A stretch of 64,000 nucleotides of DNA from a virus, in the IMG/VR virus record IMGVR_UViG_3300047170_000049, positions 95,289 through 159,288 of that record; one strand, given 5' to 3'. The position numbers and the translations under genes were made by a program. The notes below the pieces were generated by a model. That model saw only the letters and a list, made by a program, of their open reading frames with translations, ran no database searches and was not told where the DNA came from. Below are positions 1-64,000 of this stretch, one piece after another (positions within the stretch are counted from its first letter, which is position 1; each line of letters begins with the position of its first letter).

Positions 1-484
1 ACCCCTTATAGGATGACTTAGTGAACACCTTGGCACGGTTAAGAGCAAGGTGGAGATACTTGTTGATGATTTCTTCACGGGCAACTTTAATCTTCTCGTA
101 TAGGGCATGGAGGCGCTTATGTGGCCTTGTAACGTTCTGCACGGCAAATAATACGAACTTGTAATTAATTGGAACAGCGTACATCAATTGAGGCTTACGT
201 TTAGAAATTGCTTCGCCAACAGTCGCCGTAAAGGTATCCTCACGGCCACGAAAGTAAGCGCGAGCCATCTTGATACCACCTTTAGTGTGGTTAATCTTCT
301 CTATGAACTTATCATAAACACGTTTACCATCGGCGGTGGTCTTAAGCTTCTTTGAGAACGCTATCTCCAATCCATTGAGCTTAACGAACATAGCTTCAGT
401 ATCCGTATCTGGAAGCTTCTTCAATTCTGCATTAAGCTCTTTTATGTAAATATGCACGACGTTGCTAGAGTCTTTGTCTTCCAT
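1..484 (-). CDS. Sigma-70-family-like protein, N-terminal part (cut by window edge)
   Basis: About 161 residues are visible and the gene runs off the left edge. Near the N-terminus VVHIYIKELN resembles sigma region 1.2 (the YxREM-type motif). At the visible end AREEIINKYLHLALNRAKVF resembles region 2.1, the core-RNA-polymerase binding helix of primary-type sigma factors. About 120 residues lie between them, as with the non-conserved region of RpoD-like proteins. A phage sigma would redirect host RNA polymerase. The ATG overlaps the stop of the downstream-numbered helicase gene (TAATG), so the two are translationally coupled. The regions 2.4 and 4 that would decide promoter specificity are outside the window. 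The family call is inferred from short motifs. Confidence 0.5.
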   Translation of the reverse strand, partial: MEDKDSSNVVHIYIKELNAELKKLPDTDTEAMFVKLNGLEIAFSKKLKTTADGKRVYDKFIEKINHTKGGIKMARAYFRGREDTFTATVGEAISKRKPQLMYAVPINYKFVLFAVQNVTRPHKRLHALYEKIKVAREEIINKYLHLALNRAKVFTKSSYKG

Positions 485-1947
485 TACGATAGCCTTTGTT
501 GTTTCGTAGATGCGATTTCTAAAAATTGAACTTCGCCAACATCTTGGTAATACCCAATTCTAATATTGGCATGACGATAGAGTAGGGGCACATTGATAAT
601 ACGGAAATCTATAATCTTACAATCCTTCTTGCCTGATGCAGGGTCAAGACGGGTGGAACGGCCAATGGCACCTTGTTTGACCTTAGTGCCTGCCTTGTTA
701 GCCTTCCACGAAATCGTTAATTGCAGTGGTTTAAAATTAGTTCCAGTGGACACCGCTGAAGTCCCAACCACGCACATAATCTTACCTTCGTTAAAGTCCT
801 TAACTATTTGGTGGATTTCTTTATCCCCACCATGGGCGAAAGTGTAGGGCACTTTCATATGTGGGCCTAAGAGTCTTTCTTGCTCATATTCGTCAATCAG
901 TATTAACGTAGGCTTGCCATTGTTCACGGCTTGCGCTGCACACTGAGCCACCAAACGAATGACGGCGGGGTTCTTATAGAGATGCTCTTGGTTAGCTTTT
1001 AATACGTTAGTGCCAGTGTACTTACTGGGAGATTCAACGTCAAAAATTAAGGTCGAGAGTTTGGCTAGGTAGCCCTCTTTAATACCATCTTGAATTGTTT
1101 TTTCATAAACCTTCTTACCAATGATTCCTTCTAGTAGAAGGTCTGTGCCATCGTTACGCTCCTGGGTGGCAGAGAGAAACCAACGGTAAGGACAGTGACC
1201 AAGCAAGTCCAATGAGAACTTAGCGAAAAGGTCAGCGCCTAGGGTGTGGGATTCGTCCGAAATGAATACTTGGTACTTTTTAAATTCTTCTATTAGGTCT
1301 TTATGCTCAACATTTGCCAAAGACTTACCGATACAGATTAAGAAATGCTTGCCTACTTCTTTTTTGCCATCACCATATAAGCCAACGTATTTCTTGCCAA
1401 ACGCTTTGAGGGTATCGTCGTAGATTTGACGGGCAATGGAAGCTGATGGGGTTACAATTACCGTGGGTAAACCCACTCGTTTTAGTAGGAGGGTTACAAT
1501 GTAGCTCTTACCTAATCCCGTTGCCAGTTCAGCATGGGAATGAGGGTTGTTTACAAAGTGCTCTACAGTAACTTCTTGATAGTCATATGGGGTTAACGTG
1601 GGGGCAATGTTCCAAGGTAAATCTTTAAAATCAGGATATTCAACTTGGTTAGTGATTGATGTAGAAAATCTTTGACGTAAGTCATCAGCTACTCCAGATA
1701 GGGTGTAGAACCCTTTACCGTCCGTATGTAAAAGGGTTGACACCAATTGGTCTTCTAATTCTTTAATCTTCCTATTGACGTAATCCGTTCCATAGCGTTG
1801 CGCCAAATAGAAATTTTTCTTTAGGTTCTTAATTTGATAAGCAATACTGGAATTCTTGTAAGATAAATACTTCTGTAGGCCCTTAAGCTCTGACTCATTT
1901 GGGTCGATAATTCTTAACTTAGTAGGCGATTCCAGTATGAATTGCAT
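484..1947 (-). CDS. uvsW: UvsW-like superfamily 2 DNA helicase
   Basis: 487 aa. Superfamily 2 motifs occur in order: Walker A ATGLGKS at about 142-148, motif II DESH at 231-234, motif III SAT followed by QERNDG, a motif V-like GTSAVSTGTNF, and motif VI QGAIGRSTR. The DESH box, length and phage context match T4 UvsW, which remodels branched DNA, drives branch migration and helps the switch to recombination-dependent replication. About 110 residues precede the helicase core, the usual place for the UvsW substrate-binding domain. UvsX, gp46-like and gp41-like partners lie on the plus strand. A general type I restriction-like helicase is the alternative, but no restriction partner is present. Confidence 0.85.
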   Translation of the reverse strand: MQFILESPTKLRIIDPNESELKGLQKYLSYKNSSIAYQIKNLKKNFYLAQRYGTDYVNRKIKELEDQLVSTLLHTDGKGFYTLSGVADDLRQRFSTSITNQVEYPDFKDLPWNIAPTLTPYDYQEVTVEHFVNNPHSHAELATGLGKSYIVTLLLKRVGLPTVIVTPSASIARQIYDDTLKAFGKKYVGLYGDGKKEVGKHFLICIGKSLANVEHKDLIEEFKKYQVFISDESHTLGADLFAKFSLDLLGHCPYRWFLSATQERNDGTDLLLEGIIGKKVYEKTIQDGIKEGYLAKLSTLIFDVESPSKYTGTNVLKANQEHLYKNPAVIRLVAQCAAQAVNNGKPTLILIDEYEQERLLGPHMKVPYTFAHGGDKEIHQIVKDFNEGKIMCVVGTSAVSTGTNFKPLQLTISWKANKAGTKVKQGAIGRSTRLDPASGKKDCKIIDFRIINVPLLYRHANIRIGYYQDVGEVQFLEIASTKQQRLS

Positions 1948-2372
1948 TAGATAGTCTTCTCACGAACTTGACGGAGTTTAAGACGTAAGGGTGAGTTTTC
2001 ATCAACCACTTGTTCTAATACCGTTTTAAGCTGGTCATAGTTCTGGGCTGCACCAGGAATGATAACTGAGGGCTTGCCGTCAATTAAGATAATGGTGCGT
2101 GGAATTGAGTCGATACGAAACGCTGCCGTGAATGCAGGGTTCTTGTCGATGTCGAGCTTGTAGAATTTAATTTGAGTAAATTCTTTTTCAGCTTGCTCAA
2201 CTAAGGGTGAGAATGCCTTACAGGGTCCACACCATTCAGCGTAGGCATCAATAAAGATAATACCCTTTGAGCCAACCAACTTAGCTTTAACATCTGCTTC
2301 ATTAAGTTGTTCTACTGCAAAGGCATTGACGCCCAGAAGTAGCATTGTTGCTAATACGAGTTTCTTAAACAT
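1947..2372 (-). CDS. Exported thioredoxin-like protein
   Basis: 141 aa. Residues 1-19 form a Sec signal (KK then a hydrophobic stretch, ending AFA). The active site WCGPC is at 47-51 in the thioredoxin context AEWCGPC, and a cis-proline-like IPRT follows near 93. The predicted site of action is the periplasm, where it would reduce or exchange disulfides; cytoplasmic phage thioredoxins such as T4 nrdC lack a signal. It shares one base with the helicase gene and overlaps the 180-aa gene upstream by 8 nt, so it belongs to the minus-strand operon. It may help fold or reduce exported phage proteins; several have cysteines. Confidence 0.85.
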   Translation of the reverse strand: MFKKLVLATMLLLGVNAFAVEQLNEADVKAKLVGSKGIIFIDAYAEWCGPCKAFSPLVEQAEKEFTQIKFYKLDIDKNPAFTAAFRIDSIPRTIILIDGKPSVIIPGAAQNYDQLKTVLEQVVDENSPLRLKLRQVREKTI

Positions 2373-2907
2373 TTTGTTCTCCTTTGGCTACTTGAGCCAT
2401 CAATTCCTGAGCTTTTTCTAAGGAAGCTCCAGTAAAAATAGTTCCTACAATTGGTTGACGATAAAATATTAATGTTTCCGTCTTTTCTTTGTCATTCACC
2501 ACACGCTTAATCCAGCTTGAATCTAATACGGCGAATTTTTTGTAGCCATTGTCATCGGATAGTTCCACGATGTGGGTAGGATTCATGAAATCCATTAATG
2601 CCTGAACAACAAGCTCTTCGATATATTCTTGAACCGTAGTGCCAAGTTTAGCTAGGTCAACATGCCGTGCATTGTACTCTACTTCTTTCTTATCTAAATG
2701 AATGGATTGTTGTCTCAAAATAGAACCTGCACGCTTGTAATACGAAATATCACTCAACTCATTATCAAACGATGCGGGGCTTGCGCTTATGTGCATATTA
2801 TAATCGACGAAAGCGTCACTAGTTGGCTTAATTTCAAACTCAGGTAGCTCCGATACCACATCGACAGGTACGGGAAAGGTCGTAGAATCAATTACTTTTG
2901 CGCTCAT
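2365..2907 (-). CDS. Hypothetical protein, 180 aa
   Basis: Not recognised. The protein is acidic near the N-terminus and carries a predicted helical stretch around residues 85-105 (VQEYIEELVVQALMDFM). No signal peptide, cysteine motif or nucleotide-binding loop is visible. It overlaps genes on both sides (8 nt with the thioredoxin gene, 20 nt with the 84-aa gene), which supports it as a real member of the minus-strand operon. Confidence 0.65.
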   Translation of the reverse strand: MSAKVIDSTTFPVPVDVVSELPEFEIKPTSDAFVDYNMHISASPASFDNELSDISYYKRAGSILRQQSIHLDKKEVEYNARHVDLAKLGTTVQEYIEELVVQALMDFMNPTHIVELSDDNGYKKFAVLDSSWIKRVVNDKEKTETLIFYRQPIVGTIFTGASLEKAQELMAQVAKGEQNV

Positions 2908-3142
2908 TTGACATACTCACTTCTGTAGAAAAGGTTAAAGTTTTTAAAAAATAATCGGCTGCTTTATTACTCAATTCATGAATGTCTAAGTCAACAGCAC
3001 TGAGGGCACGTTTCACGTCTTCTGGGAATTTATCTTGGAAAGCCATTGCTATGTTAGCTTGCCAAACCATTCTATATTCTGGGTCTGATAACATTGCTTT
3101 AGAGATGGTATCAATTGCTTCTGCTATCTTACTATCGTTCAT
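2888..3142 (-). CDS. Hypothetical protein, 84 aa
   Basis: Not recognised. It is a small, mainly helical protein (AEAIDTISKAML at 6-17, VKRALSAVDLDIHEL in the middle). Its ATG overlaps the stop of the PD-(D/E)XK-like gene by 4 nt and its end overlaps the next gene by 20 nt. This tight coupling, rather than any family match, is the support for the call. Confidence 0.6.
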   Translation of the reverse strand: MNDSKIAEAIDTISKAMLSDPEYRMVWQANIAMAFQDKFPEDVKRALSAVDLDIHELSNKAADYFLKTLTFSTEVSMSNERKSN

Positions 3143-3654
3143 TTAACTAATACCGCATGTTTTTTAAGAACAGTAATTGGAATGGCATAACCATCAGTCC
3201 AATAGCCTTCGTTAGGAATGGACTTGATTGGAGGGTTGTGCTTCTCAACATAAGCTTTAACCGTATTAATTAATACGGCATTTTCAAACATATAATAATT
3301 ACCCGTAATAGCCGACATGAAAACATAAAGGTCAGTCTTAACTGGGTAAGAGTCGGCTTTCCAAGGCCCACCCCAAGTCTTTGTACGATTATTGCTATAC
3401 ACTTCTACAAATAAATTTGGGGAAGTCTTATCTTCTTTGGAGTAAGACCCACCTTCGACGTATTTATAATCCTCACCTTTAACTTCAACAAGTTTTGTGC
3501 CGATACCAGGCAAAGTGATTTTAAAGTCGGGTCGTGAGTGCCAGTTTTCATCTAACTTATTTAAGTTAATCGCATTAGGGAATGCCGCCTGAAACATAGC
3601 TTCAGCGCGGTCACCAACTTTTTGCTGTGCTTTAAAACCGTAAGTATCTACCAT
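3139..3654 (-). CDS. PD-(D/E)XK nuclease-like protein
   Basis: 171 aa. The arrangement RPDFKI (D at about 45) followed after some ten residues by KLVEVKG fits the PD-(D/E)XK nuclease core (D, then ExK). An early EAMFQAAFP helix could supply the acidic residue of motif I. The protein is likely a structure- or site-specific nuclease or a restriction-fold relative acting on DNA. No helix-turn-helix or other specificity domain is visible. It sits in the same operon as the UvsW-like helicase. The fold assignment rests on one motif and spacing, so a non-catalytic relative is possible. Confidence 0.5.
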   Translation of the reverse strand: MVDTYGFKAQQKVGDRAEAMFQAAFPNAINLNKLDENWHSRPDFKITLPGIGTKLVEVKGEDYKYVEGGSYSKEDKTSPNLFVEVYSNNRTKTWGGPWKADSYPVKTDLYVFMSAITGNYYMFENAVLINTVKAYVEKHNPPIKSIPNEGYWTDGYAIPITVLKKHAVLVK

Positions 3655-3896
3655 GAGAAAGATTTAACTCTGTTAAGAAGTTGTGTGACTTGCTTTAGAG
3701 ACCATGAATTAGTTGGAGTAGAGCCGCTATTTGCACACTCAGCTAAATTCTTAAAGTGGGCGATAACGAATTGACGGTATTTATACAAGTCATCACTGAT
3801 GACGTTTATAATATCTTGCTTCCCATCTACTTCACGTTTGAGCCAATACACTTGGCTACGCAATTCTTTAAGTTGTTGGTCTTTATTTTTTTTCAT
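3648..3896 (-). CDS. Hypothetical coiled-coil protein, 82 aa
   Basis: Not recognised. The N-terminal 35 residues are strongly charged and look coiled-coil (QQLKELRSQVYWLKREVDGK). This is the first gene behind the GTGATATA-type promoter at 3911-3924; AGGAG sits a short distance before the ATG. It heads the minus-strand operon that runs to the left edge. Confidence 0.55.
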   Translation of the reverse strand: MKKNKDQQLKELRSQVYWLKREVDGKQDIINVISDDLYKYRQFVIAHFKNLAECANSGSTPTNSWSLKQVTQLLNRVKSFSW

Positions 3897-3910
3897 GCCA
3901 ATACTCCTAA

Positions 3911-3924
3911 TGTCTATATATCAC
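3911..3924 (-). promoter_or_regulatory. Putative promoter, GTGATATA class
   Basis: On the minus strand the site reads GTGATATATAGACA, an extended -10 (TGNTATA-like) preceded by AGGGAAATAA. The same GTGATATA word precedes other genes at 5120, 11855, 15540, 41211 and, on the minus strand, 50648. It lies about 15-30 nt before the first gene of the minus-strand operon. No convincing -35 box is shared, so it may be a sigma-70 extended -10 promoter. Confidence 0.5.
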
Positions 3925-3950
3925 TTATTTCCCTAAAATGCGTAATTTAA

Positions 3951-5030
3951 TTAAGCACTTGCAAGAACTTTATTTTTTACAAGGAATTCAACTACTTGCT
4001 CAGATGTCATTGGTTGGATAGGGATGGACTTGATATTGTCTGCAGACCAATGAATCATATCGCCCTTACTGACTAAAAATGCGACAGGACCTTTAGTACC
4101 TGACACATATTTAGACACGGGAATAAACCCATGAGTTATCGCAAAGCCAAATTGACCATCAATTACGCAGGGATGGGTGTCGCCCATATTGGTGCAATCA
4201 ATGGCGTGAACAGGTGGTGGAGATGAAGGTAGGTTAAATTGCTTAACAAATTCTTTGATGTTGATTTTATCATCAGGTTGTTCCATGAGGAAAGAACGTA
4301 ATAAGGCTACAGAGCGTTCTGATAATTCAATACCGTTATCGAACTTAGCGTACATATCTTTTACACGACGAGTATTCTCTTCAGATAGCTTCATAGTTAG
4401 TAGGAGTTTAAACACAGCCCTCAACTTCTCGGCCTCGGACTCTTTTGTATGTACGGATACTAGTTCCTGGTTTGCTGGTTTGCTAATTTTCTTATTTGTT
4501 GATTTGCTAGTTTGCTTATTAGCTGCGTCCGTCATACGGTCCGAGATAGGGTCCGCGATACGGTCCGAGCTTAAAAACTTATGGATTCTAGCTAGTTGCC
4601 CGTTCTTGTCAGAATCACCTAAAAGTTCGAGGATTGCGGCGTCTTTAACTTCCCAAACTATGACATTATGACCCTTCTTATTTTTGACAATTTCAAACTC
4701 TTGGAACAAACCCAATCGCACGCAATAACTTACAAACTCAGACCAGTCATCGTTCGCTAAACCAACACCTGGATTCCAATTCTTATCATCTTTAAGAGCT
4801 TGCCTGAATTGGTCACGGTGCAAAAGAAAGTAATGCGCACCTTGGTTTAGGATACAATTAGTAAGTGTGATAGCTCTTTTGACATTCAACGTGTCTTGGA
4901 TGTGGTCTTGGTAGCCAGTTCTTAAAAACAGTTCTTTTGGAAGCTTTGGTCTTTCAGGAAGTAATAACGGGGATTGCAGTATTAGTAATTCTTGACGGGC
5001 GTTTTGGATTCGTTCTGATAAAAATGACAT
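3951..5030 (-). CDS. Hypothetical protein with low-complexity linker, 359 aa
   Basis: Not recognised. Residues 1-130 look globular and helical and could be a winged-helix type domain. Residues about 155-190 form a Ser/Asn/Lys/Asp-rich linker encoded by imperfect short repeats (SDRIADPISDRMTD and ANKQTSKSTNKKISK). A second globular part follows, with conserved-looking cysteine-containing IDCTNMGDTHPCVIDG near 280. It is a single-gene unit between two promoter-bearing gaps at the boundary between divergent operons, a frequent position for regulators or replication initiators, but no function can be assigned. Confidence 0.65.
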   Translation of the reverse strand: MSFLSERIQNARQELLILQSPLLLPERPKLPKELFLRTGYQDHIQDTLNVKRAITLTNCILNQGAHYFLLHRDQFRQALKDDKNWNPGVGLANDDWSEFVSYCVRLGLFQEFEIVKNKKGHNVIVWEVKDAAILELLGDSDKNGQLARIHKFLSSDRIADPISDRMTDAANKQTSKSTNKKISKPANQELVSVHTKESEAEKLRAVFKLLLTMKLSEENTRRVKDMYAKFDNGIELSERSVALLRSFLMEQPDDKINIKEFVKQFNLPSSPPPVHAIDCTNMGDTHPCVIDGQFGFAITHGFIPVSKYVSGTKGPVAFLVSKGDMIHWSADNIKSIPIQPMTSEQVVEFLVKNKVLASA

Positions 5031-5060
5031 TCAACTAACTCCTTCTTGTGTATTACCAAA

Positions 5061-5072
5061 TCCTATACCACA
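5061..5072 (-). promoter_or_regulatory. Putative extended -10 promoter
   Basis: The minus strand reads TGTGGTATAGGA about 30 nt before the 359-aa gene. It resembles the GTGATATA sites but with GG for GA. It lies back to back with the plus-strand promoter of the chaperonin gene, making 5031-5175 a divergent control region. Confidence 0.4.
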
Positions 5073-5119
5073 ATTAAGTTAACTATTTTGATTATTTTTT
5101 TAAGTTTTGTAGATAAAAG

Positions 5120-5129
5120 GTGATATAAC
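5120..5129 (+). promoter_or_regulatory. Putative promoter of the chaperonin gene
   Basis: GTGATATAAC matches the recurrent GTGATATA extended -10 element, with an AT-rich tract (TTTTTTAAGTTTTG) upstream. It is followed about 45 nt later by the ATG, with AGGAG at 5162-5166. It is the only promoter seen before the long plus-strand run that starts with the GroEL-like gene. Confidence 0.5.
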
Positions 5130-5175
5130 AGAACTAGACGGTATCCCTTTTAAATTTACTTAGGAGTTATCTAGC

Positions 5176-6990
5176 ATGTATAAACAACACGTCAAGGCTA
5201 AAACAGCCGCAAAATCCATTACTTATGAAGGCTCACAACTCAAACACATCGTTCTAGACACTCTGCAAAGAGCTAGTAAGTTGGTTGGTTCAACACTTGG
5301 ACCAAATGGAAAACTCGTATTAATTGAAAGACAAGAAGACATGCCACCTTTCGTTACGAAAGATGGTATTACCGTTTTCAACTCCATGGCCTTCACTAAT
5401 TCGACGGCCCAGGCCGTATTAGAAGCGGCACGCGATAGTAGTAGTAAAACGAATGTAGAGGCAGGAGATGGAACCACTACAGCTACTATCCTTGCCGCTG
5501 GCCTGATAAAACATGGTTTTGACTTCCTAGGGCAGAATCCTAGGCTTTCAACCCAGAAAGTAATGCGTGAGCTTGAGCAAGCCTACGAAGAGCTTATAGT
5601 GCCCTTCGTGCGCGATAATGCACTTAAGATTACTAACGAGAACTCACAAGACCTTTTAAAGAAGGTAGCCCTTATCTCAACCAATAATGACGCTGATATG
5701 GCCAAGGCCGTGACCGATTGCTTCGCACAAGTAGGCCACAACGGTAACGTGACTATTGTTGAAGCTACTGGTTCTGGAGGCTTTGAAGTTGAGAAGATTG
5801 AAGGCTTACCTATCGCCCGTGGGTTTGAAGACTCATGCGGTCGTTTCGTAGAAGAATTCATTAATGACCGTGGGCATTATCGAACGATGTTGGATAAACC
5901 TAAGTTCATTCTTTACAATGGTCGCTTAAATGACATAACTCCTTTAATTCCCGTATTAGATAAGATTGGTCAAGCAGCTTACCCTGTAGATGAAACTGGT
6001 CGTATTATCGTGGACGCTCAACGCTTTAATGAAAATATCGTATTAGTTGCACATGACTTTAGCGAACGCGTATTAGCCGTATTAGCTCAAAACTTCCGTA
6101 ACCCTGGAACTATTAATGTAGTTCCTCTAAAGACTCCAATGTCAATGCAGACTAATTCTCAGTCCCACTTCCTACAAGACGTGGCGGCTTTCGTAGGGGC
6201 TAAAGTGTTTGACCCACTCTCTAACCCTTTAGAGAATGCACAACTTGCAGACCTTGGCTTAGAGACAATGCACTCATTTGAATTCAACCGTTATAAGTCA
6301 ACCATCTTAGGTGACCCCGATGAGCTTCTAATCATTGCCCGTAGCGAAGAGCTTCAAATCCAATCTCAAAACGCAGCTTCTTCTATGGACAAGGAACTCT
6401 TCAATGAGCGTCAAGCCCTACTTACAGGTGGTATTGCCCGACTTAAAGTCATGGGCTCATCTGAAGCTGAACTTAAAGAGAAGCGTCACCGTGTGGAAGA
6501 TGCAGTATGTGCAATCAAAGGTGCGCTTAAAGACGGTGTTCTCCCTGGATGTGCTAAGACCCTTATCTCTCTAAGACAACAAATCAAGGGTAGTGAATAT
6601 TCTCCAGCGGTTAAGTACATCATGCGTAACGCATTCATTGAACCCTTCTATAGAATCTTTGCTAATGCAGAAATTCCAACTGAAGAGGTCCATGAGATTT
6701 TTAATGACGTTATGAAAGACCAGCAATTCATGACCACCTACGATGCCCTCAATTCTAAAGTTGGAAATGCAATTGAACTAGGTATTATTGACTCAGCCTC
6801 AGCCGTATTATGCGCAATCAAAAATAGTCTATCGGTCGCTAAAATGTTAATGGGACTTAGCGGGATTGTGGTATTTAGTAGAGATATGGAAACTGAGATT
6901 GATAACGCCAAAACTCTCACCGCTGAAGAGCGTGCAATCCAAGAAGCAGTTGCTCAACGCGAAAAAGAAGATTACGAACCGAGGTCATAA
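5176..6990 (+). CDS. groEL: GroEL-like chaperonin (Hsp60)
   Basis: 604 aa, against about 548 for bacterial GroEL. Hallmarks are TLGPNGKLV at 40-48, FVTKDGITV at 59-67 and the ATP-site motif AGDGTTTATILA at about 97-108. The equatorial return includes GIARLKVMGSSEAELKEK followed by RVEDA, and GIID near the C-terminus. It should assemble an ATP-driven folding cage for phage, or host, proteins. The typical GGM-rich tail is replaced by a charged end (EKEDYEPRS). No GroES-like co-chaperonin is visible here, so it may use host GroES or work alone, as described for some giant Pseudomonas phage chaperonins. The next small gene starts on its last base. Confidence 0.9.
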   Translation: MYKQHVKAKTAAKSITYEGSQLKHIVLDTLQRASKLVGSTLGPNGKLVLIERQEDMPPFVTKDGITVFNSMAFTNSTAQAVLEAARDSSSKTNVEAGDGTTTATILAAGLIKHGFDFLGQNPRLSTQKVMRELEQAYEELIVPFVRDNALKITNENSQDLLKKVALISTNNDADMAKAVTDCFAQVGHNGNVTIVEATGSGGFEVEKIEGLPIARGFEDSCGRFVEEFINDRGHYRTMLDKPKFILYNGRLNDITPLIPVLDKIGQAAYPVDETGRIIVDAQRFNENIVLVAHDFSERVLAVLAQNFRNPGTINVVPLKTPMSMQTNSQSHFLQDVAAFVGAKVFDPLSNPLENAQLADLGLETMHSFEFNRYKSTILGDPDELLIIARSEELQIQSQNAASSMDKELFNERQALLTGGIARLKVMGSSEAELKEKRHRVEDAVCAIKGALKDGVLPGCAKTLISLRQQIKGSEYSPAVKYIMRNAFIEPFYRIFANAEIPTEEVHEIFNDVMKDQQFMTTYDALNSKVGNAIELGIIDSASAVLCAIKNSLSVAKMLMGLSGIVVFSRDMETEIDNAKTLTAEERAIQEAVAQREKEDYEPRS

Positions 6991-7166
6991 TGGACGATAC
7001 GTTTTTATTCTATTTAACCTTAATAAATTTGCAAGTGTGGCTCACTTATAAACCACACCTATCATTTAATGTTAATGGTGATTTTCATTGGATATTGCTA
7101 TCCGTGGGTTGGTTTGGCTTTGCAATTAGAAAGCCTTCACCCCTTAGAAAGGATATTCAGTGTTAG
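6990..7166 (+). CDS. Small membrane protein, 58 aa
   Basis: The ATG overlaps the chaperonin stop (TAATG). The product has two hydrophobic stretches (FLFYLTLINLQVWL at 5-18 and WILLSVGWFGFAI at about 35-47) joined by a short polar turn, and a basic C-terminus (RKPSPLRKD). This looks like a two-span inner-membrane protein. The function is unknown. The end overlaps the following zinc-ribbon gene by 7 nt, which supports real coding. Confidence 0.55.
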   Translation: MDDTFLFYLTLINLQVWLTYKPHLSFNVNGDFHWILLSVGWFGFAIRKPSPLRKDIQC

Positions 7167-7447
7167 TTCTCTATAAATGTAACTTGTGCGGTAATACGAC
7201 GAAGAAACTTTACAAGACTGGTCAACCACAGCCTGGTTTCTTAATTTGTCATTGCTCAGGCGTTCTCGAAAAAGCCCTGCCTAATGTTAATACGTCCAGT
7301 GTGGAAATCTACGATAACGGTCTTATGGCTAAGAAAGTCGAACTTCGTAAAGATGCCGCTGAACGTATGAAAGAACGTGGCGACATTCACATCAAAACTA
7401 TGGATGAAAGAGAAACGGTAATAAAAAAACATGATACTCAAGATTAA
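7160..7447 (+). CDS. Zinc-ribbon protein, 95 aa
   Basis: It starts with GTG, with AAAGGA upstream. A CxxC (CNLCG at 7-11) and a CHC (ICHCSG near 30) frame a short zinc ribbon. LEKALPNVNT follows, a layout common in small conserved phage zinc proteins. The rest is charged and helical (KDAAERMKERGD). The C-terminus overlaps the gp46-like gene by 17 nt, suggesting coupling with the recombination module. The function is unknown. Confidence 0.65.
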   Translation: MLVLYKCNLCGNTTKKLYKTGQPQPGFLICHCSGVLEKALPNVNTSSVEIYDNGLMAKKVELRKDAAERMKERGDIHIKTMDERETVIKKHDTQD

Positions 7448-9251
7448 ATCAGTAGGGATTTCTAGTTTCAGAGACATTGCTGATGACCAAAAAGTAACAT
7501 TCACTGACTCTGGTATTTACTCTATTACGGGTGAAAACTTAGATGACGGTGGGTCTAATGGTACAGGCAAGACTTCTTTTGTAATGGCAATCATTGCTGG
7601 CTTTCTTGGCTCTAAAGCCACGGGTGTTAGCGCAAAAGAACTAAAGAATCGCCATACAGATTCTAAACCAGTCATTGACCTTGAGTTTGAAGTTGACCAT
7701 CAACCCCACAGTATTAAACGAACCATTGGTGGTAAAGTAATACTGGATGGAGTGGAAGGTTCTGCCGATGATGTTCAAGACAAAATCAACAACCTATTAA
7801 AGCTTACCCCAGAACAATTCAAAGCCTTGTCCTTCAAAGAGCAAGGCGATGCTGGTGGCTTCCTACTCTTAAGCGATGGCGAAAAGAAAGAATTCCTAAG
7901 CTCATTCTTTAACCTGGATGAAATCAATGCAGCCAATGAAACTATCTCTAAAGAGTTTAATCTGGCAGAGCAAAAGCTTACGGGCTCAACCGTTAGCATT
8001 ACCAATCGTGAACACTTACTTGAATCATCTCGCGCAGAGGTTACGCGCACACAAGATAAGCTTAATTCAATTCACGACCTGGACCAACAAATCCTATCCA
8101 ACCGCATTGAGCGCGTAGAACTAATACGCAAAAATGAAGACTTAGCAAAGTTACTAGAGGGTGGGATTAGCCCTTCTATTGGAATCATCAATGCTGAACT
8201 AGTGAAAATAAAGCAAGCCGTAATCAATGCTGAAGCAGAGCTTGCTAAAAATGCAAAGATTGATTCTGAGTTGCATATCATCAATGAAAAAACCAAGAGT
8301 CTTAATAAGCAAATAGCTACCGTCCACGCACACCGTTGCACGACTTGCGACCAAGAAATTAATGCTGAAAAAACTGCTTCTCTAATGAAATCACTCCAAC
8401 TAGAACTGGGCAACAACATCACGGCTTTCCAAGCATTGAAGGCCAAGCGTATAGACGAGCAAAGCATTAAACAAAGCATATTGGCTTTAAAGGCTATACA
8501 AGAAAAACATAACAACAACTTAATGGAAGAGCGTCTCAAGAACGATAAGACCTGTGTCAAACAAGCTATTGCTACGAACGAAAAACTAATACAGAATTTA
8601 GATACTATGATTGCTTCAGCTAAACGCGAGCAAGAACATGCCAAGGCTGACTTTGACCGCGCCACCAAATCTTTAGAGCATAACCAAAATGAGCTTGCGC
8701 GATTAAAGGCTGAGAATGAAAAGATGCAATCGGACATTAAGGTATTAGAATCTCTCGACAAGGTTCTTTCTAAGAACGGCTTCGTGGGCTATATCTTTGA
8801 CACCGTATTAGAAGAACTCAATTACGAGACTAATGCAAACCTTTCCAATATACCCAATGCCTCTAAGTTCACTCTGCAATTCCACTCTGACAAGATTGCT
8901 AAGTCCACAGGTAACGTCACAAAGAACATTACTTTCAAGCTCTTCTCTAATGGCGATGAGGTTTCAATTGACTCCCTATCTGGTGGTGAGAAGCGTAGCT
9001 TAATCATAGCCGTAGATGAAGCCCTGGACTCCGTATTAAGTAAACGCACCGGTACGGTGTTGAATTGGAAGTTCCTGGACGAACCCTTTGACTCTATTGA
9101 TATTAATTCCAAAGAAGCCCTTCTAGAATTCTACAAGGGTAAGTCACACGATAGGCTCTATTTCATCATAGACCACACCTCTGAACTTAATGCGGGGCTC
9201 GATAACAGCATTAAACTAACAAAGAAAAACGGGATAGCACACATATCATGA
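7431..9251 (+). CDS. 46: Recombination endonuclease ATPase subunit (T4 gp46 / SbcC / Rad50-like)
   Basis: 606 aa. Walker A GSNGTGKTS is at about 41-49, a long charged coiled coil fills the middle, and a zinc-hook CTTC lies at 303-306. The ABC signature SLSGGEKRS is near 510 and Walker B FLDEPFDSID follows. This is the Rad50/SbcC architecture of T4 gp46, which with the gp47/Mre11 nuclease resects DNA ends and feeds UvsX-driven recombination. The likely partner is the metallophosphoesterase at 13272, not adjacent as in T4. The hook sits about midway, as expected for a two-arm coiled coil. Confidence 0.9.
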   Translation: MILKIKSVGISSFRDIADDQKVTFTDSGIYSITGENLDDGGSNGTGKTSFVMAIIAGFLGSKATGVSAKELKNRHTDSKPVIDLEFEVDHQPHSIKRTIGGKVILDGVEGSADDVQDKINNLLKLTPEQFKALSFKEQGDAGGFLLLSDGEKKEFLSSFFNLDEINAANETISKEFNLAEQKLTGSTVSITNREHLLESSRAEVTRTQDKLNSIHDLDQQILSNRIERVELIRKNEDLAKLLEGGISPSIGIINAELVKIKQAVINAEAELAKNAKIDSELHIINEKTKSLNKQIATVHAHRCTTCDQEINAEKTASLMKSLQLELGNNITAFQALKAKRIDEQSIKQSILALKAIQEKHNNNLMEERLKNDKTCVKQAIATNEKLIQNLDTMIASAKREQEHAKADFDRATKSLEHNQNELARLKAENEKMQSDIKVLESLDKVLSKNGFVGYIFDTVLEELNYETNANLSNIPNASKFTLQFHSDKIAKSTGNVTKNITFKLFSNGDEVSIDSLSGGEKRSLIIAVDEALDSVLSKRTGTVLNWKFLDEPFDSIDINSKEALLEFYKGKSHDRLYFIIDHTSELNAGLDNSIKLTKKNGIAHIS

Positions 9252-9610
9252 TAACAACAAACGAAGACGTATGGGACTCCCTAACAGATGAAACTGAAGT
9301 ATTCATTCCAATCCACAAGTCACAAGAAAACGGTGAGCCAAAGGTTGTGCTGTTGGTAGACAATACTAATACGCAAAACGTTGGCGAGGTACGTGTATTC
9401 TTAACGGATGAGGAAATGAAGAACTACTTAGCTCAAACAAATAAGAAAGAAGTGGCGTATGTGCGCTACTCAATTTTAAAACTTAATAAAAGTATGAACG
9501 TATTATTAAGTAAAAAGGCAGATTTGAGATTAAATGTGGTATTATACACATTGGATATTACTAAAAAGCTCTACCCCGTAGAGACTCTTTGGACATACTT
9601 AAGCATTTAA
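9248..9610 (+). CDS. Hypothetical protein, 120 aa
   Basis: Not recognised. The ATG overlaps the gp46-like stop by 4 nt. The protein is acidic at the start (DVWDSLTDETEVFIP) and then mixed alpha/beta (PKVVLLVDNTN, VGEVRVFLTDEEM). No motif for catalysis or export is visible. Its position suggests co-expression with the recombination module. Confidence 0.6.
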   Translation: MITTNEDVWDSLTDETEVFIPIHKSQENGEPKVVLLVDNTNTQNVGEVRVFLTDEEMKNYLAQTNKKEVAYVRYSILKLNKSMNVLLSKKADLRLNVVLYTLDITKKLYPVETLWTYLSI

Positions 9611-9620
9611 GGAGAATAAA

Positions 9621-9899
9621 ATGGCTGGTAAAACAAAACGCGAAAAAATGGAATCTAAGTTTGACGATACGTTTATTAGCGAGACTCGTGGTAAAACGGA
9701 CTCCCAACTAAACGAAGCTCTTCTTAATTACATGAAGGCTATCAAAGAGAATGAAGATACCAAAAAGGCTGATGAAACCTTAGCCGCTCTTAAGGAACAG
9801 CTTGGTGACCTCAATGGTGGATACCGCGATGCAAAGAAAGCTATCACAGATAAGATGGACTACATCTTTGAACTGAAAAAAGAACGAGGCACGTTCTAA
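9621..9899 (+). CDS. Hypothetical charged helical protein, 92 aa
   Basis: Not recognised. The sequence is almost wholly charged and helical, Lys/Asp/Glu-rich with coiled-coil character (LNEALLNYMKAIKENEDTKK). A clear AAGGAG lies 6 nt before the ATG, and the gene ends one base before the secreted protease gene. Confidence 0.6.
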   Translation: MAGKTKREKMESKFDDTFISETRGKTDSQLNEALLNYMKAIKENEDTKKADETLAALKEQLGDLNGGYRDAKKAITDKMDYIFELKKERGTF

Positions 9900-9900
9900 T

Positions 9901-10788
9901 ATGTTAAAAGCAATACGATTACTATTGCTTTCCTTGAGCCTCATCAGTGTTGCACATGGAAGTGATTTTGACTTTGCGAAGATTAAGCAATCTGTCTTTA
10001 ACGTGGCGGTACTTAGGAAGTCTGGGGTTTTTGTTAACCCTCGCACGCAAGAGTTTATACCAATGATGCGTGCTACGGCATTCTTTGTTAACACTCCTAC
10101 TGGCACAGTTGGGGTTACTAATAATCACGTTTGTCGTGACTTACACAAAGGTATTCCATCTATCATTCTTAATGAAGATGGGGTTGTAAAATCTTTGTCA
10201 GACCTCGATATAATCACCGATGTCTATATGGAACCTGGTAAAGACATTTGTATTTTTAAGACCAAGCTTCCCCACCCTGGACTTAACCTAGGGAAAGTAG
10301 ACCCCAAACGTTACGACCATGTTACCATCACTGGATTTGATGGTGAAATCCAGATGATGATTTCTGAAGGTTACATCTATGGGACGGCAGTTGAGCGTTA
10401 CTTCAATCACTTTGATAAGTGCGCTGAAAGCAAGTTTGCACCATTTAGTCCAAATTGGTTTATTTGCGAAGATTATACGGTCATTCCAATCTACACTGAA
10501 ACTAAGCAGTTAAAGTCAACCGCTAGAGTTTCACCAGGATGGTCTGGGTCGCCAGTGCTGAATGCCAATTCTGAAGTTGTGGCCATAGTAAACGCATACG
10601 ATATTCCAACGGAGCAAGACAATAAAGAAGAGTCTTACCTACACTCCGTATCTGAGATTCAACATGCTATCGCCAACGCTCAATTTATACCCTTCAATGA
10701 CAAGTCGATTCTACAAGAAGTTGAAGTTACGGAAGAGTATGAAGAAATCTTTGGCGACCTAGGAGTGCCTGCGCACTTTCTCCAATGA
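9901..10788 (+). CDS. Secreted trypsin-like serine protease
   Basis: 295 aa. Residues 1-20 form a Sec signal ending VAHG. The S1 (chymotrypsin-fold) triad is visible: His76 in TNNHVCRD, Asp115 in KDICIFK and Ser215 in PGWSGSPVL. No PDZ domain follows, so it is a short DegP-like or trypsin-like enzyme, presumably acting in the periplasm or outside the cell. It sits between a charged helical protein and the RuvC-like gene (4-nt ATGA overlap), an odd place for an exported protease. Its targets are unknown; envelope proteins, receptors or phage precursors are all possible. Confidence 0.85.
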   Translation: MLKAIRLLLLSLSLISVAHGSDFDFAKIKQSVFNVAVLRKSGVFVNPRTQEFIPMMRATAFFVNTPTGTVGVTNNHVCRDLHKGIPSIILNEDGVVKSLSDLDIITDVYMEPGKDICIFKTKLPHPGLNLGKVDPKRYDHVTITGFDGEIQMMISEGYIYGTAVERYFNHFDKCAESKFAPFSPNWFICEDYTVIPIYTETKQLKSTARVSPGWSGSPVLNANSEVVAIVNAYDIPTEQDNKEESYLHSVSEIQHAIANAQFIPFNDKSILQEVEVTEEYEEIFGDLGVPAHFLQ

Positions 10789-11369
10789 AAATACTTGCAT
10801 TAGACATTTCAAGTAAAACTGGATGGGCTATTTTCGACAATAATAAGTTAGTTGAATATGGCCTTATTCGCGTAACTCTAATAAATTTTAATGTTAACGA
10901 AGAGCCTAATAAACAACCCGAGTACCCATATAATCTTTTAAAAGCTGCAGATGAAATGGCAGCCCATTTAGGCAATTTAATTCACAAACATAACCCCGAT
11001 GCAATCGTCATTGAGAACACAGTGAAGGGTCGCAACAGGCACACACAGCGTCTACTAGAGTGGCTTCATAAGTCAACCATAGAGCAGCTTATTGCACATA
11101 AACGAACATTTACCTATCTGGACCCTAGCGAATGGCGTGGAATCCTTGAAATTCGCATGTCAAAAGAAGATAAGAAGAATAATGCTTTAGTGAATAAAGG
11201 CAAGAAACGTGGTAAGATTACTAAGAAGCACTTAAGCGTTCGATTTGCCAATACCACCTTTGGATTAAAACTTTTAATGAAAGACAATGATATTGCAGAT
11301 GCCATATCACTGGGTCTGGCATTCTACGAAAAAACACATATCATGGGGAAAGACAATGGACAATCTTAA
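10785..11369 (+). CDS. RuvC-like Holliday junction resolvase
   Basis: 194 aa. The RNase H-like fold of RuvC is shown by ALDISSKTGWA (Asp7), AIVIENT (Glu77) and a C-terminal NDIADAISLGLAF carrying the last acidic residues. It would cleave four-way junctions made by UvsX recombination or during packaging, the role of endonuclease VII in T4; no gp49-like gene is seen here. It is coupled upstream by an ATGA overlap, and the dUTPase gene starts inside its end. Confidence 0.8.
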   Translation: MKILALDISSKTGWAIFDNNKLVEYGLIRVTLINFNVNEEPNKQPEYPYNLLKAADEMAAHLGNLIHKHNPDAIVIENTVKGRNRHTQRLLEWLHKSTIEQLIAHKRTFTYLDPSEWRGILEIRMSKEDKKNNALVNKGKKRGKITKKHLSVRFANTTFGLKLLMKDNDIADAISLGLAFYEKTHIMGKDNGQS

Positions 11370-11832
11370 AAATTTATTTCATTCACTAGAAATCAAGGTA
11401 AAGAAATTAGACCCCAAGGCTGTAATCCCTAAGTATGCGAAAGATGGTGATGCTGGCCTAGACCTAACCGCCATCTCCAAATCATTTGAGCGCCATAAAG
11501 ACGGTAGTAGAATTATAACCTACGGTACAGGGCTAGCCATTGAAATCCCCAAGGGTTACGTTGGGTTAATCTTCCCCCGTAGCTCCATTTCTAAGACCTG
11601 CCTTAATCTCACTAATTCCGTAGGGGTTATTGATTCAGGCTATCGTGGCGAAATCATGGCTAAATTTAGAATTGATAGTGCAGACCGTGCTACCGCTGGT
11701 AGTTCTTATAAGGAAGGTGAGCGCATCATGCAATTGATTGTAATGCCTTACCCACAGGTAACCTTAGTAGAAGCCGATGAACTTTCTGACACTGAACGTG
11801 GCGAAGGTGGATTCGGGTCTAGCGGAAAATAA
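11356..11832 (+). CDS. dut: dUTP diphosphatase
   Basis: 158 aa from the ATG at 11356; the reading frame is open farther upstream, but that part overlaps the RuvC-like gene and lacks a ribosome site. All five trimeric dUTPase motifs are present: DAGLDLTA (32-39), PRSSISK, GVIDSGYRGE with the catalytic Asp, RIMQLIV, and RGEGGFGSSGK at the C-terminus. It converts dUTP to dUMP, limiting uracil in phage DNA and feeding dTMP synthesis. A UDG-fold protein at 38631 may be functionally related. Confidence 0.95.
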   Translation: MDNLKNLFHSLEIKVKKLDPKAVIPKYAKDGDAGLDLTAISKSFERHKDGSRIITYGTGLAIEIPKGYVGLIFPRSSISKTCLNLTNSVGVIDSGYRGEIMAKFRIDSADRATAGSSYKEGERIMQLIVMPYPQVTLVEADELSDTERGEGGFGSSGK

Positions 11833-11854
11833 TTTAGACGATTTTAGAAAATAA

Positions 11855-11863
11855 GTGATATAG
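11855..11863 (+). promoter_or_regulatory. Putative promoter, GTGATATA class
   Basis: GTGATATAG lies 22 nt after the dUTPase stop and about 20 nt before the next ATG, with a perfect AAGGAG at 11871-11876 between them. TTTAGA sits some 18 nt upstream of GATATA and could serve as a weak -35. Confidence 0.5.
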
Positions 11864-11882
11864 AGTCCTTAAGGAGTTGACT

Positions 11883-12656
11883 ATGAGTTTTGATGAATCA
11901 GAATATGCAACAGATGAAGTCTTAAATGACTTGAACGAAGAAGAGGGTAGTTCCACGCAAGGTACTATTAACGAAGCCTTGAAGCGTGTTGAGGAAGCCA
12001 ATCTTCTAATGTTGCTTGTTAATAAAGATATTTTCAGTGAAGGCTCTGCCCGTGCAGAGATTCTTGAATCAGTTCAAAGTAGGCTTAAAGCATGGGCAAT
12101 CTCAGAGATTGAAACTTTGCTCAATCTTGCACAATCACAACCCAAAGCAGTAGCTGAAGTTTACAAGTCACCTTTTGACTCAGAAGAAACCACCGCTCTT
12201 AAGTTGTTGGCAAATCGCGTACTAAAACGTGACACTACAGCTATTACAGTGGCAGCAAAAGAACCTGAGATTAAACCTATTACAGTGCCCCAAGCTACAT
12301 TAAGAACTCCTTCAGTGTCCAAGGTTCAAGCTCCTAAAAAGGCTGCGCCTGCAGCACCTAAGAAGGTTGAATCAAAAGGTGTTCAAGCTAAGAAGGGCGT
12401 ACCTGCAGGTGGCCCTAAACCAATTCCAATGGCGACAGTAGCACAAGCCATGGATATTGCATCTAAGACTGCAGGTGCATCAGGTGCGCAAATCGGCGCA
12501 ATCATGACGGCAGTTCAACCCAATGAAAGCGTCGCAATGGCGACAAAAAAAAGTAATTTAATTGCTGCAGCTATCGCCCAGATGACGGGTGGAAATCAAG
12601 TTGCAGTTTTGGCAGATACCCCTTCAGATTCAGGAGATATAAATGAGCGATTCTAA
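11883..12656 (+). CDS. Hypothetical protein with Ala/Lys/Pro-rich linker, 257 aa
   Basis: The start is chosen at the ATG that follows AAGGAG with 6-nt spacing. Residues 1-115 are acidic and helical. Residues about 125-180 are an Ala/Pro/Lys-rich linker (KAAPAAPKKVESKGVQAKK). The C-terminal 70 residues are Ala/Met-rich and helical (MATVAQAMDIASKTAGASG). No family is recognised. It is translationally coupled to the next, also Pro/Ala-rich, gene (14-nt overlap), and both follow a promoter, so the pair may act together. An abundant virion or scaffold-like role is possible but unproven. Confidence 0.6.
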   Translation: MSFDESEYATDEVLNDLNEEEGSSTQGTINEALKRVEEANLLMLLVNKDIFSEGSARAEILESVQSRLKAWAISEIETLLNLAQSQPKAVAEVYKSPFDSEETTALKLLANRVLKRDTTAITVAAKEPEIKPITVPQATLRTPSVSKVQAPKKAAPAAPKKVESKGVQAKKGVPAGGPKPIPMATVAQAMDIASKTAGASGAQIGAIMTAVQPNESVAMATKKSNLIAAAIAQMTGGNQVAVLADTPSDSGDINERF

Positions 12657-13260
12657 TGACACCCCAGTAGTACCTACCCCTGCACCAGTGGACCCAACTC
12701 CAGCGCCTGTGGCACCAGTTGCTCCACCAGCGCCAGCGCCTGCAAAGACGTATATGGAGCGTTTGCTTGAGATGGAGATGGCACTCAAACAACACGTTGT
12801 GCAAATTACTCAACAGAATGGACTTATAAAGTATTTGTCCAATCTCTCGGCTCAATTGGTAGAAGAAATTACCAACTTGAACGACCAACTAAATGCCCTG
12901 TATGACCTGCACGAAGCTAAACAAGAGATTAGCCGTACTGCAATCAATGCGAATCTCACCAAGAAGATTGAAGATTCTATGCGTAAGATTATCTCTGACC
13001 GCGTAGCAAATGGAGCACTCACAAAGATTGATGCAGTAGCTTCACTTGAAGACCTCTTCACCTACTCTAGCCCTGAAGTCCCTTACGCTTTCCGTTTGGT
13101 TCGCGTTCTAGAAGCTGACCAACAAAAAGATGTTGTTGGTAAAAAAGAAGGCGACTTAATTGGTAACATGAAGATTTTGGAAGTTTACAGACTGAATAAA
13201 AAAGATGCAGCACCTGTAGACCCCAAAGCGCCTAAGACGGACGCCCCTACTTCAAACTAA
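12643..13260 (+). CDS. Hypothetical protein with Pro-rich N-terminus and coiled coil, 205 aa
   Basis: Residues 5-35 are a Pro/Ala/Val repeat (PTPAPVDPTPAPVAPVAPP) encoded by near-repeats of a CCAGCGCCTG-like word. Residues 40-130 are coiled-coil-like. A small alpha/beta C-terminal domain (VPYAFRLVRVLEAD, EGDLIGNMKILEVYRL) ends in another Pro/Lys tail. Not recognised. The disordered N-terminus next to a coiled coil suggests a structural or tethering role. Confidence 0.6.
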   Translation: MSDSNDTPVVPTPAPVDPTPAPVAPVAPPAPAPAKTYMERLLEMEMALKQHVVQITQQNGLIKYLSNLSAQLVEEITNLNDQLNALYDLHEAKQEISRTAINANLTKKIEDSMRKIISDRVANGALTKIDAVASLEDLFTYSSPEVPYAFRLVRVLEADQQKDVVGKKEGDLIGNMKILEVYRLNKKDAAPVDPKAPKTDAPTSN

Positions 13261-13271
13261 AGGACTGATGA

Positions 13272-14543
13272 ATGTCTACTAAGAAGAAAAAAGCAAAACC
13301 AGTTATTAAGACTGATTTAATTGCTCAAGATATTTCTAACGTTGCAGAAGATTTAGGTTGTGAGCCTTGGGAATTAACTAAGGCTCAATACCGCAAAAAC
13401 GGCGGCACAGTCTCAGAGTGGGACTTGAAATCACATGGTGGCTTCTCTGGTATTCAAAAAGCTTACTTTGAGCACGATGAACCCAAAGACTATGCCTCCA
13501 TTGAAGACCTTAAAGATGTTCGTAAGAAGTATCTTAAGCTTCTTAAAGACTTTGGCTCAGAAGAACGCTTCTTGGCTAAACTCAAAGATGCTATTAGTGA
13601 AGTACCAAAGGTTGATGTTATACCTTACAAACCCAAGAAGAATAAGCCTGTTAAGCGTTTCCTAAACCTAGTGCTTTCAGACTTACACATTGGTGGTGAC
13701 ATTGACCCTAAAGAGACTGGCAACAGCTTCTCTAAGAACGATGAAGCCCGATGTCTAGCAGCCGTAGTTAAGAACGTAATTGAATACAAGCTTGACCACC
13801 GCGATGAGACTGAGCTTAACGTGATGATTCTAGGCGATGTCATTGAGAATGAAATGCACGAAAGAACTTCTGCAGACCTCATTCACATGCAAGTATGCCG
13901 TGCAATGTACCTATTAAACCAAGTGATTGCTCAGTTTTCGGCCAACTTTAAGAAGGTTCATGTTTGGTTCGCCGTAGGTAATCATGGTCGTGACTCAGGT
14001 ATTAACAAAGGCCGTGCAGTTGCTCTTAAGTACAACTCACTTGAGACTGACATTTACTATGCACTTCGTTTAGCTGGTCAGCACTTGGCTAACGTAGAAT
14101 TCCACCAACCTAAGACCCCATGGTGCGAAATCAATGTTTTTGGTCATAAGTTCTATGCCACTCACGGAGATACGCACTTTAATGTTGGTAACGTAGGCTC
14201 TAAACTAGATGTTAAGTCCATTGAGGTTCAAGTTGACCGAATCAACGCCTCGCTTAAAGACAAGAATGAGTACAGCGTATTCATCTGCGGTCACGTTCAC
14301 TCTGCAGTACATACCGCCCTAAACAATGGTGCGTACTTGATTGTTAACGGAGCACTTACCCCACCTAACGGTTTTGCAAATACCATTGGAATTATGGAGA
14401 ACCCTCAAATCCAAATGATGTGGGAATCTACAGAATCCAAAGCTGTGGGCGACGTGCGAATGATTACTGTCAATGGCGCTAACAAAAATCCAGAATTGGA
14501 AAAGATTATCAAACCTTTCGTGGATTTAGATACGGACCTTTAA
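13272..14543 (+). CDS. Calcineurin-like metallophosphoesterase (possible gp47/Mre11 counterpart)
   Basis: 423 aa. Metal-binding motifs are in order: LSDLHIGG (Asp137, His139), LGDVIENEMHE (Asp189), VGNHGRDSG (Asn237, His238), ATHGD near 300 and CGHVHSA near 345. This is the Mre11/SbcD fold, and in a phage with a gp46-like ATPase it is the best candidate for the gp47 nuclease subunit. The first 130 residues are an extra helical domain with a VSEWDLKSHGGFSGI motif that looks DNA-binding. Assignment as gp47 is inferred from the fold and genome context; a separate DNA phosphoesterase is the alternative. Confidence 0.75.
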   Translation: MSTKKKKAKPVIKTDLIAQDISNVAEDLGCEPWELTKAQYRKNGGTVSEWDLKSHGGFSGIQKAYFEHDEPKDYASIEDLKDVRKKYLKLLKDFGSEERFLAKLKDAISEVPKVDVIPYKPKKNKPVKRFLNLVLSDLHIGGDIDPKETGNSFSKNDEARCLAAVVKNVIEYKLDHRDETELNVMILGDVIENEMHERTSADLIHMQVCRAMYLLNQVIAQFSANFKKVHVWFAVGNHGRDSGINKGRAVALKYNSLETDIYYALRLAGQHLANVEFHQPKTPWCEINVFGHKFYATHGDTHFNVGNVGSKLDVKSIEVQVDRINASLKDKNEYSVFICGHVHSAVHTALNNGAYLIVNGALTPPNGFANTIGIMENPQIQMMWESTESKAVGDVRMITVNGANKNPELEKIIKPFVDLDTDL

Positions 14544-14544
14544 A

Positions 14545-14874
14545 ATGAGCAAACATACCCAGCCTAGAAACAGGGGTGGGGATTCTTCCAATGAAGAAAA
14601 TCTCCGTGGGAAGTACAGAGAAGCTAAGAAAGAAATTAAACAGCTTCACGCTTACGTTAAGTATTTAGAGAAAAAGTTGCGTGCCCTGGAAGGCATCAAC
14701 CTGAATGAAGATACCAAGGATGATGTGGATAACACGGAAGAAATGGATAAGGCACGATGCCGTAAGTGTAAATCTACCAATGTAACCGTTTTAAGCATCC
14801 CTCGTAGGAGTGATACCTTAAACATAACCATATGTGAAGATTGTGGCGACAGAGACAGTGTTAAAGAGAAATAA
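14545..14874 (+). CDS. Coiled-coil zinc-ribbon protein, 109 aa
   Basis: The N-terminal half is basic and coiled-coil (YREAKKEIKQLHAYVKYLEK). The C-terminal half holds a TFIIS-like zinc ribbon with CRKC and, after about 22 residues, CEDC. It starts one base after the metallophosphoesterase stop. Zinc ribbons of this kind often contact nucleic acid or RNA polymerase; no more specific role can be given. Confidence 0.6.
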   Translation: MSKHTQPRNRGGDSSNEENLRGKYREAKKEIKQLHAYVKYLEKKLRALEGINLNEDTKDDVDNTEEMDKARCRKCKSTNVTVLSIPRRSDTLNITICEDCGDRDSVKEK

Positions 14875-14878
14875 TTTT

Positions 14879-15250
14879 ATGAAAGCAGATGGCACTGAAT
14901 CTTCACTCAATCGGGCAAAAAGATTAATTAAAGAAATTGAACTTAAAATTAGTAAGATTTCCAAAGACCTTAGCGATGAGACTGACATACAAAACTTAAT
15001 CAATGAGAAAATAACTGAACTTAAAGAATGTGTAGATAACCTAAAGAGCGGTAAGACTGCAGTTTCATTCACTGAATTTCATATAATTAAAGAAGAGATT
15101 GTTTCATTTCAAGACTTAAATTCCAAAAAAACTGAAGCTATTAAGAACCTCAACATCTTGTTGACAACACAAAAAGAGGAATTAGCTAAACTACAAATGG
15201 AACTTAAGGCTCTTCAGAAGAGCGGTGTAGTAATAGCTTTTAAGAAATGA
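14879..15250 (+). CDS. Hypothetical coiled-coil protein, 123 aa
   Basis: The ATG at 14879 is preferred because the upstream part of the frame lies inside the zinc-ribbon gene. The product is helical throughout, with two coiled-coil stretches (LIKEIELKISKISKDLSDE, TTQKEELAKLQMELKALQK). The TGA stop at 15248-15250 is followed by 93 further open codons in the same frame (see the entry at 15251). Confidence 0.55.
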   Translation: MKADGTESSLNRAKRLIKEIELKISKISKDLSDETDIQNLINEKITELKECVDNLKSGKTAVSFTEFHIIKEEIVSFQDLNSKKTEAIKNLNILLTTQKEELAKLQMELKALQKSGVVIAFKK

Positions 15251-15312
15251 ACCACTATACAAACTTACAACCATTATGGCCAGCCGATAATAGAAAGAAG
15301 CATAATCATTAA
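15247..15312 (+). pseudogene. Possible remnant of an HNH homing endonuclease C-terminus
   Basis: A 21-codon frame opens with an ATG overlapping the previous TGA and reads NHYTNLQPLWPADNRKK. It resembles the conserved end of HNH/AP2 homing endonucleases, where NH-NLQPLW-x2-DN-x2-K follows the HNH core. No HNH core is found upstream in any frame, so this looks like the 3' stub of a lost homing endonuclease. The match is from memory of the family and very short. Confidence 0.35.
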
Positions 15313-15532
15313 GCATAATAAAGACATCAGTAAGCTCAAGGAGAGGATTTTCACTGAGCCTGATTTTATTAATTCAAAGAAATATGGGTATAGCCTGGAG
15401 AAGTTCCAGAAGCAACACCCTGACAGTATCCCTGATAATATTATTGCGGTACTGCTTTGTATTAGTGTCGAAGAAGTGCAAGGTCACTTCCAATCTTCAG
15501 TTGAAAAATTAAGAAAAGCTTTCAAGATTTAA
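15251..15532 (+). pseudogene. Open frame without a start codon, in frame after a TGA
   Basis: 93 sense codons run from the TGA at 15248 to a TAA at 15530. The translation looks coding (DISKLKERIFTEPDFI, KKYGYSLEKFQKQHPDSIPD, VEEVQGHFQSSVEKLRK). It contains no in-frame ATG, GTG or TTG. It is in the same frame as the coiled-coil gene ending at 15250. Readthrough, a recent nonsense mutation, a non-AUG start or the 3' end of a gene broken by the HNH-like remnant would each explain it. Confidence 0.45.
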
Positions 15533-15539
15533 AAATTTA

Positions 15540-15550
15540 GTGATATATAG
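15540..15550 (+). promoter_or_regulatory. Putative promoter of the DNA polymerase gene, GTGATATA class
   Basis: GTGATATATAG lies 55 nt before the DnaE start, with an AT-rich tract upstream (TTTAAAAATTTA). The intervening leader (about 50 nt) ends in GAAAGGAAAAT before the ATG. It agrees with the other GTGATATA sites. Confidence 0.5.
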
Positions 15551-15604
15551 AACATAAGCACTGCTTATTGTAGAGTCCGTTTTAGGCGTACTCGAAAGGA
15601 AAAT

Positions 15605-18600
15605 ATGAATTTCAAACCAATCGTACCCCCTCATACACACCCCCTTAGCCTTGATTCTGGCAACTCAGTTAAGCAATTTATCAAAGCCTCAGCTAAGACA
15701 TTTGGTCATAAGGCCATTGCTATTACTGACCACGGCACCATGGGTGCAATCATTGAGGCTTACGAATACTCTAAAGAACTTAAGAAGAAAGAAGGCTTGG
15801 ATATTACAATCATTCCAGGCATAGAACTCTACCTGAAGCCTGATGAGACAGACCCCACACGCGACCGTCGTAACGGTAAGCCCGTATCCTACTACCACGT
15901 CACATGCCATTTTAATAACTTCCAATCATACCTCAAGTGCTGTGAACTCACTAAGAAGGGGTATGAACGTGGTCTATGGAAAGGGTCCGAGTATAAGCCT
16001 CTCATCACATGGGACGAGCTTGAATCCCTATCGGGCCAAGTTACGCTCTTCTCGTCATGTCTAATTGGCGCGGTTCTCGGCCCCTGGATTAACGGCTCCA
16101 AAGAACAATCTGAACAGAACTTTGTTCGTTTAAAAAACATTGCTGGTCCCGAAAAATTTTTTGTAGAAATCTTCCCATACGAAGTATCCAAGGACTGGGA
16201 CAAAAAAGACATGGTATTCAAAACCAAGCCCTCGTCTTGCGATTGCCCTAATGGAATGATGCAAGTTGGTGCCAATGAATGGGTAATGCACCTAGCTGAG
16301 AAATACAACGTTCCAATGGTCGCGTCGGAAGATGCCCACTACGCCAACCCTGATGATAAAGCCATTCAAGATGCTCGACTCTCTAACGGTAAAGAACAAT
16401 GGAAAATGGCTGATGTTAACTGTCTGCACACTTCCGATTGGCTCTTCGCAGAGTTTAACCGCCTCCACATCGGAAAATTTTCAGAATCTCAATTTCAAGA
16501 AATTATTGAAAACTCTTATAAGTTTGCTGACCAATCTAAGGGGTTTAGTCCACATTTTAAACCGGCACTGCCGTTATACCCACTTGAGCTTGAAGCTGGA
16601 ATGAATGAAGATAATCAACAAGCCAAGCACGTTGTTAACTTAATTCAAAAGAAAGGCCGTGTTGACTTCTCTAATGATATTTACCGTAACCGTTTAAATA
16701 AAGAGCTTAAAGAACTAGCCTTTAATGGCAAAATCAATATCCTGCCCTACTTCTTAACACTTCATACCGTTATTGAGCACTGTGAAAAGAATAACATCTT
16801 GGTAGGCCCTGGACGGGGCTCTGCCGCTGGGTCTCTACTTGCATACGGTCTGGGCATTACTAACGTTGACCCTATTAAAGAAGACCTTAGTTTTGAGCGT
16901 TTCTTTGACGTTACTCGTGTTGAAGAGGGTCTAGCCGATATTGATACGGACTTTAGCGACCGCGATGCGGTCATTGAATTCGCTAAGAAGGAATGGGGTG
17001 ACCGTTTTGCCTACATTGGAGTCGCCCAGAAGTTCAAAACCAAGATGGCACTCAAAGACATTGATAGATTTTTGAATGGCGAAGTTTCTAAGCTCACGGA
17101 AGACGTGGCAAAATCAGTTGGTAACTCACCCCAAGGCGTTGACGAAGAGCGATTCTTGAACGGATATACTGACCAAGACGGCAATACTGTAGACGGCGAA
17201 CTCGACACCAACCCCAAACTACTTCGCTACCTACAAGAACACCCTAAAAATGCAGCGTTGCTATTCAAGATGATTGGTATTACCCGTCAAATGGGCCGTC
17301 ATGCGTGTGGGGTTATCATAGCAGACCGCCCTGTCCATGAGTTTATCCCCCTAATGAAGGTTAAAGGCGAGCTTATCACCCAGCTTACCCCCGAATGGGT
17401 CCAGAAGTGTGGTGGCGTTAAGTACGACTTCCTAGGTCTAAACACGCTTTTAGACGTGCAAAAGTGTGTACGTCTTATCAAGGAACGCACTGGGAAGGTG
17501 ATTGACCCATGGAAAATTGAAGACACTCCTGAAATCTGGGAAGCGGCAGCTAATAACCCTTCGACTATTTTCCAGTTACATACGCAAACGGTCCGTCATG
17601 GTTTACAGACTATGCGTCCTAAGAATGTTACTGAAGGCGCTATCCTTACATCAATCTTTCGACCAGGCGCTACAGATGCCGTTTCAGATGAAGACCCTAA
17701 TAAGACCATGGCAGATATATTCTTAGAGCGTTGGACTGGTCAGCGTGAGACTAAGTATATTCACCCAGACCTTATTCCTTACTTGTCTGTCACCAAGGGT
17801 GTTATCACTTGGCAAGAACAAATTATGAAAATAGTCCATGAACTCGGTGGGTTAACTATGGTTGAGACTCAAAAGGTTCGTAAGTCTATTTCTAAGAAAG
17901 TTTCAGATGACCTGATTAACTCACTGAACAAGGTTGAGAAACATTTGGTTGAGGTGCGGGGCTGGACTAAAGAACAGGCTAACTCCTTGACTTCACAGAT
18001 GAAAGCTTCAGGCCGTTACTCGTTCAATAAATCCCACGCTATTTCCTATATTTACATTGCGCGTGCGTGCGCATATTTGAAGTACCACTACCCATTGGAA
18101 TGGTGGACTGCCGTATTATCTAATGCTGATAAAGAAGACTTAAAAGGCTACTGGAAGCATGTGTCTAAGTTTGTTCGCTTCCCTGATGTCAATAAGTCCA
18201 ACGATTCCTTTGAGATTTCTAGCGAAGGTGGTGTAGAGTTTATTAGAGCGCCCTTGAGCCTACTGGAAGGCATTGGAGCGGCTGCCCTAGCTGAGATAAC
18301 GTCTAAGCGTCCGTTTGTGGATTTTAGAGACTTTATCACGCGAATTGACCGTAGGGTAATTAACAAGCGTGCCGTGGCTAACCTTATTTTCAGTAATTCT
18401 TTAGATTCGCTATTTACTACGGATAGGACCGACGAAGAAAAATATGCTGAATATTTGAATCTAAGGGCTGAGATTGCTGGCACTACCCGTGAAGCCTTCC
18501 CCCAGGAGTACATGAATTTAACCCCATTAAAACGCTATCTACTTAAGAAGACTATATTAACTGTATATAGTGACGACTTATTTGACATAGCCCTGCCAAA

Positions 18601-18991
18601 ATTAATTGCAGAAAAAATGGTCGAGATTGACCAAAATGGGATATATAAGTATTTGGATACGAGTGGAAAGTTTACGATTGCCAATAGCAATACGTTTAAA
18701 ATTTTCACCGATGCCAACAATCCAGCGGAGGCTAACTTTGCCGTGATTGGAATGATTCAAGATGAGAAGGAATTCATCTATCAAAAGACTAAGAAGGCAT
18801 TGAAGCTTTCAGTTGAGTTGGATGACTTGACGTTTGAGACGGTTAAGTGGCCTAAGTGGGGCTCAGACCATCACGATGAAGAAAAGGTTAAGAACACTAT
18901 TTGCGTTTTAATTCTGAACCGCAAAGGTGGAACTGGCAGAGATAAGGTTTTTGTTAAAAAGATTATTCCAATAGAAAGAGGAATCGAATGA
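15605..18991 (+). CDS. dnaE: DNA polymerase III alpha subunit-like (C-family) replicative polymerase
   Basis: 1128 aa, close to bacterial DnaE1. The N-terminal PHP domain keeps metal ligands: PHTHPLSLD (10-12), ITDHGTMG, IPGIEL and VASEDAHYANP. The palm has GPGRGSAAGSLLAYG (about 400) and the catalytic ADIDTDFSDRD (about 445). Further C-family motifs are MGRHACGVII, KYDFLGL, TWQEQIMKI and the KSHAISY region. The intact-looking PHP site suggests it may carry its own proofreading nuclease; no separate epsilon-like exonuclease is in the window. T4-type phages use B-family gp43, so this pairing with a T4-like recombination set is uncommon. The following gene overlaps by 4 nt. Confidence 0.92.
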   Translation: MNFKPIVPPHTHPLSLDSGNSVKQFIKASAKTFGHKAIAITDHGTMGAIIEAYEYSKELKKKEGLDITIIPGIELYLKPDETDPTRDRRNGKPVSYYHVTCHFNNFQSYLKCCELTKKGYERGLWKGSEYKPLITWDELESLSGQVTLFSSCLIGAVLGPWINGSKEQSEQNFVRLKNIAGPEKFFVEIFPYEVSKDWDKKDMVFKTKPSSCDCPNGMMQVGANEWVMHLAEKYNVPMVASEDAHYANPDDKAIQDARLSNGKEQWKMADVNCLHTSDWLFAEFNRLHIGKFSESQFQEIIENSYKFADQSKGFSPHFKPALPLYPLELEAGMNEDNQQAKHVVNLIQKKGRVDFSNDIYRNRLNKELKELAFNGKINILPYFLTLHTVIEHCEKNNILVGPGRGSAAGSLLAYGLGITNVDPIKEDLSFERFFDVTRVEEGLADIDTDFSDRDAVIEFAKKEWGDRFAYIGVAQKFKTKMALKDIDRFLNGEVSKLTEDVAKSVGNSPQGVDEERFLNGYTDQDGNTVDGELDTNPKLLRYLQEHPKNAALLFKMIGITRQMGRHACGVIIADRPVHEFIPLMKVKGELITQLTPEWVQKCGGVKYDFLGLNTLLDVQKCVRLIKERTGKVIDPWKIEDTPEIWEAAANNPSTIFQLHTQTVRHGLQTMRPKNVTEGAILTSIFRPGATDAVSDEDPNKTMADIFLERWTGQRETKYIHPDLIPYLSVTKGVITWQEQIMKIVHELGGLTMVETQKVRKSISKKVSDDLINSLNKVEKHLVEVRGWTKEQANSLTSQMKASGRYSFNKSHAISYIYIARACAYLKYHYPLEWWTAVLSNADKEDLKGYWKHVSKFVRFPDVNKSNDSFEISSEGGVEFIRAPLSLLEGIGAAALAEITSKRPFVDFRDFITRIDRRVINKRAVANLIFSNSLDSLFTTDRTDEEKYAEYLNLRAEIAGTTREAFPQEYMNLTPLKRYLLKKTILTVYSDDLFDIALPKLIAEKMVEIDQNGIYKYLDTSGKFTIANSNTFKIFTDANNPAEANFAVIGMIQDEKEFIYQKTKKALKLSVELDDLTFETVKWPKWGSDHHDEEKVKNTICVLILNRKGGTGRDKVFVKKIIPIERGIE

Positions 18992-19761
18992 CTAACACAG
19001 AATTAAGAAAGAAAATCCAAGATTTAAAGGTAATCATTGGTCGAAACCTGGAGAACTGGGATTCTCGCACCCGCTCAGGCATGGTTGGCCAACAAGAAAA
19101 AGCCAAACGTGACATTGAAGTTACGAAGCAAGAATTGTCTACCAACATCGTGCGTAGTGCAATGCTCATCGCAGGTCTAGAAGATGCCCCTGCCGCTACT
19201 TTAAAAGGTATCGCAGCTATGAACCCATCAGAGTCTGTATCAATTGACTTCTATGAATTAGAACACAGATTAATTGATAGTATTTATAAAGGTCGCGAAG
19301 TTGTTGGGTTCACCGTTAACAATGAATTCACCATCATGTTGAACCGCGTTCTATCTTTAGTAAGAGATGAGCTTGGTGCCATTTCAATGCCCACCGTTGC
19401 AATCCCTGCCACACGCTACGGCAAGTATGATAGTAAAGATGACGTTGCAAAATTCTTGCATGAAATTTTTAAAGCTCAGTTTGGAACAGAGTTAAAAGCA
19501 AAATATATGCACCTAAGACTCACCCAGCTTGGCAAAGAGCTTCTGGATGGTAACTTTGACACCTTAACGATTGTGGTTACAAACATTCCTAAAGACTTTA
19601 GACAAGTTGTCGGTGGAATCACAAAACACTTAGTTTTCGTAACTAAAGAAGAAGGTATCCCAGAAAGTGTGGTATCTTCAGAGGGTGATACTGAACAAGA
19701 TTTAATTTTAAAGATTGTTAATAAGATTCAAGAAAATAAACTTAAAGGAGAAAATAAATGA
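18988..19761 (+). CDS. Hypothetical protein, 257 aa
   Basis: Not recognised. The N-terminal 50 residues are basic and helical (TELRKKIQDLKVIIGRNLEN). The remainder is mixed, with VTNIPKDFRQVVGGITKHL near 195-215 and a Lys-rich tail. It is coupled on both sides (4-nt overlaps) between the DNA polymerase and the ssDNA-binding protein, so a replication accessory role is the best guess from context alone. Confidence 0.65.
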   Translation: MTNTELRKKIQDLKVIIGRNLENWDSRTRSGMVGQQEKAKRDIEVTKQELSTNIVRSAMLIAGLEDAPAATLKGIAAMNPSESVSIDFYELEHRLIDSIYKGREVVGFTVNNEFTIMLNRVLSLVRDELGAISMPTVAIPATRYGKYDSKDDVAKFLHEIFKAQFGTELKAKYMHLRLTQLGKELLDGNFDTLTIVVTNIPKDFRQVVGGITKHLVFVTKEEGIPESVVSSEGDTEQDLILKIVNKIQENKLKGENK

Positions 19762-20789
19762 GTACAGGTATTTACGACCCAACCAAAACTGGTGGAGGCA
19801 ACTTCACTCGTCGAAATTACTTCGACGTAGAAAAAGACGGCGTTTCTAATGTGTATCGTCTTTTACCCCCGTTCGGTTCATTAGCAAACGACGGTAAAAT
19901 TGCTTACTACTGGGCAATCCACTTTGGATTTAAAAACTCAGAAGGTAAGATGAAGCCTATTGCTTGCATTCAACGTAAGAATAAAGAAGGCGTTGTCACT
20001 CAAGCATGTCCTTTGTGCATTAAACTTAACTCACTTAAGACTGCACACGAAGCAATGAAGCTTAAAGACCCAGAATCACCCATGACCAAAGAACTTGGCG
20101 AAAGACTCCGTTGGTTGAACCTTGATAAAGGGTACTCACTCAACGTTCTTGCTACGGATGGTAAGATTGGCGTTCTCAAGTTAAGATATAAGCCTTTTAA
20201 AGCTTTAGAGACTTTAATCACTAAGCTTCATAAAGAAGAAGGCGTTAATGCAGTTAACCCTGGTGAAGGCGTTTACTTTGATATTCGTCGTACTGGAACG
20301 GGTTTTCAAACTGAATACACCGTTGAAGCTGCCACCCTTACCTATAAGAATCAAGACACTGGTCGTATGGTTAAGGAATACAAAATGGCCGTGGTTGACG
20401 ATTCAATCATTGAGCGCATGGAAAAAGAAGCCGCTGACCTTCCTAAGCTCTATAAGATTTTTAGCGAAGAAGACTTAGCTTTAGTTGCTACAGGCGACCC
20501 CACCGTGTTGGACCGTTTGTTTGCTAAACCTGAGAAGAAAGAAGTTGGTGGTGGTTTTTCTGGTGGTGAAGACGGTGGTGCAGATGAAGATACTGAAGCT
20601 CAAGCCGCTTCTTCACAAGCAAATGCTGTTAAAGCAGCGTATGTTGCAGCCGCTCCAGTGGCAGCAAAAGCTGAACCTGAATTGACCGTGGCGTCTACAC
20701 CAGCGCCATCACCTGCAGCGGCAGCCGCCGTATTGCAGATGTCTAAAGACGAACAAGATTTAGTGGCTCAATTTCTTAACAGAGGATGA
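19758..20789 (+). CDS. 32: Single-stranded DNA-binding protein, T4 gp32-like
   Basis: 343 aa. A zinc site is visible as His55 (AIHFG), Cys70 (IACIQR), Cys84 and Cys87 (CPLC), close in order and spacing to T4 gp32 (His64, Cys77, Cys87, Cys90). A basic and aromatic OB-like core follows to about residue 250. The C-terminal third is Gly/Ala/Pro-rich and acidic (GGGFSGGEDGGADEDTEA), ending in a short conserved-looking helix, as expected for the protein-recruiting tail of phage SSBs. It protects ssDNA and helps UvsX, primase and helicase loading. Neighbours fit this role. Confidence 0.85.
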   Translation: MSTGIYDPTKTGGGNFTRRNYFDVEKDGVSNVYRLLPPFGSLANDGKIAYYWAIHFGFKNSEGKMKPIACIQRKNKEGVVTQACPLCIKLNSLKTAHEAMKLKDPESPMTKELGERLRWLNLDKGYSLNVLATDGKIGVLKLRYKPFKALETLITKLHKEEGVNAVNPGEGVYFDIRRTGTGFQTEYTVEAATLTYKNQDTGRMVKEYKMAVVDDSIIERMEKEAADLPKLYKIFSEEDLALVATGDPTVLDRLFAKPEKKEVGGGFSGGEDGGADEDTEAQAASSQANAVKAAYVAAAPVAAKAEPELTVASTPAPSPAAAAAVLQMSKDEQDLVAQFLNRG

Positions 20790-20791
20790 TT

Positions 20792-21331
20792 ATGTCAAAC
20801 GTTACAGCATTAAGTGCTTCAGACCTACATGAAACTTCTGCGAATATCTCACTTCCCAGAGGTAATGGACTTAAGCCCTTAATTCTTGACATGACTAAAG
20901 TTTACGAAGTGGAATCAAGGATTGGAGAAATAGCACACTCCAATCCTATGACCTTCCCAGTTTTAGTCAGTGAGTTTAACTTAAGCTACATTCAAATCAG
21001 TAAGATGGTAGCAGCGGTTCAATTGGAAAAGGCACAAGTAGAGACCATGCTTAACCAAGCTAAGTCAGTAGCCTTACTTGATACCGTAGAACTAACTTTG
21101 GCCAATAAGAAAATTAAGTCAACTGCAGATACACGAGAAGCCGCCCTTCATTTAGACCCACAAGTACAAGAATTTACTCAGCGTCTTAACATGCTTGAGG
21201 CGGTTCACACTCTTCTCAAAGATAAGGCCAAGGGAATTGAAATGGCATATCACGCAGCTAAGAAAGTTGCAGAGTTAAATGCCCGTATTCCTGATGGTTC
21301 TATCAAGGGTGGTTTAAGTGCAGGCGAATAA
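20792..21331 (+). CDS. Hypothetical protein, 179 aa
   Basis: The ATG at 20792 is preferred because AGAGGA is 5 nt upstream; an earlier ATG two codons before is possible. The protein is helical with a long central helix (EKAQVETMLNQAKSVALLDT), then AREAALHLDPQVQEF-like sequence. Not recognised. It lies between the gp32-like and UvsX genes, a position where a recombination or helicase-loading mediator (UvsY or gp59 role) would fit, but no motif proves this. Confidence 0.6.
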   Translation: MSNVTALSASDLHETSANISLPRGNGLKPLILDMTKVYEVESRIGEIAHSNPMTFPVLVSEFNLSYIQISKMVAAVQLEKAQVETMLNQAKSVALLDTVELTLANKKIKSTADTREAALHLDPQVQEFTQRLNMLEAVHTLLKDKAKGIEMAYHAAKKVAELNARIPDGSIKGGLSAGE

Positions 21332-21344
21332 CTTAGGAGATACT

Positions 21345-22391
21345 ATGTCTAAAAAAGAAATTGTTCCAGCTAACAAATGGATGTCTAAATTACTTAAGCA
21401 CGAAGCTGCAGTTAAATACGAATTGCAAGAAGACGCTAAGTACATGAAGTCACCAAGCCCTGGTGTTAATTATTTGTTTGGTAAGAAAATGGGAATGAAG
21501 CCTGGTACGTCCATGCTTCTTTACGGTCCTGCTAAGTCAGGTAAAACCTTATTGTCACTAGCTTTTGCAGGTCAACTACATCGTGATGACCCAGAAGCAA
21601 TCATTCTCCACTTTGATACGGAAATGCGTGAAACCGTGCCTACATGGGCTAAAGTATTTGGCATTGATATGAGCCGAATCGTCACCTACAGCACCAATCG
21701 CCCTGAAGAAATCTTTGACTTCATCGCTACTGATGTTCAGGCGATGATTCAAGAAGGTGCTCCAATCAAGTGTATTATCATTGACTCACTTGCTGCACTT
21801 TCTTATCCCAAAGAAGCCAACGCTGAAAAGACTACTAACCATGTTATGGGTGATGCCGCTGCGTATCTCAACCGTGGTATGAAAGCAATTCTTCCAGTGA
21901 TTCGTCGTGGTGGCATTTACACATTCTTGTGTCAACACGTTCGAGATAATATGGACCCACAAACTGCCAAATATCAAAAGTATGTGATACCTGGTGGTCG
22001 TGGTCTTAAACACTTGTGCGAATACTTCGTCTTGTGTGAGAAAATTAATAATAAAGATTCCAAAACCTTTGATTCTGTTAAGACCGATGGTAGCGGTAAT
22101 CCTATTCAAACTGGTCACCACATTCGCGTAGCAATGGAAGAGAATTCTTGCGGTCCACAAAATCGTAAGATTGAAATTCAATTGTCATATGTGGATGGTA
22201 TTGTTAACCAACACGAAGAAATCGCAACTCTAGCAGTTAACATGGGAGTTATTCAACGCCCTAATAACATGACCTATGCTTACGGCGATAAGAAATGGGT
22301 TGGTTACGCTAACTTTGTTGAAGCCCTCAAAGCAGATTTTGATTTGCAAAGGGAATTACTTGACAAGGTGGTAGAGAACGACCTAACATAA
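21345..22391 (+). CDS. uvsX: UvsX recombinase (RecA family)
   Basis: 348 aa from the ATG preceded by TAGGAG; an upstream in-frame ATG overlaps the previous gene. Walker A is GPAKSGKT at 61-68, and Walker B is IKCIIIDSLAAL near 140-151. A loop region with QHVRDNMDPQT and GGRGLKH is typical of RecA/UvsX L1/L2. It forms filaments on gp32-coated DNA and drives strand exchange for recombination-dependent replication and repair. A 231-nt gap with a structured RNA follows. Confidence 0.93.
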   Translation: MSKKEIVPANKWMSKLLKHEAAVKYELQEDAKYMKSPSPGVNYLFGKKMGMKPGTSMLLYGPAKSGKTLLSLAFAGQLHRDDPEAIILHFDTEMRETVPTWAKVFGIDMSRIVTYSTNRPEEIFDFIATDVQAMIQEGAPIKCIIIDSLAALSYPKEANAEKTTNHVMGDAAAYLNRGMKAILPVIRRGGIYTFLCQHVRDNMDPQTAKYQKYVIPGGRGLKHLCEYFVLCEKINNKDSKTFDSVKTDGSGNPIQTGHHIRVAMEENSCGPQNRKIEIQLSYVDGIVNQHEEIATLAVNMGVIQRPNNMTYAYGDKKWVGYANFVEALKADFDLQRELLDKVVENDLT

Positions 22392-22404
22392 GGAAATAAA
22401 AGAA

Positions 22405-22604
22405 TTAAGGAATTGTGGCAGGGGAGAACGTCGGTACACGAGCATCAGTCCCCTGAAGCAAGCCGACCTAGGATTCCTTAGTAGTACAGTGGCGTGTATA
22501 GCGAACTCTTATGAGAAGTCAGTAGCTAGGGTGTGTCCTTATCGAACACGGGGCTTAGAAAGCCCTGGGGCATGAACTAAGTGTTATAGCTGCGCCACGG
22601 TACT
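22405..22604 (+). ncRNA. Structured intergenic RNA with enclosed pseudoknot and terminator-like stem
   Basis: No gene fits here, yet the region folds well. Stem P1 (22405-22413 with 22473-22481) encloses two interleaved helices: CAGGGGA 22419-22425 with TCCCCTG 22449-22455, and GTCGGT 22430-22435 with GCCGAC 22462-22467, an H-type pseudoknot. A second domain is closed by 22483-22494 with 22593-22604, an 11-of-12 pair stem, and contains GGGCTT/AAGCCC (22551-22565) and GTGT/ACAC hairpins. CTTTTT follows the last stem, so it may terminate transcription. It lies between uvsX and the primase gene. No known ribozyme or riboswitch signature was recognised; a ribozyme, regulatory leader or free small RNA are all open. 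Confidence 0.7.
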
Positions 22605-22622
22605 TTTTATTGAAAGAAATTA

Positions 22623-23591
22623 ATGGAAGAAAGATTACGTCAATTCTTTGCAGACCAGGGCATTTCTCCCTCCAGTGAGACTGGCCGCTCATTTATTTTT
22701 AACTGCCCAGCTTGTGGTGGCACCCAAAAGCTTTACATGCAGAAGTCGGACGGCTCATCTGTATGCTTTAAACAAGGCACCTCTACATGCCCTAAAAATC
22801 GAAGTAAGCCTCAATTCGTATTAGCTCAATTAACTTCCTTGCCAGTTAAAGAAATAGCCGATATAATTTATTTAAGAACGGCCAAACTAGAGCAAGACAC
22901 CTTAAAAATAGACTTTAGTGATAGGAAAATCACTAATAAAAATCAAGAGTTAGCCCTTGCCACACTAGAGATGCACTTCGTACCCCTATTAGATAATAGT
23001 GCTAAACCTGGTGTCGATTATTTAGCCAGTCGAGGAATTTCCTTTGAGATTGCACAGAAGTATGGGATTATGTACTCAGCGGTCTTTAAGAGAGTTATCT
23101 TCCCTGTCATCATGAAGAACACTCTATATGGGTGGCAAGCACGCGCTATCGAGAAGAACGTAGAGCTTAGGATGAAGAACATGCCTGGTTATTGGAAGAG
23201 CCAGTCATTAATGTTCTACGATAATATAATTAACAAAGATTTTGCTATCTTAGCAGAAGGACCCGTTGATGCACTGAAATTTGAAAAGGTCGGTGGGTTT
23301 GTAGCGTCAATGGGTAAGACCATCTCTACGGCTCAATTAAAGCTTCTTAAGGATGCAAAAATTAAGAGGCTCTATCTTGCATTGGATGATGATGCCGATG
23401 ATAAATTAGATGCTATTAAAAAGTATTTGGATGATGGAGTAACCAATCGAATGCAGTTTTTTAAACTCAAAGTGCCTTCACATAGAGAGGATTTTGGGGC
23501 CTGCACATACGAAGAATGTGAAGAGGCATTTAGGAATGCTAAATCCATGGAAGACTCAATGATTATCTTACCGCTGGGAGTATTTAGATGA
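22623..23591 (+). CDS. 61: DNA primase (zinc-binding plus Toprim)
   Basis: 322 aa. The N-terminal zinc motif uses CPAC (28-31) with Cys48 and Cys56. The Toprim core shows AILAEGPVDALKFE (catalytic Glu near 213) and LYLALDDDADD (Asp cluster near 257). This is the DnaG/T4 gp61 type that lays RNA primers for lagging-strand synthesis with the replicative helicase, which lies two genes downstream. The leader contains the structured RNA. It overlaps the next gene by 4 nt. Confidence 0.88.
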   Translation: MEERLRQFFADQGISPSSETGRSFIFNCPACGGTQKLYMQKSDGSSVCFKQGTSTCPKNRSKPQFVLAQLTSLPVKEIADIIYLRTAKLEQDTLKIDFSDRKITNKNQELALATLEMHFVPLLDNSAKPGVDYLASRGISFEIAQKYGIMYSAVFKRVIFPVIMKNTLYGWQARAIEKNVELRMKNMPGYWKSQSLMFYDNIINKDFAILAEGPVDALKFEKVGGFVASMGKTISTAQLKLLKDAKIKRLYLALDDDADDKLDAIKKYLDDGVTNRMQFFKLKVPSHREDFGACTYEECEEAFRNAKSMEDSMIILPLGVFR

Positions 23592-24370
23592 AAACAAAAG
23601 GTTTTGTGTACCGTTCTGATTTTGAAGGCTTGTATCTGCGAAAGCACTCTTTTAAGTCTGGTCCTTTTGATGAAACAAAACTTAAAACTTACAATGCTTT
23701 AATTAAGAAGTTTGCTTGGAAGGCATACTCCTACAACGTTTCTTTATTTCATAAAGTTGGAATGGATTTAGTAGACTTAGAATCCATTGGAATGTCATAC
23801 CTTTACACATTTTTTTCAAATCCGTGTAGTATCAAGTTTGATAAGAAATTAGACGAGTACCGTATATTGCACCGACATTTACGTCAACGCTATGAACATC
23901 TTATAATTTTTACCAGGCGCAAGGTTAAGGGTATTGTTGACTCAACCAATTACACAGAAGAACACATGGATGGTAAGGCTTCTTGTGAGCACGTTTTTAT
24001 AATTGACCAAATTGCTTCAACCCAAGAAACGCCTGAGAAGCTGGCCTTAAGTAAAGAATTTTCCAATAAAGTAGATTCTTACCTTAAAGACGTATTAGAA
24101 GAAGTTTATCCTGTGAATGAAGGTACATTGAAGAAAATTAAAATCAATGATGCGGATTTTAAAAAAATCTGTTTATTTCACATAGTTAGTCACTACGAAA
24201 CGCCTAGTAGATTCTCTAATTCTGTTACATTGGATACATGGGTCAAACGTAAAATTACAAAAAAAATTAACGATTTTATGATTAATATTAATGAAAGTTA
24301 CGAAAAGAATGATATTAAGAATATAAGCAAGAAGGTCAACAAGATTTTAGAAATGGACTTTGACGCGTGA
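23588..24370 (+). CDS. Putative sigma-factor-like protein, 260 aa
   Basis: Residues 35-75 read NALIKKFAWKAYSYN followed by GMDLVDLESIGMSYLYTFF. This resembles sigma region 2.1-2.2, where a DL-x2-IG motif marks the core-binding helix. The C-terminal part is basic and helical (VTLDTWVKRKITKKINDFM) and could be region 4-like. If correct it would direct RNA polymerase to a phage promoter class. It is embedded between primase and helicase with 4-nt overlaps on both sides. The similarity is weak and a replication protein of unknown type is the alternative. Confidence 0.4.
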   Translation: MKTKGFVYRSDFEGLYLRKHSFKSGPFDETKLKTYNALIKKFAWKAYSYNVSLFHKVGMDLVDLESIGMSYLYTFFSNPCSIKFDKKLDEYRILHRHLRQRYEHLIIFTRRKVKGIVDSTNYTEEHMDGKASCEHVFIIDQIASTQETPEKLALSKEFSNKVDSYLKDVLEEVYPVNEGTLKKIKINDADFKKICLFHIVSHYETPSRFSNSVTLDTWVKRKITKKINDFMININESYEKNDIKNISKKVNKILEMDFDA

Positions 24371-25980
24371 AACCCAACCTCTACAATGCCGACGGATTTA
24401 TATGGTCAGAAGCGTGGCAAGAAGCCGTAATAGGTTATTGCTTCGCCGACACCCGTATGTACGTCAAATGTGTCACGCACCTTAAGCCTAATTGGTTTAC
24501 GGGCTCACCTATGCTTCAGCAAATGTTTACCTCAATGAAGGAGTGGTACGATAAGGCGACGCATTGCCCTGCTTCATACAAAGACATTCTTGAGATGCCT
24601 TTCTATGCTGAGAATGATGCCAAGACCAGGCTTGCATACGACACTAAGTTTGCACGATGCGAAGCCTCAATGAAGAATTTTGACTTGGAAGAACTCCAAG
24701 AGAAGCTTACGGGCTTTGCTAGGGCCTCCATGTTCAAAGAAACCATGCTTTTAGCTGGTGAAGAGTTTGGTACGCGTGCTTATGAGAAGGCATACGAGTG
24801 GACCAGCTTAAAAATCCAAGAATTGTTAAAGACCACCTTTGAAGAAGACCTTCTTGCTATGAATTTAAGTAGTCCAGGCGATTGGCTTGTGGAAGAAAAA
24901 TCACGAAGAGAGTTGGCTATTCCAACTGGATGCGGTGCTTTAGATACTGCGTTAGGCGGCGGGTTGTTTAAGCGTGAGACTACAGCAATAATGGCACCAA
25001 CTAATACTGGTAAAACGACCTTTATGATTACAATTCTACGTCATGCGCTTGCCACTGGACGTAGAGTGATGTTTTTTTCGCATGAAGGTAGGCCAGAAGC
25101 TATTCGATTGAGCATCCTTACGGCATTGACAGGCATTCCACGACATAAGCTTTACGATATGTACCAAACCGCTCCTGGAAAGGTAATGATTAACCACGCT
25201 TCTGCAATAATGGAGAAGGGGCTTACTTACATTCCATATGCTTTTACAGGTCAGATGTATGTTGAGAACGTCGTGGCTGAGGCAGTTAAGCGCCAAAAAG
25301 ATGCCATTAGCTTAAAACAACAGCCTTACGACATTATTATAGACGATTATCCTAAGAAATTAAAATCGAAGTATCGCTCAGGCGCTAAAGATATGGCTTA
25401 TCGAACTGAGTTAGCTGAAGTGTACGATGAATTTAACCATCTTTCACAAGAAATCAATGTGCATTGTTTGCTGGCAATCCAGACAAATCGTACTGGGGCT
25501 AAGAACAACAAAGACACCAAGGCTGGGAATTTACTAGACCTTGAAGAAATAGACGAATCTTATGGTGTTGCGCAAAACATGGGCAATATTATCGCCCTAA
25601 ACCGCTCACCTCGTGATGCTGAGTTGAATATCATTAATTATACTATTACCAAATCGAGAAATGCTGCGACCCACGTCACAGTAAGTACCAGAACTGCATA
25701 CGAGTGCTCACTTACGCATGGTGATGGTGCATTGTTTGAAACCGTTGGTCAATATTTTCTAGCAGAAACGTTTGGCAATAAACCCCGTGGTCTTGGAGCT
25801 TACATCACCGATGGTACTACAAAACGTGAAGCGCAAGATATTCATGCTTCTTTGTTGGGAATTGAGCGAAAAGAAAACCCGACAGTGCTCGATAATAACT
25901 TTAAACTTAAACAAGATTATAAACTTTTATCTGATAGCACGAAGCAGCCGAGTCTGCCCAGTGCAACTGAAACCAAATGA
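24367..25980 (+). CDS. 41: Replicative DNA helicase, DnaB/gp41-like
   Basis: 537 aa with a GTG start overlapping the previous TGA. The N-terminal 170 residues are helical. A RecA-like core begins with IPTGCGALDTALGGGLFKR and has Walker A APTNTGKTTF (about 209-218), Walker B YDIIIDDYPKK and AIQTNRTGAKN, ending with the SRNAATHVTVS beta-hairpin region typical of DnaB-family helicases. It unwinds the fork 5'-3' and stimulates primase. The C-terminal 60 residues are a less conserved tail. Confidence 0.9.
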   Translation: MKPNLYNADGFIWSEAWQEAVIGYCFADTRMYVKCVTHLKPNWFTGSPMLQQMFTSMKEWYDKATHCPASYKDILEMPFYAENDAKTRLAYDTKFARCEASMKNFDLEELQEKLTGFARASMFKETMLLAGEEFGTRAYEKAYEWTSLKIQELLKTTFEEDLLAMNLSSPGDWLVEEKSRRELAIPTGCGALDTALGGGLFKRETTAIMAPTNTGKTTFMITILRHALATGRRVMFFSHEGRPEAIRLSILTALTGIPRHKLYDMYQTAPGKVMINHASAIMEKGLTYIPYAFTGQMYVENVVAEAVKRQKDAISLKQQPYDIIIDDYPKKLKSKYRSGAKDMAYRTELAEVYDEFNHLSQEINVHCLLAIQTNRTGAKNNKDTKAGNLLDLEEIDESYGVAQNMGNIIALNRSPRDAELNIINYTITKSRNAATHVTVSTRTAYECSLTHGDGALFETVGQYFLAETFGNKPRGLGAYITDGTTKREAQDIHASLLGIERKENPTVLDNNFKLKQDYKLLSDSTKQPSLPSATETK

Positions 25981-25999
25981 GCGATAGCGAGGATTATTT

Positions 26000-26515
26000 A
26001 TGCTTGATTTTCTTAGTAGTGTTAGTAGCGGTCTTGGCGCAACTCTTAATGGCACTAAAACCGTAACAATCCAATTACGATACCAGATTCTTCTGGTGGT
26101 AGTTGTATTAGCTGGCGGCTTTGGCCTGGGTAAGTACACCCAACCAACCAAGGTAGTAACAAAGACTGAAACGGTTGTGAAGACTGTTACGGTTGACCAT
26201 GTTAATACCGTTGTGGTGACCAAAGAGGTGGATAAGCCAGATGGAACAAAAGAAATTGATACCACCACGACCGATAAGAGTGTGACCGATACGACCACTC
26301 AGTCTGATGAAAAAACTGACAAGGTTGTCACTAACTCTAAGGCTCAATGGCGCGTTGACGGTTTATATGGAACGCAGATTGGAAGCACGACGGGGTTAGC
26401 CAACGGTCCCGTCTATGGGGTTGGAATTGAAAGACGCATCTTAGGTCCTATATGGGCAGGTGCTCAAGCGAATAGCGACAAACGAGTGGCTTTGACCGTA
26501 GGCTTTGAATTCTAA
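26000..26515 (+). CDS. Membrane-anchored protein, 171 aa
   Basis: One hydrophobic helix (YQILLVVVVLAGGFGLGKY, about 28-46) anchors the protein. A Thr/Val/Lys/Asp-rich stalk follows (VTKTETVVKTVTVDHVNTV). The C-terminus is a small beta-rich domain (NGPVYGVGIERRILGPIWAGA) of a type found in many phages without known function. It probably has N-in topology with the stalk and domain in the periplasm. It starts after a gap with AGGATT before the ATG. Confidence 0.65.
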   Translation: MLDFLSSVSSGLGATLNGTKTVTIQLRYQILLVVVVLAGGFGLGKYTQPTKVVTKTETVVKTVTVDHVNTVVVTKEVDKPDGTKEIDTTTTDKSVTDTTTQSDEKTDKVVTNSKAQWRVDGLYGTQIGSTTGLANGPVYGVGIERRILGPIWAGAQANSDKRVALTVGFEF

Positions 26516-26528
26516 CAAAGAGAACACC

Positions 26529-26777
26529 ATGGACCTTAAGAAATATTTTAGTAAAGTGGATGTCCAAGAGATTGAAAGCATAGTTAACGAAATTAAGAAA
26601 GCCAATGGCAGAGACCTCAGAGAGACTGCCATTGGAATCTTAGTTGCTGGTGATGCCGATAATCACGACCATAAAGGCATTACGCGAGTAGATGGTGATA
26701 ATGTTGCTTCTAAAGCATGGATTATTGCCGTACTAACTCACTTAACTTATAAAGGCTACGAGATTAAAAAGAAATGA
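26529..26777 (+). CDS. Hypothetical protein, 82 aa
   Basis: The ATG at 26529 is preferred over one eight codons upstream because AAAGAG lies in front of it. A small acidic-to-neutral protein (YFSKVDVQEIESIVNEIKK; AGDADNHDHKGITRVDGDN). Not recognised. It overlaps the next gene by 4 nt. Confidence 0.55.
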   Translation: MDLKKYFSKVDVQEIESIVNEIKKANGRDLRETAIGILVAGDADNHDHKGITRVDGDNVASKAWIIAVLTHLTYKGYEIKKK

Positions 26778-26974
26778 CGTTCTTTAAGTCCAAACCAAAA
26801 ATAAAGTTTAAAAGGTATCGAGTAAACAAGCTAGATAAGATGAAAAACTCGTTATCATTTTTGAATAGCAAGTATGGTGGCTTTAGCACCTACGTTAGCT
26901 TCCATGACCGATACACATTTGATTATTTTGAGAAGCTTATTAATAACTTTTTTAAACCAGAGGATGAAGGATGA
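26774..26974 (+). CDS. Hypothetical basic protein, 66 aa
   Basis: Not recognised. The protein is very basic at the N-terminus (FKSKPKIKFKRYRVNKLDK) with aromatic residues in the second half. It is coupled by 4-nt overlaps to genes on both sides, including the AAA+ ATPase. Confidence 0.5.
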   Translation: MTFFKSKPKIKFKRYRVNKLDKMKNSLSFLNSKYGGFSTYVSFHDRYTFDYFEKLINNFFKPEDEG

Positions 26975-27978
26975 GCGACACGGAGCACGGTTTTAAGATT
27001 AAGAGGATTACAAAAATTGATGATTTGGCCGCAATGACTCCTGGAGATGCCATCGTGCTGCCAGAATCTGACCTTTGCATTCAACATGAAGATGTTTTGG
27101 TGCAAATGGACTTCGTAAGAAAGACTGGTAAGAAGCGTAACGTCAAAATCAAACCAGGGATTTACTCTATTATCAATTCACCCGCTGGAGTAGACATTGA
27201 AGCCACCACGCTCCAATCTAAACTTCTATTAGAGACCATTGACAATACTTCCAAAATTATGAACGAAGCCGACCTCTTCTTTGCAAACTTGGATGTGTAC
27301 AAAGAATTAGGTCAACCTGAGAAACGAGCCATTCTTTTGTACTCACCTCCTGGATGTGGTAAGTCTTCTGCTATCGCTAAGTCAGTTAAAGACCTTATCG
27401 CCAAAGACCCTGGTACAGTGGTAATGGTTTGGCCCACTTCAGAAGTAGAAGCTGATGACCTGAGTGACTTCCTTTCAATGCAAAGCGAATACACCCCTGA
27501 AGCTACGAAACTTATCTTAATTATTGAAGATATTGGCGGTGGCGAACGAGACGATGCTGGCGGCCAAGCTGGTGTGGATAGCGGCCTTTTAAACCTCCTA
27601 GACGGGGTTACCGTGACCTTTAAGAAGCCTACCTTTATCATCGCCACCACAAACTTCCCAGAGAAGCTTTTAAGCGTATTAGCAGACCGTCCTGGACGAT
27701 TTGATGAGACTGTAGAGCTTACCCCACCTTCTTTTGAAGAAAGGTGCAAATTAGTAGCCTTTATCGCTAAACGCGATTTAACTGAGTCTGAGCAAGACGC
27801 CCTATTCCAAAACGGGGCTGAGAAATTCTCCATTGCCCATTTAAATGAAGTTGTGGTCCGTTCCAGATTAAAAAAGCAAACTTTGGAAAAAACCATTAAA
27901 GATTTAATCAAACATACCGAGAAGTTTAATAAGGGATTTAAGAATAAAAGAAAATCCATGGGAATAGGTGAAGAGTGA
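26971..27978 (+). CDS. AAA+ ATPase, 335 aa
   Basis: Walker A SPPGCGKSSA is at about 125-134, Walker B LIIEDIGGGE near 186, sensor 1 ATTNFPEK and an arginine-finger-like ADRPGRFDET. This is the FtsH/Bcs1/CDC48-like classic AAA signature (DRPGRFD). The first 110 residues are an unknown domain. It may be an unfoldase or remodeller; a ClpP-like protease is encoded 400 nt downstream, which makes a proteolytic partnership possible, although ClpP normally pairs with ClpA/X rather than this class. Confidence 0.8.
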   Translation: MSDTEHGFKIKRITKIDDLAAMTPGDAIVLPESDLCIQHEDVLVQMDFVRKTGKKRNVKIKPGIYSIINSPAGVDIEATTLQSKLLLETIDNTSKIMNEADLFFANLDVYKELGQPEKRAILLYSPPGCGKSSAIAKSVKDLIAKDPGTVVMVWPTSEVEADDLSDFLSMQSEYTPEATKLILIIEDIGGGERDDAGGQAGVDSGLLNLLDGVTVTFKKPTFIIATTNFPEKLLSVLADRPGRFDETVELTPPSFEERCKLVAFIAKRDLTESEQDALFQNGAEKFSIAHLNEVVVRSRLKKQTLEKTIKDLIKHTEKFNKGFKNKRKSMGIGEE

Positions 27979-28205
27979 ACTTAGCAGTAACTTTTCACTA
28001 CTTGGACAAGAACCGCCAACCCCAGGAATTCATTAGGTTCTTTAGGAGTGCTGAAGAGGCAGTTGAAACATTACTAAAATTAAAACATAAGCTACCTAAG
28101 ATTGGTGGACTTTTTATAGACTACACGGTATTATCGAGAGATGAGTTTTATAAAAAGGAAGGTAGTGAGTATGAAAAACCAAGCCGACGTAAACGTTATT
28201 CCTGA
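27975..28205 (+). CDS. Hypothetical protein, 76 aa
   Basis: It starts with GTG overlapping the ATPase stop. A small basic protein (FHYLDKNRQPQEFIRFFRSA, then a Lys-rich C-terminus). Not recognised. It overlaps the next gene by 35 nt. Confidence 0.5.
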   Translation: MNLAVTFHYLDKNRQPQEFIRFFRSAEEAVETLLKLKHKLPKIGGLFIDYTVLSRDEFYKKEGSEYEKPSRRKRYS

Positions 28206-28386
28206 CTCTAACGAGGTCGCTATTCCTAGTGACCCGTTCTTTAATCAAATAAAACAAATTGGCGCGCTTAAAACTAGCGGTGGATTAGATTGCACCGTGT
28301 ATGTGGTGGATTTCTCCCAAAGCAAGGGTGAAAGAATGGTACTGGAAATTAGCCGTACCACCAACACATGGAAGAAATGCAGGTAA
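28171..28386 (+). CDS. Hypothetical protein, 71 aa
   Basis: The ATG at 28171 is preferred, with GGAAGG upstream; an ATG ten codons earlier lies deep inside the previous gene. The protein is small and beta-like (LDCTVYVVDFSQSKGERMVL). Not recognised. Confidence 0.5.
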   Translation: MKNQADVNVIPDSNEVAIPSDPFFNQIKQIGALKTSGGLDCTVYVVDFSQSKGERMVLEISRTTNTWKKCR

Positions 28387-28390
28387 GACC

Positions 28391-28990
28391 ATGGCTAGAG
28401 TGCCGACTGATGATTTAGAACGGCTGATGCACCACAATGTTCATGTGGCTACTAAGACTATTTACATGGGTAGCGAAGAAGTGGACATTGATGGTAATGA
28501 GTCTGGTACGGACGCTGCTATGGCTGCACGGATGATTAAAGCCCTGCATCATTTGGACTCTGCTACGGACCCTGAAAAACCCATCACCATTATCATGAAT
28601 AACTTAGGCGGCGACGTTCAACATGGTATGGCTATTTACGATGCCATCAAAGCTTGTAAGAGTGAAGTAATTATTAAAGTCTTTGGCCACGCAATGTCCA
28701 TGGGCTCAATCATTCTCCAGGCTGCCGATAAGCGGGTTATGTCACCTAATTCTAAAGTCATGATTCACTACGGCACTGATGGAGCTTATGGCCACCCAAA
28801 GATTGCTCAACGCTGGATGGATGAAGCCAAGAAGTACAACAAATGGATGCTAGAGCTTTACCTAGAAAAAATTAGAGAGAAGCACCCAGACTTTACCAAG
28901 AAGCAAATAGATAAGTTACTGGATTTTGACACTATTTACAGCGCCAATAAAGCTGTGGAAATGGGATTAGCCGATGAAGTTCTTGAGTAG
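28391..28990 (+). CDS. ClpP-like serine protease
   Basis: 199 aa from the ATG at 28391. The ClpP fold is marked by IIMNNLGGDVQHGMAIYDAI, Ser103 in HAMSMGSIIL, His126 in VMIHYG and Asp180 in FDTIYSANKAVEMGLADEV, an intact Ser-His-Asp set. ClpP forms barrel-shaped proteases that need an ATPase for folded substrates. In phages such proteins can serve as head-maturation proteases, but no head genes are in this window. Here it follows an AAA+ gene, so turnover of host or phage proteins is equally possible. The lipoprotein gene starts inside its last codons. Confidence 0.85.
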   Translation: MARVPTDDLERLMHHNVHVATKTIYMGSEEVDIDGNESGTDAAMAARMIKALHHLDSATDPEKPITIIMNNLGGDVQHGMAIYDAIKACKSEVIIKVFGHAMSMGSIILQAADKRVMSPNSKVMIHYGTDGAYGHPKIAQRWMDEAKKYNKWMLELYLEKIREKHPDFTKKQIDKLLDFDTIYSANKAVEMGLADEVLE

Positions 28991-29201
28991 TATTCTTTTT
29001 ATTTTGCTTATTTCCGTAGTTCTTGTGGTATTAAGTGGATGTAGTAATGCAGGTTCGCACCGCTTCCAGTTGTCCAATGGCAATATAGTAACTTGTGAAG
29101 GCTACATCTCAAGCAGTTGCGGAATGCACCTTTATAAGTGCGATAGTGGTAATGAATATATTTGTCAAGTTAACGTAAACATATTAGGAGAAAAGAAATG
29201 A
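28974..29201 (+). CDS. Small lipoprotein, 75 aa
   Basis: The N-terminus is a lipoprotein signal: hydrophobic FILLISVVLVVLSGC with lipobox LSGC, Cys23 as the lipidated residue. The mature part is about 50 residues, with five further cysteines (TCEG, SSCGMHLYKCDSG, YICQ) that could make disulfides in the periplasm. The function is unknown. Confidence 0.65.
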   Translation: MKFLSSILFILLISVVLVVLSGCSNAGSHRFQLSNGNIVTCEGYISSSCGMHLYKCDSGNEYICQVNVNILGEKK

Positions 29202-29788
29202 TTGCTACCATGCAAGAAACCGATGTGAATGGCGAAACCGTAACAACCCACGCTGAAGGTGGAATGGCTACAGGTTCACCATCAGATTCAACTGCCAGTC
29301 CAAATCTTAATACACCAGAAGCTCCTAAGCCTCCAACGAAGCGTATGCTTAAGATGGCTAAGAAGCAGGGCAAGCAATATAAGAAATTGTTTGCACGCTT
29401 TCAAAAGACCCAAGAAGCTAAGAAAGAAGCTTTGGCTGAAAGACTCTTTAAGCTGAAACAACAAATTGGGAAAGAAGAATTTAAGCTACTTAAGTCTTTA
29501 AGCACCGCTGAAATTCCTGAAGTAAAGAATGAAGCAGGCGAAGTGACCCGTCCTAAGAGCTTCCACGTCAACTACGATATGATGTTTGCTGAAGCGAAGA
29601 ACTTAACCGTTCTCATGCGCCAACGCCGTCTTGAGTCAGGCGAACGTAAGCGAACCACTGGCCGTTCTTCAAAACGTAAGGCACATAAGTCACGTTTGGC
29701 AGCGGTAGTTGCCCGTAACAAACGCTTAGAAGAAGCTGGTAATGCACTTGCAAATGCACAGGCCCCTAAGCAAGATGAAAAAGCTTAA
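29198..29788 (+). CDS. Hypothetical basic helical protein, 196 aa
   Basis: AGGAG stands upstream of the ATG. After an acidic, Pro/Thr-rich 45-residue start the protein becomes Lys/Arg-rich and helical (LKMAKKQGKQYKKLFARF; RRLESGERKRTTGRSSKRK). The composition suggests nucleic-acid binding or packing. Not recognised. It overlaps neighbours at both ends. Confidence 0.6.
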   Translation: MIATMQETDVNGETVTTHAEGGMATGSPSDSTASPNLNTPEAPKPPTKRMLKMAKKQGKQYKKLFARFQKTQEAKKEALAERLFKLKQQIGKEEFKLLKSLSTAEIPEVKNEAGEVTRPKSFHVNYDMMFAEAKNLTVLMRQRRLESGERKRTTGRSSKRKAHKSRLAAVVARNKRLEEAGNALANAQAPKQDEKA

Positions 29789-30347
29789 CTTTCTTAAAAT
29801 GCCCACATTGCATTCACTTATGACTGAAGAGTCATTTGGTAGAATCAAAGTGGACAAAATGACTGATTGGGAAAAAAGAGAATTTGGATGGTACTCCATT
29901 CCACGATACGGAGCGGAGTTTTCCATCAAAACCTCTGAGATGATTAAGGTGAATGGAGTGGATGTTTTCAACTTCACTCTCTTTGAGTATGTTCGTGAGC
30001 AAGTTAAGTATGCCACTAGCCTATCTTACCCAATTCAGCGTTTAAAGGACTTGATTGATAAGGTTGAGCCCATAACTGCACAATGCGTTTACTCTTCTGA
30101 CAATAGCCTATTTGTGGTCAACACGCTAGAGGGTTATGGACCAGCCGATTTCCCAGGTCTTATTAAAGACAATTTTACTAGGCTTTCAAGTCAATACCTA
30201 AATATTGATTTTAACCAACCCAGTACCAAGATTTCTGATGCTGAGGTGTGGAAGCGCGAAGGCAAGTGTCCAGAGTGTGGCTATACGGGTAAGTTCTTCC
30301 GTACAGCTTTAATTTGCCATAAACATGGCATTTACGCGGGATTTTAA
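29775..30347 (+). CDS. Hypothetical protein with C-terminal zinc ribbon, 190 aa
   Basis: The ATG at 29775 is preferred to an earlier in-frame ATG buried in the previous gene. The main part is mixed alpha/beta. The C-terminus carries CPECGYTG and a further Cys/His pair (ICHKHG), a probable zinc ribbon. Not recognised. Confidence 0.55.
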   Translation: MKKLNFLKMPTLHSLMTEESFGRIKVDKMTDWEKREFGWYSIPRYGAEFSIKTSEMIKVNGVDVFNFTLFEYVREQVKYATSLSYPIQRLKDLIDKVEPITAQCVYSSDNSLFVVNTLEGYGPADFPGLIKDNFTRLSSQYLNIDFNQPSTKISDAEVWKREGKCPECGYTGKFFRTALICHKHGIYAGF

Positions 30348-30566
30348 ATGGATGAATTACTTTACTACGTTTTAATATTTGCCTTTTGGTGGTTCATTGG
30401 ATTGCCACTTGTAAGGTACTTAGCTTATAAGTCCGCCGTAAAGTTTTTTGGTAAAACTCCTAACCATCCGATTATACTAGAGAAATGCCCACCACACCGC
30501 TGGGTCTATAGCGAAGCAGGAAGTATGTACTGCAGCCGCTGTAAGAAAGTGCCAGGACAATCATGA
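30348..30566 (+). CDS. Small membrane protein with zinc-finger tail, 72 aa
   Basis: A hydrophobic span (YYVLIFAFWWFIGLPLVRYL, about 5-24) is followed by a cytoplasmic-type domain with CPPHRW and CSRCKK, a possible Cys/His zinc site. It begins directly after the previous stop and overlaps the next gene by 4 nt. The function is unknown. Confidence 0.55.
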   Translation: MDELLYYVLIFAFWWFIGLPLVRYLAYKSAVKFFGKTPNHPIILEKCPPHRWVYSEAGSMYCSRCKKVPGQS

Positions 30567-30901
30567 CGCCTGAAGAGAAGGAATTAGAGAAACAAGCTAA
30601 ATTATTTAAAGCCGTCTTATATAGACGAGTTAATGCCATACGCCCTGAAATAAATATTGACCTAAGTATGCAAAAACGTGGTATTAGATTTAATGACAAT
30701 CAATTTATCTTTGATAAGATAGTTGAGGCAGTTACGGACTTTAGATTGCAAAGTAATGCGGCATTTGACCCTACAAGCAATCCCACGGACTTTCTGCCCC
30801 AAACGGTCACCGCTGGCATATACGACCGCCTAATTATTGATACCTTGTTTGTGTGCTCTAAAGCTGATTTTATTTATGAACAGGATTTGAAGTACCACTA
30901 A
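30563..30901 (+). CDS. Hypothetical protein, 112 aa
   Basis: Not recognised. The N-terminal half is charged and helical (EEKELEKQAKLFKAVLYRR); the second half is more hydrophobic. It is coupled upstream by 4 nt and shares one base with the start of the next gene. Confidence 0.55.
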   Translation: MTPEEKELEKQAKLFKAVLYRRVNAIRPEINIDLSMQKRGIRFNDNQFIFDKIVEAVTDFRLQSNAAFDPTSNPTDFLPQTVTAGIYDRLIIDTLFVCSKADFIYEQDLKYH

Positions 30902-31143
30902 TGGACTTTAAAGTAGGCGATTACGTTGAAACTAGCGAATATGTGGGTAAGGTAATTCACTTAGATGGGAATGAAATCCACATAGACCCTATTTATTTCT
31001 TACGGGCCAGTGAGATGAACACTGACCAAGGAATGAGAATAGATGTTATTCACAAAGGGTCTTCATTTTGGAAGTACGAATTAAGATTATTGCAAGTTAA
31101 GTGGGCAGACTTCAAGCGCCTGCACGAGTTATTATATGCGTAG
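30901..31143 (+). CDS. Mini-protein family member: KVGDYV (SH3-like) module with shared C-terminal helix, 80 aa
   Basis: It opens with FKVGDYVETS, a KxGD(Y/W)V motif typical of SH3-like or KOW-like small beta barrels, and ends with WADFKRLHELLYA, a version of the C-terminal helix (consensus L-T-x-E-E-x3-L-x2-L-L-Y) found in about 16 genes of this window. The function is unknown. It shares bases with genes on either side. Confidence 0.6.
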   Translation: MDFKVGDYVETSEYVGKVIHLDGNEIHIDPIYFLRASEMNTDQGMRIDVIHKGSSFWKYELRLLQVKWADFKRLHELLYA

Positions 31144-31963
31144 TTGGATTTTTTCAATTTTGTTCTTATCGAGCACTGTCTGGGCAACACCCAGCATAAT
31201 CAAAGTCATGTCAATCGACACTGGCGTAGATGCCACCCAACCTTTAATTCAACAACATATTGACCCCAATGAAGTAGCTGCAGACCCTGCAAGCTATTCA
31301 GATGAACACGGTCATGGAACGCACATTGCTGGCATAATTCTTAAAGATGTTTGCCCACAAGTTAAGTTCTACTCATGTCGCTACTATTACAAAAACGTCC
31401 AAAACCCAATTCTTAAAACAAATGAGTGTTACGAAAAAGCCCTTAACCTTGGAATTAACATCATCAATTATTCGTCCGCTGGTACTGACCCAAATTTAGC
31501 AGAATATGACCTAATAAAAAAACTAATCGACAACCATGTGACTTTTGTAACCGCTGCAGGTAACAACGGGGCTAAAATTGTAAAGCTAAGTAAGGCGGCC
31601 ATAGCCTATTTAATCACATATCGAAATTGTGAATACACAGACTACGCCGCTTTACATTCAAAACAATGCTACGAAAACTCACTCGAAACAAAAAATAAGA
31701 TTTGGGACACAGAAGCTCTTATTGCAGATGAATTCCCTGCAGGTTACGACATACCTGGAATAGAAGCTATAGGCAATGTGTGCGATGAATTTCACGCATG
31801 GAATCAATCATGCTTCGTAAGTAACTCTGGGGCCGACTTAGTAAAAGAAGTCGGTGATGGCATTACTTCACTTCTCCCTAATGGAAGAAAAGGTAAGATG
31901 AGTGGAACTTCACAAGCCGCTGCCGTACACACAAACAAAATATTGAAGGCCCTATGTCAGTAA
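31136..31963 (+). CDS. Exported subtilisin-like serine protease
   Basis: 275 aa. A Sec signal (RSWIFSILFLSSTVWA) is followed directly by the S8 catalytic domain: Asp28 in VMSIDTGVD, His60 in EHGHGTHIAGI, an oxyanion-type TAAGNNG and Ser259 in MSGTSQAAAVH. No propeptide domain is visible, unusual for subtilases. The mature protein has at least eight cysteines, which would fit disulfides formed in the periplasm. It is the second exported protease of the window and sits among mini-protein genes. Substrates are unknown. Confidence 0.88.
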   Translation: MRSWIFSILFLSSTVWATPSIIKVMSIDTGVDATQPLIQQHIDPNEVAADPASYSDEHGHGTHIAGIILKDVCPQVKFYSCRYYYKNVQNPILKTNECYEKALNLGINIINYSSAGTDPNLAEYDLIKKLIDNHVTFVTAAGNNGAKIVKLSKAAIAYLITYRNCEYTDYAALHSKQCYENSLETKNKIWDTEALIADEFPAGYDIPGIEAIGNVCDEFHAWNQSCFVSNSGADLVKEVGDGITSLLPNGRKGKMSGTSQAAAVHTNKILKALCQ

Positions 31964-32259
31964 AAAAATTCATCTGGAAGTACGGCCTTACCGCAATTGC
32001 AGCCTTCATGACCGCCTACAACAAGGTTTATGAAAAAGTTCGATGGATTGTTAAGTGGCATAAGTTCAAAGTGGGAGATTGGATTTTTGAGAAGCATTGC
32101 GTGGCTAAGGTTCTAGCTGTTGGTTGGAACACTTACCAACTTAAGATGATTACAAAAGAAGGGGTTTTTATTTTCGTGGCCCCGAAGAAGATGGCTGAAA
32201 AAGCCTACAAAAAAATAGATAAGAAGCACCTACAAGCCGTGCTGGTTATCTATGAGTAA
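31954..32259 (+). CDS. Mini-protein family member with KVGDWI module, 101 aa
   Basis: A basic, partly hydrophobic N-terminus (FIWKYGLTAIAAFMTAYNKV) may associate with the membrane. HKFKVGDWIFEKHCVAKVL is the SH3-like motif of this family. The C-terminal helix (DKKHLQAVLVIYE) is a diverged form of the shared tail. It overlaps the end of the subtilisin-like gene. Confidence 0.55.
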   Translation: MSVKKFIWKYGLTAIAAFMTAYNKVYEKVRWIVKWHKFKVGDWIFEKHCVAKVLAVGWNTYQLKMITKEGVFIFVAPKKMAEKAYKKIDKKHLQAVLVIYE

Positions 32260-32267
32260 GGAGTAAA

Positions 32268-32492
32268 ATGCGAGCTAACAAAAATGATTACGTTATTTGT
32301 GTGGATGATAATTCACCCATCGACCATGCAAACAAAAGTCCAGTGTTAAAATTGGGTGAACTATATCAAATTCTTGAAGTACAGCACTACCCAGGTTCTG
32401 GGACGTGCATTTATAAAGTTAAAAACACTAATACAGGTAAGAGTGATTGGTTTCATGCCGACCGCTTCACCTTTACGAAAAGAGAAACATGA
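32268..32492 (+). CDS. SH3-like small protein, 74 aa
   Basis: NKNDYVICVDD and VLKLGELYQILEV followed by YKVKNTNTGKSDWF are typical of the same small beta-barrel as the mini-protein family; the last gene of the window (63862) has the related PLKLGKCYQVIAL. The shared C-terminal helix is absent. A GGAG stands before the ATG. Confidence 0.55.
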   Translation: MRANKNDYVICVDDNSPIDHANKSPVLKLGELYQILEVQHYPGSGTCIYKVKNTNTGKSDWFHADRFTFTKRET

Positions 32493-32686
32493 TGTTCCTA
32501 CTAGCTATTTCCTTAACCTTTCTTTGCTGTTTTTATTTTGGCACCATGCTTGGCTTATGGTTCAGTGATAAAATCACTCGTGACCGTATCAAAGGTCTGC
32601 GCGAGCTATACGAGAGTGAGCACAATTTCCTGGCCAAACAAATTGGGGAATTAAAAAATGAAATCGCCAAAATTAAAGGAAAATGA
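32489..32686 (+). CDS. Small membrane protein with coiled coil, 65 aa
   Basis: The ATG at 32489 overlaps the previous TGA. A hydrophobic helix (MFLLAISLTFLCCFYFGTML) is followed by a charged coiled coil (DRIKGLRELYESEHNFLAKQ). The layout, one inner-membrane anchor plus a helical stalk, resembles i-spanin proteins of lysis cassettes, but no outer-membrane partner was identified next to it. Confidence 0.55.
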   Translation: MMFLLAISLTFLCCFYFGTMLGLWFSDKITRDRIKGLRELYESEHNFLAKQIGELKNEIAKIKGK

Positions 32687-32942
32687 CGCAGTATTTTATC
32701 TAGAGCAAAAGAGGCTTTGGGTTGTGACTAGCGTCTTTCAAAATACCGTATCTGGTCCGTGGATGTATCGCATACGCGAGGAATACGTTCCAGGGTTTGC
32801 ACTAGTGAATCGTAAGCATGAATTTGTTAAACAAGCCTTAGAGCAAGATGAGTTTAATAAAACTTATAAGACTGCAATCTTAAAGAACGGCTCATACAAC
32901 GTCGCAGATGTTTTAAGTTTAGCAGACACACTTTTTGGGTGA
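32658..32942 (+). CDS. Hypothetical SH3-like protein, 94 aa
   Basis: LKENDAVFYLEQKRLWVVTS is laid out like the KxGDxV module with variant residues. The end (NVADVLSLADTLFG) is a loose form of the shared C-terminal helix. It overlaps the preceding gene by 29 nt. Confidence 0.5.
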   Translation: MKSPKLKENDAVFYLEQKRLWVVTSVFQNTVSGPWMYRIREEYVPGFALVNRKHEFVKQALEQDEFNKTYKTAILKNGSYNVADVLSLADTLFG

Positions 32943-32945
32943 CAT

Positions 32946-33194
32946 ATGGCTTTAGGACCTTTTAGATGGAATCAAGCATACAATAATCAATCTGCATTCT
33001 ACGATGTCCTTAGTGCAAATTATCGCACTAGTTGGCAGACTGATAAGCAGATACTACAAAACCCCACTGGAGTAAATACTGCTCAGGCGCTAGAGGCTAT
33101 TTGCAGAACACTTGCAGAAATTACTGAGCTTATAGAAACAAATCAATTCAGTGAGGCTGAACTGCAACTGGCCCAACTTCTCTATAAAAAATGA
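32946..33194 (+). CDS. Mini-protein with shared C-terminal helix, 82 aa
   Basis: The N-terminal 55 residues are Asn/Gln-rich and unlike the SH3-like members. The end, FSEAELQLAQLLYKK, is a clear copy of the shared tail (compare LTPEELALAKLLF at 61267). This shows the tail is a mobile module separate from the KxGD part. It overlaps the next gene by 4 nt. Confidence 0.55.
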   Translation: MALGPFRWNQAYNNQSAFYDVLSANYRTSWQTDKQILQNPTGVNTAQALEAICRTLAEITELIETNQFSEAELQLAQLLYKK

Positions 33195-33421
33195 GAGATT
33201 TTAAAGAAGGCGACTTCGTGCAAACGAGCGCCACCAGTGACATCTTCTATAAGATTATCTCTGTTAAATACTACGAAGACCTGTTAGCTGAAAACGAAGT
33301 AGTCCTACTTCGTTTAGATAATTACATGACAATCAACATACCTCTATTCGCTTTTAACACCACGTCGTGGCGTCCTGTCACACAAGAACAAAAAGAATTT
33401 TTATCTTTACTATTTTCTTAA
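33191..33421 (+). CDS. Mini-protein family member: KEGDFV module with shared C-terminal helix, 76 aa
   Basis: RDFKEGDFVQTSATSDIFYK is the SH3-like module and VTQEQKEFLSLLFS the tail. It is the last gene before the 170-nt control region at 33422-33591. Confidence 0.6.
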   Translation: MRDFKEGDFVQTSATSDIFYKIISVKYYEDLLAENEVVLLRLDNYMTINIPLFAFNTTSWRPVTQEQKEFLSLLFS

Positions 33422-33524
33422 ATCGGTTATTATTAGGTCATGCCTAGTTAATACGGTGCTGGGTTTGGCATAACTACTTGATTTGACTACACTTTAAAAA
33501 TCGAAAATAAAGTTACTTATTTCC

Positions 33525-33551
33525 TAAAGTTTTTAACGGTTATGCCGAAGA
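33525..33551 (+). promoter_or_regulatory. Sigma-28 (FliA)-type promoter of the MoxR-like gene
   Basis: TAAAGTTT (33525-33532), 11 nt, then GCCGAAGA (33544-33551). The enterobacterial FliA consensus is TAAAGTTT-N11-GCCGATAA, so the -35 is perfect and the -10 matches at six of eight positions. TTATTTCC precedes it, as at 62361. The start codon follows about 40 nt later. Confidence 0.7.
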
Positions 33552-33591
33552 GATATTGAAAGTTGAAACTTAATCTTTAAAGGAGTAGTTA

Positions 33592-34758
33592 ATGAATATC
33601 AACACATTTAAGAAAGCCGTCCCGTTCCTGTTCAAAGCGGAAGTGGTGCCCTTTGTTTGGGGTCCTGCAGGCGTAGGTAAAACCACTGCGATGAGACAAG
33701 TGGCCGAGGAACTTGGCTACGGTCTTATTGTGTTCCATTTGGGTCAAATGGGCGACGTAGGTGATTTGATTGGTTTGCCTGACATTGTGTACGAAACTGA
33801 CCCAGAAAAGATTAAAGCTGGTAATGGCAAACGTAAGGGTTACACTACGTTCATGCCTCCAGAATGGGTGCCCACTGAAGGTAAGTGGATTATCTTCTTT
33901 GACGAATTGAACCGCGCACGCCGTGACTTGCTCCAAGCCGTGTTCCAACTTATCCTTGAGCGCCGCACACACTCCATTGAGTTACCTCCTGAAACACGCT
34001 TAGTGGCCGCTGGTAACCCTAACACGGATGAATTCACCGTCACGGACATTACCGACGGAGCTTTCATGGACCGTTTTTGCCACATTAAATTGACATCAGA
34101 AACTGGCGAATGGTTAGAGTTTGCTAAGAAGAGCGCATACGCTCCTGAAGTTATTGGGTTCATTCAACAGAACTATAATAGCCTTGGTAACGATATGCCA
34201 GCTTTTGACCTGGAACGTAAGCCTTCACCCCGCTCATGGGATGCAGTCTCACGCTTGGTCAAGACTGAAATTGACACTGACCTTCTCCTAGACCTTGCCA
34301 CTGGACTATTAGGCGTTGCCCCTGCCACCGCGTTCATTGAACACATTAAGAACGCTGAGAAGCCAGTTAAGGCCGAAGAAGTGCTAAACAATTTTAGCGT
34401 TGTTAAAGCCACCATAACCCGCTTTAGCGACCCTTTGAACCCAAGACAGGACTTGCTCAAGGTTACGATTGATGACCTCTTAAAGCTCCTTGAGACGCAA
34501 AAGAGCGTTAGTTCTGCCCAGGTCCATAACGTTGTTGACTTCTTCATGACCATTCCCCTTGAAATGGCCTTCTTTGCCTCCAAAACCTTGTTCACAATCC
34601 AGGATTGGATGAAGCACATGGTAGCCCGTAAAGACTTTATTGCTCACCTTGATGGAGTTAAACCCATGAAGGATAAGCTCAAAAAGCTTGAAGCAGAAAG
34701 AATTGCGCAAGAGGCTGAAAAGAATAAGCTTTCTGGTGGCACCGATTCTGGTATTTAA
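33592..34758 (+). CDS. MoxR-family AAA+ ATPase
   Basis: 388 aa. Walker A GPAGVGKTTA is at 24-33, Walker B IIFFDELNRARRD near 101-110, a sensor-like LVAAGNPNTDEFT and a GAFMDRFCH segment. This is the MoxR/CbbQ pattern. Such ATPases act with VWA-domain partners to remodel or activate client proteins, and a VWA protein is the very next gene. The pair has its own sigma-28-type promoters. A KNKLSGGTDSG tail ends the protein. Clients are unknown. Confidence 0.85.
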   Translation: MNINTFKKAVPFLFKAEVVPFVWGPAGVGKTTAMRQVAEELGYGLIVFHLGQMGDVGDLIGLPDIVYETDPEKIKAGNGKRKGYTTFMPPEWVPTEGKWIIFFDELNRARRDLLQAVFQLILERRTHSIELPPETRLVAAGNPNTDEFTVTDITDGAFMDRFCHIKLTSETGEWLEFAKKSAYAPEVIGFIQQNYNSLGNDMPAFDLERKPSPRSWDAVSRLVKTEIDTDLLLDLATGLLGVAPATAFIEHIKNAEKPVKAEEVLNNFSVVKATITRFSDPLNPRQDLLKVTIDDLLKLLETQKSVSSAQVHNVVDFFMTIPLEMAFFASKTLFTIQDWMKHMVARKDFIAHLDGVKPMKDKLKKLEAERIAQEAEKNKLSGGTDSGI

Positions 34759-34761
34759 TCC

Positions 34762-34788
34762 TAAAGTTTTATAGGGAAATACCGAATA
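34762..34788 (+). promoter_or_regulatory. Sigma-28-type promoter of the VWA gene
   Basis: TAAAGTTT (34762-34769), 11 nt, ACCGAATA (34781-34788). The spacing is identical to the other five sites. It starts 4 nt after the MoxR-like stop codon and gives a leader of about 80 nt that holds two hairpins. Confidence 0.65.
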
Positions 34789-34808
34789 TTAGAATGCAAC
34801 TGACACTA

Positions 34809-34843
34809 GCTCTATGGATGGAGCGTACCCCAAGGATGGGGTA
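34809..34843 (+). promoter_or_regulatory. Twin hairpin in mRNA leader, CsrA/RsmA-type binding site candidate
   Basis: Two adjacent hairpins each expose a six-base ANGGAU loop: GCTCT-ATGGAT-GGAGC (34809-34824) and TACCCC-AAGGAT-GGGGTA (34826-34843). The two GGA triplets are 18 nt apart. CsrA/RsmA dimers bind ANGGA in hairpin loops, with pairs of sites at about this spacing. The ribosome site (GAGGGG) is some 20 nt downstream. This suggests post-transcriptional control of the VWA gene, or a decoy, and is inferred from sequence alone. Confidence 0.5.
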
Positions 34844-34875
34844 AATCGAGACCGCCAAAACAATGAGGGGTTAAA

Positions 34876-36054
34876 ATGATAGACGAAGCAATCATGTACC
34901 TAATCCAAAACAAGCCGTTCTACGCTCACTTGGTTATGGGGATGCGCAAAGAGTTTACTGACCGCGTTCCTACCGCTGGCGTGAACATCACGGACAAGGT
35001 TAATTTGTTGATTAACCCTAACTTCTGGAAGTCAATGAATGCCATAGAGCAAGCTGCCATTCTTGAGCACGAATGCTTGCATGTGGTCATGAATCACTTC
35101 AAACGCCGTGAGCACCGCAAACCCCGTCTTTACAACATTGCAGCGGACATGGCCATTAACGAATATATTAAAGGTCTTCCCAAAGAAATTAAAATCTTGG
35201 ATAAAAAAGGCAATCCAGTTATTAACTCTAAGACTGGTGAACAGGTTACAGGCAAAACTGTATTCCCTGCCGACTACCAACTGCCTTCACGACAAACTTC
35301 TGAGTTTTACTATGAAGAGCTTCAAAAACAACAAAATGATAAACAAAAGAGCGAAGGTGAGCCAGAATATCAACCTGGCGGTGACACCATTGATGACCAT
35401 GATTGCTGGGATGAAAGCATTGATAATGACGAGGTTATTGAAGAGAAAATCAAGAACCTAGTTAAGCCTGCAATGGAAGAAGCGCGTAAAGCTGGTAATA
35501 TGCCTTCAGAAATTTCTAAGCTGATTGACCGCTTATTCCACAAACCTAAAGACTGGCGTAAAGACCTCCAGAAGTTTGCAGCTAAGACCACTGAAGTTAT
35601 TGGCGATACATCACGCAAAGTGCGTAACCGCCGATATGGAATCATCTTCCCTGGTTATGTTAAGAAAGAAAAACTCCGCTTGGTTGTGGCCGTAGACACT
35701 TCAGGTTCAGTGAGCCAAGAAGAGCAAACCCAGTTCATGGCCGAGATTCACAAAATTCACCAACAAGGCGCTACCGTGTTTATCATGGAAGCCGATGCAG
35801 CGGTTCACGCCGTATATGAATACGACCCTAAGAAGCCCATTAAGTTTAAGGGTGGTGGTGGAACTGCATTTGGTCCAGTATTTGAAAAAGCTACCGAGCT
35901 TAACCCAGATGGTCTTATTTACATGACCGACGGTGATGACTGGGGTCCAGAAGCCAAGAAGCCAGCTTATCCGGTTATGTGGGCTCTTCTCCGTGGACGC
36001 GATGTGCGCTACAAATGGGGTTCAAAAACTTTCATTGATGTGAAGAAAAAATGA
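34876..36054 (+). CDS. VWA-domain protein with N-terminal metallopeptidase-like domain
   Basis: 392 aa. The N-terminal domain has HECLH at 65-69 (HExxH zinc motif) in the context ILEHECLHVVMNHF, followed by NIAADMAINEYI, as in DUF2201-type putative metallopeptidases. An acidic linker follows. The C-terminal VWA domain has the MIDAS motif VAVDTSGSVS (near 274) with later GGGGTAF and YMTDGDD elements. It forms a natural pair with the MoxR-like ATPase upstream. It could be a chaperone-like complex or a regulated protease; the role in phage growth is not known. Confidence 0.82.
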   Translation: MIDEAIMYLIQNKPFYAHLVMGMRKEFTDRVPTAGVNITDKVNLLINPNFWKSMNAIEQAAILEHECLHVVMNHFKRREHRKPRLYNIAADMAINEYIKGLPKEIKILDKKGNPVINSKTGEQVTGKTVFPADYQLPSRQTSEFYYEELQKQQNDKQKSEGEPEYQPGGDTIDDHDCWDESIDNDEVIEEKIKNLVKPAMEEARKAGNMPSEISKLIDRLFHKPKDWRKDLQKFAAKTTEVIGDTSRKVRNRRYGIIFPGYVKKEKLRLVVAVDTSGSVSQEEQTQFMAEIHKIHQQGATVFIMEADAAVHAVYEYDPKKPIKFKGGGGTAFGPVFEKATELNPDGLIYMTDGDDWGPEAKKPAYPVMWALLRGRDVRYKWGSKTFIDVKKK

Positions 36055-36389
36055 GCTACCGTACCTTCACTTTAGAAGATGTTATAGAGCAAAAAATTTT
36101 CATGAAAGACGGGGTGGCTTACAAAGCCATTGCGTTTTGCGAACACCCTACAATTATTCTTGAAAATATCAAGACGGGTGAGCAGGAGCATCATGTGGTT
36201 CATTGCTTGAATATTCAGGCTTTCAAGCCACTAGGCCCATGTAGAGATTGTGGCGGCACCGGCAAGACCCATTATTGGGGCAGACCTGATGATGAAATGC
36301 AATGCCAATTTTGTAAAGGCGTTGGTGAGATTTTAAATTCAGAAGATTTGCGAGATTACTTTAAACTTAGGAAGCTTCTCCGTGGATAA
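36051..36389 (+). CDS. Mini-protein: SH3-like part, DnaJ-type zinc finger and shared tail, 112 aa
   Basis: About 60 N-terminal residues look beta-rich (MKDGVAYKAIAFCEHPTII). CRDCGGTG and CQFCKGVG form a DnaJ-type CxxCxGxG pair. The end, LNSEDLRDYFKLRKLLRG, is the shared C-terminal helix. It combines all three module types and so links the zinc and KxGD subfamilies. It overlaps the VWA gene by 4 nt. Confidence 0.65.
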   Translation: MSYRTFTLEDVIEQKIFMKDGVAYKAIAFCEHPTIILENIKTGEQEHHVVHCLNIQAFKPLGPCRDCGGTGKTHYWGRPDDEMQCQFCKGVGEILNSEDLRDYFKLRKLLRG

Positions 36390-36552
36390 ATGTGGCGATT
36401 GTGGTGGGCAAGGCTGGTATGCAGTTCATCAAGGTTTTGACCCACCAGAGCAAGTACAATGTGAATTATGTGAAGGGTTTGGTGAAATCCTAACCCCCGA
36501 GGAAATGGGTCGTTACCTGCAACTGTGTGACATACTATATGGAAGTGTGTAA
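36382..36552 (+). CDS. DnaJ-type zinc mini-protein with shared tail, 56 aa
   Basis: It starts with GTG inside the end of the previous gene. CGDCGGQG and CELCEGFG form the zinc pair, and LTPEEMGRYLQLCDILYG is the tail. It closely resembles its neighbours at 36051, 36539 and 37256, so the cluster arose by tandem duplication. Confidence 0.6.
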   Translation: MDKCGDCGGQGWYAVHQGFDPPEQVQCELCEGFGEILTPEEMGRYLQLCDILYGSV

Positions 36553-36715
36553 AGCCTGTGATGGTCGTGGCATTATACAACGGGAAGTGTTTACTTATCA
36601 CCCACCCGCATGGGAAGAAGAACAGTGCGAACCTTGTTACGGCACCGGAATGGCCTTCTTAACTGAAGAAGAGTATGAGAATTACATCACACTTTGGAGA
36701 ATTTTGAATGAATAA
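36539..36715 (+). CDS. DnaJ-type zinc mini-protein with shared tail, 58 aa
   Basis: The ATG at 36539 is chosen; a GTG four codons earlier is possible. CKACDGRG and CEPCYGTG form the zinc pair, and LTEEEYENYITLWRILNE is the tail, nearly the same as the ISNEEYALWKILNE end of the gene at 63404. It overlaps both neighbours. Confidence 0.6.
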   Translation: MEVCKACDGRGIIQREVFTYHPPAWEEEQCEPCYGTGMAFLTEEEYENYITLWRILNE

Positions 36716-37259
36716 TTTAAAAGGCCAAAGATTTGGTCGATTAAAGGTCATTTCCAGGTCCACGAACGCATCTAGACGCGTCACCTGGTTATGTCAATGT
36801 GATTGCGGTAAGAACAAAATAATTAATGCGTCTAATTTAACTACAGGACGGTCCGCATCTTGTGGGTGCTTAAGAGTAGAAATATCGAAAAAGAAATTAA
36901 AAGCTGTTAAAAGAACCAAATTTGATAAAGGCGAATCTTCATTAAACGTGGTATTTTACAGATATAAGTACCAAGCGAAACGAAGAGGTATTGAGTTTAA
37001 TCTGACTAGAGACCAGTTTAAGGTTTTAACTAAAGAAGTGTGTCATTATTGTGGAGTATTGCCTGAAAAATCATTTAAAGGCCATCGTTCTAACGGCGAA
37101 TATGTATATAATGGAATTGACCGTATCAATTCTGATAAAGATTATACCCTGGATAATGTAGTCCCGTGCTGCGAAACATGCAATAAAGCTAAACTGCATC
37201 TATCCTATGATATTTTCTTAAATTGGGTGCGACGCATTGCACGGTATCAAGCGATATGA
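36708..37259 (+). CDS. HNH homing-type endonuclease
   Basis: 183 aa. The N-terminal domain has GQRFGRLKVISRS and WLCQCDCGKNK with SCGC, the AP2-associated zinc fold of phage HNH enzymes. The nuclease core is CHYCG, then NGIDRINSDKDYTLDNVVP with CCETCNKAK (ββα-metal). It probably cuts DNA at a specific site to spread its own gene. It sits inside the tandem array of DnaJ-type mini-genes, overlapping one at its start and another at its end, so it looks like a free-standing homing insertion. Confidence 0.85.
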   Translation: MNNLKGQRFGRLKVISRSTNASRRVTWLCQCDCGKNKIINASNLTTGRSASCGCLRVEISKKKLKAVKRTKFDKGESSLNVVFYRYKYQAKRRGIEFNLTRDQFKVLTKEVCHYCGVLPEKSFKGHRSNGEYVYNGIDRINSDKDYTLDNVVPCCETCNKAKLHLSYDIFLNWVRRIARYQAI

Positions 37260-37417
37260 GTAGTCCCTGCGATACTTGCGGTGGTTACGGCGAACACTAT
37301 GCCCCTGATGTATCAAAACCAGTATTGATAACCTGCTATGATTGCGACGGGACTGGATATGAGTTTACCCAGCAAGAAATGGAAGACTACTTAAAGCTGA
37401 AAAAAATCTTAGAATAA
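37256..37417 (+). CDS. DnaJ-type zinc mini-protein with shared tail, 53 aa
   Basis: The ATG at 37256 overlaps the stop of the HNH gene. CDTCGGYG and CYDCDGTG form the zinc pair, and FTQQEMEDYLKLKKILE is the tail. Fourth member of the array, separated from the other three by the HNH gene. Confidence 0.6.
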   Translation: MSSPCDTCGGYGEHYAPDVSKPVLITCYDCDGTGYEFTQQEMEDYLKLKKILE

Positions 37418-37428
37418 CTTTAAAACTT

Positions 37429-37438
37429 ATGATATATT
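37429..37438 (+). promoter_or_regulatory. Putative promoter, GATATA class
   Basis: ATGATATATT with an AT-rich upstream tract, about 20 nt before the lipoprotein ATG; CTTAAGGAG follows at 37443-37451 as ribosome site. It is like the GTGATATA sites with A in place of the first G. Confidence 0.4.
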
Positions 37439-37458
37439 AAAACTTAAGGAGCATAACG

Positions 37459-37686
37459 ATGAAATTTTTAACTTTGTTCATTTTGCTAGCCGCATTAATT
37501 TCCACTGCCTGTACCGAGCGCACACCATATGGCCCTTGCATTGGTGCTTTTGATGATAAAGACGCTAAGGTGATTTACAAGCCAAGTGTTAAGAATATTG
37601 TAATAGGAATTATCTTCTCAGAAACCATTGTGGTCCCTGCCGTAGTGCTTTTATCCGAGACCGTTTGTCCCATTGGAAACAAATAA
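37459..37686 (+). CDS. Small lipoprotein, 75 aa
   Basis: The signal FLTLFILLAALISTAC ends in a lipobox (ISTAC; Cys18). A second hydrophobic stretch (IVIGIIFSETIVVPAVVLL) near 47-65 may span or pack in a membrane. The function is unknown. It has its own putative promoter. Confidence 0.6.
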   Translation: MKFLTLFILLAALISTACTERTPYGPCIGAFDDKDAKVIYKPSVKNIVIGIIFSETIVVPAVVLLSETVCPIGNK

Positions 37687-37696
37687 GGAGTTACTC

Positions 37697-38017
37697 ATGA
37701 CACGACTTTTATATAAATCAAACGATACTGGCCTTTTGGCTGCAAAGCAAATCATCACCCTTAAAGATGGTCGCAAAACCACCGTCTTGATTGACTCCAA
37801 TGCCCTTGAATTTAATGTGGTTGATATTGCTGATGCTACCATTTTAGCAGGTGGAACGGCCAAGAGTCTCCGCGAAGTTAAGTATGCGGCGCGAAAGACC
37901 TTACTGGAGCTTGGTGCAGATATTGGCATTGAAGTAAAGTCTGCCGTTAAGAAGTTTAATAACCTTATGAAGTCCGAGGGTTCAGGTGATACAGCTAGTA
38001 ACGAATCTTCTAATTAA
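37697..38017 (+). CDS. Hypothetical protein, 106 aa
   Basis: The ATG at 37697 is chosen because AAGGAG precedes it; the open frame continues upstream over the lipoprotein end. A small alpha/beta protein (AKQIITLKDGRKTTVLIDSN) with a polar Ser-rich end. Not recognised. Confidence 0.6.
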   Translation: MTRLLYKSNDTGLLAAKQIITLKDGRKTTVLIDSNALEFNVVDIADATILAGGTAKSLREVKYAARKTLLELGADIGIEVKSAVKKFNNLMKSEGSGDTASNESSN

Positions 38018-38483
38018 GTTCTGCGAGAAGACTGGCCGCGTGTTCAACATCACGGGCACTGGTGCAGATACGGATGTGTACTTAATACGGTATTACGTCA
38101 TTAGAAGCAAGTATTTTAACTTTTTCATTCATAAGTTCTTGCGTAGTGACCGTGATGATTTGCATGACCACCCATGGAACTTTGGAACGTATGTGGTTAA
38201 GGGTGGTTACACTGAACAAAACCTTAACCCTTATACGGGTAAGGTTGACTTATTCCCTAAAGAACGTAGCGTAAATAAGAACCGATGGGCCACGCGCAAG
38301 GCTGAAGCAGTTCATCGCGTTGTTGTAGATAAAGAGCTTACGGTAGACCAACAAGACCAAGCTACGATTACCCTATGCTTAACTGGCCGTACACGCCGTG
38401 AATGGGGTTTTATCAAAAATGGACAATGGATTAACTGGAAGAAATATTTAGGTCTTCCCGATGACACTGGGAGTAGAGGATAA
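37986..38483 (+). CDS. Cupin-like protein with HDHPW motif, 165 aa
   Basis: It starts with GTG inside the preceding gene. RDDLHDHPWNFGTYVVKGGY is characteristic of a small cupin-like family found in phages and bacteria; the histidines could bind metal. Mainly beta-strand and basic. The biochemical role is unknown. Confidence 0.6.
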   Translation: MIQLVTNLLIKFCEKTGRVFNITGTGADTDVYLIRYYVIRSKYFNFFIHKFLRSDRDDLHDHPWNFGTYVVKGGYTEQNLNPYTGKVDLFPKERSVNKNRWATRKAEAVHRVVVDKELTVDQQDQATITLCLTGRTRREWGFIKNGQWINWKKYLGLPDDTGSRG

Positions 38484-38484
38484 T

Positions 38485-38634
38485 ATGAAAGTTGACGACC
38501 AACATCAAAAAGTACAAATCACCCTAACATTTGCAGAAGCTGAAAAACTCTGGGTTATTCTTGTTGACTCAATGGATGATACAAGTTTTGCCAAAAAATT
38601 GACTGACAAGCTTAATGAGTATTTGAACACATGA
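38485..38634 (+). CDS. Hypothetical protein, 49 aa
   Basis: The short frame begins 1 nt after the cupin-like stop and overlaps the UDG-like start (ATGA). Its product contains FAEAEKLWVILVDSMDDTSF, a helical sequence that looks coding. Not recognised. Confidence 0.5.
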   Translation: MKVDDQHQKVQITLTFAEAEKLWVILVDSMDDTSFAKKLTDKLNEYLNT

Positions 38635-39026
38635 AAACCGTATTAGTTGTAGGGCGAAACCCTTCACAATTAAATACCGACCCAAGGATTCCCTTCATTG
38701 GTGCAAAGTGCCGCAAGACCCTTGCCCTATGGATTGGCGAGTTGCATGTTCCCTACCAGTTCCTGTTCGTAAATGCGATTGACGAAGTGGATGCGGTTTT
38801 CAATAGCGATACGATTCACGATGCCGCTTGCAAGCTTATTTGTGAGAAGTACGACGCTCAAGCCGATAAGGTTATTGTTTTAGGTAATGATGCTGAGAAG
38901 GCGGCTAAGGCTGCCAAGACGGATTACTTTAAGCTTCCACACCCAAGCGGTCGTAACCGCAAGCTGAACGATAAAAGATTCATCTCACGCGAACTTAAAA
39001 AGTGCAGGGAGTATTTAGTAAAATAA
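38631..39026 (+). CDS. Uracil-DNA glycosylase-superfamily protein, 131 aa
   Basis: Motif A-like VVGRNPSQLN at about 6-15 and motif B-like LPHPSGRNRKL near 102-112 are the two active-site loops of the UDG fold. It is shorter than typical Ung (about 220 aa), closer to the compact SMUG/MUG-like branch. It might excise uracil or another altered base from host or phage DNA, or act as a thymine/uracil sensor; note the dUTPase at 11356. The activity is inferred from motifs only. Confidence 0.6.
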   Translation: MKTVLVVGRNPSQLNTDPRIPFIGAKCRKTLALWIGELHVPYQFLFVNAIDEVDAVFNSDTIHDAACKLICEKYDAQADKVIVLGNDAEKAAKAAKTDYFKLPHPSGRNRKLNDKRFISRELKKCREYLVK

Positions 39027-39505
39027 TGGAATTAGTTCTTTATCCAAACCCGATTTTGAGCACCCCAACAGAACCTGTCACGGAGTTCAATGAAGAGCTT
39101 CATAAGGCTTTGGATGAGATGGTGCCCATAATGGACAAGCACGATGGTATTGGACTAAGCGCAAACCAAGTGGGCATCAGCAAAAGTTTTTTCATCATGC
39201 GCGACCTTAAAGGCAAGCTTTGGGAAATTATTAACCCCAAGATTGTCCGTGTAGATGGGGTCCAGTGCTCACTTAAGGAAGGATGCTTAAGCCTCCCTGG
39301 TGTTAAAGCTGAAATTCCTAGACCCGAACAGCTTACAATAGAGTTTCAAGACCGTAATGGATACGAGATGAAGATTGGTGCATGGGGCATTGAAGCCGTG
39401 TGCATCTCCCACGAGATAGACCATCTTTTAGGTATCTTCTTTATGGAAAAATTAAGCCGCCAAGCTAGAAGAGCGGCGTTAAGAGAGGCAGGAAAGAATG
39501 AGTAA
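39026..39505 (+). CDS. def: Peptide deformylase
   Basis: 159 aa, with the ATG overlapping the previous stop. All three PDF motifs are intact: GIGLSANQ (41-48), EGCLS (85-89, Cys87 a metal ligand) and HEIDH (129-133). It removes the formyl group from new proteins. Phage deformylases are known from marine cyanophages, where they are thought to favour turnover of particular host proteins. No other translation factor is close by. Confidence 0.93.
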   Translation: MELVLYPNPILSTPTEPVTEFNEELHKALDEMVPIMDKHDGIGLSANQVGISKSFFIMRDLKGKLWEIINPKIVRVDGVQCSLKEGCLSLPGVKAEIPRPEQLTIEFQDRNGYEMKIGAWGIEAVCISHEIDHLLGIFFMEKLSRQARRAALREAGKNE

Positions 39506-39824
39506 AGACGCACATTATCACCCACACATTATTGGTGCTTTCAAGTCCACTGGTATGGAATACAACCAATGGGCCAAAGACTTCCACGCTTGGTTCATCA
39601 AAGACTTCATTCAAACTCACCCAAATATTGCCTTGGACTTTGATATGCAAGCTCACATGGCCGACATTGATGGAACGCAGCTTGAAGTGCTGGACGTGGT
39701 TGAGTTTAGCGAAGTTTTCACTTTGCACGTTTTAATTGAGCTTTACTACTCCACCAAGGGCTTAAGCACGGACACACCTCCAGATGAACCTAAAACCAAA
39801 AAGAACTTGAGGTTAATGCAATGA
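39498..39824 (+). CDS. Hypothetical protein, 108 aa
   Basis: Not recognised. A His-rich start (DAHYHPHIIGAF) is followed by an aromatic-rich helical part (NQWAKDFHAWFIKDFIQTH) and an acidic middle. It overlaps the deformylase gene by 8 nt and the next small gene by 4 nt. Confidence 0.6.
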   Translation: MSKDAHYHPHIIGAFKSTGMEYNQWAKDFHAWFIKDFIQTHPNIALDFDMQAHMADIDGTQLEVLDVVEFSEVFTLHVLIELYYSTKGLSTDTPPDEPKTKKNLRLMQ

Positions 39825-39949
39825 CAAAACCTAGCACTCCTACAAAAATATTGGTATTTAGCTACTTAGCCATTTTAATTGGGTTTGCGTTTTATCTTTC
39901 ACATACGCAGCCTACCCAAGCAGAGGTTACAAGTGAGCATACTAAGTAA
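39821..39949 (+). CDS. Small membrane protein, 42 aa
   Basis: The ATG overlaps the previous stop. One hydrophobic helix (ILVFSYLAILIGFAFYL) is followed by a polar tail (SHTQPTQAEVTSEH). The function is unknown. Its end overlaps the start of the next gene by 17 nt. Confidence 0.5.
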   Translation: MTKPSTPTKILVFSYLAILIGFAFYLSHTQPTQAEVTSEHTK

Positions 39950-40205
39950 AACCGTAGTTGAAGCCATGAAAGCTGGCACGGACCTGGGCCTTATTCGCTC
40001 ACACGAGACCTTGCGTGCTGAAGTTGAGCGACTTACGGAGCTTAATGAGAAATTAGTGGCAGCGGCTAAATTGGGTTATGATGCGGCAGAAGGTCATATC
40101 CATGCGTTTGTTGAGACCCCAGAAGATAAGGCTGACTGCTTAGAAGAGATTGAGCCCATTAAACAAGTATTAAATGAGGTAAAACCAGATGGCGAAGAAT
40201 TATAA
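39933..40205 (+). CDS. Hypothetical helical protein, 90 aa
   Basis: A GTG at 39933 with AGAGG 6 nt upstream is the likely start; the frame is open earlier but without a ribosome site, and an ATG eleven codons later is the alternative. Charged and helical (HETLRAEVERLTELNEKLVA) with an acidic end. Not recognised. Confidence 0.5.
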   Translation: MSILSKTVVEAMKAGTDLGLIRSHETLRAEVERLTELNEKLVAAAKLGYDAAEGHIHAFVETPEDKADCLEEIEPIKQVLNEVKPDGEEL

Positions 40206-40512
40206 GCTTTACAACTTCTTAGTAAACACCTACGGCCTTTCCAAAGAGAAGGTCATGGAACACTTTGAAGCCCGTATTGAAGCTATCATTGAGAAATCTA
40301 TCCGTTCTAAAATTGATTCAGGCTATGTGCAAGATGCCATTCTCAATAAGATTGCTGCCATTTTTAAAGAAGGTGGGGATTCTAACCGCTCACCTTGGTA
40401 TCACAAGAAGACGTTTGATGACTTCCTTAAGCACACCGTGGAAGACGTAATTAAGAAGCACATTGAAGAAAAATATGAGTTTGCGGTTAAAACCAAGAAG
40501 GATAATGTATGA
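40189..40512 (+). CDS. Hypothetical protein, 107 aa
   Basis: Not recognised. The product is helical and basic (EKVMEHFEARIEAIIEKSIR; FDDFLKHTVEDVIKKHIEEK). It overlaps the genes on both sides by 17 and 4 nt. Confidence 0.55.
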   Translation: MAKNYKLYNFLVNTYGLSKEKVMEHFEARIEAIIEKSIRSKIDSGYVQDAILNKIAAIFKEGGDSNRSPWYHKKTFDDFLKHTVEDVIKKHIEEKYEFAVKTKKDNV

Positions 40513-40916
40513 AAAATAAAGCCAATCCAGGTACCAATCCATTTTTCTCTTTCATCTTAACACTGATGTTCTTTTCTAATATATTTTTACTCATAGGATA
40601 TCTGCAATTATCTTCAGAGGTTAAGCATTTGGAATTCGTTCAAGTGTCCATGTCGTCGTCTAAAGACGACAAGTCAGAACCACCGCAATCACCCGTACCA
40701 TTGTTTAAGACCTACCGTTTTAAATTTGGTCAAAAAGTACAAGTGGTTGGCTCTGGAAGTATTTTTGAGGCGTGCAAAGGGCGCATCACGGGTGTTCTTA
40801 ATTACTACGATACGGATGCACCAATATATCAACTTGACTTATACTCTTGTCCAAATGCCCCTAAAACCCTCCATGGTATTAGGTCAGGTGAAGAGTTCTT
40901 ACTTGAGGTTAATTGA
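40509..40916 (+). CDS. Membrane-anchored SH3-like protein, 135 aa
   Basis: One hydrophobic helix (FFSFILTLMFFSNIFLLIGY) serves as anchor. A Ser/Asp-rich spacer follows, then a small beta domain RFKFGQKVQVVGSGS with CKGRITGVLNYYD and YQLDLYSCPN. This domain is paralogous to the one in the gene at 41430, and to the KxGD module of the mini-proteins. The domain probably faces the periplasm, and its cysteines could pair. The function is unknown. Confidence 0.6.
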   Translation: MKNKANPGTNPFFSFILTLMFFSNIFLLIGYLQLSSEVKHLEFVQVSMSSSKDDKSEPPQSPVPLFKTYRFKFGQKVQVVGSGSIFEACKGRITGVLNYYDTDAPIYQLDLYSCPNAPKTLHGIRSGEEFLLEVN

Positions 40917-41194
40917 TGAAAAAGCTTTATGACAAAAAAGATAGAGAAATAAAAGAGTTTGATTTGATAAAGGTCTACCATTTTACTGACCGTCGTAACC
41001 GCAAGCGTTATATGTATAAATGGGTCAAAAGGGCCACGGCGGGTAAGTTAGAGGGCTGGGCTGCGTTTCATTTGAGCCACGACAATGGATTCTTTTGGCT
41101 AGCGGCTATTGCAGAAAACAATGGGGTCTTGCCTGATGTTGAAATTATTCAGCGCGGATGCAAAGACCAAACAGAAGATGACAGAAATATTTAA
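40916..41194 (+). CDS. Hypothetical protein, 92 aa
   Basis: The ATG overlaps the previous TGA (TGATG). The product is basic and aromatic (VYHFTDRRNRKRYMYKWVKR, then a Trp/Phe-rich stretch), reminiscent of a small beta domain. Not recognised. Confidence 0.5.
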   Translation: MKKLYDKKDREIKEFDLIKVYHFTDRRNRKRYMYKWVKRATAGKLEGWAAFHLSHDNGFFWLAAIAENNGVLPDVEIIQRGCKDQTEDDRNI

Positions 41195-41210
41195 GAATTT
41201 ACTCAACTTT

Positions 41211-41220
41211 GTGATATAGA
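41211..41220 (+). promoter_or_regulatory. Putative promoter, GTGATATA class, with very short leader
   Basis: GTGATATAGA ends 6 nt before the ATG at 41227, so transcription starting about 7 nt after the -10 would give a message that is leaderless or nearly so. No ribosome site fits between them other than a weak AGAGG overlapping the promoter. Confidence 0.45.
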
Positions 41221-41226
41221 GGTCTT

Positions 41227-41433
41227 ATGAATACTATCAAAATAGTCATTTTTACCTTAGCTCTAATTGGAACGCTTTTCACCATGAAAACGCTTCACCA
41301 AAGGGCTGAGAGGGCTAAAGTTTTGAACGAGGCAAAGGCTTGCGTAGAAATCCAAATCCAGTTTTGTAAGATGCTGGAAGAACCTAGATGGTGTGACTTT
41401 GATAACATCATCAGCATGTGTAGCCAACAATGA
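41227..41433 (+). CDS. Small exported or membrane protein, 68 aa
   Basis: The N-terminal hydrophobic helix (IVIFTLALIGTLFTM) is an uncleaved anchor or signal. The remainder has four cysteines (KACVEIQIQFCKML, RWCDF, SMCSQ), probably disulfide-bonded outside the cytoplasm. Coupled to the next gene by a 4-nt overlap. Confidence 0.55.
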   Translation: MNTIKIVIFTLALIGTLFTMKTLHQRAERAKVLNEAKACVEIQIQFCKMLEEPRWCDFDNIISMCSQQ

Positions 41434-41705
41434 AGATAGACTTTCTTTACGCATTTGTCGCGGGTTGTTTTTGTACAGCATTCTTGGGATGCTTGAGCTT
41501 CTCAAGTGCGTTGCCTCAGTTTCATTACGGTGACCGCGTGAGCTTCACCCACCGTGACCCATTTTACGTTAAATGTACGGGTGTGATTTACAGTCACAAC
41601 CATTCCGACACTTACCAACTTACAGATGTTCAATGCAATGGCAAGTCAGTAGATGGAAGTTACTTCATTGATTCTGCCAAAGCTTTAAAGAAGGTAATGC
41701 AATGA
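41430..41705 (+). CDS. Membrane-anchored SH3-like protein, 91 aa
   Basis: The hydrophobic helix FLYAFVAGCFCTAFLGCLSF is followed by FHYGDRVSFTHRDPFYVKCT with GVIYSHNHSDTYQLTDVQC. It is parallel to the gene at 40509 (same order of KxGD-like start, CxG, YQL and a final Cys). Probably a recent duplicate kept in the same operon. The function is unknown. Confidence 0.55.
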   Translation: MKIDFLYAFVAGCFCTAFLGCLSFSSALPQFHYGDRVSFTHRDPFYVKCTGVIYSHNHSDTYQLTDVQCNGKSVDGSYFIDSAKALKKVMQ

Positions 41706-41917
41706 CCTACGCCCTTTACGACACTGAAACAGAAGCCTATTTAAAACGGTTCAACGTGTATAGCGATGCGCTTCTCTATATGGCTGAAAACAAAGATGAA
41801 ATTCTTAAGTTTGAATCTAACGAAGCGGCCACTGAACACCTAGCCTTATTAAAGGCTTTTCATAAGAAGCACGATAAATCATGGATGGTGGATACTTTTG
41901 AGGTTCGCGAGGTCTAA
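41702..41917 (+). CDS. Hypothetical protein, 71 aa
   Basis: Not recognised. A small, mainly helical protein (YSDALLYMAENKDEIL; AATEHLALLKAFHKKHDK). It overlaps the upstream gene by 4 nt and ends one base before the IscA-like gene. Confidence 0.5.
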   Translation: MTYALYDTETEAYLKRFNVYSDALLYMAENKDEILKFESNEAATEHLALLKAFHKKHDKSWMVDTFEVREV

Positions 41918-42241
41918 ATGATTAACGTAACCGAGGATGCAATACGACAAATTGAATACTTGATGCGTTCAGAAGGGAAGACTGATTGGTCCCTTAGAGT
42001 AGCGTGTCAGGCAGGCGGCTGCAGTGGATATATGTACAAGCTTTCTTTTGCAGAGCTTCCCAATGAAGATGACCACATATTTATTAACGAAGGTGGTCTT
42101 AGCATCTTTGTAGATAAGAAGAGCCTTAAGCTTTTAGAGGGCGTTGTCCTTGACTATACCGATGGTCTCGATGGCGCTGGCTTTGAGTTTCAAAACCCAA
42201 ATGCAACCCAAAGCTGTGGTTGCGGAAAGAGTTTCAGATGA
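41918..42241 (+). CDS. A-type iron-sulfur cluster carrier (IscA/ErpA/HesB-like)
   Basis: 107 aa, the usual length. The three conserved cysteines are present: Cys35 in AGGCSGYMY and the C-terminal CGC (Cys100, Cys102) in QSCGCGK. TDGLDGAGFEFQNPNA matches the family's conserved strand region. It would carry Fe-S clusters to target proteins. Such genes are known in cyanophages and other large phages, perhaps to feed a phage or host Fe-S enzyme; no obvious Fe-S client is seen here. Confidence 0.9.
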   Translation: MINVTEDAIRQIEYLMRSEGKTDWSLRVACQAGGCSGYMYKLSFAELPNEDDHIFINEGGLSIFVDKKSLKLLEGVVLDYTDGLDGAGFEFQNPNATQSCGCGKSFR

Positions 42242-42627
42242 CACGTCAAACAAGCATTGATGCCTATAATTTAATAGTGGCAAGCGGTTCAATTACTGGT
42301 CGTAGATTAGAGGTTTATAACATTATTTATAACGGCGGTTCTCTTACTGCCGCTGAAATTGGCAAAGCCATGGGTTCTTATACCACGGCATTACATACAG
42401 CAATTAGAAACATACACGCTAGATTAACCGAATTGCGAGATATGGGTGCAATTTACGAAAAATCATTGAGAGTTTGTACCGTAACTGGAAAGACAGTAAT
42501 TGAATGGGCCATAACTGGCGATATGCCACAAAAGCTTCCTAAAAGAAAAACTAAAACTCAAATAATAAATGAACTTACTGCGAAAGTATTGGCGTTAGAA
42601 ACTAAGTTAAATAGCCTAGGTGCTTAA
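42238..42627 (+). CDS. Winged-helix-like protein, 129 aa
   Basis: The ATG at 42238 overlaps the IscA-like stop. RLEVYNIIYNGGSLTAAEIG with a following helix and RLTELRDMGAIYEK is a winged helix-turn-helix layout seen in many phage proteins. A VTGKTVIEW strand and a coiled-coil C-terminus follow. It may bind DNA as a regulator; the target is unknown. Confidence 0.6.
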   Translation: MTRQTSIDAYNLIVASGSITGRRLEVYNIIYNGGSLTAAEIGKAMGSYTTALHTAIRNIHARLTELRDMGAIYEKSLRVCTVTGKTVIEWAITGDMPQKLPKRKTKTQIINELTAKVLALETKLNSLGA

Positions 42628-43166
42628 TGGGCAAAATTAAAGATTTAACGGTGGACTCTCATGACGTTGCAGACGCAATTCGTGATGCCTTCAACTTTGG
42701 CAATAGATACTCACGCTCTGACCGTTCTGGTCCTGGGCCTTACACATTAAAACCTGGTGAAGAAAAACTTAAATACGACGAAGGCGCTATTCTCTGTATT
42801 AAACACTATGACGAAGAACAGTTTGTTCAAATCGGCAATGAGTATATGTACAGCGGTAGCCACAAGACAATTCAATACCGCGCATGGTCTTTTAAAACCC
42901 AATGCTGGGAATGGATTTGCTTGAATGATGAAGATATTGTTTCAAGTACAGATGTGAGACTTGCCACGCCCGATGAAGCTAACTTAGTTAAGAATTTATT
43001 TGAGCCAAGGCCAGAAGCTAAAGGCGTAATTACCTTAAACGATAGCTCAGGTTTTATGGATGGAATGGAAGTGACGGTTACTGGCCTCAATGGAGTAATT
43101 GAAGCTACGGTAAAGCTTGAAGGCAGTTCTGTTGAATTTATTCCGATTGATATTAAGATTACTTAA
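42627..43166 (+). CDS. Larger member of the mini-protein family, 179 aa
   Basis: The middle (LKYDEGAILCIKHYDEEQFV) is like the KxGD module. RLATPDEANLVKNLFE is an internal copy of the shared helix at about 109-124, here followed by a further 60-residue beta-rich domain (GMEVTVTGLNGVIEATVKLE). It is the last plus-strand gene before the convergent tail operon; its stop overlaps the opposite gene by 8 nt. Confidence 0.55.
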   Translation: MGKIKDLTVDSHDVADAIRDAFNFGNRYSRSDRSGPGPYTLKPGEEKLKYDEGAILCIKHYDEEQFVQIGNEYMYSGSHKTIQYRAWSFKTQCWEWICLNDEDIVSSTDVRLATPDEANLVKNLFEPRPEAKGVITLNDSSGFMDGMEVTVTGLNGVIEATVKLEGSSVEFIPIDIKIT

Positions 43167-43329
43167 CTAGCTTAAGATGTCTTCGACGGTGCAATTTCTT
43201 TGCACGCTTGACGTGTTGTCTAGACCACATACCCATCATCAAACCGATACCAACTAAAGTACCGACAATGATTGTACCATAGATAATGGCCAGAACCGTG
43301 TATGCGAATGAATTAGGTATCGTAGGCAT
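43159..43329 (-). CDS. Small membrane protein next to the lysin, holin candidate, 56 aa
   Basis: The ATG at 43329 is preferred because an open extension upstream lies within the lysin gene and lacks a start with a ribosome site. One long hydrophobic stretch (FAYTVLAIIYGTIIVGTLVG and following residues) is followed by a strongly basic tail (KRAKKLHRRRHLKLVK). A single-span membrane protein with a charged end placed right after a cell-wall peptidase gene fits a holin or holin regulator, but this is context only. Confidence 0.5.
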   Translation of the reverse strand: MPTIPNSFAYTVLAIIYGTIIVGTLVGIGLMMGMWSRQHVKRAKKLHRRRHLKLVK

Positions 43330-43759
43330 GGTCGTATTGTCCGTCCCAGTTTGAAGGTGCAGGTGCAGGGGAAGAGTTAGGCACGAAGATGCGATGACCT
43401 GACTTAGGCCCACCTAACTGAAAGTGTACCCATGTTGGAGTCCAGCGCCTATCTTCGCAGTAAATATTTAGGGATTGTAAAAGTTCAAGATTATTAATAA
43501 CCCAAGTCCACAAATCCCCGCTGGTATCGGATATGTCACAAGCAAGCCCTTCCATGTGTTTAGAGCCTGGTGCGCCACCAGCGGCAGCATTGACTGCAGG
43601 TGGACGCCAACCGCTGTTCACGGTCATGGGGTTACCCCACGCGGTTCTTATTTGGTTTAAAGGCACAAGTAGGCTATCGAGATTATCACTAATCTCTTGC
43701 GTATAATCGCTAGCGTAACTTTGGTCTCTTCCCATTAAGAGTTCGGCTTTGGAAATCAT
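43313..43759 (-). CDS. M15-type peptidase, probable endolysin
   Basis: 148 aa. VNSGWRPPAVN, then GSKHMEGLACDISD (His68, Asp75) and TWVHFQLG (His near 112) give the zinc site of the M15/VanY-type D,D- or L-Ala-D-Glu peptidases used as phage lysins. The domain ends in a short Pro/Ser tail. No signal peptide is seen, so it needs a holin, possibly the next gene. It is the last-but-one gene of the tail operon, coupled to the collar gene by a shared base. Confidence 0.82.
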   Translation of the reverse strand: MISKAELLMGRDQSYASDYTQEISDNLDSLLVPLNQIRTAWGNPMTVNSGWRPPAVNAAAGGAPGSKHMEGLACDISDTSGDLWTWVINNLELLQSLNIYCEDRRWTPTWVHFQLGGPKSGHRIFVPNSSPAPAPSNWDGQYDHAYDT

Positions 43760-44190
43760 TAGTTAATACGAATAAAGAAGTTAATGACAGTTGACTTAGC
43801 GTTTGTTTCACCAGCACCAGCATAGTCAGTAGTGTTATAACCAGGTGATGTGTTAACACCTGCAGAACTACCACCAGCGCCACCAGCTACGTCACGAAAT
43901 TGAGTTGTGAACAATGGGTGATAATGGCTTGCGAATTGGTCGGCTTCATATGTACCGAGTGGCATATCACCATAAGAGTCTTTACCAGCGGCGTTGTCTT
44001 TCATACGAGAGACTGTTGCACGCATATCAGGCAATGTGGTTGAACCAAATAAAATAGCGAAAGCAGAGCCTGTGACATCACGTCCGTCGGCCAGTACCCA
44101 ATTCGTGCCATAAATAGCTTGGAATTGAGCTTCAGTTAAGAATGCCTCTTTCTTTTCGCCAATAATAGAACCGTAACTTGTTTGTGCCAT
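43759..44190 (-). CDS. Tail-collar-domain protein, 143 aa
   Basis: NWVLADGRDVTGSAFAILFG and LPDMRATVSRMKDN form a phage tail collar-like domain. LGTYEADQFASHYHP and TNAKSTVINFFIRIN make up the C-terminal head. It is closely paralogous to the last 140 residues of the protein at 44656, as if that C-terminal domain had been copied as a separate gene. Probable distal tail-fibre or receptor-contact component. Confidence 0.75.
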   Translation of the reverse strand: MAQTSYGSIIGEKKEAFLTEAQFQAIYGTNWVLADGRDVTGSAFAILFGSTTLPDMRATVSRMKDNAAGKDSYGDMPLGTYEADQFASHYHPLFTTQFRDVAGGAGGSSAGVNTSPGYNTTDYAGAGETNAKSTVINFFIRIN

Positions 44191-44192
44191 AA

Positions 44193-44654
44193 TTACCTCT
44201 TAACCGCGTACAATCTTACATACGAATATTCATTGTTATTTGTAGAAGAGTTGTTATTTTGCACGGCTGTAGTGTAGACATGCGTGCCAGCGGTTGGTGT
44301 ATCAATAAATCTAAATGAATTAAGTGGTGGTGCCATCTGTCTAGCCGAACCACTGATATCAACCATCGACCACGGTTGTGTGGATATTGCAACACCGTCA
44401 CGATAGAATATAACCGAACTGTTTAAAGCGTTCGTATTACTTCTACCATCAGAGTTGACAAGACCGCCTGGATTATTTTGGTCATCTGATAATCCAATTT
44501 CTACTGGGCTACCATCACAAATCACACTAACTTGGATTGGATTTACTCCACCAGAGTCTAGCATTATGGATGTGCCAGGAGGTACTTGGATTCCCAAGCC
44601 CGTGGTTAATGAGAATATTGTTTTTTCCTTATGTACGCCTGCTATTGATGCCAT
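44193..44654 (-). CDS. Predicted tail-associated protein, 153 aa
   Basis: Not recognised by motif. The protein is beta-rich with no catalytic signature (IFSLTTGLGIQVPPGTSIML; SFRFIDTPTAGTHVYTTAVQ). TPTAGTHVYTT resembles the PPLGTNVYTM segment of the 869-aa fibre protein. It lies between two collar proteins in the fibre operon, so a virion role is likely. Confidence 0.6.
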   Translation of the reverse strand: MASIAGVHKEKTIFSLTTGLGIQVPPGTSIMLDSGGVNPIQVSVICDGSPVEIGLSDDQNNPGGLVNSDGRSNTNALNSSVIFYRDGVAISTQPWSMVDISGSARQMAPPLNSFRFIDTPTAGTHVYTTAVQNNNSSTNNNEYSYVRLYAVKR

Positions 44655-44655
44655 A

Positions 44656-45426
44656 TTAGTTAATCCTGATAAAGAAGTTCATGACAGTTGACTTAGCGTT
44701 TGTTTCAGTACCGCCTGCATAGTCTGACTGAATCGTGCCAATTCGACCACTAGCGAAAGCCGCTGATGTTCCAGGGTTTGTATTGTTAACGTTTGGAACG
44801 CCGTGGTTGTGGCTTGCGAATTGGTCAGGTTGATACGTCCCTAAAGCTTGGTCACCATGAGGGTCTAAGCCCTTTCCATTGTCTTTCATACGAGGAACTG
44901 TACCGCGCATATCAGGCAATAGATTAGAACCAAATAGAGTTGCGAACGCAGACCCAGTAACATCTCTACCGTCACATAATACCCAGTTTAATCCAGCTTG
45001 TGCTTGGAATTGAGATTCAGTTAAGAATGCAGATTTTGTTTCACCTATAATAGTGTTTTGATTAATCTGCGCTTGGAGGTTAGAAAGGTTAGGGCTAATC
45101 TCCGTGGCCACGCCAAGGTTTAAAGCCAAGATGGGCATTACGGCTGCAGGGGTTAAGGTTAGTGTGATAGTTGAAGAAGACCCGTAACCGTTTATGTTCG
45201 TAAATTCATAATCATCTGGCTCATTCAAAAGAATGCCGTTGATGTATAAAAAGAAGTTAGTCTTGTTTGATTGGTCTACACTGAATGGTAACATGATATT
45301 GACGTTGCCAATACCAGTCTCACCAGGGAATCGGTTGGTTACGATTTGACGTAAAGGCAAACGAATGTCAGAATTCGTGGGCTGTTTTACGTTTGCGTAG
45401 TCATTTAACTGATTTAATTTTGCCAT
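44656..45426 (-). CDS. Tail fibre or collar protein, 256 aa
   Basis: The N-terminal 110 residues are a shaft-like beta domain (FFLYINGILLNEPDDYEFTN). The C-terminal collar domain has NWVLCDGRDVTGSAFATLFG, LPDMRGTVPRMKDNG, DQFASHNHG and NAKSTVMNFFIRIN, nearly the same as the protein at 43759. Probably a fibre tip or collar. Confidence 0.75.
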   Translation of the reverse strand: MAKLNQLNDYANVKQPTNSDIRLPLRQIVTNRFPGETGIGNVNIMLPFSVDQSNKTNFFLYINGILLNEPDDYEFTNINGYGSSSTITLTLTPAAVMPILALNLGVATEISPNLSNLQAQINQNTIIGETKSAFLTESQFQAQAGLNWVLCDGRDVTGSAFATLFGSNLLPDMRGTVPRMKDNGKGLDPHGDQALGTYQPDQFASHNHGVPNVNNTNPGTSAAFASGRIGTIQSDYAGGTETNAKSTVMNFFIRIN

Positions 45427-45435
45427 ATTTGCCTC

Positions 45436-48018
45436 TTAAAAATCTGACTCTGCAGTCCATTGGAATTCTATAGCTTCACTTGCGTTTGCACTTGGAACGT
45501 CACAACGGTTAAAACCGCTCTTACTGAAAAACCCGATAGTAGCGGCTCCGCTACCACCGTTATTTTGATTGTAGGCTTGGTTGATTGTGCCAGTGATGGA
45601 ATTATAAGGCGTCATAACTGGAGTGTTAGCCTTATATTGCTTAAAGGGCACTATTCCTAAACCAACTAGAGTAGTTGAAGACCTAATTCTGAATTCGGCA
45701 GCGCCGTTCTCGGTTATAGACCCAGGAATGGTATCTAATTCATAGCTCTTTTCATAATATCTTAAGCATCGAGCAATATGTTCGTCGCTTGACTGTCTAC
45801 GATAAGGTAGGAGTGATGCGCCGAAGTTTGCTTGCATTCCAGTTAACTCAAGTAAGTTACCAGGTGCTTGTGATGCGGTTGAGTGAACGAAGAACACTAA
45901 GTTCTGGCAGCCTTCGCCTACAATCGCAGTTACTTCACCGTAACTGAATGTAGAATTTAAAGTCATCGTGGCGGTGCCGTAAACCGTGTAGTTGGTAGCG
46001 AATGTGGGACTTGAAGCCCATGAGCTTACTAAGTTTGTAGTAGGAGCATCAGCGGTTCCTTCCCAACCTAATACCGTAATACGAATTTGATTTACGGTAG
46101 AATTGGAAGATTTAGCACTAACACCAAAAGTTATTAATTGCCCTTGTAGAGCAACGCTTTCACTAGCTTCTTTAAATTGAGCGTGTCCAAAGAAACCAGC
46201 CGAGGTAGCAACGTTACTTTGCATAGCCGTGTAAAAACCTGGAGCATTAGCTGCAACACGCTTAACAGTAACACCTGCAGAAGAGCATTGAAGCTTCCAG
46301 CGGTCTGCACCGTACACATTATTAGTTACGATTGTCCCGTTAACTGGGTCAATACGTTGCATGAGATACCCTTCTGGGTTATCCACTAAGTTAAGATTAG
46401 CGTTGGCTTGGATTTGAGCAATGTTTGTAGTGTTCTGGTCGCTTGAATCAATAACACCAACGCGTTGTAGAATCTTTAGGGACTTATTAAGACCAGAGTA
46501 GTCTGAGTCCAATAAGATTCTGTGAGCATCTACTTCTTGATATGAAGCGAATGGGGTAGTGGTAGCGTCTACGAAACGGTCGATAATTTGACCATCAATA
46601 TAAACGTCCAATTGACCTTGAGCTAATCCAGGATTAAGTCCAACACTGTAGACGAACCCGTTTGTTAGAGTGACTAAGGTTTTTCCACCTAACACTGAAA
46701 GGGTACAATTTTGTTGCGTACCGCTTGAGTTTAAGTTGGCATAAGCTTGATTAAGGAGTTCGCCTTGTTCTTCGCCAGCTTCTTTATGGAAGTAGGCTTT
46801 GTAATTTAATACGTTACAAAAGCCACTACCTGAAGTTGCGTTAGAGAAGAAGCGAATATACATATTCGTGCCTGATGTAGGCAGAATGGTCGAAAAGAGT
46901 TCGTCGGTTAGATTTTGTGGACGCTCTTGAACGATTGAATAATTCGTTCCATCACTTGAGGCAGTGAATGCCACGTTAGGTATAACACCTAAAGACTGTT
47001 CGGCGTTATTTAAAACGTTGTTATCAGTGTAAGCCACTAATACTTCAGAAATAGTTCCAGGTAAAGCCGCTGAAATGGCAAGTTCACCAGTTGGAGCGAA
47101 GTTATTAATGTCTCGTGTGTAAAGAACTTGAGATACGGTACAAGGTGAAGCCGAAGGGTCTACGCTAAATGCAGACTCTAAGGTGTATGATGTTTGTGAG
47201 TTTAAGGTAGAAATCCTACGAGCTTCTGAGCCTACGCGAACGATGTCACCTAATGAAACCGTGTACGAAGGTGCGGCACTCAAGGTGACGTTAATGCCAG
47301 TACCAGTTAAGGTCTTGCTTGCGTCATATGTGAGCTTCCATAAACGGTGAACGACCGAGTAATTGCTTGGTTGAGTGAACCCAGAGTTAGTATTAACTGG
47401 ATTATTAGTTCCAGGAAGGTTAAAGAAACCATCTTGAAAGTCAGCTAAGAATGTAAGGTCAGTTAAATCATCGCCTGTGAGTGATGTTTCTGGAGCACCA
47501 GTTGCACCTAAGCGAACCGTTTGACCAGCGTTAACGGCAGAACCGTCTAAGAAATATAAGCGTGAAGTACCGTCGGTCGCATCTCTACGTTTAGCTATTA
47601 AGAATACTTCGTAGTTAGGAGCTACAACGGCAGGAAGTGTAGTTTGATTATCTAATACTACTGCAGTTGCTGCAGTGCGATTGATAATGGCATAAATCAT
47701 GTCGCCATCAGCATTAACATTGAAGGGACCAGGACCTAAGTCGATAAGGGTAGGTGCTCCACCAGCAATCTTGGAGTTGATTTCGATTTTTAAATCTTCG
47801 GTCATCGTAAGCTGTGAGCCGTCGTATGTTAAGAGACCACCTTGAGTAAGGAATAAGTTCCTATCCTCATAACGTTTAGCTATCAAAGCATCAGCATCGG
47901 TGAGAGTAGACTGTAAAGACTCTCTTACGTCATTACCTATAAATGGTAATACGCTTTCGACCGCAACTTCACTTGCTTGTGGATTACCTAAATTGTTTGA
48001 AATATCTGTTGGTGCCAT
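45436..48018 (-). CDS. Tail fibre protein, 860 aa
   Basis: Long beta-rich structural protein. The N-terminal 70 residues carry charged helices (LQSTLTDADALIAKRYEDRN). Later repeats are of virion type. Near the C-terminus CLRYYEKSYELDTIPG is the CxRYYxKSY-like motif common in tail-fibre receptor-binding domains. A galactose-binding-like region (LVDNPEGYLMQRIDPVN) lies upstream of it. Likely part of the adsorption apparatus. Confidence 0.75.
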   Translation of the reverse strand: MAPTDISNNLGNPQASEVAVESVLPFIGNDVRESLQSTLTDADALIAKRYEDRNLFLTQGGLLTYDGSQLTMTEDLKIEINSKIAGGAPTLIDLGPGPFNVNADGDMIYAIINRTAATAVVLDNQTTLPAVVAPNYEVFLIAKRRDATDGTSRLYFLDGSAVNAGQTVRLGATGAPETSLTGDDLTDLTFLADFQDGFFNLPGTNNPVNTNSGFTQPSNYSVVHRLWKLTYDASKTLTGTGINVTLSAAPSYTVSLGDIVRVGSEARRISTLNSQTSYTLESAFSVDPSASPCTVSQVLYTRDINNFAPTGELAISAALPGTISEVLVAYTDNNVLNNAEQSLGVIPNVAFTASSDGTNYSIVQERPQNLTDELFSTILPTSGTNMYIRFFSNATSGSGFCNVLNYKAYFHKEAGEEQGELLNQAYANLNSSGTQQNCTLSVLGGKTLVTLTNGFVYSVGLNPGLAQGQLDVYIDGQIIDRFVDATTTPFASYQEVDAHRILLDSDYSGLNKSLKILQRVGVIDSSDQNTTNIAQIQANANLNLVDNPEGYLMQRIDPVNGTIVTNNVYGADRWKLQCSSAGVTVKRVAANAPGFYTAMQSNVATSAGFFGHAQFKEASESVALQGQLITFGVSAKSSNSTVNQIRITVLGWEGTADAPTTNLVSSWASSPTFATNYTVYGTATMTLNSTFSYGEVTAIVGEGCQNLVFFVHSTASQAPGNLLELTGMQANFGASLLPYRRQSSDEHIARCLRYYEKSYELDTIPGSITENGAAEFRIRSSTTLVGLGIVPFKQYKANTPVMTPYNSITGTINQAYNQNNGGSGAATIGFFSKSGFNRCDVPSANASEAIEFQWTAESDF

Positions 48019-48030
48019 TTATGCCTCTTT

Positions 48031-50640
48031 TTAATCACTTACTCGTTCGATACAAACATAACCAATATACGTTGGTGCTGCCCCACCTGCGTAGGTGTTA
48101 GTTCCTGCATCAAGAACTATTGATATGTAATCAGTATTAGACGTTAATCTAACAGTGGCTGAACCACTCTTGACTCCGTTTTCATTGGTAAATAAATAAG
48201 TATCTGGTGCGCCGTTAACCCATACGGTGTTCGTTCCTTGGGGAGTTCCAGAAGCATCCGAAGCCATTGTTACTCGGTAGATTCCAGGACGGCCTGGTGT
48301 ATATCTCCAGGGGTTTGCTCCAGCTACGGTCACTGCATTATTATCGTCATAAATCTTAGTATCAAAGTTGATTGTATTACCACCACTTACCGTTTGAGTA
48401 GACCCTATGACATATTTAACAGCCACATTATTTGTTGACGTATTACTATTGGTTACGCGAACAATCTTGAATGTGGTGCCTTGATTTGTGGAATAGTCAC
48501 TGTAGGTGGTAGCACCAGAAACTAGTACGCGAATTACATCGCCTACATCAAAATAATCTGTAACGGTCATCTTAACCGTTGAGAAGTTACCACCAGCTAA
48601 TACAACGTTAAACACGTCGAGAACGTTGGGGTCACTTGCCCCTGTACCACCAAGAACCGTTGTGTTCTTAGTTAGGTTAAATTGTTGCAAACTTTCAGCT
48701 ATTAAAGTCGCATCAGTCGTATGGAATTCTACAGCGTACATTCCTGGTGTTTGGATTGTGAATGAATCACCTAAAGCCGCATCTTGAGCTAGGGTTACAT
48801 CTGAACCAATGCTTTCAACTACGCTAGCAAAGCGCATAACAGTCGTATTTGTCGAGCCGATGCCATTGGTACCAGCTAAATTAATCTTCGATTGAGTTGT
48901 TGCGTATGCGCCTGCATACACGGCACCGTTAAAACTTGAACCACCAGTCATTTGATTGGAAGTGTCCATCCAAATAGAAACCTGGTCGCCTTTATTAAGC
49001 TGCATTACTCTGCCGCCACCACATTGTGCAGATGATATGCCTTGAGCAATTACTTTGCTTGAAGCGCCATTATTCGTGACGATAAAAACATCAACATTGC
49101 TAGCGGTCATACTTCCAGTAAAATTAAACTGGAAGGTGCAATCGTAAGGTGCGGTAAAAAACCCAGTCGATGGGTTATAAACGTTTTGACCATTAAATTC
49201 CACTGAATCAAAGAGCACGTTGGTGTTAGCACCAAATGAAGTTCCAGTTGATAGGTATGCTGAAAAAGCTAATGGCTTACGTTGAGTAATTGGATTAACT
49301 GCACCGTTGTTACTTGGTTTAGCCACTTCACGAGCAACTAATACGGCGTTACTCACTATAAGGCTAGCACCACCGCCATTAACCACTTGCATAGTGTACA
49401 CGTTAGTACCTAATGGTGGATTGAGGTCAGTGAAACGAATTGAACTAGATGGTAACAATAAGTATGAACCAGATGGAGCCGTTCCTAATTCAGATTGCTC
49501 TATCCCAATTACAGTTCCATTTCTAAGAAATTGGAATTGTGACGAAGCGAAACTACCTGAAGCGGCTTGTAAACCAACAGTAGCAGTGCCATTACCCAAA
49601 CCATCATACTGAAGCCATAAATCTACGGGTAATCCAGTTGATGTGATGGTAGCTTGAAGATTTGTTACTGGTGTAGGACTTCCAGAAGCCGTAGTAAATC
49701 CACCACTAGAGCCTGATACCATTTGAGTAGGAGCACCTGAACCAATGACGGTTGATACAAGCTCTGCGTACATATAAAAGCTAGCACTACCACCGCGAAG
49801 GTACATAGTACCTCCAGTGTTGTAGCCTTGAATGTCAAAGACGTATGTAACGCCACCGTCTAAACGATAAGTGGACTGAATTAATACTGAAGCAATGTCG
49901 CCTGAATCACTAGCGGCGTAAATTTCGCCTTGAGATTCTGATAAAAGCGTAGCGTTGGCACTTGTGTTCCAGATTCTAGCCACGGCTTCATTAGAAGCTC
50001 CGACCTGATAAATAGAAGCATTGGAGTAGACCTTGTAAATCCCGCTATATGTAGGAGTGAAGGTCAAAGCAGGACTAGTGCTGAAAGTTTGAAACGCACC
50101 GCTAATACCTGCACTTTGCGTACTAACAATACTTGACGTGTAGAAGTTAGGAGCGGTTAATACGCCGCCAACACCTGTAGCTTCCATTGCAAATGGACTT
50201 TGTAAGCCCTGTAAATAAATCGAGCTTGAATTTACACTTCCTTGAATGTCAAAAACATAAGTAGTGCCAGCAACTAATTCATAAATAGAGAAGCAGTAAA
50301 TGCTTGCGCCTCTATCACCAGTATTACCATAAATAGCCGCTTGTGACTCTTTTATAAGAGTTGCGCCACCACTAGTATTAAAGATGCGAATGTTACCATA
50401 ACCACCAGCACTGGCAGAATAAAGAAATGGTGCCGCTTCTACCTTGTACGTTCCACTTACGGAAGGAGTAAAGGTAAACGCAGGACTATTATCGAAAGTC
50501 TCGAACGTTCCTGAAGTAATTGGCGTAGTGGTATCAATAGTAACTAGATTAGAAGTAAAATTGGCAAACGCAGGGGCAAACGCCACATCGAGCGGCGTGT
50601 TAGTTGGTAGCCCCTGGTTTAATGTTAGAAAACTTTTCAC
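48031..50640 (-). CDS. Tail fibre protein with C1q/TNF-like domains, 869 aa
   Basis: Two tandem repeats at the N-terminus share FDNSPAFTFTPSVSGTYKVE / FSTSPALTFTPTYSGIYKVY and end in TTYVFDIQG / VTYVFDIQG. Around 440-570 a gC1q-like domain shows the pattern NPSTGFFTAPYDCTFQFNF with LNKGDQVSIWMD, and similar jelly rolls recur to the end. C1q-like folds trimerise and are known on phage fibres. A GTGATATA-type promoter lies just before it. Confidence 0.72.
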   Translation of the reverse strand: MKSFLTLNQGLPTNTPLDVAFAPAFANFTSNLVTIDTTTPITSGTFETFDNSPAFTFTPSVSGTYKVEAAPFLYSASAGGYGNIRIFNTSGGATLIKESQAAIYGNTGDRGASIYCFSIYELVAGTTYVFDIQGSVNSSSIYLQGLQSPFAMEATGVGGVLTAPNFYTSSIVSTQSAGISGAFQTFSTSPALTFTPTYSGIYKVYSNASIYQVGASNEAVARIWNTSANATLLSESQGEIYAASDSGDIASVLIQSTYRLDGGVTYVFDIQGYNTGGTMYLRGGSASFYMYAELVSTVIGSGAPTQMVSGSSGGFTTASGSPTPVTNLQATITSTGLPVDLWLQYDGLGNGTATVGLQAASGSFASSQFQFLRNGTVIGIEQSELGTAPSGSYLLLPSSSIRFTDLNPPLGTNVYTMQVVNGGGASLIVSNAVLVAREVAKPSNNGAVNPITQRKPLAFSAYLSTGTSFGANTNVLFDSVEFNGQNVYNPSTGFFTAPYDCTFQFNFTGSMTASNVDVFIVTNNGASSKVIAQGISSAQCGGGRVMQLNKGDQVSIWMDTSNQMTGGSSFNGAVYAGAYATTQSKINLAGTNGIGSTNTTVMRFASVVESIGSDVTLAQDAALGDSFTIQTPGMYAVEFHTTDATLIAESLQQFNLTKNTTVLGGTGASDPNVLDVFNVVLAGGNFSTVKMTVTDYFDVGDVIRVLVSGATTYSDYSTNQGTTFKIVRVTNSNTSTNNVAVKYVIGSTQTVSGGNTINFDTKIYDDNNAVTVAGANPWRYTPGRPGIYRVTMASDASGTPQGTNTVWVNGAPDTYLFTNENGVKSGSATVRLTSNTDYISIVLDAGTNTYAGGAAPTYIGYVCIERVSD

Positions 50641-50647
50641 TTAATTA

Positions 50648-50660
50648 CCTATATCACAAT
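50648..50660 (-). promoter_or_regulatory. Putative promoter, GTGATATA class, inside the tail operon
   Basis: The minus strand reads ATTGTGATATAGG about 10 nt before the 869-aa fibre start, again giving a very short leader. TAAGTTATTTCCC lies about 30 nt farther upstream and recurs before 58425. It may give extra expression of the downstream fibre, collar and lysin genes. Confidence 0.45.
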
Positions 50661-50684
50661 CTGAGGCAAAACTAGGGAAATAAC

Positions 50685-53600
50685 TTAGTTAATTCCTAAT
50701 AATTGTTTGCCATCGACGAGGATTTGACTTTGAGATAATACGATACCAATTTTGTAGACGGCGCTGCCAGATGCTGAAGGTGCAGTGGTTGAGAAACCGC
50801 CTCCATCGACAACATACACTGCGTGACCAATGTCTGCAGTGCTGAAGAGCGAATCCCCAGATTGGAGTGCATAAATACCTTGCATGGTGGTCGCAACGTT
50901 AGTTCCACTAGTACCAGCACCTGAAGCTGCTAATCCAATTGCCCAGAAGGTTAAATTAGAAGCTGCGTTAGAAGCTTGTGCTCTATACAATTCAGCGGCA
51001 GTTTGACCTAAAGCATTAATACCAAAGATTACTGCGTAGGTCGTATTAGCGGTCACTGTTTCGCCAAGTGGATAGTTAGCAGATACCGTTCCAGCACCAG
51101 CAACGGACAATTGATTGCTGCCGTTGAGTACGATGGTCGTATTATCAATTTGTACGGCCAAACCAGCGCTTGTAGTTGTAAGTGCGCTTGTTGGGTCGTT
51201 TTGAACAACTAAGCTTCCAGGTGTAGCTAGTAATGAAGCATCCCCAGGAGTTACGTCAACGTTCTGACCAGTTTGGGTTAGACCGTTTCTGAAGATTAAA
51301 GGCATTACAGAGCTAAACTTGCTCCATAAGATATTGCTTGTACCAATTGTGATTGGTGCGATGGTTGTTTGAACAAATGCTGTTCCAGCATACGCCGTAC
51401 CTTCATCAACAAATACTGCCGCGGCTACTAATTCGGTGCCAGTGCTTGCATCTAATGCGCGAGTCCATGTGCTTGCATTAACAATGTATATGCCGTTATC
51501 AGTTTGTGCAGTTTGACCTGAAACTAATACGCGGTCGCCAGCAATTAATGAAACTCCATCAATAGTTTGTGGACCACTTAGCGTTATGTTGGAGTCTGCA
51601 TTAGCCCGTACTGGATTTTTCCATGCAATACCTTGTGCGATACTATCAACATAATTCTTGGTAGCTGCATCTTGCGCTGAAGTTGGGTCAGCAAGGTTAT
51701 TAATTTGGTTTGAGTTCATGTTAACAGCGCCAGAGAATGAACCCGTTGTAGCTGTTAAAGCGGCTACGGCGATATTACCTGAACTATCTCGTTCAACTAA
51801 TGTTGAAGGAGTAGCGGCAGCGGTAGCTGAATCGACTTCAGTCACTGCATTAGCTACGTCGGCGGCAGTTTTACCACCTACGAAAGCGACCGTGGTAACG
51901 GCTGTTCCTGCAGTGGCAGGAGAAGTAACGTCACCAGCTAATCCACTAATACCAGTTGAGACTGGAAGAGCAAGTTGTGAATCGTAAACGACCACGAACA
52001 TTGCATTGGTATTCTTAGGACGGGTTTCGCTTGATTCGCCATAAGCTTGAGTGGAGTTATATCCAGGGGCACTGTTACCACCACCGCCTGAACCACCACC
52101 TACAGGAGCATCTGTGTATTGGGTCGTGTACAAGTTGTGAGCATGGCTTTCAACTGCGAAAGCTTGAGTCGAACCAACGTTGTCGCCTGCAGAACCGCCA
52201 TTAGTAGCGGTACGGCTTGCAGCATCAGGGTCGTTACCTGCACCATGGTCCCAACCTCGGATAAACATACCGCGATAGTCAGGGAGGTTAAAGGTAGTGC
52301 TACCATCGCCGACACCGTAATTGGTGCCTATAGCTGCGAATAGTAAGCTGTATGTGGTACGAGAAACGGCAGAACCGTCACACTCTAATGTTCCAGGAGG
52401 CACTGCACCCATACCGACTTGAAGTATTTGACCAACAATCGCTACAGGAGTGGTGTTGTTATTATAAAGAAGACTAATCCAAGCGCCGCCTTCGTAGATT
52501 CGAGCGTAACCGAGAGTAGTATCGTAATAACACCAACCGTTTTGTGGACTGGAAGGAGCACTTGCAAGTTGTGCAAGGTTCAATGAGCCAGTCATTGTGG
52601 TTGAGCCGTCTAGAGCTAAGTCTGCAGTAGCATGACCACCGAGATGACCTGAACCGTCGTAAGCAACTAAGCTTCCAGGAGTAGGGGTTGTTGCAGCGGC
52701 AGCAACTTCATCGACCGTACTAGCGATAGTAGAAGCAGATTTACCACCGACTGTTAATACGGTTGTGGTAGCAACGCCTGATGTTTCAGTTGAAGTGACA
52801 TCGCCAGTAATACCAGTGATACCAGTCGCAATGGGTAGAGCCATTTGACTGTCGTAGATAATACCGAACATTGCACTTAAGTTCTTAGGACGTGTTTCGT
52901 TACCGCCATAAAAACCAGTTGGGGGATTACCTAAGAAAGCTCCAGTAGCTCCAAATAAAGTGCTTCCGCTAGTTCCACCACTACCGTTGTATAAAGGTGG
53001 CAATGAATGGTCGTGGCTTATAACTTGGTCAGCTTGATAAGAACCGACGTTATCGCCTGAAGCACCACCGTTTACGGAAGTACGAGAAGCTGCATCGGGG
53101 TCATGACCAGCACCATGGTCCCAACCTCTGATGAAGTAACCTCTGAAGTCAGGTAAGTTAAATGTGGTTGAACCATCACCGACACCGTATGAAGTGCCAA
53201 TGGCCATGAATAATTGTTGATAAGTAGTACGACTGACTGCAGAGCCATCACACTCTAATACGCCTGAAGGTACAGCGCCGAAGCCTAATTGAACGATTTG
53301 ACCTACGATAGCGACTGGTGTCGTATTGTTATTATAAAGTAAGCTAATCCAAGCTCCACCTTCATAAATACGAGCATAACCTAATGTGGTGTCGTAATAC
53401 GCTTGACCGTTGAATGGTGAAGAAGGTGCAGAGGCAAGTTGAGCTAGTGCAATTGCACCAGTCATTGGACGGCTACCATCTAGGGGAAGGTCTAATGAAG
53501 CATCCCCAGTGATAGAAGCGGTAATTATGTTGGCAGAGAAATTACCTGAGCTATCTCTTTCAACTAATGTTGAAGGAGTATCTGCATCGGTAGCTGTTGA

Positions 53601-55175
53601 TACGGCTACTGCAGCGGCAGCAACGGCAGCGGCTAATTGTCCACCGACCTGAACGACGGTAGCTGTAGCAGCACCTGGGCCACTTGCAGTAACATCGCCA
53701 TTTAATGATGTGATAGCTGAACCTGATACGCCTGCTAATGCAGTGTCGATACCAGTCAATGCACCCTTAACGGTAGGCGCTGAAGGTGTGAAGTTCGTAT
53801 AAGAATCATCATCACCAATTAAAGTAGAACCTGCCGTTGGAGAAGTTTCGCTAGCGAGAGTTGCTAGGGTAGCCGCTTCGGTAGCAGCGTCTTGAGTATC
53901 AACATAATTCTTTGTAGCAGCATCTTGAGCGTTAGTAGGATTTTGAACGTTTACGATTGGAGTAGAGTTCATATCCAATTCGAGGGCTTGAACTAATACT
54001 TTACCTCTAGTGCCAGTACCAGTAGGAGCGGCAGTTGTTAAACTAATGCTACCTGAATTAGAGTTGGCAGTTGAAGGAGGTGTGGTTTGGATTGTAACAC
54101 CAAGACTTGCGCCTGATGCGTCCGTACCAGCCAACAATAGTAATTGGCCCATTTCAGAGGTTAATGAACCAATGTCATTACCTGCACCGTCATTGACGAA
54201 GAAGTTAGCAGCGTCAACGCTGATGAAAGGTAGTGCGGTAGAACCAATTGCGCGTGTGCCGATTGCACCAGGGAGTAGGTCTTGGTTCAATGCTGTAGGT
54301 GAAGTTAAGTTGCTTAAGCTTTGATTAGCTGCATCTGAGCTAACACCAGCTAAAGCCAAATCAATCGCAGTTAAAGCACCTTTGACGGTAGCTGTAAGTG
54401 GAGTGAAGTGTGTATATGAGTTGTCATCACCAATTAAAGTAGAACCTGCATTAGGTGCAGTGGACGAAGCGAGTTCGGCCATTGAGTCATAATTGGTTTG
54501 TAAGTAGTTGAGAGTAACAGCGTCTTGAGCGGCTGCAGGGTCAGCAAGGTTATTAATTTGGTTAGCGCCCATGTTAATAGCGCCAGACATTGTACCGCCT
54601 GCCAAAGCTAAGTCTTCAGTAGCATGTCCACCTAATTCTCCTGAACCATTATATGCAGCGAGAACATTAGGAGTGCCGCCAGCGGAATGCGAATTGGCAA
54701 CGGCGGCAGTTGCGGAAGCGACGTTGGCTGCACTTTGACCACCAACCGAGTTGACAGTAGCAACGGAAGAGCCAGGACCCATTGCTGATACATCACCAGT
54801 CAATGCGCTGATACCACCACCAACTACTGAAGCTAGGGCAGCGTCGATTGCGGTAAGGGCACCTTTAACCGTGGTCGTTAATGGAGTAAAGTTTGTATAA
54901 GAATTATCATCGCCTACGAGCATTGAGCCTGAAGAGCCCGATACTGCATTAGCTAGGTCAGCTACACGAGTATAAATGCCATCATGTAAGTGGTAAGACG
55001 AATCGAGGTTCGTACCATTTTGAACATTAAGTAATCTTAGGGCAATAGCTGATGTTAACTGCGTCCCAGAGAGACCACCAACGTATATTGAATTCGTCAC
55101 CAAGTCGTTTGCGGTCAAATCGACGTTGGCAATCAAGCCATTCAATACCTGTGCTAATTTAGTTATTTGTGCCAT
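50685..55175 (-). CDS. Giant repeat-containing tail fibre with two collar domains, 1496 aa
   Basis: The N-terminus to about 600 has repeated blocks (TLIGDDNSYTHFTPLTATVK-type three times; GGTMSGAINMGANQINNLAD-type spacers). Two nearly identical tail-collar units follow (GAVPSGVLECDGSAVSRTTY and GAVPPGTLECDGSAVSRTTY, each with FNLPD and FIRGWDHGAG). Near the end NITLSGPQTIDGVSLIAGD is a motif widely seen in phage fibre tips. The repeats suggest growth by duplication. Expected on the outer part of the tail, contacting the host surface. Confidence 0.8.
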   Translation of the reverse strand: MAQITKLAQVLNGLIANVDLTANDLVTNSIYVGGLSGTQLTSAIALRLLNVQNGTNLDSSYHLHDGIYTRVADLANAVSGSSGSMLVGDDNSYTNFTPLTTTVKGALTAIDAALASVVGGGISALTGDVSAMGPGSSVATVNSVGGQSAANVASATAAVANSHSAGGTPNVLAAYNGSGELGGHATEDLALAGGTMSGAINMGANQINNLADPAAAQDAVTLNYLQTNYDSMAELASSTAPNAGSTLIGDDNSYTHFTPLTATVKGALTAIDLALAGVSSDAANQSLSNLTSPTALNQDLLPGAIGTRAIGSTALPFISVDAANFFVNDGAGNDIGSLTSEMGQLLLLAGTDASGASLGVTIQTTPPSTANSNSGSISLTTAAPTGTGTRGKVLVQALELDMNSTPIVNVQNPTNAQDAATKNYVDTQDAATEAATLATLASETSPTAGSTLIGDDDSYTNFTPSAPTVKGALTGIDTALAGVSGSAITSLNGDVTASGPGAATATVVQVGGQLAAAVAAAAVAVSTATDADTPSTLVERDSSGNFSANIITASITGDASLDLPLDGSRPMTGAIALAQLASAPSSPFNGQAYYDTTLGYARIYEGGAWISLLYNNNTTPVAIVGQIVQLGFGAVPSGVLECDGSAVSRTTYQQLFMAIGTSYGVGDGSTTFNLPDFRGYFIRGWDHGAGHDPDAASRTSVNGGASGDNVGSYQADQVISHDHSLPPLYNGSGGTSGSTLFGATGAFLGNPPTGFYGGNETRPKNLSAMFGIIYDSQMALPIATGITGITGDVTSTETSGVATTTVLTVGGKSASTIASTVDEVAAAATTPTPGSLVAYDGSGHLGGHATADLALDGSTTMTGSLNLAQLASAPSSPQNGWCYYDTTLGYARIYEGGAWISLLYNNNTTPVAIVGQILQVGMGAVPPGTLECDGSAVSRTTYSLLFAAIGTNYGVGDGSTTFNLPDYRGMFIRGWDHGAGNDPDAASRTATNGGSAGDNVGSTQAFAVESHAHNLYTTQYTDAPVGGGSGGGGNSAPGYNSTQAYGESSETRPKNTNAMFVVVYDSQLALPVSTGISGLAGDVTSPATAGTAVTTVAFVGGKTAADVANAVTEVDSATAAATPSTLVERDSSGNIAVAALTATTGSFSGAVNMNSNQINNLADPTSAQDAATKNYVDSIAQGIAWKNPVRANADSNITLSGPQTIDGVSLIAGDRVLVSGQTAQTDNGIYIVNASTWTRALDASTGTELVAAAVFVDEGTAYAGTAFVQTTIAPITIGTSNILWSKFSSVMPLIFRNGLTQTGQNVDVTPGDASLLATPGSLVVQNDPTSALTTTSAGLAVQIDNTTIVLNGSNQLSVAGAGTVSANYPLGETVTANTTYAVIFGINALGQTAAELYRAQASNAASNLTFWAIGLAASGAGTSGTNVATTMQGIYALQSGDSLFSTADIGHAVYVVDGGGFSTTAPSASGSAVYKIGIVLSQSQILVDGKQLLGIN

Positions 55176-55259
55176 TTTTAATACCTATCCTTAAAGTTGC
55201 AATGATACTTAAATCATTAAGATTATTGCCTAAGTTGTTCATTTCACTGATAAAAAATC

Positions 55260-58136
55260 TTATAACTGACCCACAAAATGAGGTTGGAAATAAAGGTTGT
55301 TGCCATCGACCACACCGACAATAACCACATTAAATCCAGTAGGATAGGTGGGTGTTGAGGGTGGAGTAGAGGTCATAACGCCTGGGGTTTGACTCAAATA
55401 GAGGTATGCTCCGTGCGTAAATCCACTAAGGATTGCAGGGATATAGCCGCTATAGGCCACTAAGCCTGATGCGCTGTTAGCGATTGAGTTAACGGTTACT
55501 CCAATGACTCGACTTTGGTTGGCCACTGAGCCCGTAGCGGGTGCAATGTTACCAGGTGAAGGCGAGTAGACTGGAGTGCCTGCAGGGATAGTTGAGCCTG
55601 AAGTATTAACACAAGTCTTGCTGAGGTAGTTTTGGCCTGAACCTGCCACCAAAGCGTTAAGCGTTGCGGTAATGTCCGTATCAATGCTATTTCCTACAAA
55701 GTGTAAGTCATGGCTGTTATCGACATAGAGACCGTCTTGGCCAGAAGCTAATGGGGAAGAGCTTACTGGAGTGAGTTGAAGTCCAGTGGGGTCGATTACG
55801 CCTGTTACTTCAATGTCACCATTGAATATTGCGGCCTTCTCTGAGCCTGAAGCTGTGATGGTTACTGGTTGTCCAGGTACGTTCGCGATGGTATTTCCAC
55901 CGTTGTAGGCATTTTGGAGTGAACCGCCACCTGCCGTAGAGTTAATCGTAACTCCGTTAGCACCAGGGGTTAGAGTAATGTTCGAGCCTGCTACTAAAGA
56001 TTTGAACTGAGCATCGGTGCCAGACACGCCTGCAGCAATTCCAACACCCGTACCAAGGTTAGAGATGGTAGCAATGCCACCGCCTCCACCACCACCGCTT
56101 GAATTATTGCCGCCGATGGTAGCAATACGGAAGTGAACGCGTGAATCATTAGGTAATGCGTAGTTAAATGAGATGTGCTGGTTATCAATTGCAATCCAGT
56201 CGGCACTTCCACCTTGGGTCTTATAAAGTTGGTTGAGGTAAACTTGTAAGAAACCCGCTGAAGGCGAGAAGAACTGAGGATTATTACTGTCACGCGTATT
56301 ATTTGGAAGCGTGATGCTGGTATTAGCTGCTAATCCAGTGGGGTAATAAATCTCTTCGTCATAAACTGGAGTTGAAATCGTCTGGTCAATCTTACCTATG
56401 GCTTGTGTGAGGTTTTGACCATCGGTAACGACTGTTAATGGACGAGTGGAGTATTGAGAATAAATAGGAGTTGAGTCAGTTTCACTCGTCGAACCAATGT
56501 ATTGTAGGGTTTGACTTGAAACGTGGTCATCAATGTTGATGCTTTCGCCTTGGTTTAGAGCGCCAAAGTTACGGATATAGATTTTAGCTGTATCGGCAAC
56601 TGTACCACCTGAGCTTGAACCATCTGCATCACCAGTTTGAATGTAAGTGAATGATGTGGTTGTGGGCACGGTAGCAACGTTGAATTGACCGTCGTATGTG
56701 GTATCGGCCACACCAGCAATCTCTACGGTTTGTCCCACGGGAATGTTATGTGGGGCAGCGGTGACAACGGTGGTAATACCGCTTGCACGACTAATACTGG
56801 AAATCGTCGCCGTATTAAATGCGAAGTCATCACGTTTGAAGAACCAATAAGTATTAGCTGATGCAGGAACATTAACTGGGTCTGCAACGGCCATGGTGTA
56901 ATTCTGGATTGACTTTGTAGCTTGGTCGAATGTGGTTACGCCTGTGTAACCCTTATCGAGAGTAATCACTGCACCAGTAATGTCAGTGATTTTACGCCAT
57001 ACTGAGATGTCGCCACCCTTTGGTTTAATCCAATCGCCTACGGAAATATTCAATACGGTTCCTAAACCTTGTACGGTCACTGAACCATTGGTGAATGTGA
57101 ATTCATTGGAGGGTTGGAAGTCAATATCACGTTGGAGTGAGATGTAACCGACTTGTTGGTCTAAGAGGTTAAGTGAACCTGGAGCGATTTGATAAATCAA
57201 ATCACCCGTAATGGACTTAACGAATAAGTCTGAAGTCCATGAGATTTGCCCTGGAGTAACGTTTGAGTGGACAAATACGCCTGCACCGTCGATTAACGAG
57301 TCATTGGAGTCTTGCCAGTCAGTGAATACGCTGATGCCTGTAGCTTGCGTAGAACCGTTTGTGTACCAGTAAGCGCCGCCGTTCAATTGCTTGAGCACGG
57401 TCATTACTGCGTCCATCCATTGCTTGAAATTGGTCAAGTCCCAATCACCGCCTACGAATGGGTCAGCGGCTGAACTACCAGAAATGGTCAATGGATTTTC
57501 TAATGCAGGATTGAATACGAAGGTGTTGTTTGGATTAGGTGTAGCGCCACCAGTTCCAAGACGAAATAAGCTTTGTTTACAATTAGTGATTTCTAAGATT
57601 TGGTTTGACGCATTAGTTTGTACGATAGCGATAGGCGCATTAGTTCCAAAGCCAGTCGTATTAATAACGAATTGGTAGTTTAATACGATACCAGTTGGAA
57701 CGGTACGAGTGAATTCGACTTTAGCGTCAACGTCCCAAAATGAAAGCAAGTCATCTGTGCTCGAATCAGTTGCTTTAGAGAACTGAACGGCAATGTAGTT
57801 AGTGGAGTTAGCAGTGAAAGAGCCTGTTACTTTCGTATTAGCTGAGTTGAGTTGTTCAGGATTAGTTCCAGGTGCGACGCGAAGAAATGAACCATTGGGG
57901 TCGGTGGGTATCGTTACGATTGCACCGTCAACACTGACCTGTAGGGAAGCTGCAGGAGCATTGATTGCCGTGGGTGTGTTGATTAAGGTGAAGCCCGACA
58001 AGATGTAAGGCGTGTCATTCTGGAAGATTTCCCAAAGGGTTTTAAAGTCATAGATGACGCCATCTTCGATTTCTCGAATCATGGGCACATCGACTCTAAG
58101 CTGTGATAACCAATTGATAGACTGTTTGACTGCCAT
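55260..58136 (-). CDS. Large tail or baseplate-associated protein, 958 aa
   Basis: The start IREIEDGVIYDFKTLWEIFQ followed by PYILSGFTL is typical of N-terminal virion-attachment parts of fibres. The middle is beta-rich with repeated shaft-like strands. The end, CVNTSGSTIPAGTPVYSPSP followed by IGVTVNSIANSASG, is a decoration-protein-like domain found at fibre ends. Likely the proximal member of the fibre set. Confidence 0.72.
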   Translation of the reverse strand: MAVKQSINWLSQLRVDVPMIREIEDGVIYDFKTLWEIFQNDTPYILSGFTLINTPTAINAPAASLQVSVDGAIVTIPTDPNGSFLRVAPGTNPEQLNSANTKVTGSFTANSTNYIAVQFSKATDSSTDDLLSFWDVDAKVEFTRTVPTGIVLNYQFVINTTGFGTNAPIAIVQTNASNQILEITNCKQSLFRLGTGGATPNPNNTFVFNPALENPLTISGSSAADPFVGGDWDLTNFKQWMDAVMTVLKQLNGGAYWYTNGSTQATGISVFTDWQDSNDSLIDGAGVFVHSNVTPGQISWTSDLFVKSITGDLIYQIAPGSLNLLDQQVGYISLQRDIDFQPSNEFTFTNGSVTVQGLGTVLNISVGDWIKPKGGDISVWRKITDITGAVITLDKGYTGVTTFDQATKSIQNYTMAVADPVNVPASANTYWFFKRDDFAFNTATISSISRASGITTVVTAAPHNIPVGQTVEIAGVADTTYDGQFNVATVPTTTSFTYIQTGDADGSSSGGTVADTAKIYIRNFGALNQGESINIDDHVSSQTLQYIGSTSETDSTPIYSQYSTRPLTVVTDGQNLTQAIGKIDQTISTPVYDEEIYYPTGLAANTSITLPNNTRDSNNPQFFSPSAGFLQVYLNQLYKTQGGSADWIAIDNQHISFNYALPNDSRVHFRIATIGGNNSSGGGGGGGIATISNLGTGVGIAAGVSGTDAQFKSLVAGSNITLTPGANGVTINSTAGGGSLQNAYNGGNTIANVPGQPVTITASGSEKAAIFNGDIEVTGVIDPTGLQLTPVSSSPLASGQDGLYVDNSHDLHFVGNSIDTDITATLNALVAGSGQNYLSKTCVNTSGSTIPAGTPVYSPSPGNIAPATGSVANQSRVIGVTVNSIANSASGLVAYSGYIPAILSGFTHGAYLYLSQTPGVMTSTPPSTPTYPTGFNVVIVGVVDGNNLYFQPHFVGQL

Positions 58137-58146
58137 AATTAAATCC

Positions 58147-58425
58147 TTAAACCGTTAAATCGCAAGTAATGACAAGTGGGTTGTAAGCGGGTTGGCCGCA
58201 TTTCATGCAAGAAGGTGGGACGGTCCCACCCCACATGCCTGGTGGGTATTGATGCTGACACGGGCCATAAATAGGCTGAAGCTGCACTGGGTGAATATGA
58301 TTATGAAAAGGCTGCGCTTGTCTAAGTACCTGAATTAATTGGTCTTTTGCTTCAATGACTTGCTGCAGAGTCTTGATTTGTTCTTGCAATAGCGCAACGG
58401 TGTCTAGATTTTCTTTAGAGTCCAT
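58147..58425 (-). CDS. Small coiled-coil protein with Cys/His motif, 92 aa
   Basis: Residues 8-36 are a coiled coil (VALLQEQIKTLQQVIEAKDQ). The second half is His/Pro/Gln-rich (FHNHIHPVQLQPIYGPCQHQ) and holds CMKC, a possible zinc site. It is the first gene of the minus-strand tail operon and might be a fibre-assembly or attachment factor. Not recognised. Confidence 0.55.
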   Translation of the reverse strand: MDSKENLDTVALLQEQIKTLQQVIEAKDQLIQVLRQAQPFHNHIHPVQLQPIYGPCQHQYPPGMWGGTVPPSCMKCGQPAYNPLVITCDLTV

Positions 58426-58521
58426 AATTTACCTTAAATATAGAGAAGCAGAGATGGTGGGAAATAACTACATTAAGATTTTAAGCTAACTACTTAATAT
58501 CATTATGTTTTAATTTTCTTC

Positions 58522-58548
58522 TAAAGTTTCTTTTGAACTTACCGATAG
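58522..58548 (+). promoter_or_regulatory. Sigma-28 (FliA)-type promoter
   Basis: TAAAGTTT (58522-58529), 11 nt, ACCGATAG (58541-58548). The -35 is perfect and six of eight -10 bases match the FliA consensus GCCGATAA. It lies about 42 nt before the 155-aa gene and is divergent from the tail operon. Confidence 0.75.
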
Positions 58549-58589
58549 GATATATGTAGGGCATAACAACAAACATTAAAAGGTGGGAT

Positions 58590-59057
58590 ATGAAGACCGA
58601 AGTTAATAAGAACGTAAGGCGAGTAAGAGAGTCGATAGTAGCCAAGCGGGAGTATCAAGTAATCGAGCGCAATCTTCAACGTAATACAATAAAAGTAATC
58701 GACGTTGAAACGGGCGACTCGTTCCACACCCATGTTCCAATACTTGGGGCAGCATCATACTTCAGCATTGGCACCATTATTGTGATTCCCCAGCTTTATA
58801 AGAAAAGTGCCGCATCAAACCTTGGCAATCGACGTGATGCCAAGCCTGTAGCTGAACCTGCACAACTCGTGACCAATTATTCGATGGAACGTAGTCGCGC
58901 ATTAACTGCAATATACAAGCAAATGGCTCGCCTCAGTAAGCAATGGAATGAAGAGTTCAGGGCTAATGGCTCAGAGAATAAAGATATATTAGAGAAATTG
59001 AAGTATGAAATCAATAAGTTAAAGGCTTCATACGAAACCTTGAAACATTCCCCATAA
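58590..59057 (+). CDS. Hypothetical protein, 155 aa
   Basis: Not recognised. The N-terminal 70 residues are a basic, beta-rich part (RNTIKVIDVETGDSFHTHVP). The C-terminal half is a charged coiled coil (SRALTAIYKQMARLSKQWNE; LEKLKYEINKLKASYETLK). The AAGGTGG before the ATG is the ribosome site. Transcribed from a sigma-28-type promoter and followed by another, which overlaps its last codon. Confidence 0.6.
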   Translation: MKTEVNKNVRRVRESIVAKREYQVIERNLQRNTIKVIDVETGDSFHTHVPILGAASYFSIGTIIVIPQLYKKSAASNLGNRRDAKPVAEPAQLVTNYSMERSRALTAIYKQMARLSKQWNEEFRANGSENKDILEKLKYEINKLKASYETLKHSP

Positions 59058-59080
59058 GTTTTATGGAAATAGGCCGATTA
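59054..59080 (+). promoter_or_regulatory. Sigma-28 (FliA)-type promoter of the CheY-like gene
   Basis: ATAAGTTT (59054-59061), 11 nt, GCCGATTA (59073-59080). Seven of eight -10 bases match the FliA consensus; the -35 has one A shifted. It begins on the stop codon of the upstream gene, and GTAAGGAG follows before the ATG at 59104. Confidence 0.7.
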
Positions 59081-59103
59081 ATAATTGTAAGGAGATAAAA
59101 GTT

Positions 59104-59466
59104 ATGAAAAAAGTATTAGTAATCGACGATGACTCAATGTTGCTCCAGTGCATGAAGCTGGTGCTAGAAAGCGAGCACTACGAGGTAGTGACGGCTAGCA
59201 ACGGACTGGAAGGCTTAGAAGCTCTGTCGGATGATATTGACCTTATCGTGCTGGACTTGTCAATGCCTGTAATGTCTGGGTCAGAATTTCATGACAAGCT
59301 GCGCGAGCAAGCCGACCTGGACCACATTCCAGTTGTCATCTTAAGCGGTCTTGAACGCCCTGACCCAATTGAATGCGTGGAGATTGTTAAAAAACCCATT
59401 AACGTTATGGATTTACTAGGGATTATTGGCATCTACACTTCAGATGAAAAAGGAGCGGCGGCTTAA
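59104..59466 (+). CDS. CheY-like response-regulator receiver protein
   Basis: 120 aa, a single receiver domain with nothing else, the size of CheY. The acidic pocket is VIDDDS (Asp8-10), the phospho-acceptor is Asp51 in IVLDLSMP, Ser81 sits in VVILSG and Lys97-Pro98 in VKKPI, so phosphorylation should be possible. CheY-P binds the flagellar switch; a phage copy could change swimming, soak up phosphate from CheA or other kinases, or act elsewhere. The sigma-28-type promoter, used for flagellar and chemotaxis genes in bacteria, fits such a link. Confidence 0.9.
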   Translation: MKKVLVIDDDSMLLQCMKLVLESEHYEVVTASNGLEGLEALSDDIDLIVLDLSMPVMSGSEFHDKLREQADLDHIPVVILSGLERPDPIECVEIVKKPINVMDLLGIIGIYTSDEKGAAA

Positions 59467-59490
59467 CTTCACTATTTTTTAATAATGTGC

Positions 59491-59517
59491 TAAAGTTCTT
59501 TATGGTCTAGCCGATAG
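59491..59517 (+). promoter_or_regulatory. Sigma-28 (FliA)-type promoter
   Basis: TAAAGTTC (59491-59498), 11 nt, GCCGATAG (59510-59517). It differs from the consensus at one base in each box and is the best match of the six. It lies about 25 nt before the next gene's AAGGAG. Confidence 0.78.
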
Positions 59518-59541
59518 GATAGATGTAACAAGGAGATGGAT

Positions 59542-60243
59542 ATGTTAATCAAATTAACAGAGCAAGACCCTAAGTACATCGTAGACCTCACGGAGCATTT
59601 AATCAATCTTGGCGCTAAGTCCACTAACCAGCCTAACGTGTTAGAAGTGGAAGAGGCTTTCGACGTAGACCAATTCCATGGTGTTGAGAAACTTAGCAAT
59701 CTCCCTATTACTGATTACAAGGAAGAAATCAAATGGCTTCATGCTTACCATGGCAACTTTGAATTCTACCTCAGCTTGAAAACTCAATACGCCACCAAAG
59801 GCCGATTGAGCGATAAACAATGGGCTTCAGTAACCAAAGCAATTCAACGTGACCAGGCTCAAGCCGCACAAAAGGTTAACCAAAAGTTCTCAATAGAAGG
59901 TGGCACCGTAATTGTTCTCAAGAAATACTTCGCCCATGAGCTTGCTCAACAAGCTGGATGCGTAAGACCTCATTATGCGTTTGAAGTGGTCAAGGTTCAA
60001 GCTGAAACTGAGAAGGCGTATAGACTGACCTTGAAACTCACCGCACAGCGCACGACGCATTGCTCCGTATGTGGAATCAAATTGACGAACAAATCATCAG
60101 TCTCAACGGGCATTGGACCAATTTGCGCAGAAAAGTGGGGAATTCCTCAAACTTTAAAAGATTTGGCCGATAAGTTACAGACAACGGTGGAGGTCACTAG
60201 TTGGTTACCTAAAACTGCAATAAAGGAGCGATTTGGAAAATAA
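59542..60243 (+). CDS. Hypothetical protein with C-terminal zinc motif, 233 aa
   Basis: The ATG at 59542 is chosen because AAGGAG is 6 nt upstream; an ATG two codons earlier abuts it. The N-terminal and middle parts are mixed alpha/beta (KEEIKWLHAYHGNFEFYLSL). The C-terminal CSVCGIKLTNKSSVSTGIGP with a following Cys is the DUF6011-like zinc motif frequent in phage proteins. It is transcribed from the sigma-28-type promoter at 59491 and followed by a structured RNA. Confidence 0.62.
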   Translation: MLIKLTEQDPKYIVDLTEHLINLGAKSTNQPNVLEVEEAFDVDQFHGVEKLSNLPITDYKEEIKWLHAYHGNFEFYLSLKTQYATKGRLSDKQWASVTKAIQRDQAQAAQKVNQKFSIEGGTVIVLKKYFAHELAQQAGCVRPHYAFEVVKVQAETEKAYRLTLKLTAQRTTHCSVCGIKLTNKSSVSTGIGPICAEKWGIPQTLKDLADKLQTTVEVTSWLPKTAIKERFGK

Positions 60244-60264
60244 CATTCGATGATTTGGACCTGC

Positions 60265-60392
60265 CATCTACCTCTTCATAAGGTGAAGTCTTCGTGCCTG
60301 GGTACTAGGGTAGATGTGATTTGACCAATTTTTATTGTACCCAACCTGCGTGTGTCGGACCCGTGCATTCGTACTGTAACGAAGATAACGGG
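60265..60392 (+). ncRNA. Structured intergenic RNA with pseudoknot and double-stem hairpin
   Basis: CATCTACCT (60265-60273) pairs with GGGTAGATG (60308-60316) and encloses the hairpin CTTCA-TAAGG-TGAAG (60274-60288). TGGGTAC (60299-60305), inside that loop, pairs with GTACCCA (60337-60343) outside it, an interleaved pseudoknot of 7 perfect pairs. Then CCCGT/ACGGG (60360-60364, 60388-60392) closes an inner TTCGT/ACGAA hairpin. No gene fits in 60244-60423. It lies just before a gene whose ribosome site is AAAAGGAG, so it may be a leader element or a separate small RNA. Confidence 0.65.
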
Positions 60393-60423
60393 CATCGAGA
60401 AAATTTAACAAAAGGAGTATTGT

Positions 60424-60723
60424 ATGCAAGGTACAGAAGGATTTATGGACAATCAGTGTGAACACTGTAAAAAACAATTTAGTGATTTAGAGCCTTATGG
60501 GATGGCTGGGAATATACCAGGCGATAGGAATGAAATTTACAGATTTCACATACTTAATGGCGGCATAGCAAATTCATGTTTTGTTAAAGCTTTTGCAAAA
60601 TTTAAAGTACCAAAAGGTTTTGGCCTTGCACTTCCTTTGGACGAAAGTACCATTTCTAAAAAAGCGAAAGAAGAGGCAATATCAAAACTAAAGCGTTTTA
60701 TTGATAAAGTTTACAAGGAATAG
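60424..60723 (+). CDS. Hypothetical zinc-finger-like protein, 99 aa
   Basis: AAGGAG stands 5 nt before the ATG. CEHCKKQF near 13-20 is half of a possible zinc site, with His/Cys later (FHILNGGIANSCFVKAF). The end is basic and helical (KAKEEAISKLKRFIDKVYK). Not recognised. Confidence 0.55.
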   Translation: MQGTEGFMDNQCEHCKKQFSDLEPYGMAGNIPGDRNEIYRFHILNGGIANSCFVKAFAKFKVPKGFGLALPLDESTISKKAKEEAISKLKRFIDKVYKE

Positions 60724-60765
60724 AAAGCACATAAAGTTTGAAGTGGAACGAGTTGGAGATATTCA

Positions 60766-61131
60766 ATGAAAATTGCGATTGATGTTAAAGGCACACTAGA
60801 AGGTCCCAAGGGCGAAATCATTGCTGAAGCCGCTGCCGTATTAAAAGAACGCGGCCATGAGATTACGGTCTGGTCTAGCCTTCTCTCTTATGCCTACGAA
60901 TGGGTCAAGGGTGCAGGTGAATTCTACGAAATCAGTGGCAAGAAATGGCGACGTGACGTTGAGCCTGAAGAGTTCTATGATGTGGCCATTGAAGACGATG
61001 AGAACCTGGGTGAGATTTTGGCCGCCAACAAAGTCATATATGTTCACGAGTTCAACAGTGTCAATGAATTACTGGGCTTAATTACTGGGGAGAACAATGA
61101 AAACAATATTGACGTTAAGTCTGCTATTTAA
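60766..61131 (+). CDS. HAD-like protein with altered motif I, 121 aa
   Basis: The N-terminus IAIDVKGTLEGPKGEI resembles the HAD superfamily motif I (DxDGT), but the second Asp is Lys, so a normal phosphatase mechanism is unlikely. HEITVWSSLLSYAY fits motif II (hydrophobic strand ending in S/T). VAIEDDENLGEIL fits the acidic motif IV. It is short and without a cap domain. It may be a binding or regulatory relative. The end overlaps the next gene by 35 nt. Confidence 0.45.
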   Translation: MKIAIDVKGTLEGPKGEIIAEAAAVLKERGHEITVWSSLLSYAYEWVKGAGEFYEISGKKWRRDVEPEEFYDVAIEDDENLGEILAANKVIYVHEFNSVNELLGLITGENNENNIDVKSAI

Positions 61132-61270
61132 TGTGGTTGGGTACATCTACATAACGGCCTACAAGAAAGATGTGGCTTTTGAGCGAAGCATGGCCAACGC
61201 GCACATTGATATGCTTCACCACGCTTTGAATAGTGACGTTGCCTTTAAAAGGAGCTTGGCTAGTAAATGA
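61097..61270 (+). CDS. Small membrane protein, 57 aa
   Basis: An N-terminal hydrophobic helix (ILTLSLLFNVVGYIYITAY) is followed by a charged helical tail (HIDMLHHALNSDVAFKRSLA). The ATG lies within the HAD-like gene, and the stop overlaps the next ATG (ATGA). The function is unknown. Confidence 0.5.
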   Translation: MKTILTLSLLFNVVGYIYITAYKKDVAFERSMANAHIDMLHHALNSDVAFKRSLASK

Positions 61271-61596
61271 AAACGTTCCAACGCGGTGATTGGGTAACTC
61301 TTGTTCCATTTGAAGAATGGATTGGGTACTTGAGAGGCACTAGCGCCGACGGCAATCTTATTGGTGGTCTAGGGCCTGAATCCTTCCGTGAAGATTACAA
61401 CACAATCTTGAGTCGTAGGTCTGCCGTACAAATACTAAACACGCAAATGCACAACATCAAAGGCGTGGAATCTCAAACGGTGGCTATTGACCCGTTTAGG
61501 CCATTCCCTGAATACAGTGCAGAGATATTCCGTTTGCTTACACCAGAAGAGTTGGCCTTGGCAAAGCTTTTGTTTGATGACAAAAGGATAGCTTAA
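61267..61596 (+). CDS. Mini-protein family member: RGDWV module with shared tail, 109 aa
   Basis: FQRGDWVTLVPFEEWIGYLR is the SH3-like module. RLLTPEELALAKLLFDD is a model copy of the shared C-terminal helix. First of a tandem run of eight such genes to the right edge, most linked by 1 to 29-nt overlaps. Confidence 0.62.
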   Translation: MKTFQRGDWVTLVPFEEWIGYLRGTSADGNLIGGLGPESFREDYNTILSRRSAVQILNTQMHNIKGVESQTVAIDPFRPFPEYSAEIFRLLTPEELALAKLLFDDKRIA

Positions 61597-61874
61597 TGAC
61601 TTTAAAACGTAAATGGCAATTAGGGGACATCGTTAAAGCGAAGCACGATATGTTTTTGCACCCAGAATACACAACTGACATAACCAAAGCCATTATTATC
61701 CCTGCAGGTACCTTCCTTGAAATCCTAGAACGCTTTTCATTCCTAGGCAACGTTAGCAATATTTTGGTTGGTAAGACCATCCACGGTGCAATGTACGCAT
61801 ACATGGTTAGTCCCAGTGCCGTTGTGCCATTGACTCGTAAGGAGAATGAGATTGCAAGACTCTTATACTCTTAA
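61596..61874 (+). CDS. Mini-protein family member: QLGDIV module with shared tail, 92 aa
   Basis: KWQLGDIVKAKHDMFLHPEY opens the protein and VPLTRKENEIARLLYS ends it. A central PAGTFLEILERFSFLGN strand pair is like the L(K/E)xG-x-YQV element of the related genes at 32268 and 63862. It shares one base with the previous gene. Confidence 0.6.
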   Translation: MTLKRKWQLGDIVKAKHDMFLHPEYTTDITKAIIIPAGTFLEILERFSFLGNVSNILVGKTIHGAMYAYMVSPSAVVPLTRKENEIARLLYS

Positions 61875-62100
61875 GTTCAAGCAAGGCGATTGGGTGATGT
61901 TTCGTGAAGGCGACGCATGGTGTGTGTGCAGGATAAAGCGTGCTGAAAAGATGCGTGGTGATTATAAGGTGCAATGGCTCTATGATAGCATCAACGCTAT
62001 CAGACAGCGTTATACGCTTATGAGCATTGACGAGACCGATGAAATGGGTCACAAGATGACCGACATGGAAATTAAACTCTTTAAGGTGTTATATGCCTAA
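61846..62100 (+). CDS. Mini-protein family member: KQGDWV module with shared tail, 84 aa
   Basis: The ATG at 61846 is used, though AAGGAG is close to it and a TTG two codons on has better spacing. LKFKQGDWVMFREGDAW is the SH3-like module and MTDMEIKLFKVLYA the tail. It overlaps both neighbours. Confidence 0.6.
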   Translation: MRLQDSYTLKFKQGDWVMFREGDAWCVCRIKRAEKMRGDYKVQWLYDSINAIRQRYTLMSIDETDEMGHKMTDMEIKLFKVLYA

Positions 62101-62347
62101 GTTTAAGAAGGGTGACATCCTTTATATGGAAGAAGAATATTACGGTGCTATGAGTCGCCAACTGATTCAGGTTCTAGGCGTCGAGCCTTACCGTGATGGT
62201 TGGTACGATTATAAAGTGCAAATGATTGTAGACACTTCAGGCCAATACACTGGTAACCCAGATTATTTGCTGCAGGAGATTGTAGACCGTGATGCCATCA
62301 AACTCAATAGAACGCAGGTAAAACTGTTTAAATTGCTCTATACTTAA
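62093..62347 (+). CDS. Mini-protein family member: KKGDIL module with shared tail, 84 aa
   Basis: PKFKKGDILYMEEEYYGAM opens the protein and LNRTQVKLFKLLYT ends it. The middle (LIQVLGVEPYRDGWYDYKVQ) aligns with DYKVQWLYDSI of the previous gene, evidence of duplication. It ends 13 nt before the sigma-28-type promoter at 62361. Confidence 0.6.
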   Translation: MPKFKKGDILYMEEEYYGAMSRQLIQVLGVEPYRDGWYDYKVQMIVDTSGQYTGNPDYLLQEIVDRDAIKLNRTQVKLFKLLYT

Positions 62348-62360
62348 TTGCATTATTTCC

Positions 62361-62387
62361 TAAAGTTCTCCGTATTACTTCCGATAG
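62361..62387 (+). promoter_or_regulatory. Sigma-28 (FliA)-type promoter of the SGNH lipoprotein gene
   Basis: TAAAGTTC (62361-62368), 11 nt, TCCGATAG (62380-62387), preceded by TTATTTCC as at 33525. A strong AGGAGG (62395-62400) and the ATG at 62405 follow at once. Confidence 0.72.
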
Positions 62388-62404
62388 ATATATCAGGAGG
62401 TGTT

Positions 62405-63121
62405 ATGAACGTATTAATCACAATCGTTTTAACTTCGAGTTTATGGCTTATAGGCTGCGCTGGGAAGCCACCAGATTATTGCCAAATAGTTACGCCTGGG
62501 TCGCCTGTGTTCGTGCATAGCTTTGGCGATTCAATCACGGTAGGTGCAGGAGCGGACCATTTCTGTAATGGTTATCAAGCTTTATTCACTACGACGATTG
62601 GTGCGAACGGTGACGATGAGGGCATTAGCGGTTCTATGTTCGTAACCTCCACCTACAATATTATGTCTTGGTTTGTGCAAGTGCCTGAAAGTCAAGTGGT
62701 GGCCACGAACAATTACAAGACCCACGACTACGACATTAATACGGTATTGCCAGCATATAATGACGTTACGAACTTTGGCGCTGACCCAACACATTTAGCG
62801 CAATTTCAAGCTGATTTACTGGCAGCTTTGAGTTACACTGGTACTTTAGGAAAGATGACTTTAGTGGGTACAACGCTTTACGCATCGGATGTAATGCAGC
62901 CTGGAATACCGCTCCACACCAATGCTAACGTGGACCAATACGTTGCGGTGATTAAGTCAGTTGTTGCACAAGTTGCCGCCACTGGATTGCCTGTCTACTT
63001 AGTAGACACCAATGCGATTTACGACCCTAACACAATGTCATCAAATAACATTCACCCTGATAATTACGGGCACGCAGTAATTGCTCAGGCATTCATTGAA
63101 GCTTACGAGGCACACAAGTAA
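62405..63121 (+). CDS. SGNH-hydrolase-type lipoprotein, 238 aa
   Basis: The ATG at 62405 follows a strong AGGAGG. The signal ends in lipobox LIGC (Cys18). Block I is FGDSITVGAG with Ser43 as nucleophile, and block V is NNIHPDNYGHAVIA with the catalytic His. This is the SGNH/GDSL esterase fold, acting outside the cytoplasm, perhaps on acylated surface sugars or lipids. It has its own sigma-28-type promoter and lies among mini-protein genes. Modifying the host surface against superinfection, or helping release, are possible roles. Confidence 0.8.
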   Translation: MNVLITIVLTSSLWLIGCAGKPPDYCQIVTPGSPVFVHSFGDSITVGAGADHFCNGYQALFTTTIGANGDDEGISGSMFVTSTYNIMSWFVQVPESQVVATNNYKTHDYDINTVLPAYNDVTNFGADPTHLAQFQADLLAALSYTGTLGKMTLVGTTLYASDVMQPGIPLHTNANVDQYVAVIKSVVAQVAATGLPVYLVDTNAIYDPNTMSSNNIHPDNYGHAVIAQAFIEAYEAHK

Positions 63122-63122
63122 G

Positions 63123-63422
63123 ATGCGTAAAGACGATAAGTTCTTTGTTGAGACCGATGGTAGGCCCTTTGGGAGGCACGAACCTTATATCCTTGAGAAG
63201 CCTAAGTACGTTAAACTTAAAACGAATATGCAAGGCCGTAGCGAATGGTTATCACCAGATACCGTCTACCGCGTGACAGAAGCCATAATTGTTAATACCA
63301 GTAAAGGCGACCAAGAAACCTACGTCATTGATGGATTCCCAGGCATGAGCTTTGGCTACAGCTTGTTTGAGCATTTGGATTTAACCGACGAGGAAATAGC
63401 TTTGTGGCAAACATTGCAGTAG
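63123..63422 (+). CDS. Mini-protein with shared C-terminal tail, 99 aa
   Basis: The ATG at 63123 follows the lipoprotein stop by one base. A basic N-terminal part (RKDDKFFVETDGRPFGRHEP) and strands such as SPDTVYRVTEAIIV precede the tail LDLTDEEIALWQTLQ. It overlaps the next gene by 19 nt. Confidence 0.58.
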   Translation: MRKDDKFFVETDGRPFGRHEPYILEKPKYVKLKTNMQGRSEWLSPDTVYRVTEAIIVNTSKGDQETYVIDGFPGMSFGYSLFEHLDLTDEEIALWQTLQ

Positions 63423-63622
63423 GAGACATAATTGTCCACGATACCAAAGGTGTAGTGGCAAGTGTGGATAGCTGGAGTAGCGGCACCAAAGGTTGGGGTT
63501 TTCATTGCAATATGCTTTCTAAAAATCAATATCCACCACAATTCTATCTAGGCCCCGAGCCTAAGAACTGGCGCAAGATTAGTAATGAAGAGTATGCGCT
63601 TTGGAAGATATTGAATGAGTAA
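63404..63622 (+). CDS. Mini-protein family member: AVGDII module with shared tail, 72 aa
   Basis: It begins with GTG inside the previous gene. NIAVGDIIVHDTKGVVASVD is the module and WRKISNEEYALWKILNE the tail, very like the tail of the DnaJ-type gene at 36539. This ties the two distant clusters together. Confidence 0.58.
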   Translation: MANIAVGDIIVHDTKGVVASVDSWSSGTKGWGFHCNMLSKNQYPPQFYLGPEPKNWRKISNEEYALWKILNE

Positions 63623-63869
63623 AATAGAATTAGACATGTTGATGCAATTCAGTTCTGAGAAGGCCCCTGAAGTGCTTTTTATGCGAGTTAAGGCTATAGA
63701 CCATTTAAAGCAAGAAGTCCTAATGAGCATCGTGTACACTAGCATAAGTAATGTTGGTCAAAGAGAATATTCTTTCACCATGGAATCTATTTTTAAAGAA
63801 TTGCAAGATGGTAGTTGCCGAGTTTGCAATGATGAAGAGGCTGATTTGCTAGAGACTCTATATGGGTGA
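63615..63869 (+). CDS. Mini-protein with shared C-terminal tail, 84 aa
   Basis: The N-terminal part is beta-like without a clear KxGD motif (APEVLFMRVKAIDHLKQEVL). VCNDEEADLLETLYG is the tail. It overlaps neighbours by 8 nt on each side. Confidence 0.55.
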   Translation: MSKIELDMLMQFSSEKAPEVLFMRVKAIDHLKQEVLMSIVYTSISNVGQREYSFTMESIFKELQDGSCRVCNDEEADLLETLYG

Positions 63870-64000
63870 GCGAGTTAAGCGTGGTGATTGGGTGATGGTA
63901 GTAAACTCCTCTCTTCGTAACTTTGGCCCTTTGAAATTAGGCAAGTGTTACCAAGTAATTGCACTTATGCACAAGAAAGATAGTGATGGATTCCCAATGG
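63862..64000 (+). CDS. Mini-protein family member: KRGDWV module (cut by window edge)
   Basis: 46 residues are visible: ERVKRGDWVMVVNSSLRN and then PLKLGKCYQVIALMHKKD. The second part matches the VLKLGELYQILEV element of the gene at 32268. The C-terminal tail would lie beyond the window. The ATG overlaps the end of the previous gene. Confidence 0.55.
   Translation, partial: MGERVKRGDWVMVVNSSLRNFGPLKLGKCYQVIALMHKKDSDGFPM

Follow-up and report, generated by a model that had tools for sequence, protein, structure and literature searches.

Can a phage place a subset of its genes under the flagellar sigma factor (FliA, sigma-28) of its host? Phages are generally thought to start transcription on the housekeeping sigma factor or to bring their own, and no report of phage use of FliA promoters was found in the open-access literature searched, most subscription journals being outside the scope of that search. 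The question is raised by a window of 64,000 nt (the whole stretch of DNA analysed, bases 95289-159288 of the 159,288-base virus record IMGVR_UViG_3300047170_000049, hereafter G000), which our best explanation assigns to a large, uncultured, contractile-tailed phage related to Myxococcus phage Mx1. An initial annotation made from sequence alone had described six FliA-type promoters with identical 11-nt spacing, each shortly before an AUG, and had proposed that they are read either by the flagellar sigma factor of the host or by a phage-encoded sigma that recognises the same sequences. If host FliA does read them, the outcome of infection would be linked to whether the host cell is swimming or sessile, with a bearing on phage behaviour in biofilms and on predatory bacteria whose attack phase is driven by FliA, and FliA arrays would predict flagellated hosts straight from sequence. 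Gene calls throughout are simple ORF calls, and virus records may be fragments.

Six FliA-type sites in the window and the genes that follow them

All six sites are present on the plus strand of the window, each made of 8 nt, a spacer of exactly 11 nt and another 8 nt, and every coordinate and spacer of the initial annotation was confirmed. The first putative promoter (33525..33551, TAAAGTTT-N11-GCCGAAGA) is noncoding, scores 17.3 bits with a matrix of E. coli FliA promoters (described below), and lies about 41 nt upstream of the ATG of a MoxR-like AAA ATPase (33592..34758, 388 aa; PF07728, 5.6e-8; phrog_1297). The second (34762..34788, TAAAGTTT-N11-ACCGAATA, 14.4 bits) stands about 88 nt before the ATG of a protein combining a DUF2201 putative metallopeptidase with a VWA-like part (34876..36054, 392 aa; PF13203 and PF09967). 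The third (58522..58548, TAAAGTTT-N11-ACCGATAG, 17.9 bits, ATG about 42 nt downstream) precedes a protein of 155 aa (58590..59057) for which Pfam and PHROG searches returned no match. The putative promoter at 59054..59080 (ATAAGTTT-N11-GCCGATTA, ATG about 24 nt downstream) deviates in its first two bases and is the weakest of the six (12.0 bits); it is followed by a CheY-like stand-alone receiver domain (59104..59466, 120 aa; PF00072, 7.4e-18), in which the DD pair, the phospho-acceptor D and the KP motif can be recognised by eye. The strongest match of the genome (19.7 bits) is the candidate at 59491..59517 (TAAAGTTC-N11-GCCGATAG), about 19 nt before the ATG of a DUF6011 protein (59536..60243, 235 aa; PF19474). 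The last putative promoter (62361..62387, TAAAGTTC-N11-TCCGATAG, 15.6 bits) is followed by AGGAGG and an ATG, and precedes an SGNH/GDSL hydrolase with a lipoprotein-like signal MNVLITIVLTSSLWLIGC (62405..63121, 238 aa; PF13472, 1.9e-9 on the longer ORF). All six genes are on the plus strand. The proposed placement shortly before an AUG also held, at distances of about 17 to 88 nt, with one qualification: the value of about 17 nt at 62361 applies only to the internal ATG at 62405, which was picked from the promoter and the Shine-Dalgarno sequence, and not to the longer ORF starting with TTG.

A record-wide set with a fixed spacer

The initial count was real but too low, as the whole 159-kb record carries 11-12 FliA-type sites, nearly all just upstream of a gene start on the same strand and mostly inside noncoding DNA, which makes up 5.2% of the record. 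Further clear sites outside the window lie at genome positions 13068, 47707, 48528, 64863 and 71828 on the plus strand and 71805 on the minus strand. The genes that follow the sites across the genome are small or accessory, and scattered. An additional candidate at 28724 has a spacer of 12 nt.

The sites, their spacing, their placement and their enrichment are direct observations. Individual sites match 12-14 of the 16 letters of the consensus (TAAAGTTT-N11-GCCGATAA, scored over the entire record) and 12-20 bits of the E. coli matrix. At 14 or more letters there are 5 matches against 0.15 expected per genome, and at 13 letters 10 against 2.5 expected in the whole record. Within gaps, a threshold of at least 13 letters yields nine matches with a spacer of 11 nt and 0-2 with each of nine other spacers (range 7-16), while a threshold of at least 12 letters yields 15 matches, where 100 dinucleotide shuffles averaged 2.0 and never exceeded 6. 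An unbiased word-pair search of all gene-upstream regions of the record returned AAGTT-N13-CCGA as its top dyad. In the aligned set, a C directly precedes TAAAG in all 12 sites, an ATAT-like stretch occurs about 10-13 nt past CCGA, where a start site would be expected, and the usual -10 box is CCGATAG or CCGAATA, not CCGATAA.

An independent E. coli FliA matrix recovers the sites

Because a self-trained matrix took in noise and drifted, the record was scored with an independent one derived from 15 FliA-bound promoters of E. coli (PMC4183435). The initial annotation had proposed a FliA matrix scan of gaps and coding DNA as a check, and held that equally strong matches scattered through coding sequence would refute its reading. 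Eight of the ten best matches in G000 are FliA-type sites, and nine of the 22 matches at 12 bits or more are noncoding, despite the small noncoding share of the record. Matches also occur in coding DNA, but they are weaker (12-15 bits); at 12 bits and above they are about twice as numerous as expected under a Markov model. The sites are therefore convincing as a group and not individually, and single sites also score lower than most E. coli promoters (14-26 bits), a point that, like the usual -10 box, counts against a reading by host FliA. Variants TTAAG, CCGAA, CCGATAG and ACCGAT are found in the E. coli promoters of tsr (GCCGAAAA), ycgR (TTAAGTTT..ACCGATAA) and flxA (GCCGATAG), whose expression collapses without fliA (PMC4183435), and each main deviation in the G000 sites has a precedent in one of these three.

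The array is rare among relatives

The nearest cultured relative is Myxococcus phage Mx1 (OR576727.2; capsid 55% and sigma 31% identical). It resembles G000 in its similar gene order, an orthologous sigma without region 4, and GroEL, and differs in its 55% G+C and 22 tRNA genes (PMC10720576), none having been found in the G000 window. A scan of the Mx1 genome found no FliA-type sites; its host Myxococcus has no flagella, and we count this in favour of a reading by host FliA. A capsid search yielded 80 relatives in IMG/VR (no matches were obtained with the sigma or the terminase as bait), and 50 records were scanned. One, G042 (IMGVR_UViG_3300031952_000002, 136,843 bases), carries nine sites of 15-16 out of 16 letters, several of which precede, by 24-31 nt, an AUG with its own Shine-Dalgarno sequence; the nine are the nine best matches of the E. 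coli matrix in that genome, with a clear gap beneath. Another, G025, carries two FliA-type sites. In the capsid tree G000, G042 and G025 fall on separate branches, which implies repeated gain or loss of the trait. The rarity of the array among relatives and its presence in these two records are established by the scans. The motif was absent from the closest relatives scanned, G001-G006, though similar hosts might be expected, and we count this absence against a reading by host FliA. The DUF2201 gene allows a direct comparison: in G002, its ortholog has an upstream GTGATATAG element and no FliA site.

Attempts to identify the host gave no usable answer. A first scan of bacterial genomes for capsid relatives was empty, and a second returned only five scattered metagenome bins (Planctomycetaceae, Saccharibacteria, Deltaproteobacteria, Elusimicrobia and Chthonomonas), too weak a signal to use. 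A Bdellovibrio host had been considered on the strength of its FliA-driven attack phase, but two cultured Bdellovibrio phages have no match to the looser pattern TTAAG-N14-17-CCGAT, and the guess is therefore without support.

The phage sigma-like protein lacks region 4.2

The sole recognisable sigma-like protein of G000 (329 aa, genome positions 94783-95772, minus strand) is encoded mostly outside the window, which holds only the N-terminal part of the gene (1..484, minus strand; PF04539; phrog_351; PDB profile match to RpoD 327-530 of 577). It comprises regions 2-3, lies close to an SbcD-like gene, and stops inside region 4.1, the -35-reading region 4.2 being absent. Ten orthologous ORFs in genomes of the family all end within region 4.1 too. 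A profile built from 8 sequences aligns with RpoD residues 327-530 of 577 and ends before region 4.2, which is missing in 8/8; FliA structures score below RpoD against it. The absence of region 4.2, in the G000 protein and in its orthologs from seven related phages, is a direct observation. The protein also gives a weak match to the FliA_WhiG model (positions 2-186 of 224). Orthologs occur in Mx1, G001, G003, G004 and G018, all without a FliA-type array. A search for a Sigma70_r4 or other region-4 domain elsewhere in G000 found none, and a search for further phage sigma-4, FliA-like or FlgM-like proteins gave nothing above the cut-off.

Two other motif classes accompany different genes. A late-type motif, AATCTTAAT, precedes minus-strand structural operons; of its 21 copies, 15 lie in noncoding DNA ahead of gene starts. 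The copy at 58472..58480 (minus strand) faces away from the FliA-type site at 58522 and is, on sequence evidence alone, a candidate element of the phage sigma, which as a gp55-type late sigma would read a -10-only late promoter. A middle-type motif, GTGATATA, precedes several replication-side genes, such as that for DNA polymerase III alpha (15540..15547, plus strand). Phage factors, the region-4-less sigma among them, probably serve the replication and structural genes.

FliA-type arrays in other virus contigs

The exact consensus occurs in at least 120 stretches of IMG/VR, against 31 for a reversed-pattern control, none of which has more than one site. Some of the contigs may be prophages that include host genes. 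About a dozen further contigs have 2-10 sites each; one (L181) has ten sites inside 5 kb, each preceding a small ORF. A Shine-Dalgarno sequence and an ORF lie within 150 nt of 90/137 sites, against 4/31 for the reversed control, and 13 of the contigs, searched whole, gave 2-9 sites each and zero control matches. In L186, L196 and L222 a TTGACA box is superimposed on the FliA site. Searches for isolates close to these other array contigs gave distant protein matches only, and eight such isolate genomes were without sites.

Which factor reads the sites?

The two-way proposal of the initial annotation is supported, and its host branch is favoured, since the phage sigma has no region 4.2, is nearer to RpoD, and also occurs in relatives without the motif. 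Recognising a FliA-type -35 box calls for a region-4 reader; the phage sigma offers none, and a host sigma is therefore most likely required, by inference. We consider a host sigma of the FliA/WhiG family the likely reader of the G000 sites, again an inference, there being no transcription data and no known host. In this scheme, phage DNA would enter a cell with free FliA, in a motile or attack-type state. The host FliA holoenzyme would then bind, with sigma region 4 on the -35 element TAAAGTTT and regions 2-3 on the -10 element [G/A/T]CCGA[T/A]A, and would transcribe the scattered small or accessory genes (the MoxR/DUF2201 pair, the CheY-like receiver, the SGNH lipoprotein and the unknowns) without requiring any phage factor. 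Binding by host FliA, the time of firing and dependence on motility are all inferred; the initial suggestion that expression is tied to the motility state of the host remains an inference only, with no host identified and no transcript measured.

An alternative, which we regard as unlikely, is that the phage sigma-like protein has come to recognise FliA-type promoters, perhaps helped at the -35 box by a second phage protein. It is a genuine sigma relative and matches the FliA_WhiG model, if weakly. Against this reading stand the lack of region 4.2 in all eight orthologs of the profile, its closer relation to RpoD, the need of a FliA-type -35 box for a region-4 reader, and the occurrence of orthologs in phages without the motif; the element before structural genes (AATCTTAAT) is also a better fit for a sigma without region 4.

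It is also improbable that a phage or host activator or repressor binds the sites while sigma-70 transcribes, the likeness to FliA being coincidental. In T4-type middle promoters an activator box does accompany a sigma-70 -10 element, and the ATAT-like bases at a fixed distance past CCGA in G000, as well as the TTGACA boxes overlaid on FliA sites in some unrelated phages, would suit such an arrangement. However, both half-sites and the spacer fit the FliA consensus, and do so in more than one unrelated phage lineage, and a search of 58.4-64 kb for sigma-70 promoters (TTGACA and TATAAT, 16-18 nt apart) found no match on the four sites there and a regional total below that of shuffles.

Chance matches aided by AT-rich gaps are all but ruled out: 12-15-bit matches do occur in coding DNA too, but the shuffle excess, the spacer specificity, the unbiased discovery, the placement before starts and the recurrence in G042 speak against them.

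Returning to the host-FliA reading, we lean, by a modest margin, towards a bolder version in which placing promoters for host FliA in arrays is a recurrent strategy, acquired independently in several unrelated phage lineages in environmental data. The arrays would drive sets of small, probably early genes, at times interlaced with a sigma-70 promoter, and the motile state of the host would gate infection.

Comparison with known systems

The closest counterparts are the enterobacterial FliA promoters (tar, tsr, ycgR, flxA; PMC4183435), with the same -35 element TAAAGTTT, 11-nt spacer and -10 element GCCGATAA, and with TTAAG, CCGAA and CCGATAG as variants shared with the phage sites. G000 differs in that the sites lie in a phage genome, with phage genes downstream, and in its usual -10 box. 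The attack-phase FliA regulon of Bdellovibrio bacteriovorus (TTAAG-N16-CCGATA; PMC3627812) shows FliA serving many non-flagellar genes, and several G000 sites likewise read TTAAG; in contrast, its targets are cellular genes, and it has 16 nt between TTAAG and CCGATA where G000 has 15. Finally, the G000 sigma recalls the late sigma factor gp55 of T4 in the absence of region 4, in an SbcD-like gene beside it (gp55 lies near gp47 in T4), and in the presence of several promoter classes in one genome. Whereas T4 uses sigma-70 for its early promoters, alongside middle (MotA) and late classes, one class in G000 looks made for FliA.

Phage motifs upstream of structural and replication-side genes

Most minus-strand structural operons are preceded by a late-type motif that reads roughly TCA-N5-TTAG-N4-6-AAATCTTAAT on the genome minus strand (for example at window 58480, 55224 and 43160, all minus strand). 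This motif is a possible recognition element for the phage sigma-like protein that ends before region 4.2, a suggestion for which there are no binding data. Several replication-side genes carry upstream a second, AAATAAGTGATATATAG-like motif (window 3924 (-), 5120, 11855, 15540, 41211 and 50657 (-)), which was also found in three IMG/VR capsid relatives, G018, G025 and G002.

FliA-type sites and accessory genes

Two FliA-type (sigma-28) sites lie divergently back to back at genome 71805 (-) and 71828 (+), and the site at genome 64863 (+) has a weaker one in opposite orientation. Another precedes a stand-alone CheY-like receiver (window 59104-59466), of which host chemotaxis is a conceivable target. 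In L181, a 30-kb contig from an unrelated phage, ten FliA-type promoters lie inside 5 kb (458-5037), each with a small ORF about 29-38 nt downstream. Contigs L186, L196 and L222 have promoters with a sigma-70 -35 box (TTGACA) between the FliA -35 and -10 boxes, a placement that, from sequence alone, may suggest dual use by sigma-28 and sigma-70.

A small ORF adjoining the sigma gene (genome 94511-94792, minus strand) appears GroES-like by eye, and the phage encodes a GroEL homolog (window 5176-6990) with 42% identity to that of Myxococcus phage Mx1, its nearest cultured relative.
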